Shown: positions 1 through 32,711 of the stretch, in pieces
How positions within the stretch are numbered: position 1 is the first letter of the stretch
How the letters are laid out: each line of letters opens with the position of its first letter
Notes under the pieces: generated by a model
Seen by the model: only the letters and a program-made list of their open reading frames with translations
What the model was told of the DNA's origin: nothing
Database searches by the model: none
Made by a program: the position numbers and the translations under genes
Assembly: GCA_019695265.1 (NCBI GenBank)
Contig: JAIBAJ010000029.1
Location: forward strand, 1 to 32,711
Direction of reading: 5' to 3'
Length of the DNA: 32,711 nt
Source: Bacteroidia bacterium
Lineage (GTDB): Bacteria > Bacteroidota > Bacteroidia > JAIBAJ01

Positions 1-2
1 TA

Positions 3-407
3 ATCGATGTATATAGCCGCTACATTGTTGGCTGGGATATATCCAATACCATGGATGCCGACTGGGTGGTAAGAACACTTAAAATGGCAGTAGAATCACA
101 TGGCAAACCGCAAATCATCAACTCCGATCAAGGAACTCAATTTACAAGTGAAGAATATATCTCCTATGTCAAGTCACTTCAAACTGTTGCCATTTCAATG
201 GATGGAAAAGGAAGAGCAACTGACAATGCTCATATCGAAAGGTTCTTTAGAACTATAAAGCATGACAGGCTATACCTAAATCCAAGTGCAAACGGACACG
301 AACTTTTTAACGAATGTAACACCTTTATTAACTATTACAATGCAAAAAGAACACACTCTTCCATTGGGAAAATCCCACCAGTGGCCTTATTTAAGAGGGC
401 TGCCTAG
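3..407 (+). CDS. IS3-family transposase OrfB, C-terminal part (truncated by window edge)
   Basis: This is the C-terminal half of a DDE integrase-type (rve) transposase. The open frame runs in from the left edge, where IDVYSRYIVGWDIS is readable, so the N-terminus lies outside the window. The second catalytic aspartate is in NSDQGTQF and the catalytic glutamate in NAHIERFFRTIKHD. The end, with FINYYNAKRTHSSIG followed by a P-x-x-A/L-F motif, is typical of IS3/IS150 OrfB proteins. A 24-bp terminal repeat follows about 90 bp downstream, so the intact right end of one insertion sequence is present. OrfA and the left end are out of view, so whether the element is active cannot be judged. The cas operon faces it from the right. 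Confidence 0.9.
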   Translation: MDVYSRYIVGWDISNTMDADWVVRTLKMAVESHGKPQIINSDQGTQFTSEEYISYVKSLQTVAISMDGKGRATDNAHIERFFRTIKHDRLYLNPSANGHELFNECNTFINYYNAKRTHSSIGKIPPVALFKRAA

Positions 408-493
408 TTATCAACCAAAACCTAAAGTTATGAGTCTCCCCCGAACCCCCTCATTGTTAATTATTTAACCTGTTATTTTTAAATTATATATTT

Positions 494-517
494 GTCCAAT
501 CAAACCCGACCACCTCA
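494..517 (+). repeat. Right terminal inverted repeat of the IS3/IS150-type element
   Basis: Read on the minus strand this 24-mer begins TGAGGTGG and ends ATTGGAC. That is the length and TGA...GGAC pattern of IS150-group ends as I remember them (for example TGAACTGC...GTTGGAC). It lies just after the transposase stop, as expected for the right end. The bases GTT at 518-520 could be the target duplication. The left partner is outside the window, so the assignment rests on pattern only. Confidence 0.6.
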
Positions 518-606
518 GTTCTTTCCCATCTTTGCAACAACAGGATTTGCTGAAAGCCTTGCTAATTCAAGGTTTTTATGGGTTTTTAGAACAAAAAAAT
601 TATGGG

Positions 607-646
607 AAAAATTCCCCGTTTGCTAGAATGTATTCGGGGAATTTTT
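607..646 (-). terminator. Hairpin terminator after cas2 (probably bidirectional)
   Basis: Twelve perfectly paired bases (AAAAATTCCCCG at 607-618 with CGGGGAATTTTT at 635-646) enclose a 16-base loop. The hairpin starts 5 bp beyond the cas2 stop codon. The 3' arm ends in T5 in either direction, so it could stop the cas operon on the minus strand and transcription coming out of the insertion sequence on the plus strand. The remaining 518-606 stretch shows nothing recognisable and no CRISPR repeat. Confidence 0.65.
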
Positions 647-650
647 ATTT

Positions 651-1912
<1,262 letters not shown>

Positions 1913-1934
1913 TGGTTTTTCTTAGTACTTCAAT

Positions 1935-2414
1935 CTAAATTTCTGGTGTTTCTCCTTTATTTCTTCTTTGTAATTCTTCAATATCCAACTTGTCCTTGGG
2001 CCGACCGGTATTAAATTTCATTAAGATTAGGTGATCATAGTGCACAATCGGGAGCGTTAAGTCTTGAAATGGTATTTCTTTCCTTTTCTCCCAAGCTTCA
2101 TCAAAGTCGACCAAATTAACATAAGTTAAAAAGTCGATACGATGAGGTACCTTTCCAATTTGGATACTCTGCTTCTGCGTGAAATCGAGTTGATTGGCAT
2201 ATTCAATTAGTTCCCAGTTGTTGCTTAGTGATTTTAAAGCTGTTATAAATTTAGCTTTGTTTTCATTGGAGGGTTCCAACCAAAAATCTATATCTCCGGT
2301 GTAACGTCCATAGCCATAAAAATTAACAGCATAGCCTCCTATTAAAAGAAATGATACTTGATGCCTTAGCAATCGATTAATTACTAATGAAAACAAGGGG
2401 TCTTTAATGTCCAT
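1935..2414 (-). CDS. Pol beta-fold nucleotidyltransferase embedded in the cas operon
   Basis: This 159-residue protein shows the full minimal nucleotidyltransferase signature: a Gly-Gly loop at 26-27 (LLIGGYAVNFYG), the metal-binding pair Asp41-x-Asp43 in TGDIDFWL, and a third acid, Asp94, in HRIDFL. All three carboxylates are present, so it should be catalytically competent. Such proteins (AbiEii/MNT/DUF6036-like) transfer a nucleotide to tRNA, protein or small molecules, often as toxin or antitoxin parts; which applies here is unknown. Its start codon overlaps the cas9 stop by 11 bp and cas1 follows 22 bp later, implying translational coupling and a shared transcript. No HEPN or AbiEi-like partner gene is adjacent. 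It is not a core cas gene that I recognise. Confidence 0.85.
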   Translation of the reverse strand: MDIKDPLFSLVINRLLRHQVSFLLIGGYAVNFYGYGRYTGDIDFWLEPSNENKAKFITALKSLSNNWELIEYANQLDFTQKQSIQIGKVPHRIDFLTYVNLVDFDEAWEKRKEIPFQDLTLPIVHYDHLILMKFNTGRPKDKLDIEELQRRNKGETPEI

Positions 2415-5400
2415 TTGAAGGATTTATAATTATACGGTTTAAAAGTGCCTTTTTCTCTTCTTCGGAAAGGGTTAGATTGTGAGTGGCTTTTCTTAATTCG
2501 TTTAAGTATTCAAACCTTTGTTCGGGCGACAATTCTTTGGTGAATTCTGCATCCTCCACCTCAAGCTCTTCTAAGGTTGAAAATGAAACAGGTAGGTGAT
2601 ATTTTGGATTAATGTCAGAAACTATTATTGATGCTTGATTTCTATAGTTGTAGTTTGGTGAATTATTCTTGAAGGACTTTATTTTGCCAAGACGGTCAAC
2701 AAATAATTTTATGCAGGATTCTTTTATTCTACTTGAACCATTATTCTCAATGGTCGTTTCTAGTTTATTTAGACTACCAAGTTCTCCAAGTTTTGATTTT
2801 GAATCATAAGATAGTATTAAGGAAGCGAGACTGGAAGGCACAAAATGACACTCTTTCTCTGTACTACTGACCATTTTATAAATCCTACCGACCTGTTCAG
2901 ATGAAAGATTGGTAAAATCAATATTGTTAATGTTATCCATTTCTTCCTCTTTTGGAACATAAACCAAATCATTAGGAGAAAGATAAAACAATAGCCTTTC
3001 GCCATCCGCATTTGTTTCTGGAACTTCAGATAATCCTTGCTTCAACCGCTCAATCACAACATGTAGTGGTATTGTTTCGAAGGAGCGCCCTCCTTGATTC
3101 TTTTGATAAATACCAAAGAATAAATTTGTCCCTTTGGCAGCAACAACAAATTTGTCCTTTTTATTTCCTTTTTCACCAACAGCAAATTTGTTTCCCTTTA
3201 ATTCATACGTTCTGACTTTGAAAATTGGTTGATGTTTTTTCCCATTATTTAATTCAATAATATTGCTGTTCATTAATTCAATTCCATCAGGAGAAAACGC
3301 AATTTCAGGGTGTTCAATTATTTTATCCCCTTTAATTTCATCATACTTTTCTAAGTGCTTAATAAGAATTTTTTGGATACCTGTGTCAGTAATGGAGTCA
3401 ATACGTTTTTTGTTAAACGATTCATTAAGGTTTTCACGAGATGCTACATTGTCTTTATCAATATAGTAAACCTCAACCTTTGATATATCTTTATCATTCC
3501 ATTTAAGATTGAGTTCTTTAAAAAATTTCATAACCTTCTTTTTATCTAACCCTTCTCCTATTAATTCCTTAATTTTTGATTTAAGCGATTTGTCTGCAAT
3601 TGATTCCCAATCATCCAGTGCCCCTCCAAAACTTACGGTCTTTTTTAGAAGGAGTGACACTTTGCCATATACTGTATCTTTGTGAAGTGGTTTGCGAACA
3701 GCCCAGTTTGTTCTACCAGTTTGCATTTCAAATCCTTTAGCCTTTTTACCTTCAATTTCTTTCCATTTTAGATAACGATTCTTCGTTTCATTTAAAATTC
3801 GGGTGTTTTGCTTAAATGAAATAATTGTTACGTTTAAATGGTCTTTACAATCTTTCGTTAGGCTAGGCCAAGGTTTATAAAATACCCATTGGTATTTATT
3901 GCTTGAACTATCTTCAAACTTCTTAAAACATAATAGCCGTTTTAAATCTTCCCGCTTTTTTTGCTTTAACTCTTTGGAATTCTTTCCAATTGCATTTTCA
4001 TTGTTTAAATAATTTATATGGCTTCGAGTAGCTAATGCTATAATCAGGGCATCTAATGCATGGTGTCGATGATCAATCCGCTTTTTCTGAAACCCTTTTT
4101 GCAGTTCAAATGGAACATTGGGTATTTCTTTTTGATGCTTTACACTATAAGAAGTAAAGTTCTTGCTTTTTGTTAGATTGTTTAAACGTTCAAAACGAGA
4201 TATAATCAATTCGTTCCACACATCATTCAAACCCCAATCTTGCCTTAGTATTGAAGTTACTCCCCCACTAGTAGATATAACATTTTTCGAAGTAGTTTCT
4301 TTCTCACCTTCTTCTCTAACAATGTTTGAAAGTAGGTTTTTTATTACTTTACTTATATATCTTGTGTCATTCATTTGTCGTTCAACCATCTTCTCTGGAA
4401 TATCTTCTAGCTTAAGCTTTTTCAATTTAGCCTTATTGTTAGAAAAGTACCTAGATATATGATCGGAATATTCATTTTCTGTAAGAATGGTTACTTTTTT
4501 TCCGAAATTCAATGAAACCTGTTGTGAACCAAATTCTTTTATAAACTCCATTCCCAACATATTACCCTTAACTTTATTTACCTCTGCTTCACAGATAACC
4601 TTGTTACTTAAAGAATCATCAAAAAATCGAGACTGTGGAATAATATGTTCAATTTCATATGCTGAAGTAAATAGTTTATTCAAAGGGATTATTTCACGGG
4701 TATATGGTGAAATATAACCCTGTTCTAACCAAAGTTTATATCGAACTAACTCTGCTTGAGTTGGTTGATTACTCTTTTGTATTTTGAGAATATCTTCCGG
4801 TATTTCATTTACAGAATTAATTATACCTTCTTCATAAATCTTTAGTATCTCTTGTTGACTATTAGAATAGGGTCTTACGTTTTCAATATTTTTATCGTTC
4901 TTTAGTTCAGATAAAAGGGCCTTTATCCTAAGGTTTGTTGATTCGTTTTTTAAAATATTCTCTGTTAACCGTTTTCGTTCCGCTGCAGGAAGTTTCATCT
5001 CTCTTCCCAGTTCAATATGAATTTCATTAAAGAATTCCGGTTGACCTTTGCCATATTCTACCCATATATCTTTTACCACACGCAAGGTTTCAGAAACAAT
5101 TTGCTCAACAATAGGATTTCGAAGTGAATTTTGCTTAAATCCGTCCTCTTGTTTTGGATCAAGAAAATGTGATATATCATTGGATGTTTCCCATTTTTTT
5201 ATTTCACCTTCTTCAGAATGTCTGCCATAAACAACATAACAGGCAATATAAAGTGGTAAATCCTTATATGAATCTAAATCATCATTTAGCTTTTCTAACT
5301 CATCAAGCAGTTTAGAATTAATCGTTTTTTTATATTCATCATTCGCTTTGAGATTATTCTCTCTTAATTTTCCCACAATCCCATCTATATTTATCTTATA

Positions 5401-7329
5401 ACTAGGCACCTTTTGCCAAACATCTTCACTTTTCCAGTATTTACCCGCTCGCATTAAAGGCAATAGCTTTTTAACTGCTTTTTCTGAATAGGATCCGTAT
5501 GATTTTTCAAACTGAGGGAACTTTTTGAATTGTTCAACAAAATCCAACTCTAGTTTGTTTTTATTAGCAAAGGTTTTTAAGGCTTTTTCTATCTCGTATT
5601 TATCTTCAACCGAGTAAAGGATATGCCATAAAGAAATTTCCTTCTCAATTTTTAGAAAATCTTTTGGAACATTTTGGCACTTATCTAAACGCCCCATTAT
5701 TAATGATCTAGTTTCATTACATGGGTATCTTTTATCTATTACATAATTCCAACGATGTTTTTTTTCACTAAGATTGAAATAATTAAGTATAGCCTTTTGC
5801 TCTATCTCTTTTCTACCATTAAGCCATTCGAATAATTTAACATACTCATTTTCTGAAGGAATTAATTTGAGAGTAATATCTAATCCGCTTTCTATTTCTA
5901 GGATTTTTAAATTCTTAATCCATTGCCAAAGCCTAAATTCCTGAAATAAAGGATGCGATTTTGCAATACATTTTAAAGGCTGCCAAACCCAATTACCCTC
6001 TTTATCTTTATGAATTCTTCTTTCATATCTACAATTGCTAATTGAAGATTTTTTAGTTTTCAAAGGCCGTTGATAAAAGAGAATATCTTCTATAAATAAA
6101 TAGGCAAAGCCTTTATTTTTTATGTTTCCTTTATGAGATTCATTATTAACATAAAGTTCATTAATACAATCATTGTAAATGGATATGTTACTTAATTCGG
6201 AATGAAATGCGCTTTGAGTTTCTAATATTGCTTTCAGTTCCTGTTTGTAAAACTTCCGTTCTATTGTGCGAATTAATTTCCCTTTTACTTTTTGATTGGG
6301 ATTTTTTAGGAGGGCATCATAAATATATGCACCAACGGTTTTGCCACTTTTCTCAATGGTGTATTCGGTTCGAAATTTTATTTTGCTATATAACTTCCCC
6401 TTCTTTTTGGCATCAATAATTTTCTCAATTTCTTCGAATGTAGGCAAGATTTCTACTTTAATTTTGGCTTTTGTTTCATTTTTACCTTTTGTATATTTTA
6501 TAGTACCATCCGCGTTTAATTCGGTTGTAATTATAAAATCTTTAAATGTGCCTACCCAAGAATCAAAACCGTTTGTTGAGGTTCTGTTTAACTCCAAGCC
6601 ATTTTCTAGAATTATTTTATACCAATAATACCCGTCCTTTTTATCCTTTTCACCTTTTATACAATTAACTACTTTTAAATTCTGCACTTCTGTTATAACA
6701 TCATCTCTTTCACCTTCCTCATCTTCTCCCCTTAGTTGATAATAGCCTCTTTTCTGATTGAAATTTAGAAGTAACCACGCCAGTTCTTCCTTTTCAATTT
6801 TTTCTGAAAGTGCTTTTTTGCGTAAATAATAAAGAGTCCAGTCAAAAGGCACTTTTTTCCCTCCTGATAATAGTTCGGGCTGATTTGTTGAAAAATCAGC
6901 TATCATTTCTTGAAACGACTTTTGAAAAACAAATTCATACCTTTTGGTTTCTTCATTAAACCGATAAGCCAATTTTGGCTCAGTTCCTTCTTTAAATTGT
7001 CCCAAACGCTTGTCAAAATCAATTTGACTTGAATAATGTTCAGGTAAAAAATCCAATACATTTAACACACGATGCAATCGCTCTCGTCTAAGCAATTCTC
7101 TTTCTCTTAAGCGTCGAACACTCCTGTAATGTCTTCTTTCTGCAGTCTGGGAAATAGTATTTCCTTTTTCAAACTCACCCATAATTTCCTGTGACATAGG
7201 AATAATACGGCTGCCCATTCCTAAAATTTTTCCTTTCCAATTCTCGTGAGTAGTTTCAGACGCATTACTTTCAACCAAAGCCCAACCAATACTGTTGGTT
7301 CCTAAATCCAATCCTAAAATTTTCTTCAT
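2404..7329 (-). CDS. cas9: Type II-C CRISPR RNA-guided endonuclease Cas9, unusually long
   Basis: Cas9 cuts DNA matching the crRNA guide using a RuvC and an HNH nuclease. RuvC-I is at the start (ILGLDLGTNSIGWA, Asp8). An Arg-rich bridge helix follows at about 64-90. RuvC-II has Glu773 in EIHIELGREM. The HNH domain has the catalytic His895 in YEIEHIIPQ, followed by SNKVICEAEVNKVKGN. RuvC-III has HHALDAL with Asp1093. All catalytic residues are present. At 1641 residues it is longer than most type II-C Cas9 proteins (roughly 1000-1500) and close to the 1629 of Francisella Cas9. The extra length is in the REC lobe and in a C-terminal part of nearly 550 residues after RuvC-III that should include the PAM-interacting domain. 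Absence of cas4 and csn2, plus the gene order, supports II-C. Confidence 0.98.
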   Translation of the reverse strand: MKKILGLDLGTNSIGWALVESNASETTHENWKGKILGMGSRIIPMSQEIMGEFEKGNTISQTAERRHYRSVRRLRERELLRRERLHRVLNVLDFLPEHYSSQIDFDKRLGQFKEGTEPKLAYRFNEETKRYEFVFQKSFQEMIADFSTNQPELLSGGKKVPFDWTLYYLRKKALSEKIEKEELAWLLLNFNQKRGYYQLRGEDEEGERDDVITEVQNLKVVNCIKGEKDKKDGYYWYKIILENGLELNRTSTNGFDSWVGTFKDFIITTELNADGTIKYTKGKNETKAKIKVEILPTFEEIEKIIDAKKKGKLYSKIKFRTEYTIEKSGKTVGAYIYDALLKNPNQKVKGKLIRTIERKFYKQELKAILETQSAFHSELSNISIYNDCINELYVNNESHKGNIKNKGFAYLFIEDILFYQRPLKTKKSSISNCRYERRIHKDKEGNWVWQPLKCIAKSHPLFQEFRLWQWIKNLKILEIESGLDITLKLIPSENEYVKLFEWLNGRKEIEQKAILNYFNLSEKKHRWNYVIDKRYPCNETRSLIMGRLDKCQNVPKDFLKIEKEISLWHILYSVEDKYEIEKALKTFANKNKLELDFVEQFKKFPQFEKSYGSYSEKAVKKLLPLMRAGKYWKSEDVWQKVPSYKINIDGIVGKLRENNLKANDEYKKTINSKLLDELEKLNDDLDSYKDLPLYIACYVVYGRHSEEGEIKKWETSNDISHFLDPKQEDGFKQNSLRNPIVEQIVSETLRVVKDIWVEYGKGQPEFFNEIHIELGREMKLPAAERKRLTENILKNESTNLRIKALLSELKNDKNIENVRPYSNSQQEILKIYEEGIINSVNEIPEDILKIQKSNQPTQAELVRYKLWLEQGYISPYTREIIPLNKLFTSAYEIEHIIPQSRFFDDSLSNKVICEAEVNKVKGNMLGMEFIKEFGSQQVSLNFGKKVTILTENEYSDHISRYFSNNKAKLKKLKLEDIPEKMVERQMNDTRYISKVIKNLLSNIVREEGEKETTSKNVISTSGGVTSILRQDWGLNDVWNELIISRFERLNNLTKSKNFTSYSVKHQKEIPNVPFELQKGFQKKRIDHRHHALDALIIALATRSHINYLNNENAIGKNSKELKQKKREDLKRLLCFKKFEDSSSNKYQWVFYKPWPSLTKDCKDHLNVTIISFKQNTRILNETKNRYLKWKEIEGKKAKGFEMQTGRTNWAVRKPLHKDTVYGKVSLLLKKTVSFGGALDDWESIADKSLKSKIKELIGEGLDKKKVMKFFKELNLKWNDKDISKVEVYYIDKDNVASRENLNESFNKKRIDSITDTGIQKILIKHLEKYDEIKGDKIIEHPEIAFSPDGIELMNSNIIELNNGKKHQPIFKVRTYELKGNKFAVGEKGNKKDKFVVAAKGTNLFFGIYQKNQGGRSFETIPLHVVIERLKQGLSEVPETNADGERLLFYLSPNDLVYVPKEEEMDNINNIDFTNLSSEQVGRIYKMVSSTEKECHFVPSSLASLILSYDSKSKLGELGSLNKLETTIENNGSSRIKESCIKLFVDRLGKIKSFKNNSPNYNYRNQASIIVSDINPKYHLPVSFSTLEELEVEDAEFTKELSPEQRFEYLNELRKATHNLTLSEEEKKALLNRIIINPSNGH

Positions 7330-7342
7330 TTTTATTTATTTA

Positions 7343-7378
7343 CAAAAGTTATACTATATTTGTCCCATTGAAAGCAAA
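7343..7378 (-). promoter_or_regulatory. Possible cas9 promoter overlapping the tracrRNA 5' end
   Basis: On the minus strand a TTTG (7375-7378) stands about 21 bp before TATAACTTTTG, which resembles the Bacteroidota -7 box TAnnTTTG but with one extra T. The cas9 start codon is about 14 bp further on. If correct, the cas9 promoter lies inside the divergent tracrRNA promoter and anti-repeat. The match is imperfect. Confidence 0.3.
7355..7362 (+). promoter_or_regulatory. tracrRNA -7 promoter element (TATATTTG)
   Basis: TATATTTG is an exact match to the Bacteroidota -7 consensus TAnnTTTG, placed about 6 bp before the anti-repeat on the plus strand. A clear -33 TTTG is not present at the usual distance (only TTTA near 7331), so the promoter may be weak. 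Confidence 0.5.
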
Positions 7379-7441
7379 TCACAATAAGGATTATTCCGTT
7401 GTGAAAACATTTAAGGCGGCGTAAGTCGCCTTTTCTTTTTT
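7368..7441 (+). ncRNA. tracrRNA of the type II-C locus
   Basis: Divergent from cas9. The anti-repeat is at 7368-7384 (TTGAAAGCAAATCACAA), so the missing CRISPR repeat should begin (G)TTGTGATTTGCTTTCAA, which is the usual 5' end of Bacteroidota II-C repeats. A small GGA-TTAT-TCC nexus-like hairpin follows at 7388-7397. The 3' end is an 8-bp hairpin (7413-7420 with 7425-7432, one G-U pair) closed by a GUAA (GNRA) tetraloop and followed by a T-rich run, which doubles as a Rho-independent terminator. The anti-repeat, nexus, terminator order is canonical. Exact 5' and 3' ends are estimated. It would pair with crRNA precursors and be loaded into Cas9. Confidence 0.88.
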
Positions 7442-7649
7442 ATTTTGCTGCTAAAATAATTATTTCATTTTACATTTCCAAAACAGGATATAATTTTAAC
7501 ATTTTGCTGCTTTTTAAGCAATATTAATATAATTGGATAAAATTTTATCCAAACAAAACATATAAATTTAATCTTATATTTCAACCTCATTTACTCTTTG
7601 TTTGATAATAACAACCTTTTAATTAGCCTATTCTATATCAATTACCCCC
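7442..7649. other. AT-rich spacer with a 20-bp perfect palindrome at 7533-7552
   Basis: No gene is seen. TTGGATAAAATTTTATCCAA (7533-7552) is a perfect 20-bp palindrome, the right size for a dimeric repressor site. The 11-mer ATTTTGCTGCT occurs twice as a direct repeat, at 7442 and 7501. No CRISPR repeat is visible. The stretch separates the tracrRNA from the broken HEAT-repeat gene. Confidence 0.5.
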
Positions 7650-8162
7650 ATGCCCATCTCCTCCATCCTACTCGACCCTACTCTTAAACCCAAACAAAAA
7701 ACCGAAGCCATTGCACAGCAGTTGCAAAATGGATTACTTAGCGAAGCCAATTGATTAGCCTTTTCTCTAAAGGCCAAAGACCCTGCCAAAGCCACCTGCA
7801 TCGAAGCCATGGAGTTAGCCACCCAAAAACAACCTGAATTACTTTCCATAGCAGGCTTTGAATTTGTAGTAAATCAATTAACAGCCAAAGCCCCCCGAAT
7901 AAAATGGGAAAGCGCTAAAGTGATAGCCAATACCGCCCAAAATTTTGTCAACCAACTCGATAAGGCTATCGTTAATTTGTTAGACAATGCCGAGCATACC
8001 GGAACCGTAGTGCGTTGGAGCGCTGCAACCGCATTGATTGCCATTGCAGCCCTTAAAACAAAACACCATAACAATTTGATTCCTGCCTTGGAAGCCCTTT
8101 GCTTAAAAGAAGAAAAAGGAAGTATACAGAAAATCTATAAAAAGGGCCTGAAGAATAGTTAG
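7650..8162 (+). pseudogene. HEAT-repeat protein gene interrupted by one in-frame TGA
   Basis: An ATG at 7650 opens a frame reading MPISSILLDPTLKPKQKTE, which meets TGA at 7752-7754 and then continues in the same frame without another stop to 8162. The downstream part (KAPRIKWESAKVIANTAQNF, then TVVRWSAATALIAIAALK) shows the paired amphipathic helices of HEAT-like repeats; such short proteins act as scaffolds or binding modules. The two parts together would be about 170 residues. The simplest reading is a nonsense mutation (a sense codon such as TGG or CGA changed to TGA). A 117-residue product from ATG 7809 could still be made. TGA is used as a normal stop elsewhere in the window, so recoding is unlikely. 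Confidence 0.6.
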
Positions 8163-8235
8163 GGTAGATTGAAAAAAAACTAGCTATTGATTGTCAACCG
8201 CATAAGTGTTTTGGATTAAATGCTACACGAATAGA

Positions 8236-8388
8236 TTGCACCTCGGGCAACGATAGAGGCAAGTAGCCCACAGGACCCCGACGGCGTTAGCCTAGGGGGA
8301 CGAGGACTACAGCCGATAGCGTGACCCGAACGCCCAGGCAAGTTTTTTGGCTTTTGCAGTCCTGTTGTTGGGCGGAGGGGGCCCGCAT
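8236..8388 (-). repeat. Structured dispersed repeat, copy A (153 bp)
   Basis: This is one of five full copies of the same GC-rich element in the window (others at 10991, 15470, 17805, 28913; a truncated one at 32695). In the sense used here it starts with a GCGG-GCCCCCT-CCGC hairpin, has a variable linker of about 35-43 bp, and ends with a conserved core of about 90 bp. The core runs from TTCGGGTCACGCTATCGG to CTCTATCGTTGCCCG. Nested helices pair CGGG with CCCG, GTAGTCC with GGGCTAC, an inner four-base stem (CCCC/GGGG in this copy), and GGC with GCC around a four-base loop. It lies in the gap between the HEAT-repeat pseudogene and the convergent gmhB-like gene. It has no coding capacity that I trust. 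Confidence 0.85.
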
Positions 8389-8521
8389 AATTCATATATT
8401 AAAAATGATTTAACTCTTCCGGATAAAGGTATTTATAACACCTCATTTGTCTACTACAACAACACCCTCGGATTAACCCTTAAAAACTCCTGCCAGCTTA
8501 TCCCATTCTGTTCAAGACCAA

Positions 8522-8563
8522 TTACTCAGGGCATTGAGTAAAATTACTCAATACCCTGAGTAA
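8522..8563. repeat. 20-bp inverted repeat after the gmhB-like gene
   Basis: TTACTCAGGGCATTGAGTAA (8522-8541) and TTACTCAATACCCTGAGTAA (8544-8563) are reverse complements with a single mismatch and only 2 bp between them. Each arm is also a small hairpin by itself (ACTCA...TGAGT), so a cross-shaped fold is possible. It lies 60 bp beyond the gmhB-like stop. There is no T-run after it on either strand, so it is not a classical terminator; a transcript-end stabiliser or protein-binding site is equally likely. Confidence 0.55.
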
Positions 8564-8626
8564 AACAAACCGCCAAAACCATTTGCAAGGAATCTCTTCC
8601 TAAAGCCCAACCACGTTCCGCTTCTC

Positions 8627-9202
8627 TCACTCCTCTTTTCTCACTTTTTCAACTTTCCCAGCCATTTCCCCCAATCCTCCAAACCTCACCGCAATCCAAG
8701 GGTGTGGAAATTCCGTCTCGGGATGAGTTGTAGCCAAAAACACCCCATACATTCCTGCATGGTGGGCAAATTCCATATCACTCAAACGATTGCCTACCAT
8801 GATACTTTTTTCGAAATCAATTTCCGGAAAATCGGTCTTAGCCTGCCACGCCATACCCGGATTGGGCTTGCGGTTGGGTGCAGCATCTTCGATATCAAAG
8901 GCGTAATAAACCTTATCAATGCGACCGCCCGATTCGTTTACCAAGGCTAATAAACGATCAGTAATCTCATTCAAATCCTTCAGTTTGGTAATTCCCCTTC
9001 CAACCCCTTTTTGATTGCTAACTATAACAATCCTTCCAAAAACCTTTGCAAATATGGCCAAGGCCTCCAAAGCGTCTTCATAAAGTTTATAATCCTTCCA
9101 GCCCGAAATATAGCCGTTCCGCTTTTCGTAATTGATTACCCCGTCCCGGTCCAAAAACAAGGTCCAGGTTTTATCGATTTTGCTAAAATCCAATGCTTCC
9201 AC
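8627..9202 (-). CDS. gmhB: HAD-IIIA phosphatase, D-glycero-D-manno-heptose 1,7-bisphosphate 7-phosphatase-like
   Basis: GmhB removes the 7-phosphate from heptose bisphosphate on the way to ADP- or GDP-heptose for lipopolysaccharide. The 191 residues show HAD motif I (LFLDRDGVIN, Asp18 and Asp20), motif II (VIVSNQKGVGRG), a KPNPGM lysine motif III, and a motif IV in MVGNRLSDMEFA where the usual first Asp is Asn. The Cys-His-Cys zinc loop that normally precedes the KP motif in GmhB is absent (YYAFDIEDAAPNRKPNPGM), so this belongs to a zinc-free branch or acts on another sugar phosphate. It directly follows gmhA, which strongly favours the heptose pathway. Confidence 0.8.
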   Translation of the reverse strand: MEALDFSKIDKTWTLFLDRDGVINYEKRNGYISGWKDYKLYEDALEALAIFAKVFGRIVIVSNQKGVGRGITKLKDLNEITDRLLALVNESGGRIDKVYYAFDIEDAAPNRKPNPGMAWQAKTDFPEIDFEKSIMVGNRLSDMEFAHHAGMYGVFLATTHPETEFPHPWIAVRFGGLGEMAGKVEKVRKEE

Positions 9203-9775
9203 CTAAAACAGTCTTGCTTCAACCAATTCACAAAGAATATGGCCCAGTAAAATATGGCATTCTTGTATCCGGGGTGTATCGCCCGATGGAACATTCAATA
9301 AAACATTGCTCAAGGGTTTCAGTTTGCCTCCGCCTTCGCCGGTAAACCCAATGGTTTTCACACCTTTCTCCTTCGCTTTTTCAAAAGCCTTCACAATATT
9401 AGGCGAATTGCCCGAGGTGCTCAATCCAACCAATACGTCGCTTTCCTGCATAATTCCATCCACCAAATGGGCATAAATATCATCATAGCTGAAATCGTTG
9501 GCCAGGGCCGTAATGTAGGAGGTGTTACAGTGAAGCGCTTCGGCAGGTAATGCTTTACGGTTTTTATAAAATCTGCCTGTAAATTCAGCAGCCAAATGTT
9601 GAGCATCGGCCGCACTGCCTCCATTTCCGCAAAAATACACTCGCTTTCCACTTTCAAATGCAACACAAACCAGCTCTATAGCCTGTGCCAGGCGTTCCTG
9701 CAATTCAGCATCCTGAACCAGTTTCAGTTTCACATCGGCCGAAGCCTGCATCAGTTGCTTAATTTCTTCTTTCAT
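9203..9775 (-). CDS. gmhA: Sedoheptulose 7-phosphate isomerase (SIS domain)
   Basis: GmhA converts sedoheptulose 7-phosphate to D-glycero-D-manno-heptose 7-phosphate, the first step of heptose synthesis for cell-surface glycans. The 190 residues form one SIS domain. Recognisable are VYFCGNGGSAADAQHLAAEF (sugar-phosphate loop and catalytic Glu region), LVGLSTSGNSPNIVKAFE, and the C-terminal QECHILLGHILCELVE with the conserved catalytic His. The length is that of the family. The start overlaps the stop of the upstream glycosyltransferase gene by 4 bp (ATGA), and the stop abuts the gmhB-like start, so the three genes are translationally coupled. No hldE or hddA homologue is in view. Confidence 0.93.
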   Translation of the reverse strand: MKEEIKQLMQASADVKLKLVQDAELQERLAQAIELVCVAFESGKRVYFCGNGGSAADAQHLAAEFTGRFYKNRKALPAEALHCNTSYITALANDFSYDDIYAHLVDGIMQESDVLVGLSTSGNSPNIVKAFEKAKEKGVKTIGFTGEGGGKLKPLSNVLLNVPSGDTPRIQECHILLGHILCELVEARLF

Positions 9776-10908
9776 TTGCTTGTTTGGGCTAGTTCAACTA
9801 TACTATCCACCAATACTTTCCAACTATACTTTTTTTTCTCTTCACAAAGATGGGGTAAAAAATGACTTTCTCCCAATCGGTACAACTCTTCCATACGGTC
9901 GGCTATCGATTCCGGATTGGGTTCGGCAATTAAACCGGAATAACCATCCACTACCGAATCGGGCAAACCACCTACACGGGTTACCAACATAGGTTTTTCA
10001 AAATGATAGGCCAATGGGGTTACTCCGCTTTGGGTGGCATTTCGATAAGGTTGAATGACAAAATCTGCGGCACTCAGATAATATTGCACCTCGCTATCCG
10101 AAATAAATTCGGTACGTAAAATTAATTTCTCCCCAATTTCCAGCTCTTTCACCAGTTCATCGTATGGCTTACGGTCTTCATAAAACTCTCCGGCTACCAA
10201 CAAATGAATATCGCTTCCTCTTTCTTTCAAAATCTTCATGCTTCTGAACAAGATATCCAAACCTTTGTATTGTCTGATAAAACCAAAAAACAACACTATC
10301 TTTTTATCTTTTGGCAACTTTAAATAGTCCCTGGCACGTCCTTTCTCTAAGGCTATTCCAAAATTATCGTACAAAGGATGAACCACTAAACGAGATGGGG
10401 CAGCGCTAAAACCCTTTAAATCCTTCCATACTTTTTCGCTCATGGTAATGAAGGCATGAACAGGTTTTACAAAATACCGGGTAAATGCCACATCGCCCGG
10501 TCTCTTCTCGTGCGGAATAACATTATCGGCAATACAAACAATTTTGGTGTGTTTGTTTCCTCTTACCAAGCGTAAAATAGTTCCTAAGCACGGACCCATA
10601 AAAGGCAACCAATAGCGCACCACTACACAATCAGGTTTAAGTTGTCTAAGCTCTTTTCCAACCGAAATCCAGTTCAAAGGATTAACTGAGTTTATCCTTA
10701 CCCGGATATCTAAATCCTTAGGAGGGGCCTCGGTTGAATACTGCGATTTACCCGGAAACAAAAAACCGGGATATTGCAAAGAGAAGGTGTAAATGGTGGT
10801 ATCGAAACCCTGACTTTGAAACTGCCTGGCCAATCGTTCATTAAACGAAGCTAAGCCACCACCCCTAAGTGGATAAGCCGGTCCAATAATTATCACCTTT
10901 TGTTTCAT
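9772..10908 (-). CDS. GT4-family glycosyltransferase
   Basis: This is a GT-B fold retaining glycosyltransferase of 378 residues. The N-terminal acceptor domain starts VIIIGPAYPLRGGGLASFNERLA with the Gly-rich loop. The C-terminal donor domain has KKIVLFFGFIRQYKGLDILF and the sugar-nucleotide region QSGVTPLAYHFEKPMLVTRVGGLPD. The usual E-x7-E motif appears as a variant without the first Glu. It overlaps gmhA by 4 bp, so it probably adds a heptose or a nearby sugar during lipopolysaccharide core or surface glycan synthesis; donor and acceptor cannot be told from sequence. The gene begins about 80 bp from the dispersed repeat at 10991. Confidence 0.88.
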   Translation of the reverse strand: MKQKVIIIGPAYPLRGGGLASFNERLARQFQSQGFDTTIYTFSLQYPGFLFPGKSQYSTEAPPKDLDIRVRINSVNPLNWISVGKELRQLKPDCVVVRYWLPFMGPCLGTILRLVRGNKHTKIVCIADNVIPHEKRPGDVAFTRYFVKPVHAFITMSEKVWKDLKGFSAAPSRLVVHPLYDNFGIALEKGRARDYLKLPKDKKIVLFFGFIRQYKGLDILFRSMKILKERGSDIHLLVAGEFYEDRKPYDELVKELEIGEKLILRTEFISDSEVQYYLSAADFVIQPYRNATQSGVTPLAYHFEKPMLVTRVGGLPDSVVDGYSGLIAEPNPESIADRMEELYRLGESHFLPHLCEEKKKYSWKVLVDSIVELAQTSK

Positions 10909-10990
10909 TTCCCGGACAAAGATAGTTGGGGAAAGGATTGATTCATGCCCCTAACTTTTTCCTGGCCATTGTTAGATTTTTTATTCATTT

Positions 10991-11143
10991 GGCGGGCCCC
11001 CTTCGCCCTACTTTATTGCCTGCGAAACCCAAATATCCTGCACCGGGCTTCGGGTCACGCTATCGGCTGTAGTCCTCGGCCCACTTGGCTAGCGCCGCGT
11101 GCTCCTGTGGGCTACTTGCCTCTATCGTTGCCCGATGGTGCAA
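10991..11143 (+). repeat. Structured dispersed repeat, copy B (153 bp)
   Basis: Same element as at 8236. Here the terminal hairpin is the variant GGCG-...-CGCC, the linker is the longest, and the inner stem reads CCAC against GTGC with one mismatch around GGC-TAGC-GCC. It directly precedes the left palindrome array of the transposase locus. Confidence 0.85.
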
Positions 11144-11176
11144 ACCCAAGCTCACCCCTTCTTACCCATCCCCCCC

Positions 11177-11371
11177 GACCCCAGCGGGGTCACATATCGG
11201 TACAAAATCCCAATCCTTTACCCTCTCCTCCCCCCGACCCCAGCGGGGTCACATATCAATACAAAACCCCAATCCCTTTACCCTCTCCTCCCCCCGACCC
11301 CAGCGGGGTCACATATCAATACAAAACCCTAATCCCTTTACCCTCCCCTCCCCCCCGACCCCATCGGGGTC
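11177..11371 (+). repeat. Left REP-like palindrome array (4 units, 59-61 bp apart)
   Basis: Four copies of GACCCCAGCGGGGTC (the last is GACCCCATCGGGGTC) start at 11177, 11236, 11296 and 11357, each followed by ACATATC or AAATATC and then TACAAAA. The spacer is a pyrimidine-rich stretch that is itself repeated. Each unit is a perfect or near-perfect hairpin. The array lies just past the 3' end of the transposase gene and is inverted relative to the array at 12043, as in REP-transposase systems. Confidence 0.85.
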
Positions 11372-11436
11372 AAATATCGATACAAAATCTAGGAAGCATT
11401 TCGGATTTTTCCTTCCTGCATTGAAATTTCATCCTT

Positions 11437-11895
11437 TCATTGCCATTCGAATAAATATTCCTTTTTATAAGGAACTTCAAACTTTTCTAATAAGGCCATG
11501 AATTCCGCTTGGAAAGATTTTTTGGAATGATGCTCCTTTTGATTCTCAATATAACGAATCACACGAGACTTTTCAGATTCTGCATATGAAAAAGCCCCAA
11601 ACCCAATTTGCCAATAAAACTTAGAAGGGGTCAACCCATTTGTATTTATCCAAACATTGGTGGATTTCTTTATTTCCCTTACCAAATCAGAAAGATTACA
11701 ATCTGGATTCATTCCAATGAATAAATGCAGATGGTCTGGCATACCATTTATTGCCAACATTTTCTGCCCCTTATTTTGAACAATTCCGGTAATGTATTTA
11801 TAAAGGTCCTTTTCCCATTGCGGATTAATTAATGATTGCCGCCCTTTAACAGTTAAGACTAATTGAATGTAAATTTTTGAAAATGTATTTGCCAT
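11437..11895 (-). CDS. IS200-like Y1 transposase, likely REP-associated tyrosine transposase (RAYT-like)
   Basis: Y1 HUH transposases cut and join single-stranded DNA at hairpins. The 152-residue protein has the HUH motif in MPDHLHLFIGMN, the QIGFGAFSYAESE block, and the catalytic Tyr in VIRYIENQKEHHSKKSF, with all key residues present. I chose Met at 11895 (MANTFSKIYIQLVLTVKG) because family members start there; the frame extends 26 further residues upstream but that part is hydrophobic and unlike the family. Inverted arrays of GACCCC palindromes sit on both sides, the arrangement expected when the enzyme recognises these hairpins. It interrupts an envelope gene cluster. No accessory TnpB is present. 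Confidence 0.9.
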   Translation of the reverse strand: MANTFSKIYIQLVLTVKGRQSLINPQWEKDLYKYITGIVQNKGQKMLAINGMPDHLHLFIGMNPDCNLSDLVREIKKSTNVWINTNGLTPSKFYWQIGFGAFSYAESEKSRVIRYIENQKEHHSKKSFQAEFMALLEKFEVPYKKEYLFEWQ

Positions 11896-11988
11896 AAAAA
11901 AAGAATAAAAAATAATCATACAAAGAAATAGGGCGAAACATTTCAATTGGTAAGAACAAAAACCATTAATCAACAGAAAAATTTTTCG

Positions 11989-12006
11989 AAGGATTTAAAA
12001 ATCCTT
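11989..12006. repeat. 8-bp stem hairpin upstream of the Y1 transposase
   Basis: AAGGATTTAAAAATCCTT is a perfect 8+8 bp inverted repeat with a 2-base centre, about 94 bp upstream of the transposase start and followed by TTT. It could be the left-end hairpin of an IS200-type element or a terminator for plus-strand transcription. Confidence 0.5.
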
Positions 12007-12042
12007 TTTGGGGCAATATTTTTAAAAATTTGTTAATCCAAT

Positions 12043-12378
12043 CGATATGTGACCCCGATGGGGTCGTTCGGATTCGCCCATTCTTCCAATAAACCTAACG
12101 ATATGTGACCCCGATGGGGTCGTTCGGATTCGCCCATTCTTCCAATAAACCTAACGATATGTGACCCCGATGGGGTCGGCTGGATCCGGTCATTCATCCA
12201 ATCGATATGTGACCCCGATGGGGTCGGTCGGATCTGGCCATTCATCCTAACGATATGTGACCCCGATGGGGTCGGTCGAATCCGGCCATTCATCCAATTA
12301 ACCTAACGATATGTGACCCCGATGGGGTCGGTTGGATCCGGCCATTCATCCAATCGATATGTGACCCCGATGGGGTCG
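12043..12378 (-). repeat. Right REP-like palindrome array (7 units, periods of 56 or 48 bp)
   Basis: Seven copies of CGATATGTGACCCCGATGGGGTCG, with the 15-bp palindromes starting at 12051, 12107, 12163, 12211, 12259, 12315 and 12363. Spacing is exactly 56, 56, 48, 48, 56 and 48 bp; the 8-bp difference is the presence or absence of an AAACCTAA-like block. Spacers carry repeated GGATCCGGCCATTCATCC-like text. Relative to the left array the unit is inverted, so both arrays point the ATATCG side in opposite senses around the transposase gene. Open frames read through the array are artefacts of its periodicity. Confidence 0.88.
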
Positions 12379-12491
12379 GGGTGATTTAGTCATTGGGAAA
12401 GCCATGGATTGTTTCCAAATGGCGAGGGAAAATGAATCAATAAATTACAAACGGTTAGGAAGAAAGGGGTCAGGGGAAAATAGAATTCTGC

Positions 12492-14264
12492 TTAAATAAG
12501 CTTTAGCGATTCTTCTTTTTTAAACTGTAATTCAAACAATCTCCTGTATGCGCCATTTTCTTTTTGCATGAGTTCGGCATGGCTTCCCTGCTCCACAATT
12601 TCGCCTTTATCCATTACCAAAATACGGTCGGCAAATTGAACTGTTGCTAAACGATGGGCGATAATAATACTGGTTCTTCCTTGGGTTAACTTCTCCAATG
12701 CCGATTGAATTAGCCACTCGCTCTCCGTATCAACTGAAGAGGTTGCTTCGTCTAATATTAGTATTTTAGGATTGTAAACATAGGCTCTTACAAAGGCTAT
12801 CAATTGACGCTGCCCTACCGAAAGCATATTTCCTCTTTCCTTAACATCAAACAAATATGAACCAGGTAATTTTTCTATAAAATCATGGGCACCAATAGCC
12901 TTGGCAGCCTGTTCCATGTCATGCATTGAAATATCCTGATTCAGCAATGAAATGTTATCGGCTATGCTACCCGAAAACAAAAAAACATCTTGCGGTATTG
13001 CTGCAATATTTTGTCTCAAACTGGCCAGTTCATACTCCCTTATATTATGGCCATCCACTAAAATCTGACCCTTGTTGTATTCATAATAGCGGGTTAATAA
13101 ATTGATGATAGATGATTTTCCTGCACCGGTTGCACCAACAATCGCCAATTTCTCCCCTTTACCAACCGAAAAATCAACGCCTTTCAGCACCCAATCCTCA
13201 GCATTGTAAGCAAACCAAACCTCCTTAAACCGTATCTCACCATGAATATCGGAAGCGTTTTTTTCGCCATTATTTTCTATAAACTCTTCGGTATCCAGCA
13301 CTTTGAAAATCCTTTCGGAACTCACCACGCCCATTTGCAAGGTATTGAATTTGTCTGCCAGGTCGCGCATAGGCCGAAACAACATATTGATGTACATAAT
13401 AAAGGCAACAATGCTGCCCGGAGAAGCATTTCCTTCCAGCACATGTTTGGCGCCCCACCAAACCACCAATCCTATGCTGATTGCCGATAAAACTTCTACC
13501 ACAGGTAAAAACACACTGTAGGCCCAAACACTGCGGTTATTGGCATCGCGGTGGTTGGCATTGATGAGCTTAAAAGCTTCCAATTCCTCCTTTTCCCGAT
13601 TGAAAATTTGGATAATGCTCATTCCTGTTATGTGTTCCTGTAAGAATGCGTTTAAGCTGGATACCGCATTTCGAACGTCCTGAAAAGAAGATTTTATAGC
13701 GTTCTTGAACCAGCGAGTAGATAGCAGTAAAAGAGGAACCGTAGAAATGGATATCAAAGTCATTCTCCAATCTACCATCAACATGACCACTACAGCCACC
13801 ACCAATCGAAGTATATCTCCAATAATTACCAGGAATCCTTCCGAAAACACATCGGCCAGGGTTTCAATATCGCTGATGACCCGGGTAACCAAGGTTCCAA
13901 TGGCGGTATTATCGAAGTATTTAAGTCGGAGGTGGGCAATGTGACTAAACAGTTTGGTTCTGACATCGAGAATAACCGCCTGTCCTAAAAAGTTAGTTAG
14001 CCAGGAATAATAAAATTGCAACACCCCTTCCAGCAGAAGCAAGGCCAACATTACCACCACCATCAGTCTTAAGCCTGAAAGGTCAAACTGAGCCACATAA
14101 TTATCGATGGTGTATTGAATCATCATGGGACGAATGGGCCCCAATACAGCCAAAACAATGGTTAATACAAAAGTGGTATACAATTGCGTTCGGTAAGGAT
14201 TGGCATAGGAAAAAACCCTTGCCAAAATCTTCATATCGAATGCTTTACCGGTATTTTCGCTCAC
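12492..14264 (-). CDS. MsbA-like ABC exporter (membrane and ATPase domains fused)
   Basis: A half-size ABC exporter of 590 residues that would work as a homodimer in the inner membrane, probably flipping a lipid or lipid-linked glycan. The N-terminal 330 residues hold the six-helix transmembrane domain (first helices around 20-45 and 60-85). The ATPase domain has Walker A GATGAGKSS, the signature LSVGQRQL, Walker B ILILDEATSSVD and the switch His in IIAHRLATV, all intact. It starts 6 bp after wecB ends, so the two are co-transcribed. Lipid A export is plausible from the surrounding heptose and amino-sugar genes, but drug or peptide export cannot be excluded. Confidence 0.9.
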   Translation of the reverse strand: MSENTGKAFDMKILARVFSYANPYRTQLYTTFVLTIVLAVLGPIRPMMIQYTIDNYVAQFDLSGLRLMVVVMLALLLLEGVLQFYYSWLTNFLGQAVILDVRTKLFSHIAHLRLKYFDNTAIGTLVTRVISDIETLADVFSEGFLVIIGDILRLVVAVVVMLMVDWRMTLISISTVPLLLLSTRWFKNAIKSSFQDVRNAVSSLNAFLQEHITGMSIIQIFNREKEELEAFKLINANHRDANNRSVWAYSVFLPVVEVLSAISIGLVVWWGAKHVLEGNASPGSIVAFIMYINMLFRPMRDLADKFNTLQMGVVSSERIFKVLDTEEFIENNGEKNASDIHGEIRFKEVWFAYNAEDWVLKGVDFSVGKGEKLAIVGATGAGKSSIINLLTRYYEYNKGQILVDGHNIREYELASLRQNIAAIPQDVFLFSGSIADNISLLNQDISMHDMEQAAKAIGAHDFIEKLPGSYLFDVKERGNMLSVGQRQLIAFVRAYVYNPKILILDEATSSVDTESEWLIQSALEKLTQGRTSIIIAHRLATVQFADRILVMDKGEIVEQGSHAELMQKENGAYRRLFELQFKKEESLKLI

Positions 14265-14270
14265 AAGGTT

Positions 14271-15347
14271 TTAATTTTTTCCGGCCAACAATGCCCTGCA
14301 AATGGTATCGCAGGCTTTACCTCCGCCATACAAAGATGAATCGGCAGTGAAATTTTCATTTTTAAAAGTATTCCAGGCTTTTAAAATATGTTCCTTATCG
14401 GCACCAACCAAGGTATTTGCGCCAACATTCACCAATTCAACCCACTCGGTTTGATCGCGGGTAGTGATGCAGAATTTATTAAAAAAGTAGGCTTCTTTTT
14501 GCAAACCTCCACTGTCGGTAATTACCAAGCGGGAATTGGAAGTAAGGCTAATCATATCCACATAACCAACCGGATCAATTACAATAAACCGAGGATGTAG
14601 TCCTTGGCTTTCAATTATTTTTTTAGTTCTGGGGTGCAAAGGCAAAACCACCGGAATTTCGTTGTGTATGGTATTTAAAGCATCTACAATCTGAGACAAG
14701 CGATTGGGGTCGTCTGTGTTCTCGGCCCGATGTAAGGTAGACAATACGTAGTTGGAAGGAGTAAGTCCGAGTTTATTCAAAATGGCCGGACCTGCTTTTT
14801 GAGCATAAAACAAGGCTGCATCTTGCATAACATCGCCCGATAAAACAATTTGGGATGAAAAGTGATCGAAGCCTTCGTTTTTCAGGTTATCGATAGCGGT
14901 TTGGGTAGGACAAAAAAGCCACTGACTAACCCGATCGGTTAAAATTCGATTTACCTCTTCGGGCATTGCCATATTAAAACTACGTAAACCGGCTTCCACG
15001 TGGATAATTGGAACATGGATTTTTACAGCAGCCAGAGCTCCTGCCAAGGTACTGTTGGTATCGCCGTAAACCAACACATAATCAGGATTTTGCTCCTGAA
15101 TTACCTTTTCAATCCCTTCTAACATTCGCCCTGTCATAGCCCCATGCGATAACCCGTTTACTTCCAGGTTAAAGTCGGGTTTAGGTATTTCCATTTCTCT
15201 GAAAAACACTTCACTCATATTTTCGTCGAAATGTTGTCCGGTATGGAGAATCAGCTCTTGTATTTCAGGGTACTTTTTTATTGCCCTTGATAAAGCTCCT
15301 GCTTTTATGAATTGTGGCCTTGCACCAACAATGGTTAATATTTTCAT
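14271..15347 (-). CDS. wecB: UDP-N-acetylglucosamine 2-epimerase (non-hydrolysing)
   Basis: WecB interconverts UDP-GlcNAc and UDP-ManNAc, supplying ManNAc-type sugars for surface polysaccharides. The 358 residues show the family landmarks in order: GARPQFIK at the N-terminus, HTGQHFDENMS, VYGDTNSTLAGALAA, HVEAGLRS, MPEEVNR, LHRAENTDD and TDSGGLQKEA. I use the Met at 15347 (MKILTIVGARPQ); the frame extends 13 residues further but that part is not conserved. It is first of a pair with the ABC exporter. The divergent phosphatase gene lies beyond the dispersed repeat at 15470. Confidence 0.95.
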   Translation of the reverse strand: MKILTIVGARPQFIKAGALSRAIKKYPEIQELILHTGQHFDENMSEVFFREMEIPKPDFNLEVNGLSHGAMTGRMLEGIEKVIQEQNPDYVLVYGDTNSTLAGALAAVKIHVPIIHVEAGLRSFNMAMPEEVNRILTDRVSQWLFCPTQTAIDNLKNEGFDHFSSQIVLSGDVMQDAALFYAQKAGPAILNKLGLTPSNYVLSTLHRAENTDDPNRLSQIVDALNTIHNEIPVVLPLHPRTKKIIESQGLHPRFIVIDPVGYVDMISLTSNSRLVITDSGGLQKEAYFFNKFCITTRDQTEWVELVNVGANTLVGADKEHILKAWNTFKNENFTADSSLYGGGKACDTICRALLAGKN

Positions 15348-15469
15348 AGACAGATTTAGCCGGCAAAGGTAGCTTCTTTCGAACAATAATTTGGCGGTTG
15401 TGGGAGGTAATTAATGGAATATTCCTTTTGCAATTGGATAAAGGATGTATTAGGGTAAACAGCCGGGGC

Positions 15470-15622
15470 TTGCACCCCGGGCAACGATAGAGCCAAGTAG
15501 CCCACAGTACCCCGACGGCCTTAGCCTAGGGGTACGAGGACTACAGGCGATAGCGTGACCCGAACGCCAATTTAAAAATGTTTGAATTTTGCAGGTATTT
15601 TGTTGGCGGAGGGGGCCCGCAT
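15470..15622 (-). repeat. Structured dispersed repeat, copy C (153 bp)
   Basis: Same element as at 8236. This copy has the longest perfect inner helix, GTACCCC paired with GGGGTAC, around GGC-TAAG-GCC. It lies in the intergenic space between the divergent wecB and PhoD-like genes. Confidence 0.85.
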
Positions 15623-15696
15623 CCACATAAATAAACCCTTTTAAACCTAAAATCATTAACAAACAACCTTTTACCATCTTTTAATTATTCGAAATT

Positions 15697-15728
15697 TTTG
15701 CCTCCCAAGGATTTTTGCAATATTTTTG
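15697..15728 (+). promoter_or_regulatory. Bacteroidota-type promoter of the PhoD-like gene
   Basis: TTTG at 15697-15700, a 20-bp spacer, and TATTTTTG at 15721-15728 match the primary-sigma pattern TTTG-N19-21-TAnnTTTG. Transcription should start near 15734, about 13 bp before the ATG at 15747. This excludes the more upstream ATG at 15726 as the start. Confidence 0.7.
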
Positions 15729-15746
15729 TGGAAATTACCCTTTTTA

Positions 15747-17609
15747 ATGAAAAAACTTTTACCACTTGCCTTTACGGCTATTTTAACCTCCGCTTCGGCA
15801 CTAATTGCTCAAACCGGGATGGATGTTAATTCGCCCATGAGGGCCTTTGTAAGTCAGGATTTAGAGCCCTTTTTCCACGGTGTTGCTTCAGGAGACCCGC
15901 TTTCAGATCGAGTTATTTTATGGACTCGCTTTACTCCGGATAATCAAACTTCGGTGACCATCAATTGGAAAGTTTGTACCGATACAACGATGAGCACCAT
16001 AGTATCGCAAGGTACAACTACCACGGATGCTACCAGAGATTTTACCGTGAATGTTGATGCCGACGGATTGCAACCCAATACTTGGTATTATTATCAATTT
16101 GAAGAAAGCGGCAGAAAGTCTTTAATTGGTCGTACCCGTACCTTACCGGTTGGAGATGTAGATAGTTTGCGTTTTGGAATTGCTTCCTGTGCAAACTGGG
16201 AAGATGGATTTTTTAATGCCTATAAAGAATTGGCCGATCGCAATGATTTGGATGCCATTATTCATTTAGGTGATTATATTTACGAATATGCCACCGGAGG
16301 ATTTAGTTCAAGTGTTGGCGGAAGAACGAATTTGCCTGAAAATGAAATTATTACCCTAAGCGATTACCGCACCAGGTATTCGCAATACCATTTAGATAAA
16401 GACTTGTTATGGCTTCATCAAAACTATCCTATTATTTCGGTTTGGGACGACCATGAAGTGGCCAACAATGCCTGGATTAATGGTGCAGAAAACCATACAG
16501 AAGGAACCGAAGGTGTTTATGCCGACAGGAAGGCAGCAGCAGAACAAGCGCATGCCGAATGGGTTCCAATTCGAATGCCGGAGCCCGGAAACAACGAGAA
16601 AATCTGGCGTCGTTTTCAGTGGGGAGATTTAATTAATTTGAATGCCATCGACTCTCGCCATTATGCCCGTGAAATTCAATTGAGCGCCTCAGATCCATTA
16701 ACCAATGACACCAATCGTACCATGTTGGGCCACGACCAATTGGATTGGCTAATTACCGGATTGGAAACCTCCACAGCACGTTGGAATGTACTAGCTAATC
16801 AGGTGATGATGGGCCCTTTAAAAGCCTTAGGACAAGTAGTAAACACCGACCAATGGGATGGTTATCCGGTGGAAAGAGAAAAAATTTGGAATACGGTAAT
16901 TAACAACAACGTTTCAAACTTTGTAGTTTTAACCGGCGATATTCACACCTCTTGGGATATGGATTTGCCGGGTGCTAACTACGACGCCGCTACAGGCCAA
17001 GGCTCAGTTGGTGTTGAATTCGTAGGAACCAGCATTACTTCGCAAAGCTCGCCTATTGGTATTCCGGGTGGAACGGCTTTGATAAGTGCCTTTAATCCAC
17101 ACATTAAATATGCCGATTTGTCTAAAAAAGGCTATATGATTTTGGATGTAAACAAAACAAGAACACAATGTGACCATGTTTATGTAAGTACCGTTACCGA
17201 TACCGTTTACACTGCCACACCGTCTACCTTCTTTTACACGTTGAATGGTGAAAGGTGGTTGCGTGAAGGCAATGAAGCCAGCGTTGGAAATATTAACCCA
17301 CCCCAACCTCCACGTCCGACCCAAGATGAACCAAGTGGAATTAATGAGGCTAAACCTATCCTTTTGGGAAGTTTTCCAAATCCATTTACCGATAAATTTT
17401 ACCTTCAATATTTTAGCGCCAAAGCTTGTCCGGTTTCAATCCGTTTAATGGACATTCAGGGTAATTTATTGATGAGCGATGATCGTCAATTAACCCAAAG
17501 CGGAATTCAATATTGGGAAGTTAATGCAGGTATTTTGCCGGCAGGAACCTATGTAGTTGATCTGGTTGTTGGAGACAAAACATTTAGTCGCAAAGTGATT
17601 AAAAGGTAA
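15747..17609 (+). CDS. PhoD-like alkaline phosphatase/phosphodiesterase with type IX secretion tail
   Basis: A secreted metallophosphoesterase of the PhoD family that would release phosphate from mono- or diesters outside the cell. From the chosen start the 620 residues begin with a signal peptide (MKKLLPLAFTAILTSASALIAQ). Next is the fibronectin-like PhoD N-terminal domain (FFHGVASGDPLSDRVILWTR), then the catalytic domain with FGIASCANWEDGFFNAYK, HLGDYIYEY, WDDHEVANN and VVLTGDIHTSWD, which carry the metal ligands. The last 80 residues (GSFPNPFTDKFYLQY to FSRKVIKR) are a type IX secretion (Por) sorting domain, so the protein should be exported through the T9SS. It stands alone between its own promoter and terminator. 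Phosphate control is likely for the family, but no Pho box was identified. Confidence 0.93.
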   Translation: MKKLLPLAFTAILTSASALIAQTGMDVNSPMRAFVSQDLEPFFHGVASGDPLSDRVILWTRFTPDNQTSVTINWKVCTDTTMSTIVSQGTTTTDATRDFTVNVDADGLQPNTWYYYQFEESGRKSLIGRTRTLPVGDVDSLRFGIASCANWEDGFFNAYKELADRNDLDAIIHLGDYIYEYATGGFSSSVGGRTNLPENEIITLSDYRTRYSQYHLDKDLLWLHQNYPIISVWDDHEVANNAWINGAENHTEGTEGVYADRKAAAEQAHAEWVPIRMPEPGNNEKIWRRFQWGDLINLNAIDSRHYAREIQLSASDPLTNDTNRTMLGHDQLDWLITGLETSTARWNVLANQVMMGPLKALGQVVNTDQWDGYPVEREKIWNTVINNNVSNFVVLTGDIHTSWDMDLPGANYDAATGQGSVGVEFVGTSITSQSSPIGIPGGTALISAFNPHIKYADLSKKGYMILDVNKTRTQCDHVYVSTVTDTVYTATPSTFFYTLNGERWLREGNEASVGNINPPQPPRPTQDEPSGINEAKPILLGSFPNPFTDKFYLQYFSAKACPVSIRLMDIQGNLLMSDDRQLTQSGIQYWEVNAGILPAGTYVVDLVVGDKTFSRKVIKR

Positions 17610-17628
17610 GTTAACGCCTTTCGATTTT

Positions 17629-17663
17629 AAAAGCCCTGGAAAGTTCGTTCCGGGGCTTTTTGT
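17629..17663 (+). terminator. Rho-independent terminator of the PhoD-like gene
   Basis: AAAAGCCCTGGAA (17629-17641) pairs with TTCCGGGGCTTTT (17648-17660) with one G-U pair, around the loop AGTTCG, and runs into a T tract. It begins 20 bp after the stop codon. Confidence 0.85.
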
Positions 17664-17804
17664 TTACACGTGGAACAGTTGGTAAAATGCATTTTGGGGG
17701 CAGGTTTCTTCAATTATCAGGTATGGATAAATTAGGCCTTTTTTGTTTAGGGAATGCTTAAAAAGTATACCTGTATGATACGTCTATTTTTTGAAATACC
17801 TATT

Positions 17805-17957
17805 ATGCGGGCCCCCTCCGCCCAACCATTTTTTTGTTAAAACCCAAAACATCTTGCATGGCGTTCGGGTCACGCTATCGGCTGTAGTCCTCGTCCCACT
17901 AGGCTAACGCCGTAGTGGTCCTGTGGGCTACTTGCCTCTATCGTTGCCCGACCTAAG
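17805..17957 (+). repeat. Structured dispersed repeat, copy D
   Basis: Same element as at 8236. The inner helix is CCACTA with TAGTGG, a compensated version of the CCCC/GGGG seen in copies A and C. The last few bases (after TTGCCCG) differ from the GGTGCAA of other copies. Confidence 0.82.
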
Positions 17958-18082
17958 CCCCAGGCATTTCAGCTCTTTCAAAAGGAAACGTTGTCATTGT
18001 CTTTTTACCCAAAATAGGGTTTGCTGAAAAAGTTAGAAACACAATAGATGAAAGGCGACAAGGCGACGCTGTATAAATAATA

Positions 18083-18246
18083 CCGAATGTACATTATGTT
18101 TAGTCCAATTTTAGGTATTAATTCCTATTGAAAAATAGGCCTAACATACTGTATACTCGGCATTTATACCGAATGGACAAAATGTATAGTCCAATTTTAT
18201 ACTTAAATTTACTTGAAAAAATCGGACTAACATTTTGTATCCTCGG
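18083..18246. repeat. Two tandem 78-bp imperfect palindromes (period 86 bp)
   Basis: Units at 18083-18160 and 18169-18246 each start CCGAATG and end CTCGG. Within each, the two 23-24-bp ends are imperfect reverse complements (for example ACAAAATGTATAGTCC against GGACTAACATTTTGT in unit 2), leaving a central part of about 30 bases. Both units have the same length and are separated by 8 bp, so they look like duplicated hairpin elements. They lie in a stretch of about 960 bp (17664-18627) that holds no convincing gene. Confidence 0.65.
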
Positions 18247-18260
18247 TACTTACCAATCTA

Positions 18261-18293
18261 AATTTATAAAAGCCTTCGGACTATTTATAAATT
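18261..18293. repeat. 10-bp perfect inverted repeat hairpin
   Basis: AATTTATAAA (18261-18270) and TTTATAAATT (18284-18293) are perfect complements around a 13-base loop containing CCTTCGG. It follows directly after the tandem palindromes and may belong to the same remnant element. Confidence 0.45.
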
Positions 18294-18305
18294 AAAATTG
18301 GTATA

Positions 18306-18401
18306 ATACTGCGAGCCGCATACAACAAAGCAGATGCTGTACTTCAGGCTCACGAAACAGTGCGACTTGGAATAAATATGGATGCAAGGAAATTAGGGTG
18401 A
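18306..18401 (+). pseudogene. Possible 3' remnant of a lost gene
   Basis: A short open frame without a start codon reads AAYNKADAVLQAHETVRLG and ends at TGA. Its composition looks protein-like, and a T-rich stretch follows. It could be the tail of a decayed transposase or other gene next to the tandem palindromes. I do not recognise the family, and chance is not excluded. Confidence 0.2.
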
Positions 18402-18627
18402 TTAGGTCAAAAACCTTGCATTTTTTATTAAAAGTGATTATTTCAACTGGTTTCTATTGAATCTGTTGAGTGAAGTTCAGCAGACCCTACCTAGTTGGCT
18501 TAGCCATATTGCCTATTGCCAATCTGTAATAGTCCAAATGTGCTACGGCATTTTAACTTAACAGCTTTTACATCGGAATTATCAATGTATTTGCAAAATA
18601 CTGTATCATTGGGTTTAAAATTTAGGC

Positions 18628-19293
18628 ATGCGTATTTTACCTTTTCGCGAATTATTGGCCGAGTTTCTCGGAATTTTCATCATTGTTTTTTTCGGTACAG
18701 GAGCTGTTTTGGTCATGCAAAACGGGAGTCCGGTTACTCACCAGGGTGTTAGCTTAGTTTTTGGTTTAGCGGTAAGCATTGCTATCATTTGCTTTGCCGG
18801 AATAAGTGAAGCCCATTTTAATCCGGCAGTTACCATTTCGGCGGTTATTGCCCATCGTTTCCCAAAGGAAAAAGCCTTACAGTATATTGCAATGCAATGT
18901 GCCGGTGCATTTGCGGCAAGTTTTAGTTTAAAATGCCTGTTTGAAAATTCATTTTGTTTAGGTGCTACCTTGCCGAATGCCGGAGTGGAGAAATCGTTTT
19001 TTTTGGAATATGTGATGACTTTTGTTTTGATTTTCGCAGCCGGAAGGGCGGGAAAGTTACAGCAATCGGGAGCTTTTATTACCGGAATTATTGCCGGCGC
19101 AGTTGTGGCTATTGAAGCGGTTTTTGGCGGACCCTTAAGTGGAGCTTCGATGAATCCGGCCCGTTCACTGGCTCCGGCCATTTTATCGGGTTGTACCGAT
19201 GGACTTTGGATTTATATGCTTGCCCCTTGTTTAGGCGCATTAACCGCCTTCTTATTGGGAAATTTCATTGACAAGCAAGTCCACCAGGTCTAA
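18628..19293 (+). CDS. MIP-family aquaporin, possibly NIP-like
   Basis: A membrane channel for water or small neutral solutes. The 221 residues contain six predicted helices and both pore loops: HFNPAVT (NPA at 65-67) and GASMNPARS (NPA at 176-178), with the selectivity-filter Arg at 179. The second half, AVFGGPLSGASMNPARSLAPA, resembles the plant NIP/bacterial AqpN branch, where GPxSGASMNPARS is common, more than AqpZ, so glycerol, boric acid or arsenous acid transport is possible. The short N-terminus before helix 1 supports this start. It sits 60 bp before the VanW-like gene on the same strand; no arsenic genes are nearby. Confidence 0.92.
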   Translation: MRILPFRELLAEFLGIFIIVFFGTGAVLVMQNGSPVTHQGVSLVFGLAVSIAIICFAGISEAHFNPAVTISAVIAHRFPKEKALQYIAMQCAGAFAASFSLKCLFENSFCLGATLPNAGVEKSFFLEYVMTFVLIFAAGRAGKLQQSGAFITGIIAGAVVAIEAVFGGPLSGASMNPARSLAPAILSGCTDGLWIYMLAPCLGALTAFLLGNFIDKQVHQV

Positions 19294-19353
19294 GTTAAAT
19301 TTAGTTTAAGCAGACATTCTATTCGAATAATCCGCATCTTTTAATAAAATCGA

Positions 19354-21084
19354 ATGAACAGAAAAAAAGAGTTGGCGGATATACATTCCTTTTCCGGGAA
19401 CTTACTTTTTAAAATCAAGTGTTGGGGCTTAATAGGAATACGGTTATTCCAAAATTTTCGCTTCCCCCCTACCCGATTTCACGATGAAGGTCGTTTAAAT
19501 CTAGCCCCTGTTATTGCCGTTTCAAAAAGTGATTTATGGAATCCGTTTGACAACGAAAAAAATTGGATTCTTACGGCAGGAAAAGTAGAAAACCTGAGAA
19601 TTGCTGCAAAAAAAATTCATGGTATTGAGGTCAAAGCCAATCAAGTTTTTAGCTTTTGGAAACAGATTGGGAATCCTTCCATTGGAAAAGGATTTGTGAT
19701 TGGAAGAGAAATTAGAGAAGGTTGCATAATACCAACCATTGCCGGAGGTCTTTGCCAACTTTCGAATGCCCTGTATGATGCGGCCTTAAAAGCTAATTGT
19801 GATATCATTGAACGGCATAGGCATACCAAAGTAATTCAAGGATCCTTAGCAGAAAAAGACAGAGATGCTACGGTTAAGTGGAACTATTTGGATTTACGAT
19901 TTAAAGCAATGCACGACTTTCGAATCGAAGCCGAATTAAACTCAAACCATTTGGTAATTCGGTTTCGAAGTTTTAACGAAATAGAAAAGGAGAATTCCAT
20001 TTCCCAGCTTTCTAAACCATACTCCAAATTGAACGATTGTTATTCTTGCGGCAATTCAAGTTGCCACCTCCATCCTGAACCGGAAAGAGCCAAGAGACCA
20101 AAAGAAACAACAACCTATATCTTGGATGAAAGTTGGCCTGAATATGATAGCTATCTCACTACAATAAAATCGAAATCCGATGTTTTCATTGTACCTTTTA
20201 AGAAAAATAAATTCTTACAAATTAGTCGTTATCAATGGATTAGTTCCAATGGGTCTCAGGCTAAAACTACCCATCTACCCGCACTGTTCCGCATGTTAGC
20301 TTTTAGGCTGTTCCACAAAAAGAATCCATTTGAGCTAGGAATTAAATTTGATAAAAAGATAGCAGAGGCTGGGGCTAAAATGATTCCTATGGACACCACC
20401 CATTTGGTTATTTCTCAAAACCTTCTTCCATTTGTTTACAATACCGGTGTACTTGGAGGAAGAACCTTTGATGTTTTCATGACACGCTTACCATTAGAAA
20501 AACTTCAAGAAAAATTGGATTATGCTTATCTTAAACATCCAGAAAGCAAAACACTTAACGATTTTAGAGCGAATACTGATTTAATAAACATTGAAAACCA
20601 AGCCTTAACTGAAGCAAGACAAATAATTACATCGCATCAGGAGATAGCGTCAATTTTTAATCACAAAGTAAATTTACTTCCTTGGCAAATTCCAGTTTCA
20701 AAAACCAAGGCTAGGAATGGTTCCAAAATTCTATTCCCGGCCTCTGGTTTAGGAAGGAAAGGCGCTTATATAATAAAAAGGCTAGCATTAGATCTCAAAT
20801 TCAAATTAATCGTACTGGGCAAAGCAAACGAACACCCCGGGTTTTGGAATGGAGTAGAAACTGAAACTTTTGGGGGAAACTGGGAAGAGGTGGGATTGGT
20901 TTTGTATCCAACCTACATTGAAAACCAACCAAGATTACTTTTAAAAACCTTAGGATTGGGAATTCCGGTAATTACCACCAAGGCAAGCGGACTACAGGAA
21001 AAAGAAGGATTGATTATTACAGATACCGAAAATTATGAAGATTTCAAGAACCTAGTAATTACAATTCTAAACAAAAAAAATTAG
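19354..21084 (+). CDS. VanW-domain protein with C-terminal glycosyltransferase-like domain
   Basis: The N-terminal part (about 40-210 of 576 residues) is a VanW domain: NLRIAAKKIHGIEV, VFSFWKQIGNPS, the catalytic-looking IAGGLCQLSNALYDAAL with Cys134, and IERHRHT. VanW proteins are named after the vanB vancomycin cluster but their function is still poorly known; this Cys resembles a peptidoglycan-modifying site. A Cys/His cluster (Cys229, Cys232, Cys237, His238, His240) follows and may bind metal. The C-terminal part ends with a GT-B donor-domain pattern (YIENQPRLLLKTLGLGIPVITTKASGL), preceded by a Rossmann-like strand, ILFPASGLGRKGAY. I do not know this exact architecture. There is no van resistance context, so a role in glycan or envelope modification is inference. 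Confidence 0.75.
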   Translation: MNRKKELADIHSFSGNLLFKIKCWGLIGIRLFQNFRFPPTRFHDEGRLNLAPVIAVSKSDLWNPFDNEKNWILTAGKVENLRIAAKKIHGIEVKANQVFSFWKQIGNPSIGKGFVIGREIREGCIIPTIAGGLCQLSNALYDAALKANCDIIERHRHTKVIQGSLAEKDRDATVKWNYLDLRFKAMHDFRIEAELNSNHLVIRFRSFNEIEKENSISQLSKPYSKLNDCYSCGNSSCHLHPEPERAKRPKETTTYILDESWPEYDSYLTTIKSKSDVFIVPFKKNKFLQISRYQWISSNGSQAKTTHLPALFRMLAFRLFHKKNPFELGIKFDKKIAEAGAKMIPMDTTHLVISQNLLPFVYNTGVLGGRTFDVFMTRLPLEKLQEKLDYAYLKHPESKTLNDFRANTDLINIENQALTEARQIITSHQEIASIFNHKVNLLPWQIPVSKTKARNGSKILFPASGLGRKGAYIIKRLALDLKFKLIVLGKANEHPGFWNGVETETFGGNWEEVGLVLYPTYIENQPRLLLKTLGLGIPVITTKASGLQEKEGLIITDTENYEDFKNLVITILNKKN

Positions 21085-21429
21085 TAACCCCAAATTGTCA
21101 TAAGAAAATTTAAACTTCGATTCGAGACAAGTGATAGGATGCTTTTCAAAAGCCAAAATTATATTCTCCTGAATAAAAACATTTAGGTAAAAATATGTAA
21201 ATCAATTAGTTAAATATACTAAATCATTCCGAAAACGCTTAGGTATGAATAAAAAAATTCAAACCTACTACACTTGAATATTTTCTGGCAATCCTTCTAT
21301 TCATTCGAAAACCCAGCAAAATCAAGGGTTACAAAAAATAGCCTATAACAAAGTGCATACTAACAAAACTCAACCATCGAAAGCCAGTCGCTTATACCTG
21401 CCACAAAATCGTTTGATCGCCAAAAAAAC
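21085..21429. other. Gene-free stretch between convergent genes
   Basis: AT-rich, 345 bp, between the stop of the VanW-like gene and the stop of the methyltransferase gene. I see no gene, RNA, dispersed repeat or clear terminator in it. Confidence 0.6.
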
Positions 21430-22311
21430 CTATCTTTTAACAAAAACATAAATTTGGCTACTACAAGTACCTGAATTCAACAGTGCTTTCAGGTTAGAAA
21501 TAAATCCGATTAAAAAAGCTTTTACAATATTACCGCCCGACTTATACTTTTCACTTAACATCGAAACATAAAAGGAATCGAACCACATTGGGTGAACTCC
21601 TTTCATTTCAAAACCATATCTCTTGCAAAGTTGCATTATGGTATCGGGAGAAAAATGCCATATGTGACGAGGAACATCATAAGCCGCCCAAAAATCTTTA
21701 TAATAAGCAGCATCGTAAGAAGTATAATTAGGAACTGCTATAATCAGCACTCCATTTTTTTCCAATAATTCATAATACGAACTCAAATAATAATCCAAAC
21801 GATGTACGTGCTCCAACACATGCCACATCGTTATTACACCTATAGAACCTGATTCATAGTTCTCCTTAACAAATTCAGGTTGGGGTTGAAATTGAAACTT
21901 AGATTCAACTAAAGATCTTGCTGAATTATTTGGTTCTACTCCTTGAACCTTCCATCCTGCCGATTTGCAAGCACCCAAAAAATCGCCGGTGCCACAACCT
22001 ACATCTAAAATATTTTTTGAAGGAGATAAAGATCCCACCATTTCCACTTTTCTTCCAATGGTATACGATTTTACCATTTGGTAGAGACGGTTAATAATTC
22101 CCTCTTTCGTGTCAGAATGTGAAACATACTCCTGACTTTCGTAATATGGTCCAATTTGTCTTTCATCCGGACGAGGATTGGTAAGTAACAGTCCACAACC
22201 ATTGCACTGAACCAAGTAAAAATCTTCCTTGCTGATGGAATGATCTTTAAGCTTCATAAATGGCTTAAATTCCGAATGACTACAGATTGGACAGAGGGTT
22301 AATTTCTCCAT
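21430..22311 (-). CDS. Class I SAM-dependent methyltransferase with N-terminal zinc ribbon
   Basis: The protein has 293 residues from the chosen Met. It opens with a four-Cys zinc ribbon (LCPICSHSEF and VQCNGCGLLLTNPRP). The Rossmann fold follows, with SAM motif I ILDVGCGTGDFLGACK, the acidic VEPN after strand 2, and VITMWHVLEHVHRLDYYL as motif II. This architecture (Methyltransf_11/23 with a CxxC head) is common in sugar or surface-glycan methyltransferases of Bacteroidota; the substrate is unknown. I start at 22311 because the longer version would translate through the parS-like palindrome at 22322 and adds only unconserved residues. It follows mnmG on the same strand with 34 bp between. 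Confidence 0.87.
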   Translation of the reverse strand: MEKLTLCPICSHSEFKPFMKLKDHSISKEDFYLVQCNGCGLLLTNPRPDERQIGPYYESQEYVSHSDTKEGIINRLYQMVKSYTIGRKVEMVGSLSPSKNILDVGCGTGDFLGACKSAGWKVQGVEPNNSARSLVESKFQFQPQPEFVKENYESGSIGVITMWHVLEHVHRLDYYLSSYYELLEKNGVLIIAVPNYTSYDAAYYKDFWAAYDVPRHIWHFSPDTIMQLCKRYGFEMKGVHPMWFDSFYVSMLSEKYKSGGNIVKAFLIGFISNLKALLNSGTCSSQIYVFVKR

Positions 22312-22321
22312 TTTAAAAAAA

Positions 22322-22337
22322 TGTTCCACGTGGAACG
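22322..22337. promoter_or_regulatory. parS-like palindrome (site 1)
   Basis: TGTTCCACGTGGAACG differs at one base from the symmetric 16-mer TGTTCCACGTGGAACA, which matches known ParB-binding parS sites (Pseudomonas uses TGTTCCACGTGGAACC). It lies between the mnmG stop and the methyltransferase start. No parA or parB gene is in the window. Confidence 0.6.
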
Positions 22338-22345
22338 CTATCAAT

Positions 22346-24220
22346 TTATCTACCTAAATGAACAAGTAAAACCGAGATATCACTAGGACTTACACCTGAA
22401 ATCCGGCTAGCTTGTCCAACAGTTCGTGGTTTAATTCTACTAAGTTTTTGTCTTGCTTCGGTGCTTAATGAAAGTAAGGAATGGTAATCAAAAGTATCAT
22501 AAAGCTCTATTCCATCAAAACGATTTAACTTATTCGCCATCTCTTCCTCTTTGTGAATATAGCCCTCGTATTTCAATAATACCTCAGCTGAAGTAAAATA
22601 CTCCTGTGCTCTATCTCCTAAACCGGAAAACAATTCAGATAATCCCTGAGATTTATCCTTTAACCATTCAATAGAAATTTCGGGACGGGACAAAACGGAT
22701 ATCATCTTAACCTTGTGTGGTATTGGAGAGGAACCTATCTCACTCAAAGCTGAATTAATCTCTTCCGGACCAATGGATGTATTCCTAAAGAATTTAATAA
22801 TTTGCTCCGTTCCGGATACCTTTTCTTGAACAGCTTCTAACCTATCCTTACTCGCTAAACCAATATCAAACCCTAACGGTGTTAACCTTACATCAGCATT
22901 ATCTTGACGAAGCAAGGTCCTAAACTCAGCCCTGGAAGTAAACATACGGTAAGGCTCCTCGGTACCTTTAGTAACCAAATCATCAATCAGAACACCAATG
23001 TAAGCCTCTGAACGTTTTAAAACAACCTTCTCCTCACCATGAATTTTCCTATGTGCATTAATCCCAGCCATTAAACCCTGACAAGCAGCTTCTTCATATC
23101 CGGTGGTGCCATTGATTTGTCCGGCAAAATATAGGTTTTCAACTAACTTGGTTTCTAGAGTTAAACTTAATTGAGTAGGAGGAAAATAATCATATTCAAT
23201 GGCATAACCGGGTCTAAACATCTTCACATTTTCAAAACCCTTAACCTTTCTCAAGGCGGCATATTGCACATCCTCAGGTAAAGATGTGGAAAATCCATTG
23301 ACATAAATCTCCACTGTGTTCCAACCCTCAGGTTCAACAAACAATTGGTGCTGATTCTTATCCGAAAAACGCTCAATCTTATCTTCAATACTTGGACAAT
23401 AACGAGGACCAATTCCTTGAATTCTCCCTGAAAACATCGGACTCTTTTCAAATCCGGTGCGCAAAATATCATGAACCTCATCGGAGGTATAGGTTAACCA
23501 ACATGGTACTTGCTCCTTTAATACCGCTGTTGAATTTGAATAAGAAAATTTTTCAGGAACAGCATCTCCGGGTTGAGGAACCATCACCGAATAATCCAAA
23601 GATCGACCATCGATACGAGGAGGAGTTCCTGTTTTCATACGCCCAGCTTCAAAACCAATATCAACCAATTGCTCCGTTATCCCGGTAGAAGCCTTCTCAG
23701 CAGCCCGACCACCACCAAAATTTTTCTCACCAATATGAATAATGCCATTTAAAAAGGTCCCATTGGTTAAAACAACAGCTTTCGCATTGATTTCCAACCC
23801 CATACCAGTAACAACACCCCTCACCTTACCTTCTTTAACAATCAGTTTGGAAACCATATCCTGCCAAAAATCCAAATTGGGGGTTTCCTCCAACATCCTT
23901 CTCCACTCTGCTGCAAACATCATACGGTCATTCTGAGTCCTAGGACTCCACATGGCTGGACCCTTGCTTCTATTCAGCATCTTAAACTGTATAGCCGATT
24001 TATCACTAACTATACCGGAATAACCACCCAATGCATCTATTTCACGAACAATCTGACCTTTGGCAATACCGCCCATAGCCGGATTACAACTCATTTGAGC
24101 TATGGTCTGCATATTCATAGTCACCAACAAGGTTTTACTACCCATATTGGCAGCAGCAGCAGCAGCTTCACAACCGGCATGGCCAGCACCTACAACAATA
24201 ACATCATATTCTTCAAACAT
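22346..24220 (-). CDS. mnmG: tRNA uridine-5-carboxymethylaminomethyl modification enzyme MnmG (GidA)
   Basis: MnmG works with the GTPase MnmE and uses FAD, NADH and a folate carrier to build the cmnm5U34 wobble modification in tRNAs. The 624 residues are full length. The dinucleotide loop is [21 protein letters not shown], followed by the family pieces [24 protein letters not shown] and [10 protein letters not shown]. The second FAD region is [25 protein letters not shown], and a helical C-terminal MnmE/tRNA-binding part ends [21 protein letters not shown]. In many bacteria mnmG lies near the replication origin with parAB; here parS-like palindromes lie on both sides of the gene. Confidence 0.97.
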
Positions 24221-24228
24221 AGTAAAAT

Positions 24229-24244
24229 TGTTCCCCGTGGAACA
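24229..24244. promoter_or_regulatory. parS-like palindrome (site 2), upstream of mnmG
   Basis: TGTTCCCCGTGGAACA differs from the symmetric 16-mer at a single central base. It lies 9 bp before the mnmG start codon, so ParB spreading or another palindrome-binding protein could affect mnmG expression. Confidence 0.55.
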
Positions 24245-24286
24245 TCAAAAAAATTGGGGCGCAAAGGTAATGGATAATTGCACTAA

Positions 24287-25354
24287 TCAATAGTCAATCT
24301 TACGAAGGGTGTTCGGATGAAAAGCTTTCCAGGAGTGCCAGAACTCCTGAAAACTTAACATGGTTGAATCAGTTAAATAATCCTTTACAAAAAAATCATG
24401 ACTCTCTTCATTTGCATAAATTTCAATAACAGAATTTCCAATTGAGTCTACTAAAGGACCCCTCTTCACAACATCATTCCATAAATAAGCCTTTGAAATA
24501 CCATTGAATTCAACCCCAATAATCCAGGCTTTGTCAGACCAAATACCCGTTGTATCTACACCAATTAAACCACCCTTAACCTCACCAACTGCAAACCCAT
24601 CAATAGACCGATACTCATCCTTATAACGAGAATCCTCTTTAAGAAAATAAGAACCCGGAAATAGTTTTACCCATTCCGCTACCGAACACTGAACAAAAGG
24701 TAATTCAGTCAATTTCCTACCTTTAAACGGACCGGCAATACATTCACCTGAAGCTTGTCTCCACCACGAACCGGTTTCATTATCTTCAAGCATGGCATTA
24801 AATAAATCCATTCCCACCAGCCTAAACCGCAATAGTTTTCCATCCACAACAGGAGAATAAACACGACCTGAATGACATACAGTACAATAGCTTAGAAGAT
24901 AAGGTTGATTTGCTAAACTATCTAGAATATAGTGATGATAACCAAGCATCTCAATGGGATAAGCTTTTGCTTCATCATTCCTATTGATACCAATAATTAT
25001 TCTAGAAGATTCATATGCCTTAGCATCCACATATGAAAGTCTTTCAAGTTGTTTGAACATTGCCTCTGCAGAGAATACATAGCCAACACCATAATAAACC
25101 AAACAAACAAACATAGCTCCTAAAAAACTAATAACTTTCCCAAGTGTAGAAATCTTAAAACATCGCCACATCGCTAGTAAAAAACCCAAACCAATCAACG
25201 ATCTAAACACCCACCTATAAACGTGAATAGGGTAGCTCAACCAAACCATTTCCGAGGTTTGACTACCAGGAAAAGGCATAATAAAGTACAGTTTTAAAAA
25301 TTCAAATACCAGTAAAAGTATAAAGAACAAAACGAACCATAAGTAAGCCTTCAT
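24287..25354 (-). CDS. DUF3179-domain membrane protein
   Basis: Function unknown. The first 100 residues hold about three hydrophobic helices (roughly 3-27, 47-66, 72-96). The rest matches DUF3179: INRNDEAKAYPIEMLGYHHYILDSLANQPYLLSYCTVCHSGRVYSP, with a conserved CxxC(H) pair, then a GSWWRQASGECIAGPFKG block and LPFVQCSVAEWVKLFPG. The CxxCHSG motif recalls a metal or redox site, though it is also formally a heme c motif. It is the third gene of a tightly spaced run (cytochrome c fusion, hflX, this gene; 6 bp after hflX). Homologues are often annotated only as DUF3179, so no function is assigned. Confidence 0.8.
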   Translation of the reverse strand: MKAYLWFVLFFILLLVFEFLKLYFIMPFPGSQTSEMVWLSYPIHVYRWVFRSLIGLGFLLAMWRCFKISTLGKVISFLGAMFVCLVYYGVGYVFSAEAMFKQLERLSYVDAKAYESSRIIIGINRNDEAKAYPIEMLGYHHYILDSLANQPYLLSYCTVCHSGRVYSPVVDGKLLRFRLVGMDLFNAMLEDNETGSWWRQASGECIAGPFKGRKLTELPFVQCSVAEWVKLFPGSYFLKEDSRYKDEYRSIDGFAVGEVKGGLIGVDTTGIWSDKAWIIGVEFNGISKAYLWNDVVKRGPLVDSIGNSVIEIYANEESHDFFVKDYLTDSTMLSFQEFWHSWKAFHPNTLRKIDY

Positions 25355-25360
25355 GATTAT

Positions 25361-26554
25361 CTAAAACAACAAATTATCATACGGGAATCTACCCACATGA
25401 ATAGTTTTAACCCTATCATATACCAAACTTCTAAACTCCTCTAAATTTTCCTTCTGTAAAGCAGAAATAAAAACTACTTCACTACCCTGACCCATCCAGG
25501 TTCTCTTCAAATCATCCAGTGAAAAATTCTCTTTTTTAACCGGCGATAAATCATCTTCTGCTTTCGGAGTGTAATGAAAAGCATCAATTTTATTAAAGAC
25601 CATGATCGTTTGTTTGTCGCCTGCACCAATTTCTAACAAGGTCTCTTTCACAACCCGTATATGTTCTTCAAACTGAGGATGACTGATATCAACCACATGC
25701 AGTAACAAATCAGCTTCTCTCACCTCATCCAAAGTCGATTTAAAACTTTCTACCAATTGCGTAGGTAATTTTCGAATAAAACCAACTGTATCAGTAAGTA
25801 AAAATGGCAAATTACCTATAACCACCTTCCTAACAGTAGTATCTAAGGTTGCAAACAACTTATTTTCCGCAAATACATCCGATTTAGAAATACAATTCAT
25901 CAGGGTACTCTTTCCAACGTTCGTATACCCAACCAGGGCAACCCTCACCATTTCACCCCTTCCTTTTCGTTGAGTAGCCATTTGGCGGTCAATAGTTACT
26001 AATTGTTCCTTAAGCTTAGAAATCTTATCCCGTATAATCCGTTGGTCAGTTTCTAATTGAGTTTCCCCCGGGCCACGTAAACCAATCCCTCCTTTCTGTC
26101 TCTCCAAATGGGTCCACATGCGCTTCAACCTTGGTAGAATATATTGATATTGAGCAAGTTCCACTTGAGTCCTGGCATGAGAAGTACGAGCTCGTTGGGC
26201 AAAAATATCCAATATTAACCCGGTTCTATCCACCACCTTAACACCAAATTCCTTCTCTGTATTCCTAAGCTGACTTGGACTTAATTCATCATCAAAAACA
26301 ACTACTTCAATCTCATTCTCCTTAACATAGTCTACAATTTCAGCCACCTTACCGGAACCGATAAAGGTGCGCGGATCAGGTTTTTCAAGCTTTTGGGTAA
26401 ACCTTCGAACAGGAAGTAATCCGGCAGTATCGGCTAAAAAAGCCAATTCATCCATGTATTCCTGAATATCTTGCTCGTTTTGAAAACGATAAATTAAGCC
26501 AACTAATACAGCCTTCTCTTCCGTCTTAGGCTTTACAGTTTTCCGTTCAATCAT
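25361..26554 (-). CDS. hflX: Ribosome-associated GTPase HflX
   Basis: HflX binds the 50S subunit and splits stalled ribosomes after stress. The 397 residues show the N-terminal HflX domain with the glycine-rich linker GGIGLRGPGETQLETDQR, a coiled helix (about 170-195), and the G domain: G1 GYTNVGKST, G2 region around ATLDTTVR, G3 DTVGF, and G4 NKID. Length is typical. It lies 10 bp after the cytochrome c fusion gene and 6 bp before the DUF3179 gene, so it is likely in one transcript with them, an unexplained partnership. Confidence 0.95.
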   Translation of the reverse strand: MIERKTVKPKTEEKAVLVGLIYRFQNEQDIQEYMDELAFLADTAGLLPVRRFTQKLEKPDPRTFIGSGKVAEIVDYVKENEIEVVVFDDELSPSQLRNTEKEFGVKVVDRTGLILDIFAQRARTSHARTQVELAQYQYILPRLKRMWTHLERQKGGIGLRGPGETQLETDQRIIRDKISKLKEQLVTIDRQMATQRKGRGEMVRVALVGYTNVGKSTLMNCISKSDVFAENKLFATLDTTVRKVVIGNLPFLLTDTVGFIRKLPTQLVESFKSTLDEVREADLLLHVVDISHPQFEEHIRVVKETLLEIGAGDKQTIMVFNKIDAFHYTPKAEDDLSPVKKENFSLDDLKRTWMGQGSEVVFISALQKENLEEFRSLVYDRVKTIHVGRFPYDNLLF

Positions 26555-26564
26555 CCTTTTCTAA

Positions 26565-27212
26565 TTAATGTCCCACCGGATGAAATTTATCCAGGAACAC
26601 TACCACCGCATTGCGTTCTTCTTCTTTTAAAGTATTCTGAAAAGATGGCATAATTACTTTTCCCATGGTAATAATAGTCAAACGTTGCTGATAATCCATA
26701 GTAGAAGCTGTTAAATCAGAAGCTCCTTGTAAACCTGCTTTTCCATCCTCACCATGGCAACGTTGGCAATGCATAATATAAACTGCTTGTCCATGAGCCT
26801 TAATATCATAAGCGGAAGAACCAGGATCCGTTTCAACCCCACTAATGGTTGGATTGGTAAAAGTGATACTGCGGGTACGTGCTACACCAAAAGCATAAAT
26901 CAATAAAACAATGGACGCAGTCATCGCAACCTTATTCTCTTTTTTAACACCAACAATGGCTAAAGGAATTGAACCTATGACAGCAGCAATTTTTACATAA
27001 AACCATGAACCTAACTCAGCGGCCTGAGTAGCTAAATAAATACCGGTAGCAAGAAACAAAGTACTTATTACCATCTCCGGAATTTTAGTCCATTTACTCC
27101 ATTTTTCTAATCCATCCTTTCTGTCGGTCAACAAGTAATAGGCCTTTACAAAGTAAATAATCATGAAAAGTACCACACTTAAAATGTGGGTGTGCATCAT
27201 ACCTGTGTGCAT
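26565..27212 (-). CDS. SirB-like membrane domain fused to cytochrome c
   Basis: The first 112 residues form four hydrophobic helices (about 8-26, 44-62, 70-88, 95-112) resembling the SirB family, including KAYYLLTDRKDGLEKWSKWTKIPEMV. The C-terminal 80 residues are a class I cytochrome c with the heme site CQRCH at 149-153 and a likely axial Met188 in GKVIMPSFQ. The product would be a membrane-anchored periplasmic electron carrier. The fused layout resembles proteins annotated simply as cytochrome c in Bacteroidota. It is the first gene of a run with hflX. It may be near a respiratory oxidase elsewhere, but none is in view. Met1, Met5 or Met6 could each be the start. Confidence 0.75.
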   Translation of the reverse strand: MHTGMMHTHILSVVLFMIIYFVKAYYLLTDRKDGLEKWSKWTKIPEMVISTLFLATGIYLATQAAELGSWFYVKIAAVIGSIPLAIVGVKKENKVAMTASIVLLIYAFGVARTRSITFTNPTISGVETDPGSSAYDIKAHGQAVYIMHCQRCHGEDGKAGLQGASDLTASTMDYQQRLTIITMGKVIMPSFQNTLKEEERNAVVVFLDKFHPVGH

Positions 27213-27351
27213 AAGCTTAAATTTTTAGGATTGCAAAGATAGGATTAGAGATTAGACAATAGACATCGAACAACAGATTCTAAACTTTTAAGCAAAATTA
27301 GCTGAGGTCAATTCCGGTTTCAATAAAAATTATCCACCTCAAACCACCAAC

Positions 27352-28305
27352 CTATACTAATCCGGCCAGTTTTGAAATTTCCAACATTCTACGCATCGGT
27401 TTCTCTGCCAATATTCGCAATTCTTCCTGCATAAGCAATTCCGGCTTTTCATTCTTTAAACATAAATACACTTTTTCCAGGGTATTCAGCTTCATGTGCG
27501 GACAATCATTACAAGCACAATTGTTATTTGGAGGGGCTGGAATGAAAGTTTTACCCGGATTTGCCTTTTGCATTTGATGAATAATGCCGGTCTCAGTTAC
27601 CACAATAAATTCTTGAGCTGAACTTCTACTTGTATAATTTAACAATGCGGTGGTAGATCCAATGTAATCAGCCAATTTCAAAACCGGTTCTTCACACTCC
27701 GGATGGGCAATAACTAAAGCTTGCGGATTCAAATCTTTCAAATCCTGAATACGTTGCTGCGAAAATATCTCATGTACCATGCAACTACCATCCCAAAGAA
27801 TCATTTCCCTACCGGTCTTTTGCATAATATATCTACCTAAATTTTTGTCTGGTGCAAAAATGATTGGCTGATTTTTAGGTATGCTATTTACGATCGCCTC
27901 AGCATTACTACTGGTGCAAATTATATCGCTCAAGGCTTTAATTTCTGCCGTACAATTAATATAACTTACAACTACATGATTGGGATACCGATCTCGAAAA
28001 GCTTTAAATTCAGCGGGTGGACAGCTATCGGCCAAGGAACAACCTGCCTTTAAATCCGGTAAAATTACCTTGGTATTCGGATTCAAAATCTTGGCAGTTT
28101 CAGCCATAAAATGAACTCCGGCAAACAAAATAATATCCGCATCACTCTTGGCTGCTTGTTGACTTAAGCCCAAACTATCTCCAATATAATCGGCAATATC
28201 CTGAATATCAGGGTCTTGATAAAAATGCGCTAGAATAACCGCATTCTTCTCTTTCTTCAAACGAGCTATTTCCTCGAACAAATCCAAATCAACACCAATT
28301 TTCAT
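27352..28305 (-). CDS. nadA: Quinolinate synthase NadA
   Basis: NadA condenses iminoaspartate with dihydroxyacetone phosphate to quinolinate in NAD synthesis, using a 4Fe-4S cluster. The 317 residues are full length and include [23 protein letters not shown] at the N-terminus, [11 protein letters not shown], and the three cluster cysteines: Cys89 in [10 protein letters not shown], Cys175 in WDGSCMVHE, and one of Cys263/265/268 in the [10 protein letters not shown] cluster. nadB and nadC are not adjacent. The start at 28305 abuts a long gene-free region that would have to contain its promoter. Confidence 0.96.
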
Positions 28306-28912
28306 GTTATCAACAGTAATTTAAATTATTAGAATTTTTTATTTTTTTAAATCTTCAAAACAAAAAAGAGATAGGTATAATAATATGCCTGTTGAAACTG
28401 TTGAAAACCTCCAGTTTTTCTGTTTTTCTACCAGTTTTTTTTCCAGGTTATTAGAAATTGAAAGTAGGCTTATTAACAAGAAAAAATAGGAAAATTCCTA
28501 CAAAATCAACGAATTGCAAAGATACTAACACTTGGTTAAGAACTTAAATGAACAGCAATAAAAAATGTAAAATTTTCAACCTGACTATACCTGCCTAACT
28601 CGTTCATAAGTCCTGTATAGGTGATTATAACTCCTTTTTATTTATCCGGTTTTTGGACTATTAGGCAAGAGATTTAATATCTCCCTTTATTTGGTTTTAA
28701 GAAAATATGAACATAGCGTTAGGGAAATGAACAAGGTTTGTTAACCTAAATCAAACACGCTTAATAGAAATGAACAATTGGATGAAAAGGTCGTGAACTT
28801 ATTCACAAAAAGGCTACGGAAAGCGCATGAATGCTATAAACTTTATAAAAAGTAGGTTGAAATAAAAATAATTTCCCGAGTTTGAATCCGATTTGTAGGG
28901 ATATTTTTTAGT
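28306..28912. other. AT-rich gene-free region with DnaA-box-like 9-mers
   Basis: About 600 bp without a gene I can support. It holds TTATCAACA (28307-28315), TTATTAACA (28470-28478) and TTATTCACA (28799-28807). Only the last fits the DnaA consensus TTATNCACA; the others differ at one position. It also has poly-T stretches around 28415-28455 and four copies of ATGAACA (28547, 28707, 28727, 28770). An origin is possible but not shown; a long promoter region between the divergent nadA and ABC ATPase genes is the simpler reading. Confidence 0.3.
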
Positions 28913-29067
28913 ATGCGGGCCCCCTCCGCCTTCCGGGTGTTTGCAAATCCTTTACCCGATTGCGTTTAGGCGTTCGGGTCACGCTATCGGTTGTAGTCCT
29001 CGTAGCACTTGGCTAGCGCCGCGTGCTCCTGTGGGCTACTTACCTCTATCGTTGCCCGAGGGTGCAA
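28913..29067 (+). repeat. Structured dispersed repeat, copy E (155 bp)
   Basis: Same element as at 8236. The inner helix is GCAC with GTGC around GGC-TAGC-GCC, a second compensated version of this stem. It lies between the divergent nadA and ABC ATPase genes; 29068-29257 beyond it shows no recognisable feature. Confidence 0.85.
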
Positions 29068-29257
29068 GCTCCAAATTTCGTTTATTTTCCCCGGCCAGGT
29101 AGGTCGACTAGTTTAGATTCAAATGCTATATTTTAAAAGCTACTTTGCTAATTTCTTTCTTTTCAATTGGTATTACCTATTTTTTTGTTTTTCTAAAAGC
29201 TAGTGCCTCTGAAAATATACCATTCGTATTCTTCCATCTTTTTCCTAAGTTCGCACC

Positions 29258-31066
29258 ATGGCTCAACCCCTTTTGGAAATCAAAAACCTGGTAACTGAAT
29301 TTAGTAGCGATGGCTCCATACTAAAAGCAGTAAACGATGTTAGTTTTACCATTAACCGAGGCGAAACCGTTGGTATTGTTGGTGAATCAGGTTCCGGTAA
29401 ATCAGTTACGTCATTAAGTGTGATGCGCTTAATACCTAATCCTCCGGGTAGAATAAGCGGTGGTGAAATAATTTACCATGGGAAAAATGGTCCTCAGGAT
29501 TTATTAAAACTGAGCGATAAAGAAATGAGGTCTTTACGGGGAAATGAAATCGCCATGATTTTTCAGGAACCTATGACTTCCTTAAATCCGGTTTTTACTT
29601 GCGGAAATCAGGTTATGGAAGCAATTTTTCTGCACCAAAAGGTTAGTAAAGCCGAGGCAAAAAGTAAAACCATTGAACTGTTTAAGGAGGTTCAATTACC
29701 TCGTCCGGAAACAATTTTTGATTCTTACCCTCATCAATTAAGCGGAGGACAAAAGCAACGAGTGATGATTGCAATGGCTATGAGCTGCAATCCATCCGTA
29801 TTAATTGCCGATGAACCAACTACGGCCCTGGACGTAACCGTACAAAAAACCATTTTGGAACTAATGCTCAAGTTGCAGCAACAACACGAAATGAGCATTA
29901 TGTTTATTACCCACGACTTAGGTGTTATTGCTGAATTGGCTGATAAAGTTGTGGTGATGTATAAAGGTAAAGTGGTTGAACAAGGAAGTGTAAAAGATAT
30001 TTTCAGTAATCCTCAACATCCGTATACAAAAGGATTGCTGGCCTGCAGACCCCCTTTGGATAAACGATTAAAATCCCTTCCGACGGTTAGTGACTTTATG
30101 ACGGTTTCAGAAGAGGGTATTATCTCAGAAATTCCGCACAGCATTAAGGAAGTTACCGATGCTTATGTAGTAAGCAAAGAAGAAAGGGAAGCCAATCACC
30201 GGGAATTGTATTCCCGAACCCCGGTATTGGAAGTAAAAAACCTATGTACTTATTTTCCGCTAAATAAAGACTGGTTAGGAAAACCTAGAGATTATGTAAA
30301 AGCTGTTGACGACGTAAGTTTTAATGTGTATCCGGGCGAAACACTCGGATTGGTAGGAGAATCAGGTTGTGGAAAAACAACGCTGGGTCGTACCATTTTA
30401 CGGCTTATTGAACCAACTTCGGGTCAGGCAATTTTTCAGGGAAAAGACTTAGCATCCCTTTCTCAAGCCGATTTAAGAGAAATTAGAAAAGATATTCAAA
30501 TCATTTTCCAGGATCCATATTCCAGCCTGAATCCCAGAATTACAGTCGGACAGGCTATTATGGAACCAATGCAGGTGCATGGCATTTTAGGAAGTGATGC
30601 AGAACGAAAAACCAGGGTTATGGAACTTCTGACCAGGGTAAATATGCAGGAGCAACATTTTTTCCGCTATCCGCACGAATTTTCCGGAGGACAAAGGCAA
30701 CGTATTTGCATTGCCAGAGCCTTGGCCCTTCGTCCTAAATTTATTATTTGTGATGAATCCGTTTCTGCACTCGATGTATCGATTCAGGCACAGGTTCTGA
30801 ATTTATTAAACGAATTAAAGAGAGATAACCATTTCACCTATATTTTCATTAGTCACGATTTAAGCGTGGTTAAATTTATGAGCGACCGAATGGTGGTGAT
30901 GAACAAAGGAAAAATTGAAGAGATGGGCGATGCGGATTCTATTTATGAAAATCCTCAAACCGAATACACCAAAAAGTTGATAGGTGCAATTCCAAAAGGA
31001 AGGCTGGAAGATATTGAAGCAGCTATTCGTTCCAAACAAGTGCGTTTAGATTCCATCACATTTTAA
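29258..31066 (+). CDS. Fused dipeptide/oligopeptide ABC transporter ATPase (two ATPase domains)
   Basis: Two Opp/Dpp-type ATPase domains lie in one 602-residue chain, equivalent to OppD plus OppF (also seen in GsiA and YejF). Domain 1 (about 5-260) has Walker A GESGSGKS, signature LSGGQKQR and Walker [12 protein letters not shown]. Domain 2 (about 320-580) has Walker A GESGCGKT, signature FSGGQRQR and Walker [12 protein letters not shown], each followed by an H-loop His (MFITHDL, IFISHDL). Both sites look functional. The oligopeptide-binding C-terminal motif of domain 1 ([16 protein letters not shown]) supports peptide or nickel-type import. The permease and binding-protein genes are not in the window. 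It heads a plus-strand operon with the VOC gene 10 bp downstream. Confidence 0.93.
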
Positions 31067-31076
31067 ATCTATTTAA

Positions 31077-31457
31077 ATGGATTCTTTATCACCTAATTTG
31101 TTCGTAAAGGATATCAATTCCAGTATTTCATTTTATAAAAAACTGGGATTTACCATCCTTAATCAGGTTCCGGAAACAGATGTACCAGTATGGGTTATGC
31201 TCCAATGTGGACAGGTGATAGTAATGCTGCAGAGTATGGAAAGTTTAGGTGAAGATATGCCTGAAATTAATCGTGGAAAAGGAGGTGCTTTAGTATTGTA
31301 CATTCAAATAAAAGGTATCCGTTCGTTTTTTGAAAACTTGCAATCGCAGCAGGTAAAGATTTTAAAAGGTTTGGAAAAAACCTTTTATGGAGCTACCGAA
31401 TTTACTATTGCTGATCCGGATGGATTTGTATTAACCTTTGCCGAAGACGAAGTCTAG
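31077..31457 (+). CDS. VOC-superfamily (glyoxalase/bleomycin-resistance fold) protein
   Basis: A 126-residue single-domain VOC protein. The paired beta-alpha-beta units are NLFVKDINSSISFYKKLGFTILNQ with VWVMLQCGQVIVMLQ, then GALVLYIQIKGIRSFFENL with EFTIADPDGFVLTFAE. Members bind metal and act as lyases, dioxygenases or antibiotic-binding proteins; the substrate here is unknown. The usual first metal His is replaced by Asn in NLFVKD, so the metal site may be altered. It is 10 bp after the ABC ATPase gene and about 40 bp before the THUMP-like methyltransferase, so probably co-transcribed. Confidence 0.8.
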   Translation: MDSLSPNLFVKDINSSISFYKKLGFTILNQVPETDVPVWVMLQCGQVIVMLQSMESLGEDMPEINRGKGGALVLYIQIKGIRSFFENLQSQQVKILKGLEKTFYGATEFTIADPDGFVLTFAEDEV

Positions 31458-31499
31458 TAAAATGGATGGTCCTGGAAGGATATTAACCAAGAAAAATTG

Positions 31500-32663
31500 A
31501 TGTATTCACCGGGTTTTTTCCAGTTTATAGAAGATCATATTCAGGCAGATCCTGCAACCCTGGCCTTAAGGCAAAAGTCAGGAGCTGAATTTGATGTTAA
31601 ATGGGCTCTGGAGCAAATTCATTGTTTACAGAAGGCAAAATACAAATTACCCACCTGGTATAAAGAACGCTGTTTATTTACCCGCAGAGCCTTGGAACAA
31701 GCAACTGCAGAGGAAGTTGCCCGCTATAAAGCCGGGTTATTTACAGGTGAGGTCTTGGTTGATTTAAGCGGAGGACTGGGTGTGGACGACTGGGCTTTTT
31801 CATCTGCATTTAAACAGGTGCTTAGTGTAGATTCTGACGAAGAATTGAATAAACTGGTAAGGTATAATTGGACGCGATTAGGAATAACGAATTGCCAAAG
31901 GATAACAGGTAAAGCGGAAAAGTTTATAGATCAAATTCCGCTTGATTCCACCGTTTACTTGGATCCCGATAGACGGGATGGTACTTCGAGAAAGTTTCTG
32001 CTGGAAGAGTGCTCGCCCAATGTACTTGAATTGGTGCCGGTTTTGCAAGAGAAAGGGTGCAAGGTTTACATTAAAATCAGCCCATTGTTTGAGGCCACCG
32101 AATTGGAACGAAAATTAAGCGGAGTTTCCAGAATACTTGCTATTGCTTATCACAATGAAATGAAAGAGTTGTTGGTAGAAATAGTACCGGAATCTGAGGC
32201 CAAGGTACAGCGGATAGCTGTGAACCTGAGCGATGGGAAAATACAGCAATTTCAGGGTAGGGGAGGAGCAGGGATAGGTGAAAGTAATGGGGAAGAAACC
32301 TGGTTTTTTGAGCCCAATGTGGCTTTAATAAAACTAAGGTTATGGAAAGAATATGCCGGAGAATTGGGCTTAAGCTATATACATCCGGAAACACCATTTT
32401 TAGTTGGAAATGAACCTGTAGAAAATTTTCAGGGAAGGCAATTTAAGGTGATAGCAAGGATGGAAGGGAACTTAAAGCAAGTTGGACGGTATTTGGCTGA
32501 AAATGGAATTAAAAAGGCGAATCTATCGGAACGAAACGCAGGCGCCGGAGTTGAAGAACTGAAGAAACAATTAAAGCTAAAGGATGGGGGAGAGGCGTAT
32601 TTGTTTTTTATGAAAACCACGGCCGGTAAGATGCTTTGTATTCATGGAAGGCGAAACGAATAG
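31500..32663 (+). CDS. Class I methyltransferase with THUMP-like domain (PG_1098 family)
   Basis: A 387-residue predicted SAM-dependent methyltransferase that probably acts on RNA. After a helical N-terminal region (1-80) comes the Rossmann fold with motif I LVDLSGGLGVDDWAFS, the acidic VDSDEELN after strand 2, and the YLDPDRRDG active-site-like motif. The C-terminal part (about 240-387) fits the ferredoxin-like and THUMP-like modules of the Bacteroidota PG_1098 family, ending AYLFFMKTTAGKMLCIHGRR. I use the ATG at 31500; a TTG at 31497 is directly in front and would add one residue. The target base is unknown. Confidence 0.78.
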   Translation: MYSPGFFQFIEDHIQADPATLALRQKSGAEFDVKWALEQIHCLQKAKYKLPTWYKERCLFTRRALEQATAEEVARYKAGLFTGEVLVDLSGGLGVDDWAFSSAFKQVLSVDSDEELNKLVRYNWTRLGITNCQRITGKAEKFIDQIPLDSTVYLDPDRRDGTSRKFLLEECSPNVLELVPVLQEKGCKVYIKISPLFEATELERKLSGVSRILAIAYHNEMKELLVEIVPESEAKVQRIAVNLSDGKIQQFQGRGGAGIGESNGEETWFFEPNVALIKLRLWKEYAGELGLSYIHPETPFLVGNEPVENFQGRQFKVIARMEGNLKQVGRYLAENGIKKANLSERNAGAGVEELKKQLKLKDGGEAYLFFMKTTAGKMLCIHGRRNE

Positions 32664-32694
32664 ACAGTTCATGAAAAGTGAGTTTGTTTGTTCT

Positions 32695-32711
32695 TGCACC
32701 CCGGGCAACGA
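32695..32711 (-). repeat. Structured dispersed repeat, copy F (cut by window end)
   Basis: The last 17 bases, TTGCACCCCGGGCAACG and A, are identical to the start of copy C on the same strand (15470). The element begins 31 bp after the stop of the THUMP-like gene and continues outside the window. Confidence 0.7.

What the first reader, a model, noticed from the sequence alone, without database searches (positions are those of the whole stretch)
1935..2414. Active-looking nucleotidyltransferase built into a type II-C cas operon
Seen: a 159-residue Pol beta-fold protein with the complete GG...DxD...D triad (Asp41, Asp43, Asp94). It starts inside the last codons of cas9 (11-bp overlap) and is followed 22 bp later by cas1. 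Known: related nucleotidyltransferases (AbiEii, MNT of HEPN-MNT, DUF6036) are toxins or modifiers in defence. Inference: it may be an accessory of this CRISPR system, for example a guard or abortive module, or a modifier of tracrRNA/crRNA ends, because it is translationally coupled with Cas9.
Basis: partly seen in the sequence, partly recalled or inferred. Interest (0 to 1): 0.7.

Follow-up and report, generated by a model that had tools for sequence, protein, structure and literature searches.

The report
Cas9 fused to a toxin's antidote
In some Bacteroidota the CRISPR nuclease Cas9 carries, as its own tail, the small partner (probable antidote) of a tRNA-toxin-like enzyme encoded by the next gene, which suggests that losing or disabling Cas9 would release a toxin.

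Summary
In detail: window 1935-2414 (-) encodes an intact nucleotidyltransferase (NTase) between cas9 and cas1. The last ~86 residues of the adjacent Cas9 are homologous to a small protein that, elsewhere in Bacteroidota, is a separate gene directly upstream of the same NTase. A profile built only from standalone partners finds the C-termini of 5 of about 70 Cas9s; all five sit next to the NTase, and no NTase-less Cas9 has the tail. The fused Cas9s fall on four branches of the Cas9 tree. In two loci, DNA similarity starts at the tail and runs through NTase-cas1-cas2, while the Cas9 bodies are only 34% identical. The NTase's closest solved relative by sequence and fold is MenT1, a tRNA-modifying toxin with a 68-aa helical antitoxin encoded upstream. 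Best reading: a MenAT1-like toxin-antitoxin module whose antitoxin became a Cas9 domain, so Cas9 holds the toxin in check. Genomics and fold are shown; toxicity, neutralisation and the guard role are inferred. The NTase is rare in this slot (4 of 84 loci, plus a relic), and the cas9-cas1 gap takes many cargo genes, so an incidental addiction module remains possible. I found no earlier description.

The parts
1935..2414 (-). MenT1-like nucleotidyltransferase (putative toxin), 159 aa, catalytic residues intact
2404..2664 (-). C-terminal tail of Cas9 (about residues 1556-1641), homologous to the standalone partner (putative antitoxin) of this NTase family; profile match at residues 1582-1637
2404..7329 (-). 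cas9 (1641 aa), whole ORF including the tail
1001..1912 (-). cas1, type II
651..989 (-). cas2
7361..7440 (+). probable tracrRNA: anti-repeat (7369-7385) pairs with the first 17 nt of the repeat, then a terminator-like hairpin and T run
519..542 (+). 3' half of a CRISPR repeat, cut off next to an IS transposase; the rest of the array lies on contig C70

Best explanation
A two-gene toxin-antitoxin module of the MenAT1 type has been built into a type II-C CRISPR operon by fusing the antitoxin-like small protein to the C-terminus of Cas9. The free NTase would inactivate tRNA 3' ends (or a similar RNA) and stop growth. The helical Cas9 tail binds the NTase and keeps it inactive. If Cas9 is lost, truncated or depleted, the NTase is released and the cell stops growing or dies, which guards the CRISPR system (addiction) and may cause abortive infection when a phage interferes with Cas9. 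Shown here: the intact NTase, homology of the Cas9 tail to the standalone partners, a one-to-one link of tail and NTase, movement of tail plus NTase between Cas9 lineages, purifying selection, and MenT1 fold and active-site residues. Inferred: toxicity, tRNA as target, neutralisation by the tail, and the trigger.
For: (1) Small ORFs of about 60-100 aa lie directly upstream (overlapping or a few nt away) of most partner-clade NTases. (2) Cas9 tail versus L003 partner: BLASTP E 5e-15; versus L002 partner 3e-7. A profile of 31 standalone partners hits the C-termini of only five Cas9s (window, L004, L005, L118, L149), all beside the NTase. (3) Fused Cas9s run 89-97 residues past the start of the conserved D[RW]LG[KN]I end motif; nearly all other Cas9s with a similar motif stop 9-16 past it. 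(4) Fused Cas9 bodies need four changes on the Cas9 tree. (5) L004 against L005: 79% DNA identity over 1766 nt beginning at the tail and running through NTase-cas1-cas2; bodies 34%, tail 86%, NTase 76%. (6) dN/dS 0.08 for tail and 0.07-0.13 for NTase. (7) MenT1 is the best match by sequence profile (E 4.6e-6) and by fold (Z 12.6, 142 aligned, 22% identity). MenA1 is a 68-aa helical antitoxin, mostly encoded upstream, that blocks the MenT1 active site (PMC10435456). (8) In L003 partner and NTase frames are intact while both flanking cas1 copies are broken.
Against: No toxicity or binding data. No sequence similarity of the partner to MenA1 or any solved structure was detected. The family is mostly not CRISPR-linked, and only 4 of 84 class loci have it. 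Relic L060/L168 shows the module can decay together with the cas genes.
Confidence: 0.58

Rival explanations
1. Incidental addiction module: a dispersed toxin-antitoxin pair repeatedly lands in a permissive slot between cas9 and cas1. The fusion to Cas9 is stop-codon loss with continued self-interest of the module; Cas9 merely carries the antitoxin and no immune role exists.
For: The family is found mostly elsewhere, including housekeeping neighbourhoods such as L002 and L177. 28 of 69 cas9-cas1 gaps hold unrelated co-directional cargo.
Against: In the set examined the partner is fused to a larger protein only when that protein is Cas9 (5 of 5; hypergeometric P 1.5e-4), on four Cas9 branches, with the tail kept when the body differs.
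Confidence: 0.25
2. Recruited effector: the tail brings the NTase to the Cas9 ribonucleoprotein so that it acts on RNA or DNA ends after target recognition.
For: The fusion predicts physical contact; the catalytic residues are conserved.
Against: The standalone pairs exist without Cas9, and the tail is homologous to a small upstream partner arranged as in MenAT1, where the partner inhibits.
Confidence: 0.1
3. Guide-RNA or adaptation factor: the NTase trims or tails crRNA or tracrRNA, or helps Cas1-Cas2.
For: Position between cas9 and cas1; overlap with cas9.
Against: Absent from about 95% of type II loci of the same class; close relatives lie in places without CRISPR; nearest fold is a tRNA toxin.
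Confidence: 0.04

Closest known systems
MenAT1 (MenT1 toxin, MenA1 antitoxin, Mycobacterium tuberculosis)
   Same: NTase fold with T39, D41, K137 and D152 matching T39, D41, K133 and D144 here; small helical partner protein; partner gene upstream.
   Different: Here the partner is the C-terminal domain of Cas9 inside a CRISPR operon; NTase 22% identical; partner not detectably similar to MenA1.
AbiE (AbiEi-AbiEii), type IV toxin-antitoxin
   Same: NTase superfamily with the K..R..KD..D C-terminal motif.
   Different: AbiEii score below the Pfam cut-off; partner is small rather than an AbiEi-type DNA-binding regulator.
CreTA (CRISPR-regulated toxin-antitoxin)
   Same: A toxin kept silent by the CRISPR effector, so that losing the effector harms the cell.
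   Different: CreTA uses an RNA toxin repressed transcriptionally by type I Cascade (PMC9458426); here a protein antitoxin domain on Cas9 would act directly on a protein toxin.
HEPN-MNT pairs
   Same: Contain a minimal NTase.
   Different: There the NTase is the antitoxin and a HEPN toxin is present (own knowledge); no HEPN gene is adjacent here.

Membership tests
MenT/AbiEii-like NTase toxins | NTase fold of MenT1 | tested here: met
   VIA-align Z 12.6 to MenT1 over 142 residues; Foldseek E 2e-5
MenT/AbiEii-like NTase toxins | Active-site residues equivalent to MenT1 T39, D41, K137, D152 | tested here: met
   Aligned; invariant; roles in MenT1 from PMC11375011
MenT/AbiEii-like NTase toxins | AbiEii Pfam model above the curated cut-off | tested here: not met
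   18.1 bits against 22.5; DUF6036/DUF2204 fit better
MenT/AbiEii-like NTase toxins | Toxicity and tRNA modification | not testable with these tools
   needs expression and RNA assays
MenAT1-type toxin-antitoxin pair | Small partner gene directly upstream of the NTase | tested here: met
   standalone loci; in the window the partner is the Cas9 tail
MenAT1-type toxin-antitoxin pair | Partner homologous to MenA1 | tested here: inconclusive
   partner profile finds no solved structure
MenAT1-type toxin-antitoxin pair | Partner neutralises the toxin | not testable with these tools
   needs co-expression
Type II-C CRISPR-Cas | cas9-cas1-cas2 with tracrRNA and array | tested here: met
   an extra gene sits between cas9 and cas1, and the array is split by an IS or contig break
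HEPN-MNT | Adjacent HEPN gene | tested here: not met
   no HEPN protein adjacent; neighbours are Cas9, Cas1 and Cas2

The most novel reading that the evidence does not exclude
Cas9 itself is an antitoxin: in several Bacteroidota lineages a protein antitoxin domain has become part of Cas9, so that loss or inhibition of Cas9 unleashes a tRNA-modifying toxin. This would be a protein-level guard of a class 2 CRISPR system.
Probability: 0.5. Interest if true: 0.9.

Novelty: new variant of a known kind. Interest (0 to 1): 0.78.

Why it matters
Guarding of CRISPR systems by toxins is known to me only for RNA-based CreTA in type I systems. A Cas9 that carries an antitoxin domain would show how a class 2 effector can be made costly to lose, and predicts that phage inhibitors or degraders of Cas9 trigger suicide. 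It also gives a ready test of a long-standing question: how CRISPR systems resist loss. The experiment is small (one toxin, one 86-residue tail).

Tried and rejected
Viral contigs: no relative of the NTase. Plasmids: only distant relatives, about 40% identity or less. Rfam: no match in the window. NCBIfam has no model for the NTase. Pfam has no family for the partner. A joint alignment of partners with the fused chain (A3) misplaced the partner rows on the NTase and was not used for folding. The words TCAA=S and AATG=M on the full tail broke the tail or NTase frame; a shortened tail with TCAA=S worked. The order holds only this genome. In a phylum-wide sample no CRISPR-linked NTase was found beyond the window and G228. 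Paper searches found no description of this fusion; the library is open-access only, and supplementary tables of large CRISPR surveys such as PMC10910872 could not be read. HEPN-MNT and guide-RNA processing were considered and ranked low.

Full report
OBSERVATION. The probable tracrRNA lies upstream of cas9 on the plus strand (about 7361-7440): its anti-repeat matches the 47-nt repeat of a short array at the end of contig C70 of the same genome, and half a repeat remains at window 519-542 beside an IS transposase. The NTase matches DUF6036/DUF2204 at threshold and AbiEii below it. D41 and D43 are invariant and D94 nearly so in 43 relatives.

RELATIVES. A scan of bacterial and archaeal genomes gave 57 loci encoding relatives. 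Only among the closest (54-59% identity: L003, L004, L005) does the gene lie between cas9 and cas1; the others show no cas9, cas1 or cas2 by tblastn in the DNA fetched. L002, from the same MAG as L003, is standalone, beside housekeeping genes. A search of 395 genomes of the class found the family in 87 (E <= 1e-12); among the best loci, G392 (L060/L168), G269 (L071/L118), G074 (L073/L101) and G228 (L076/L149) are also cas-linked.

THE PARTNER. Next to the standalone NTases of this clade there is nearly always a small ORF directly upstream. Its consensus is an EPxxxY leader, then S-x-E-E-x-E, LTPxER and a C-terminal IxI motif. It matches no Pfam family. The C-terminus of the window's Cas9 is homologous to it: BLASTP E 5e-15 to the L003 partner, 3e-7 to the L002 partner. 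A profile built only from 31 standalone partners hits the C-termini of window, L004, L005, L118 and L149 Cas9 and no other Cas9 C-terminus above noise. Cas9s of this group end with a D[RW]LG[KN]I-like motif: nearly all non-fused proteins with it stop within about 16 residues of its start, fused ones run 89-97. The fusion is thus end to end: a whole Cas9 plus a whole partner.

EVOLUTION. Cas-linked NTases need four changes on the NTase tree, at least two forced by well-supported branches. Fused Cas9 bodies need four changes on the Cas9 tree, and fused members have non-fused sisters (L149 with L102, L005 with L135) (FastTree only). Between L004 and L005, DNA similarity (79%) starts at the tail and runs through NTase, cas1 and cas2 for 1766 nt, while the Cas9 bodies are 34% identical at protein level; tail 86%, NTase 76%, Cas1 86%. 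The tail therefore belongs genetically to the NTase cassette, and a Cas9 body change kept it. dN/dS between these two loci is 0.08 (tail), 0.07-0.13 (NTase) and 0.05 (cas1). In L003 both flanking cas1 copies are broken but partner and NTase are open; in L060/L168 the NTase is frameshifted and only relics of cas1 remain.

FREQUENCY. 83 of the 395 class genomes have a type II cas1 (84 places). NTase lies in the gap in four (window, G269, G228, G074); G392 is a relic. From NTase density (about 135 copies in 395 genomes; about 3400 genes per genome is my estimate) about 0.01 would be expected. A phylum sample, of which about a dozen loci overlap the class sample, added no further case. The gap itself is bimodal: of 69 loci with both genes readable, 41 have 132 nt or less and 28 have 417-2230 nt, nearly all with co-directional ORFs: REP-transposase-like proteins, AAA ATPases, RhuM, Fic, DUF4143, HIRAN and the NTase. 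So the slot is a general cargo site; the fusion to Cas9 is special to the NTase module. In the set examined the partner is fused to a larger protein only in the five Cas9 cases (P 1.5e-4).

STRUCTURE AND MECHANISM. A chain reading the Cas9 tail through into the NTase (AlphaFold with 42 NTase rows) gives a confident NTase (pLDDT about 96) and three tail helices of low to moderate confidence (52-78). The best structural match is MenT1 (Z 12.6, 142 residues, 22% identity), also first by sequence profile (E 4.6e-6), with T39, D41, K133 and D144 on MenT1's T39, D41, K137 and D152. MenT1 adds CMP to tRNA 3' ends and is blocked by the small helical MenA1, mostly encoded upstream (PMC10435456), which also induces autophosphorylation of T39 (PMC11375011). 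By analogy the NTase is a toxin and the Cas9 tail its antitoxin.

VERDICT. The guard reading is the most likely (about 0.58); an incidental addiction module in a cargo slot is the main rival (0.25). The paper searches found no earlier report, but they cover open-access papers only.

Noticed in passing
L089-L168, cas9-cas1 gaps: In this class the gap between cas9 and cas1 is a recurrent cargo slot: 28 of 69 readable loci have a gap of 417-2230 nt, nearly all with co-directional genes (REP-transposase-like, AAA ATPase, RhuM, Fic, DUF4143, HIRAN, NTase); the other 41 have 132 nt or less.
   Followed up: partly
L116:5189-5569: A Fic-like ORF in the same slot starts with a KEPAEGYGK leader resembling the EPxxxY leader of the NTase partners.
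   Followed up: no
window 1-545 and G000:C70:19312-19636: The CRISPR array appears interrupted: an IS-type transposase and a truncated repeat lie at the contig start, and the remaining repeats are at the end of contig C70.
   Followed up: partly
L005:7286-7301: In-frame stop splits cas9 into 1466 and 235 aa; the second ORF, carrying the tail, restarts 12 nt later in the same frame.
   Followed up: no
window 11145-11384: Four tandem copies of a 60-nt unit with a GACCCCAGCGGGGTC palindrome, REP-like.
   Followed up: no
L003:2331-2555 and 3388-3806: Two broken copies of cas1 flank the intact partner-NTase pair, with 89% identity over 57 nt between them, as if left by duplication or insertion.
   Followed up: partly

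Follow-up and report, generated by a model that had tools for sequence, protein, structure and literature searches.

The GC-rich repeats dispersed over the window (the whole stretch of 32,711 nucleotides analysed here, from a Bacteroidia bacterium) are, as judged by sequence comparison, a lineage-specific, high-copy, derived form of the Flavo-1 RNA of Bacteroidota (Rfam RF01705; Weinberg et al. 2010, PMC2864571). One strand of the repeat can form a three-way junction: P1, the paired ends of the element, closes it, P1b branches off to the side, and P2-P5 make up the long third arm. Between copies, the sequences of stems and even of entire inner arms are swapped with pairing retained. The reading preferred here, with a probability of roughly 0.5, is that the repeat is a derived, amplified Flavo-1 and a non-autonomous mobile element that would be read as a folded single strand by a trans-acting enzyme. 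Their behaviour resembles that of a small jumping DNA element with a strictly conserved three-armed fold more closely than that of the small RNA gene under which Flavo-1 is catalogued; the element may also act as RNA.

The window contains five complete copies and a sixth that is cut off, and all their sequences agree with the preliminary description of this DNA. Copy A (8236-8388, minus strand) has P1 at 8381-8385/8244-8248 and P1b at 8377-8379/8325-8327 and 8370-8374/8331-8335; its long arm consists of P2 (8312-8322/8250-8260), P3 (8301-8310/8263-8272), P4 (8295-8298/8276-8279) and P5 (8290-8292/8283-8285). Copy B (10991-11143, plus strand) pairs at 10993-10997/11130-11134 for P1 and at 10999-11001/11052-11054 and 11004-11008/11044-11048 for P1b (alignment register shifted by one), followed by P2 at 11057-11067/11118-11128, P3 at 11069-11078/11106-11115, P4 at 11081-11084/11099-11102 and P5 at 11087-11089/11094-11096. 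The helices of copy C (15470-15622, minus strand) are P1 15615-15619/15478-15482, P1b 15611-15613/15559-15561 and 15604-15608/15565-15569 (CGCCA/TGGCG), P2 15546-15556/15484-15494 (with GCC/GGC swapped), P3 15535-15544/15497-15506, P4 15529-15532/15510-15513 and P5 15524-15526/15517-15519. Copy D (17805-17957, plus strand) has P1 at 17808-17812/17946-17950, P1b at 17814-17816/17867-17869 and 17819-17823/17860-17863, and a long arm of P2 17872-17882/17934-17944, P3 17884-17893/17922-17931, P4 17896-17899/17915-17918 and P5 17902-17904/17909-17911. For copy E (28913-29067, plus strand), P1 is located at 28916-28920/29054-29058, P1b at 28922-28924/28976-28978 and 28927-28931/28968-28972 (CGCCT/AGGCG), P2 at 28981-28991/29042-29052 (GGT/ACC), P3 at 28993-29002/29030-29039, P4 at 29005-29008/29023-29026 and P5 at 29011-29013/29018-29020. 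Copy F (32695-32711, minus strand) comprises the 3' end only, the element being interrupted by the end of the contig.

The four-base stem is CCCC/GGGG in A and C, CCAC/GTGG in D, GCAC/GTGC in E and CCAC/GTGC in B, as described before; likewise, the copies are GC-rich (51-56% G+C with 20-bp flanks included, versus 38.7% for the window) and intergenic, lying outside recognisable genes. Two ORF calls across copy B (10945-11424 and 11085-11501) look spurious, and the former has no Pfam match. Copy D matches the other four full copies with BLAST E-values from 1e-47 to 8e-31. A covariance model matches all five at E ≤6e-38, all five being among its 34 training sequences; the opposite strand of copies A and D gives two weak matches (E 2e-4 and 3e-4).

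The compensatory base changes first noticed in the window are real. In an alignment of 69 copies, at least two of which are partial duplicates from overlapping loci, both-sided changes occur in 21 of the 37 pairs of the three-way junction, with 90 cells versus 19.0 in shuffles and none of 500 shuffles as high. The phylum-wide alignment has such changes in 10 of 21 pairs (52 cells versus 13.0 in shuffles, 0/500 as high); its members were picked by an exact 18-base motif, so that the invariance of its core is partly by construction. The excess over shuffles in the 69-copy and phylum-wide alignments supports a selected single-strand structure. The outer part of the fold proposed earlier, a GCGG/CCGC end hairpin with a CGGG/CCCG helix, was not confirmed: of its 10 pairs, one has changes on both sides, a level not clearly above that of shuffles. 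In the alternative outer fold the ends pair as CGGGC/GCCCG, and CGCCN with NGGCG, and P1 cells are 100% paired; single-copy folding energies show no preference for the new outer fold over the earlier one. The window alone contains three pair types of P1b, CGCCC/GGGCG, CGCCA/TGGCG and CGCCT/AGGCG. Departures at Watson-Crick positions favour neither strand (30 G-U versus 26 A-C). At one arm pair of the phylum-wide alignment, 25 of 30 sequences have T-G and 4 have C-G; this position is paired on the strand used here and mostly a C/A mismatch on Rfam's strand. P1 can be any complementary pentamer, with 17 forms among 90 copies, of which GCGTG/CACGC is the most frequent; this set was pre-filtered for at least four of five P1 pairs and is thus no evidence for P1 itself. 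The length of the terminal arm varies widely among copies.

Integron attC sites are folded strands that have unpaired loops and end in an arm of widely variable length; their R boxes read GTTRRRY/RYYYAAC. The repeat resembles them in its unpaired loops and variable arm, but its P1 pentamers are free in sequence and without such boxes, and it is very improbable that it is an attC-type recombination site used folded by a tyrosine recombinase.

Flavo-1 shares with the repeats a conserved core (GGGAUAG..AGCGG ... AGCGGAUAGCCCG, on Rfam's strand) and the phylum. The 76 positions of the RF01705 model are confined to the P2-P3 arm; the model lacks the three-way junction, P1 and P1b, and its strand is opposite to the one used here (9/9 matches at the motif). 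Among 17 related loci, 10 have an RF01705 match over the gathering score, nine of these at the motif position; at eight of the 17 the motif copy is below that score, and all eight carry an AAGTCC/GGGCTT arm. For two copies of the common form from the window's genome, the RF01705 scores are 41.8 and 39.8 bits (curated threshold 42 bits). The window contains no RF01705 match at the gathering score, a focused search of copy D found none, and four window-type loci gave none at E 1. R2, a phylum-wide covariance model from 31 of 49 copies that passed a pattern, matches all five window copies, strongly for copy B (E 1.4e-6) and weakly for the others (E 0.0033, 0.013, 0.1 and 0.2), which points to common descent and the same core fold. 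Mixed forms in the window's genome (loci L074 and L076) bridge the window form and the common form. The preliminary description had not recognised the family; the window-type copies themselves have no RF01705 match, and their relatives match Flavo-1. Of the two prior identities it had named as fatal to its proposal, membership in a described repeat family applies in part, through these relatives, and origin from rRNA or tRNA was ruled out (no ARAGORN or Rfam match). Searches of the literature on Bacteroidetes repeats and RNA motifs and with the core sequence yielded nothing recognised as the element except the Flavo-1 entry, and the available parts of the papers found under that name give no function for it.

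At least 150 covariance-model matches were found in the genome of the window, where the exact core motif occurs 120 times, 62 times forward and 58 times in reverse. The same junction is found across Bacteroidota with a patchy distribution: R2 matches occur in 45 of 296 own-phylum genomes, with up to at least 14 copies per genome by this model. Overall, the element is a dispersed unit whose copy number per genome ranges from a few up to over 100. The window form, with its longer P1b, was found in 1 of the 296 genomes and is a derivative of the common junction. Plasmids carry the element in 58 records, of which 55 belong to Bacteroides or Phocaeicola and 48 are predicted to be conjugative; it also lies next to an RteC gene (locus L101), on viral contigs, and in one Microviridae genome, where it is oriented as the coding strand.

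Copy number, sharp ends and one presence/absence site support the earlier proposal of a non-autonomous mobile element; no mobiliser was found. The insertion-site comparison, as had been suggested, revealed presence and absence at orthologous gene junctions of one site in one genus, with the element in 3 and absent from 18/18 others fetched with both flanks aligned. A target-site duplication or base-exact empty site was not obtained, the empty sites (about 69-78%) being too diverged to fix the base. The edges are sharp, conservation fading about 10 bases from the ends. TTT precedes the left end in 50 of 90 copies, and A or G follows the right end in 86 of 90; in the window's genome the left edge is TAT, then P1. 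With the left edge being mostly TTT or TAT, then P1, the GTAG/GTGG foot of REP sequences at a short hairpin was not found. No T-run follows the element. The near-identical copies L003 and L004 have the unit and about 70 bp downstream in common, and not the upstream flank. Many copies of the window's genome show weak shared sequence out to about -60 and +70, in which no fold was found and which may reflect a target preference or an older, longer unit.

An ssDNA (Y1) transposase had been suggested as the mover, which the genome comparison does not bear out. No Y1_Tnp match at E 0.001 was obtained in 9 of the 45 element-bearing genomes, and two of these 9 carry 13 or more copies; among the genomes without a match are the element-rich G218 and G290. 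Presence of Y1_Tnp does not differ significantly between element-bearing (36/45) and other genomes (174/251; p 0.16). A Y1 enzyme may have been lost from the Y1_Tnp-free genomes. That the repeat is the REP sequence of a RAYT/TnpA-REP (Y1 HuH) transposase would agree with the many intergenic copies of the hairpin and the T-rich sequence to their left, with a Y1 ORF that starts about 290 bp from copy B, with genome G049, in which the only element found adjoins the only Y1 gene found, and with the 'atypical secondary structures' said to flank Bacteroidetes RAYT subclass 2.6 in the available part of PMC6006769. However, the window's own Y1 gene is flanked on both sides by separate GACCCC..GGGGTC arrays, both Y1 genes of the window's genome and that of G049 have different palindromes of their own, and the element is absent from all 30 RAYT loci found with a subclass-2.6-like query; together with G218 and G290, this makes such an origin quite improbable. 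ORFs within 2.5 kb of 80 loci were clustered in search of an autonomous partner, and no cluster was present in more than four loci. The one ORF cluster in four loci (RadC by Pfam in two of three members scanned) was rejected as a partner. None of nine neighbour ORFs scanned is a transposase; besides RadC and the RteC beside L101, they are ordinary genes.

Orthologous copies evolve at about one third of the rate of the DNA around them, with 13/391 changes versus 206/2100 in the flanks (p 6e-6) and 87/471 in adjacent intergenic DNA. This sum covers the four independent of six ortholog comparisons (singly p 0.006, 0.006, 0.06 and 0.18); the two unsummed comparisons have the same direction (p 0.11 and 0.23). 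Two of the four summed pairs were picked because both members carry the 18-base motif; minus those 36 motif positions the count is 13/355 (p 5e-5), and the two pairs that were not picked by the motif give, by themselves, 4/177 versus 87/900 (p 5e-4). Such slow change is not predicted by pure mobility.

Constraint would also be expected of an RNA element, whose folded strand would work within transcripts, in the 3' UTR or between genes, being bound by a Bacteroidota RNA-binding protein or protecting transcript ends; its copies would spread by ordinary recombination or hitch-hiking and be kept as useful. A gene in the same sense precedes 43 of 57 copies in the window's genome, at a median gap of 82 bp (p 1.5e-4); the underlying set of 69 copies again includes the partial duplicates. 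For viral contigs the count is 13 of 14, from a hand list of 17 copies and with two near-duplicates removed (p 0.002), the copy mostly lying within about 40 bp of the end of an ORF in the same sense. This sense excess fits RNA as well as a mobile element. By ORF calling, the two copies of plasmid p5482 also lie behind ORFs of the same sense; over the second, a minus-strand hypothetical gene is annotated in the record. Terminator-like hairpins within 110 bp upstream are enriched (8/67 and 8/66 versus 30/870 random stretches, and 2/64 on the other side). For the context counts, 14 of 80 loci were excluded by eye as chance matches. Terminator T-runs precede some copies. In Flavobacterium psychrophilum several 5' transcribed regions coincided with Flavo-1 matches, but the matches lacked consistent transcription, according to the available part of PMC9723704. 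Further points tell against the RNA element: other chromosomes show no bias (50 sense versus 58 antisense, by an automatic pattern that also picks up chance matches), viral copy L327 and the constrained orthologous copy L250/L251 are antisense to both neighbours, and the distribution is patchy (45/296 genomes). An own promoter was not found, TAnnTTTG being present within 60 bp upstream in 1 of 90 copies (9/90 ahead of Rfam's strand, and 3 in each of two other controls). An RNA element is considered rather doubtful.

Antisense constraint, intergenic positions close to gene ends and the location of some copies after terminator T-runs would suit an element that insulates or assists termination both ways. 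Transcription or exonucleases coming from either side would be stopped by its GC-rich cruciform or hairpin, and spread and constraint would follow from that. Such an element would not explain the phylum-wide recurrence of the same internal-loop sequence despite stem exchange (in sets partly chosen by that sequence), nor does a T-run follow the element, and this explanation is regarded as improbable.

If the repeat is a mobile, derived Flavo-1, the trans-acting enzyme would recognise the folded single strand, exposed in replication, in transfer, in ssDNA phage genomes or as RNA, and the P1-to-P1 unit would be inserted after T-rich sequence. In the window's genome, P1b would have been lengthened by about 45 nt, with P2 pairs changed from GGG/CCC to ACG/CGT, and this form would then have spread to at least 150 places. 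Resident copies would be kept at intergenic sites, the rigid fold probably also affecting transcript ends.

Like REP/BIME sequences with their RAYT, the element has many intergenic copies of a folding sequence in species-dependent number, but it is larger (about 75-155 nt and more), forms a three-way junction and has no link to a Y1 gene. The ends of IS200/IS605 and of non-autonomous elements derived from them would be similar in the folded strand, the T-rich sequence before the left edge and the lack of a visible duplication; here, however, there is no Y1 link, and the whole element is one junction instead of two subterminal hairpins. MITEs are likewise short, non-coding and dispersed, with terminal inverted complementarity (here P1), whereas P1 has 5 bp of free sequence without a fixed transposase-specific repeat, and a duplication was not seen. 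At slightly less than even odds, Flavo-1 as a whole, which is listed among the most abundant families of bacterial small RNA that lack an assigned function, would belong not to the sRNAs but to a novel class of non-autonomous mobile elements: a single-strand three-way junction whose arms can be exchanged and which a junction-reading enzyme moves and hosts then keep.

Flavo-1 is currently annotated as an sRNA in Rfam. Should it prove to be a folded mobile single-strand element, with the opposite strand functional and a larger structure, the family would have to be re-modelled and automatic 'sRNA' annotations revised, and the junction-reading enzyme of Bacteroidota should be looked for. The genome of the window, with at least 150 copies of one form, would be the natural starting place.

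The five full copies of the element (A-E) and the cut copy at the end that the preliminary description placed in the window are borne out by the sequence, and copy D matches copies A, B, C and E at E values of 1e-47 to 8e-31 in a comparison within the window. The window is one of 213 contigs of a 3.83-Mb draft genome; the Por_Secre_tail and PG_1098 domains it encodes, together with the named relatives of the element, probably assign it to Bacteroidota. A covariance model trained on 34 copies identified at least 150 copies in this genome; exact matches to the core motif number 62 forward and 58 reverse. Several contigs, among the matches listed, start inside a copy or within about 160 bases of one, and the window ends inside a copy, so that the repeat probably breaks the assembly. 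Inverted pairs of copies were observed in six loci (L050, L058, L062, L074, L076 and L083; 386-728 bp between outer ends); four of these loci have a swapped inner arm (GTAGTCCAA...TTGGAGCTAC) in one copy of the pair.

Structure was tested on 69 distinct copies, including at least two partial duplicates. Compensatory changes had been claimed for a fold with a GCGG/CCGC end hairpin and a CGGG/CCCG helix. An RNAalifold-type structure near that fold has two-sided changes in 17 of 34 pairs and 77 cells, against 18.1 in shuffles, which upholds the claim overall but not for the two outer helices, where 1 of 10 pairs changes and the score equals that of shuffles. Comparison with relatives gave an alternative outer fold, in which CGCCN pairs with NGGCG and the element ends (P1) pair as CGGGC with GCCCG, C-G becoming T-A in two copies and G-C in one; in its CCC/GGG helix, C-G becomes T-A or A-T in three copies. 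Together with a side arm (P1b) and a long arm (P2-P5), P1 forms a three-way junction with two-sided changes in 21 of 37 pairs and 90 cells (19.0 in shuffles; 0 of 500 as high), in an alignment fitted to the RNAalifold-type model and thus biased toward that model, not toward the junction. Its cells are paired in 96.4% of cases, against at most 44.1% with partners slid. Single-copy folding energies showed no preference for the junction. The three-way junction explains the changes better than the outer fold first proposed.

Named genomes were scanned with CGGGTCNSGCTATCSGCT, and the element, judged by inspection, was found in 66 of 80 loci among the matches listed, in Flavobacterium, Chryseobacterium, Sphingobacterium, Chitinophagaceae, Cytophagaceae, Saprospiraceae, Tannerellaceae and others. 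The common form, TTTGGGCGTGCCCCT..CGGGTCGGGCTATCCGCT-arm-CCGCTNCTATCCCTCACGCA, has varying complementary pentamers as P1, a P1b ranging from minimal (CCC/GGG) to long, and an arm stem of AAGTCC/GGGCTT, ATCTTTT/AAAAGGAT or others. A phylum-wide alignment of 31 copies, its core fixed by copy selection and its covariation carried by P1 and P3, has two-sided changes in 10 of 21 pairs and 52 cells against 13.0 (0 of 500 shuffles). A model built from these copies matches 45 of 296 genomes of the phylum and all five window copies, strongly in B alone. The model of window-type copies matches one of the 296, the window's own (E 1e-6), with weak matches at 16 places in 35 relatives' loci (best E 0.0013). 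Two mixed copies in the window's genome (L074, L076) have window-type ends enclosing a common core. Two copies on one viral contig (L274, L278) combine the ACG/CGT core with a common P1 and a short P1b, intermediate between the two forms.

A search of Rfam for a known family succeeded in part: relatives match Flavo-1 (RF01705), whereas window-type copies searched against it gave no match. At low threshold, under the gathering score, Flavo-1 was found at the element in three of three relatives (E 0.0004, 0.0008 and 0.3); plasmid p5482 gave a match of this kind too (E 0.004). With the gathering score as cut-off, matches at the motif position appear in 9 of 17 relatives, invariably on the opposite strand; a tenth locus matches at another copy. 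In the window's genome, two copies of the common form fall short of the threshold of 42, with scores of 41.8 and 39.8. Rfam's model comprises the P2-P3 arm alone, whereas the unit studied here is the wider three-way junction. The window's copies represent a variant of Flavo-1 that is new and high in copy number. The literature offers little on Flavo-1: it is listed for Bacteroidetes (Weinberg 2010, PMC2864571); one study places it at several 5' transcribed regions, sense and antisense being indistinct and many matches untranscribed (PMC9723704), and another ranks it with the sRNA families of highest abundance, stating no function there (PMC9029176). One arm position is T-G (25) or C-G (4) in 29 of 30 sequences on the strand used here, and mostly a C/A mismatch on the opposite strand; T-G is fixed in the window's lineage (68/68). 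G-U and A-C departures elsewhere are about equal (30 vs 26), so that the arm position favours the strand used here over Rfam's as the functional one but does not prove it.

The suggestion of a non-autonomous mobile element remains the best account. A single gene junction was compared across the genus of G084: three genomes have a copy there (L250, L251, L284), and the element is absent from all 18 other orthologous junctions that were fetched and could be aligned on both flanks. Conservation drops off within about 10 bases of the element ends; TTT precedes 50 of 90 copies, and A or G follows 86. Copies occur in 58 plasmid records, 55 of them from Bacteroides or Phocaeicola, and twice on p5482. 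One site carries copies in three species (L119, L144, L090), one having a different arm, and an orthologous copy (L097) is missing part of the core. At L098, L109, L101 and L112 a gene lies 33-82 bp from the copy: RadC in the first two and the RteC type in the others, assigned by Pfam in L101 and by similarity in L112. RteC regulates conjugative transposons.

The proposed ssDNA-transposase mover, tested as Y1, was not sustained: Y1_Tnp was searched for and not found in two genomes with at least 13 copies each (G218, G290), and the two Y1_Tnp genes of the window's genome are each surrounded by palindromes of their own. The domain is present in 36 of 45 element-bearing genomes and 174 of 251 others. 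The window's Y1 gene, for an IS200-like transposase (11437-11973), is flanked by tandem GACCCC..GGGGTC palindromes of period about 48-61 (11173-11384 and 12030-12389). It contains YIENQKEHH, which PMC6006769 names as the signature of subclass 1.2, a subclass for which that paper gives no REP. The second gene is preceded by GACGGTTTAAACCGTC palindromes (1260-1450 of locus L057), which also adjoin the element in L022; a Y1 gene in G049 (L262) likewise lies among palindromes. Two tandem 86-nt imperfect palindromes (ATACCGAATG...) at 18080-18251 of the window form a second dispersed repeat, and similar sequence was seen by eye beside copies in L007, L072 and L083. Clustering of ORFs within 2.5 kb of the element in 80 loci pointed to no neighbouring gene as part of an autonomous form.

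A position downstream of a gene, in sense, is found for 43 of 57 copies in the window's genome; other chromosomes gave 50 sense and 58 antisense by an automatic pattern. A hand-made list of copies on viral contigs has 17 entries, of which 16 lie behind an ORF, in sense for 15 and not for 1; without two near-duplicates the count is 13 to 1 (p 0.002). A Microviridae genome has one copy in coding-strand sense, which we take to be the packaged strand. One 9.2-kb viral contig (L327) bears three copies, two one way and one opposite. The viral and Microviridae orientations are compatible with single-strand DNA as the target and equally with a function as RNA; the latter is the main rival and rather unlikely, and an RNA acting in sense alone does not fit the conserved antisense copy L250.

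Orthologous copies change slowly. Four independent pairs differ at 13 of 391 element positions against 206 of 2100 in the flanks (p 6e-6) and 87 of 471 in adjacent 60-bp stretches; two pairs were found via the motif, and removal of motif positions leaves 13 of 355 (p 5e-5). Either constraint or gene conversion would account for this, constraint being favoured because the L250 type diverges from the consensus. Overall, the element may best be regarded, with a probability of about one half, as a non-autonomous mobile element that is recognised in the form of a folded single strand.

Follow-up and report, generated by a model that had tools for sequence, protein, structure and literature searches.

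The locus and its arrays

The window, that is, the whole stretch of 32,711 nucleotides analysed here, contains a single open reading frame bracketed by eleven hairpins of the form GACCCC-NNN-GGGGTC, four on its left and seven on its right; in every one of them a 3-nt loop joins two perfectly matched 6-bp arms. The features of the locus are the following.

11163-11390, minus strand: downstream array of four 59-61 bp units, each in gene sense the tail TTGTATYGATATKT followed by a hairpin
11177-11191, no strand: hairpin GACCCC-AGC-GGGGTC (pattern match)
11236-11250, no strand: hairpin GACCCC-AGC-GGGGTC (pattern match)
11296-11310, no strand: hairpin GACCCC-AGC-GGGGTC (pattern match)
11357-11371, no strand: hairpin GACCCC-ATC-GGGGTC (pattern match)
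11437-11895, minus strand: tnpA, Y1 HUH transposase, 152 aa (PF01797, motifs, AlphaFold model)
12033-12384, minus strand: upstream array of seven 48- or 56-bp units, each in gene sense a hairpin followed by the tail ACATATCG
12051-12065, no strand: hairpin GACCCC-GAT-GGGGTC, gene-proximal (pattern match)
12107-12121, no strand: hairpin GACCCC-GAT-GGGGTC (pattern match)
12163-12177, no strand: hairpin GACCCC-GAT-GGGGTC (pattern match)
12211-12225, no strand: hairpin GACCCC-GAT-GGGGTC (pattern match)
12259-12273, no strand: hairpin GACCCC-GAT-GGGGTC (pattern match)
12315-12329, no strand: hairpin GACCCC-GAT-GGGGTC (pattern match)
12363-12377, no strand: hairpin GACCCC-GAT-GGGGTC, outermost (pattern match)

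The left hairpins, which together span 11177-11371, start at 11177, 11236, 11296 and 11357, that is, 59, 60 and 61 bp apart; the right ones start at 12051, 12107, 12163, 12211, 12259, 12315 and 12363 (to 12377), with steps of 56, 56, 48, 48, 56 and 48. Both the counts and the periods, as well as the opposite sense of the right array, are as the initial annotation had given them. Shuffled windows contain the hairpin pattern 0.06 times on average, compared to the 11 seen. The two arrays are mirrored in their conserved ACATATC/GATATGT tail; read along the gene, a unit of the upstream array has the hairpin first and then ACATATCG, and one of the downstream array has TTGTATYGATATKT before its hairpin, so that the tails point toward tnpA from both flanks. 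The 8-bp jump of the right array, also remarked on before, is due to TTAGGTTT or TTAGGTTA (AAACCTAA or TAACCTAA on the plus strand), contained in the 56-bp units and absent from the 48-bp units. The latter show two different junctions, and the neighbouring 56-bp units starting at hairpins 12107 and 12163 are identical. As far as the sequence allows one to judge, the 48/56-bp steps and the identical neighbours fit the step-wise amplification that had been proposed, via slippage or recombination. Energy folding of the window arrays was not significantly better than that of shuffles (z -1.1 and -1.9) because the arms are only 6 bp long, and Rfam at permissive thresholds gave no credible match to these arrays or to the unit of related genomes described below.

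Next to the left array ends a dispersed repeat of ~160 bp (window 10987-11145; GCGGGCCCCCTY...GGGTCACGCTWTCGGCTGTAGTCCTCGGCCCACTTGGCTAGCGCCG...CTACTTGCCTCTATCGTTGCCCGA..GTGCAAACCC). The window's genome has at least 40 copies of it, with 82-96% identity and sharp edges, none of them near the second Y1 gene, and none was found in the other homolog loci examined; the repeat has no match in the literature and no convincing one in Rfam.

The transposase

The open reading frame between the arrays is an intact Y1_Tnp (PF01797, E 3.9e-25), as annotated initially. Translation probably begins at the ATG at 11895, which gives 152 aa, and not at the TTG further upstream (11973), to which the frame is open. 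The protein has the motifs DHLH, WQ and YIENQKEHH, and its AlphaFold model (pLDDT 88.8) is matched best in the PDB by the ISDra2 and IS608 transposases and by RAYT 4er8 (Foldseek). With 61.2 bits it passes the NCBIfam IS200 model (cut-off 55), while it fails the REP_Tyr_transpos (RAYT) model with 30.6 bits against a cut-off of 80. The Y---Q--HH motif, present in the window protein and in 85 of the 100 proteins of the set, is absent from three IS200 references and from E. coli RAYT. On its motifs the window enzyme is assigned to TnpA_Y1 subclass 1.2 and is not a canonical RAYT; it probably cuts and rejoins single-stranded DNA.

Placement of the transposase among the RAYT and IS200 groups had been proposed in the initial annotation; in a tree made by a quick method, with the outgroup placement unsure, the homolog of genome G096 is the sister of the window protein, and both lie within a clade of 48 members (SH-aLRT 96), most of which carry the three-hairpin unit described below. 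All of the nearest named kin are Bacteroidota.

There is one close tnpA copy in the window's genome, the other Y1 gene (L013, G000:C16:3758-4204) being 28% identical. The tyrosine motif of the latter reads LFADQ and has no Tyr, for which reason this gene is probably inactive; upstream of it lies a repeated hairpin of its own, TGACGGTTTAAACCGTCA.

A three-hairpin unit in related genomes

Homologs 54-66% identical are found in many Bacteroidota, and these too are flanked by hairpins. There, a unit of ~120 bp recurs: H1, ATGTTTATAGAAA, ~20 nt, H2 (CGACCCC..GGGGTCG), ~20 nt, TTTCTATAAACAT and H3. Its ends are two inverted hairpin-plus-tail parts around the third hairpin, H2; the unit is a near-palindrome. 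The tail is conserved over 13 bp and is not a U-tract; the pitch from hairpin to hairpin has a median of 52 on either side of H2. Beside the gene the unit is tandemly repeated, and at loci with differing H1 and H3 the units to the left and right of the gene share their orientation. The longest unit array seen (L019, genome G073) is situated upstream of the gene and extends over more than 1 kb, its units in tandem with a period of ~260 bp. At three loci (L067, L083 and L094) the homolog gene has internal stops and the flanking units are still present.

In 27 aligned units the four-helix structure pairs in 93% of the cells, and 83 cells show double changes as compared to 26.6 in shuffled alignments; when the structures are slid by 1-3 columns, pairing falls to 29-46%. 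Since H1, the tails and H3 were required of the 27 units when these were chosen, the pairing of those helices is in part a product of the selection; the H2 helix, which was not used to choose copies, is paired to 97.4%, and one of its pairs shows six double changes (C-G to T-A). The relatives' units also fold well (z -4.7 to -7.5 versus shuffles). Sites of hairpin plus tail number 110 in the 57 kb beside the genes versus 6 in the 197 kb further off, with a shuffled expectation of 0.1, which amounts to a ~60-fold enrichment beside tnpA homologs. A covariance model of the unit (E <= 0.01) found a match at 18 of the 28 loci left out of model building. Tail and protein co-vary (Mantel r 0.33, with 16 of 2000 permutations as high), which is weak evidence since the consensus had served as the anchor in searching for tails.

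Distribution of the unit in genomes

Each of the 26 genomes that were selected because they contain a homolog has matches to the unit (2 to 98, both strands counted). Among 98 other genomes of the class, the unit is present in 25 of the 35 with a close homolog (E <= 1e-38), the other 10 having no unit match, versus 6 of the 63 without one (Fisher p = 4e-10, OR 24, kinship being ignored). Of 22 stretches around units taken from Flavobacterium sp. DG2-3 and a Bacteroidales MAG, 21 have no tnpA within ~3 kb; the dispersed copies of these two genomes align from H1 to H3, with conservation stopping at both edges and unrelated flanks beyond. No ORF of at least 100 aa is overlapped by 26 of 30 dispersed copies, and 13 of the copies lie between convergent genes versus 1 between divergent ones. 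For one Flavobacterium unit, the orthologous intergenic regions of 29 congeners were compared, and none of them contains it; the region is variable throughout, and since the orthologous regions without the unit also differ otherwise, they yield no clean junction, and no clean empty site was found among them. This intergenic site (L219-L243) contains an inverted repeat, CCTGAGCGAAGTCGAAGGATC...CCTTCGACTTCGCTCAGGA, and GGTTTCA / TTTTAGATTG minisatellites, its filling differing per species. In another genome (G062:C53:24092-24215) a unit is matched with E 2e-9, and the only Y1 homolog match there is distant and has five internal stops; this unit has possibly outlived its enzyme.

In the window's own genome (G000, 99.4% complete) the situation is different. 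A genome-wide count of the palindromes had been recommended initially, with scattered copies in mind: the GACCCC hairpin, with 0-3 mismatches, has 0 sites outside this locus, and scattered copies are found only in the relatives. The covariance model of the unit matches the window arrays (E 5e-4), owing to the hairpins rather than to the tail stem, and has no match in this genome outside of them. Because there are no copies elsewhere, the system appears confined to its own locus here. The initial annotation had named, as findings that would speak against its reading, palindromes absent elsewhere together with arrays beside unrelated genes, and no transposase, in related genomes; the palindromes are indeed absent elsewhere in the own genome, but in the relatives the arrays do adjoin the transposase.

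The window array appears to be a reduced form of the unit. Its GACCCC core and CATATC tail match H2 of one relative's locus (L053), its hairpin pitch is 48-61 (median in relatives, 52), and similar hairpins with a spacing of 55-56 bp occur at two distant sites of the sister genome G096. From this resemblance and the position in the tree, we infer that an H2-type hairpin was locally amplified while H1 and H3 were lost; the window arrays have neither H1 nor H3 nor the ATGTTTATAGAAA tail, so that their descent from the three-hairpin unit is to be taken as a proposal.

Interpretation and alternatives

Taken together, the locus is probably REPtron-like: a single-copy Y1 HUH endonuclease of subclass 1.2 situated between mirrored arrays of its own putative hairpin substrate. 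The observed basis of this reading is the anatomy of the locus, the linkage of hairpins and gene, the covariation, and the dispersed, sharp-edged copies in relatives. The REP/RAYT-like reading offered initially holds in kind, as the hairpins accompany the transposase family across Bacteroidota and follow its presence. We further incline to the view that subclass 1.2 enzymes maintain an undescribed, phylum-wide dispersed family of three-hairpin units, a second REPIN-like lineage with distinct tail and architecture, which would stem from the IS200 branch and not from RAYT.

By analogy to IS608, ISDra2 and E. coli TnpA_REP, the enzyme would bind the folded hairpins in single-stranded DNA, on the lagging or a displaced strand, and may cut beside the tail by means of its tyrosine (the Y of YIENQKEHH). 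The position of the cut would, as in those systems, be set by bases near the foot of the hairpin, for which the conserved tail is the natural candidate guide. The enzyme might then move units, or copies of them, to new single-stranded sites. Replication slippage or recombination between units may be what lengthens the arrays next to the gene, the 48/56-bp steps included; for tandem REPINs, growth by host replication slippage has been proposed (PMC8049555).

An RNA-level role of the hairpins, as terminators, mRNA stabilisers or attenuators at the ends of tnpA or other genes, with an incidental or regulatory link to the transposase, could account for their presence in both gene flanks and for the preference of dispersed copies for convergent gene ends; it is unlikely in view of a near-palindromic unit that scores on both strands, a conserved 13-bp tail that is no U-tract, arrays of 7 or more hairpins on one side and a unit whose presence tracks tnpA across genomes. 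The locus could also be an insertion sequence of the IS200 type whose left and right end hairpins were tandemly multiplied, gene and ends moving together. The IS200 model score above cut-off, the structural matches to ISDra2 and IS608, and the mirrored hairpins on both sides of the gene would all agree with this, but one would then hardly expect a single close gene copy in the genome next to another Y1 gene only 28% identical, homologs that are mostly diverged single copies in relatives, the near absence of close homologs from plasmids (72,556 searched, 2 Bacteroidota records) and from phages, or scattered hairpin units without the gene, so that we regard it as quite improbable.

A tandem array of a palindromic unit grown by chance through slippage, with an unrelated transposase beside it, would explain the 8-bp variation of the period, the identical neighbouring units and the lack of copies elsewhere in the window's genome. 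It is, however, very improbable, and in its strong form refuted, because hairpins of the same type lie beside homologous genes in dozens of genomes with the ~60-fold enrichment given above.

Comparison with known systems

Subclass 1.2, for which Quentin et al. 2018 (PMC6006769) is the only published description, comprises proteins of ~148 aa with Y---Q--HH, in low copy number in Bacteroidetes or Cyanobacteria; they were reported without REP and generally without end structures of the IS200 type, and their function was left open (PMC6006769). The window protein resembles them in its Y---Q--HH and WQ motifs, its length of ~150 aa (152), its low copy number and its Bacteroidota host; the published HuH consensus is DH[IV]H, and DHLH, with L as the middle residue, was counted as agreeing with it. 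The difference lies in the hairpins flanking the gene, as window arrays here and as units in relatives; their absence is a reported property of the subclass and not part of its definition.

REP/REPIN-RAYT systems (REPtrons; E. coli rayT, TnpA_REP class 2) likewise have a single-copy Y1 gene flanked by hairpins, and the hairpins of the relatives are, as there, scattered through intergenic DNA, where they form inverted pairs and at times stand in tandem (PMC8049555, PMC6006769). RAYT enzymes have Y---NP, however, while a Y---Q--HH enzyme (YIENQ) is found here, and RAYT hairpins carry a GT[AG]G tag in place of which the tail is ATATGT in the window and CTATAAACAT in relatives. The conserved ATGTTTATAGAAA tail, the extra internal hairpin H2 and the Bacteroidota hosts are further differences, and repeats scattered in the same genome, expected of RAYT, are found in relatives but not in the window's genome. 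The name RAYT used initially can thus not stand as a membership, by model score, Y---Q--HH motif and missing GT[AG]G; what it implied of a REPtron-like working can. The initial annotation had also seen local amplification in place of mere scattering; since tandem REPINs are already known (PMC8049555), such amplification is not new by itself.

With IS200/IS605 elements (IS608, ISDra2; subclass 1.1) the system shares a transposase model score above cut-off, and it is expected to share the fold, the HUH-Y1 chemistry and hairpins as substrates; it differs in having no mobile, near-identical gene copies and arrays instead of single discrete LE/RE ends. TnpA_REP subclass 2.6 (Bertels group 5) is similar in occurring in Bacteroidetes with atypical secondary structures beside the gene and copies elsewhere (PMC6006769), but has a Y-I-H-[QN]-N-P motif and a median of 179 aa, and belongs to the other class.

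No later description of subclass 1.2 hairpins was found in the openly licensed literature. What is new, then, is that a subclass described without a hairpin partner has one, of a distinct three-hairpin architecture, across Bacteroidota. Subclass 1.2 thereby gains a candidate substrate whose edges are sharply defined and for which a covariance model exists, so that binding, cleavage and mobility can be tested directly. Should REPIN-like populations have arisen independently from enzymes of the IS200 type, this would bear on the long retention of single-copy Y1 nucleases and hairpin populations by bacteria.
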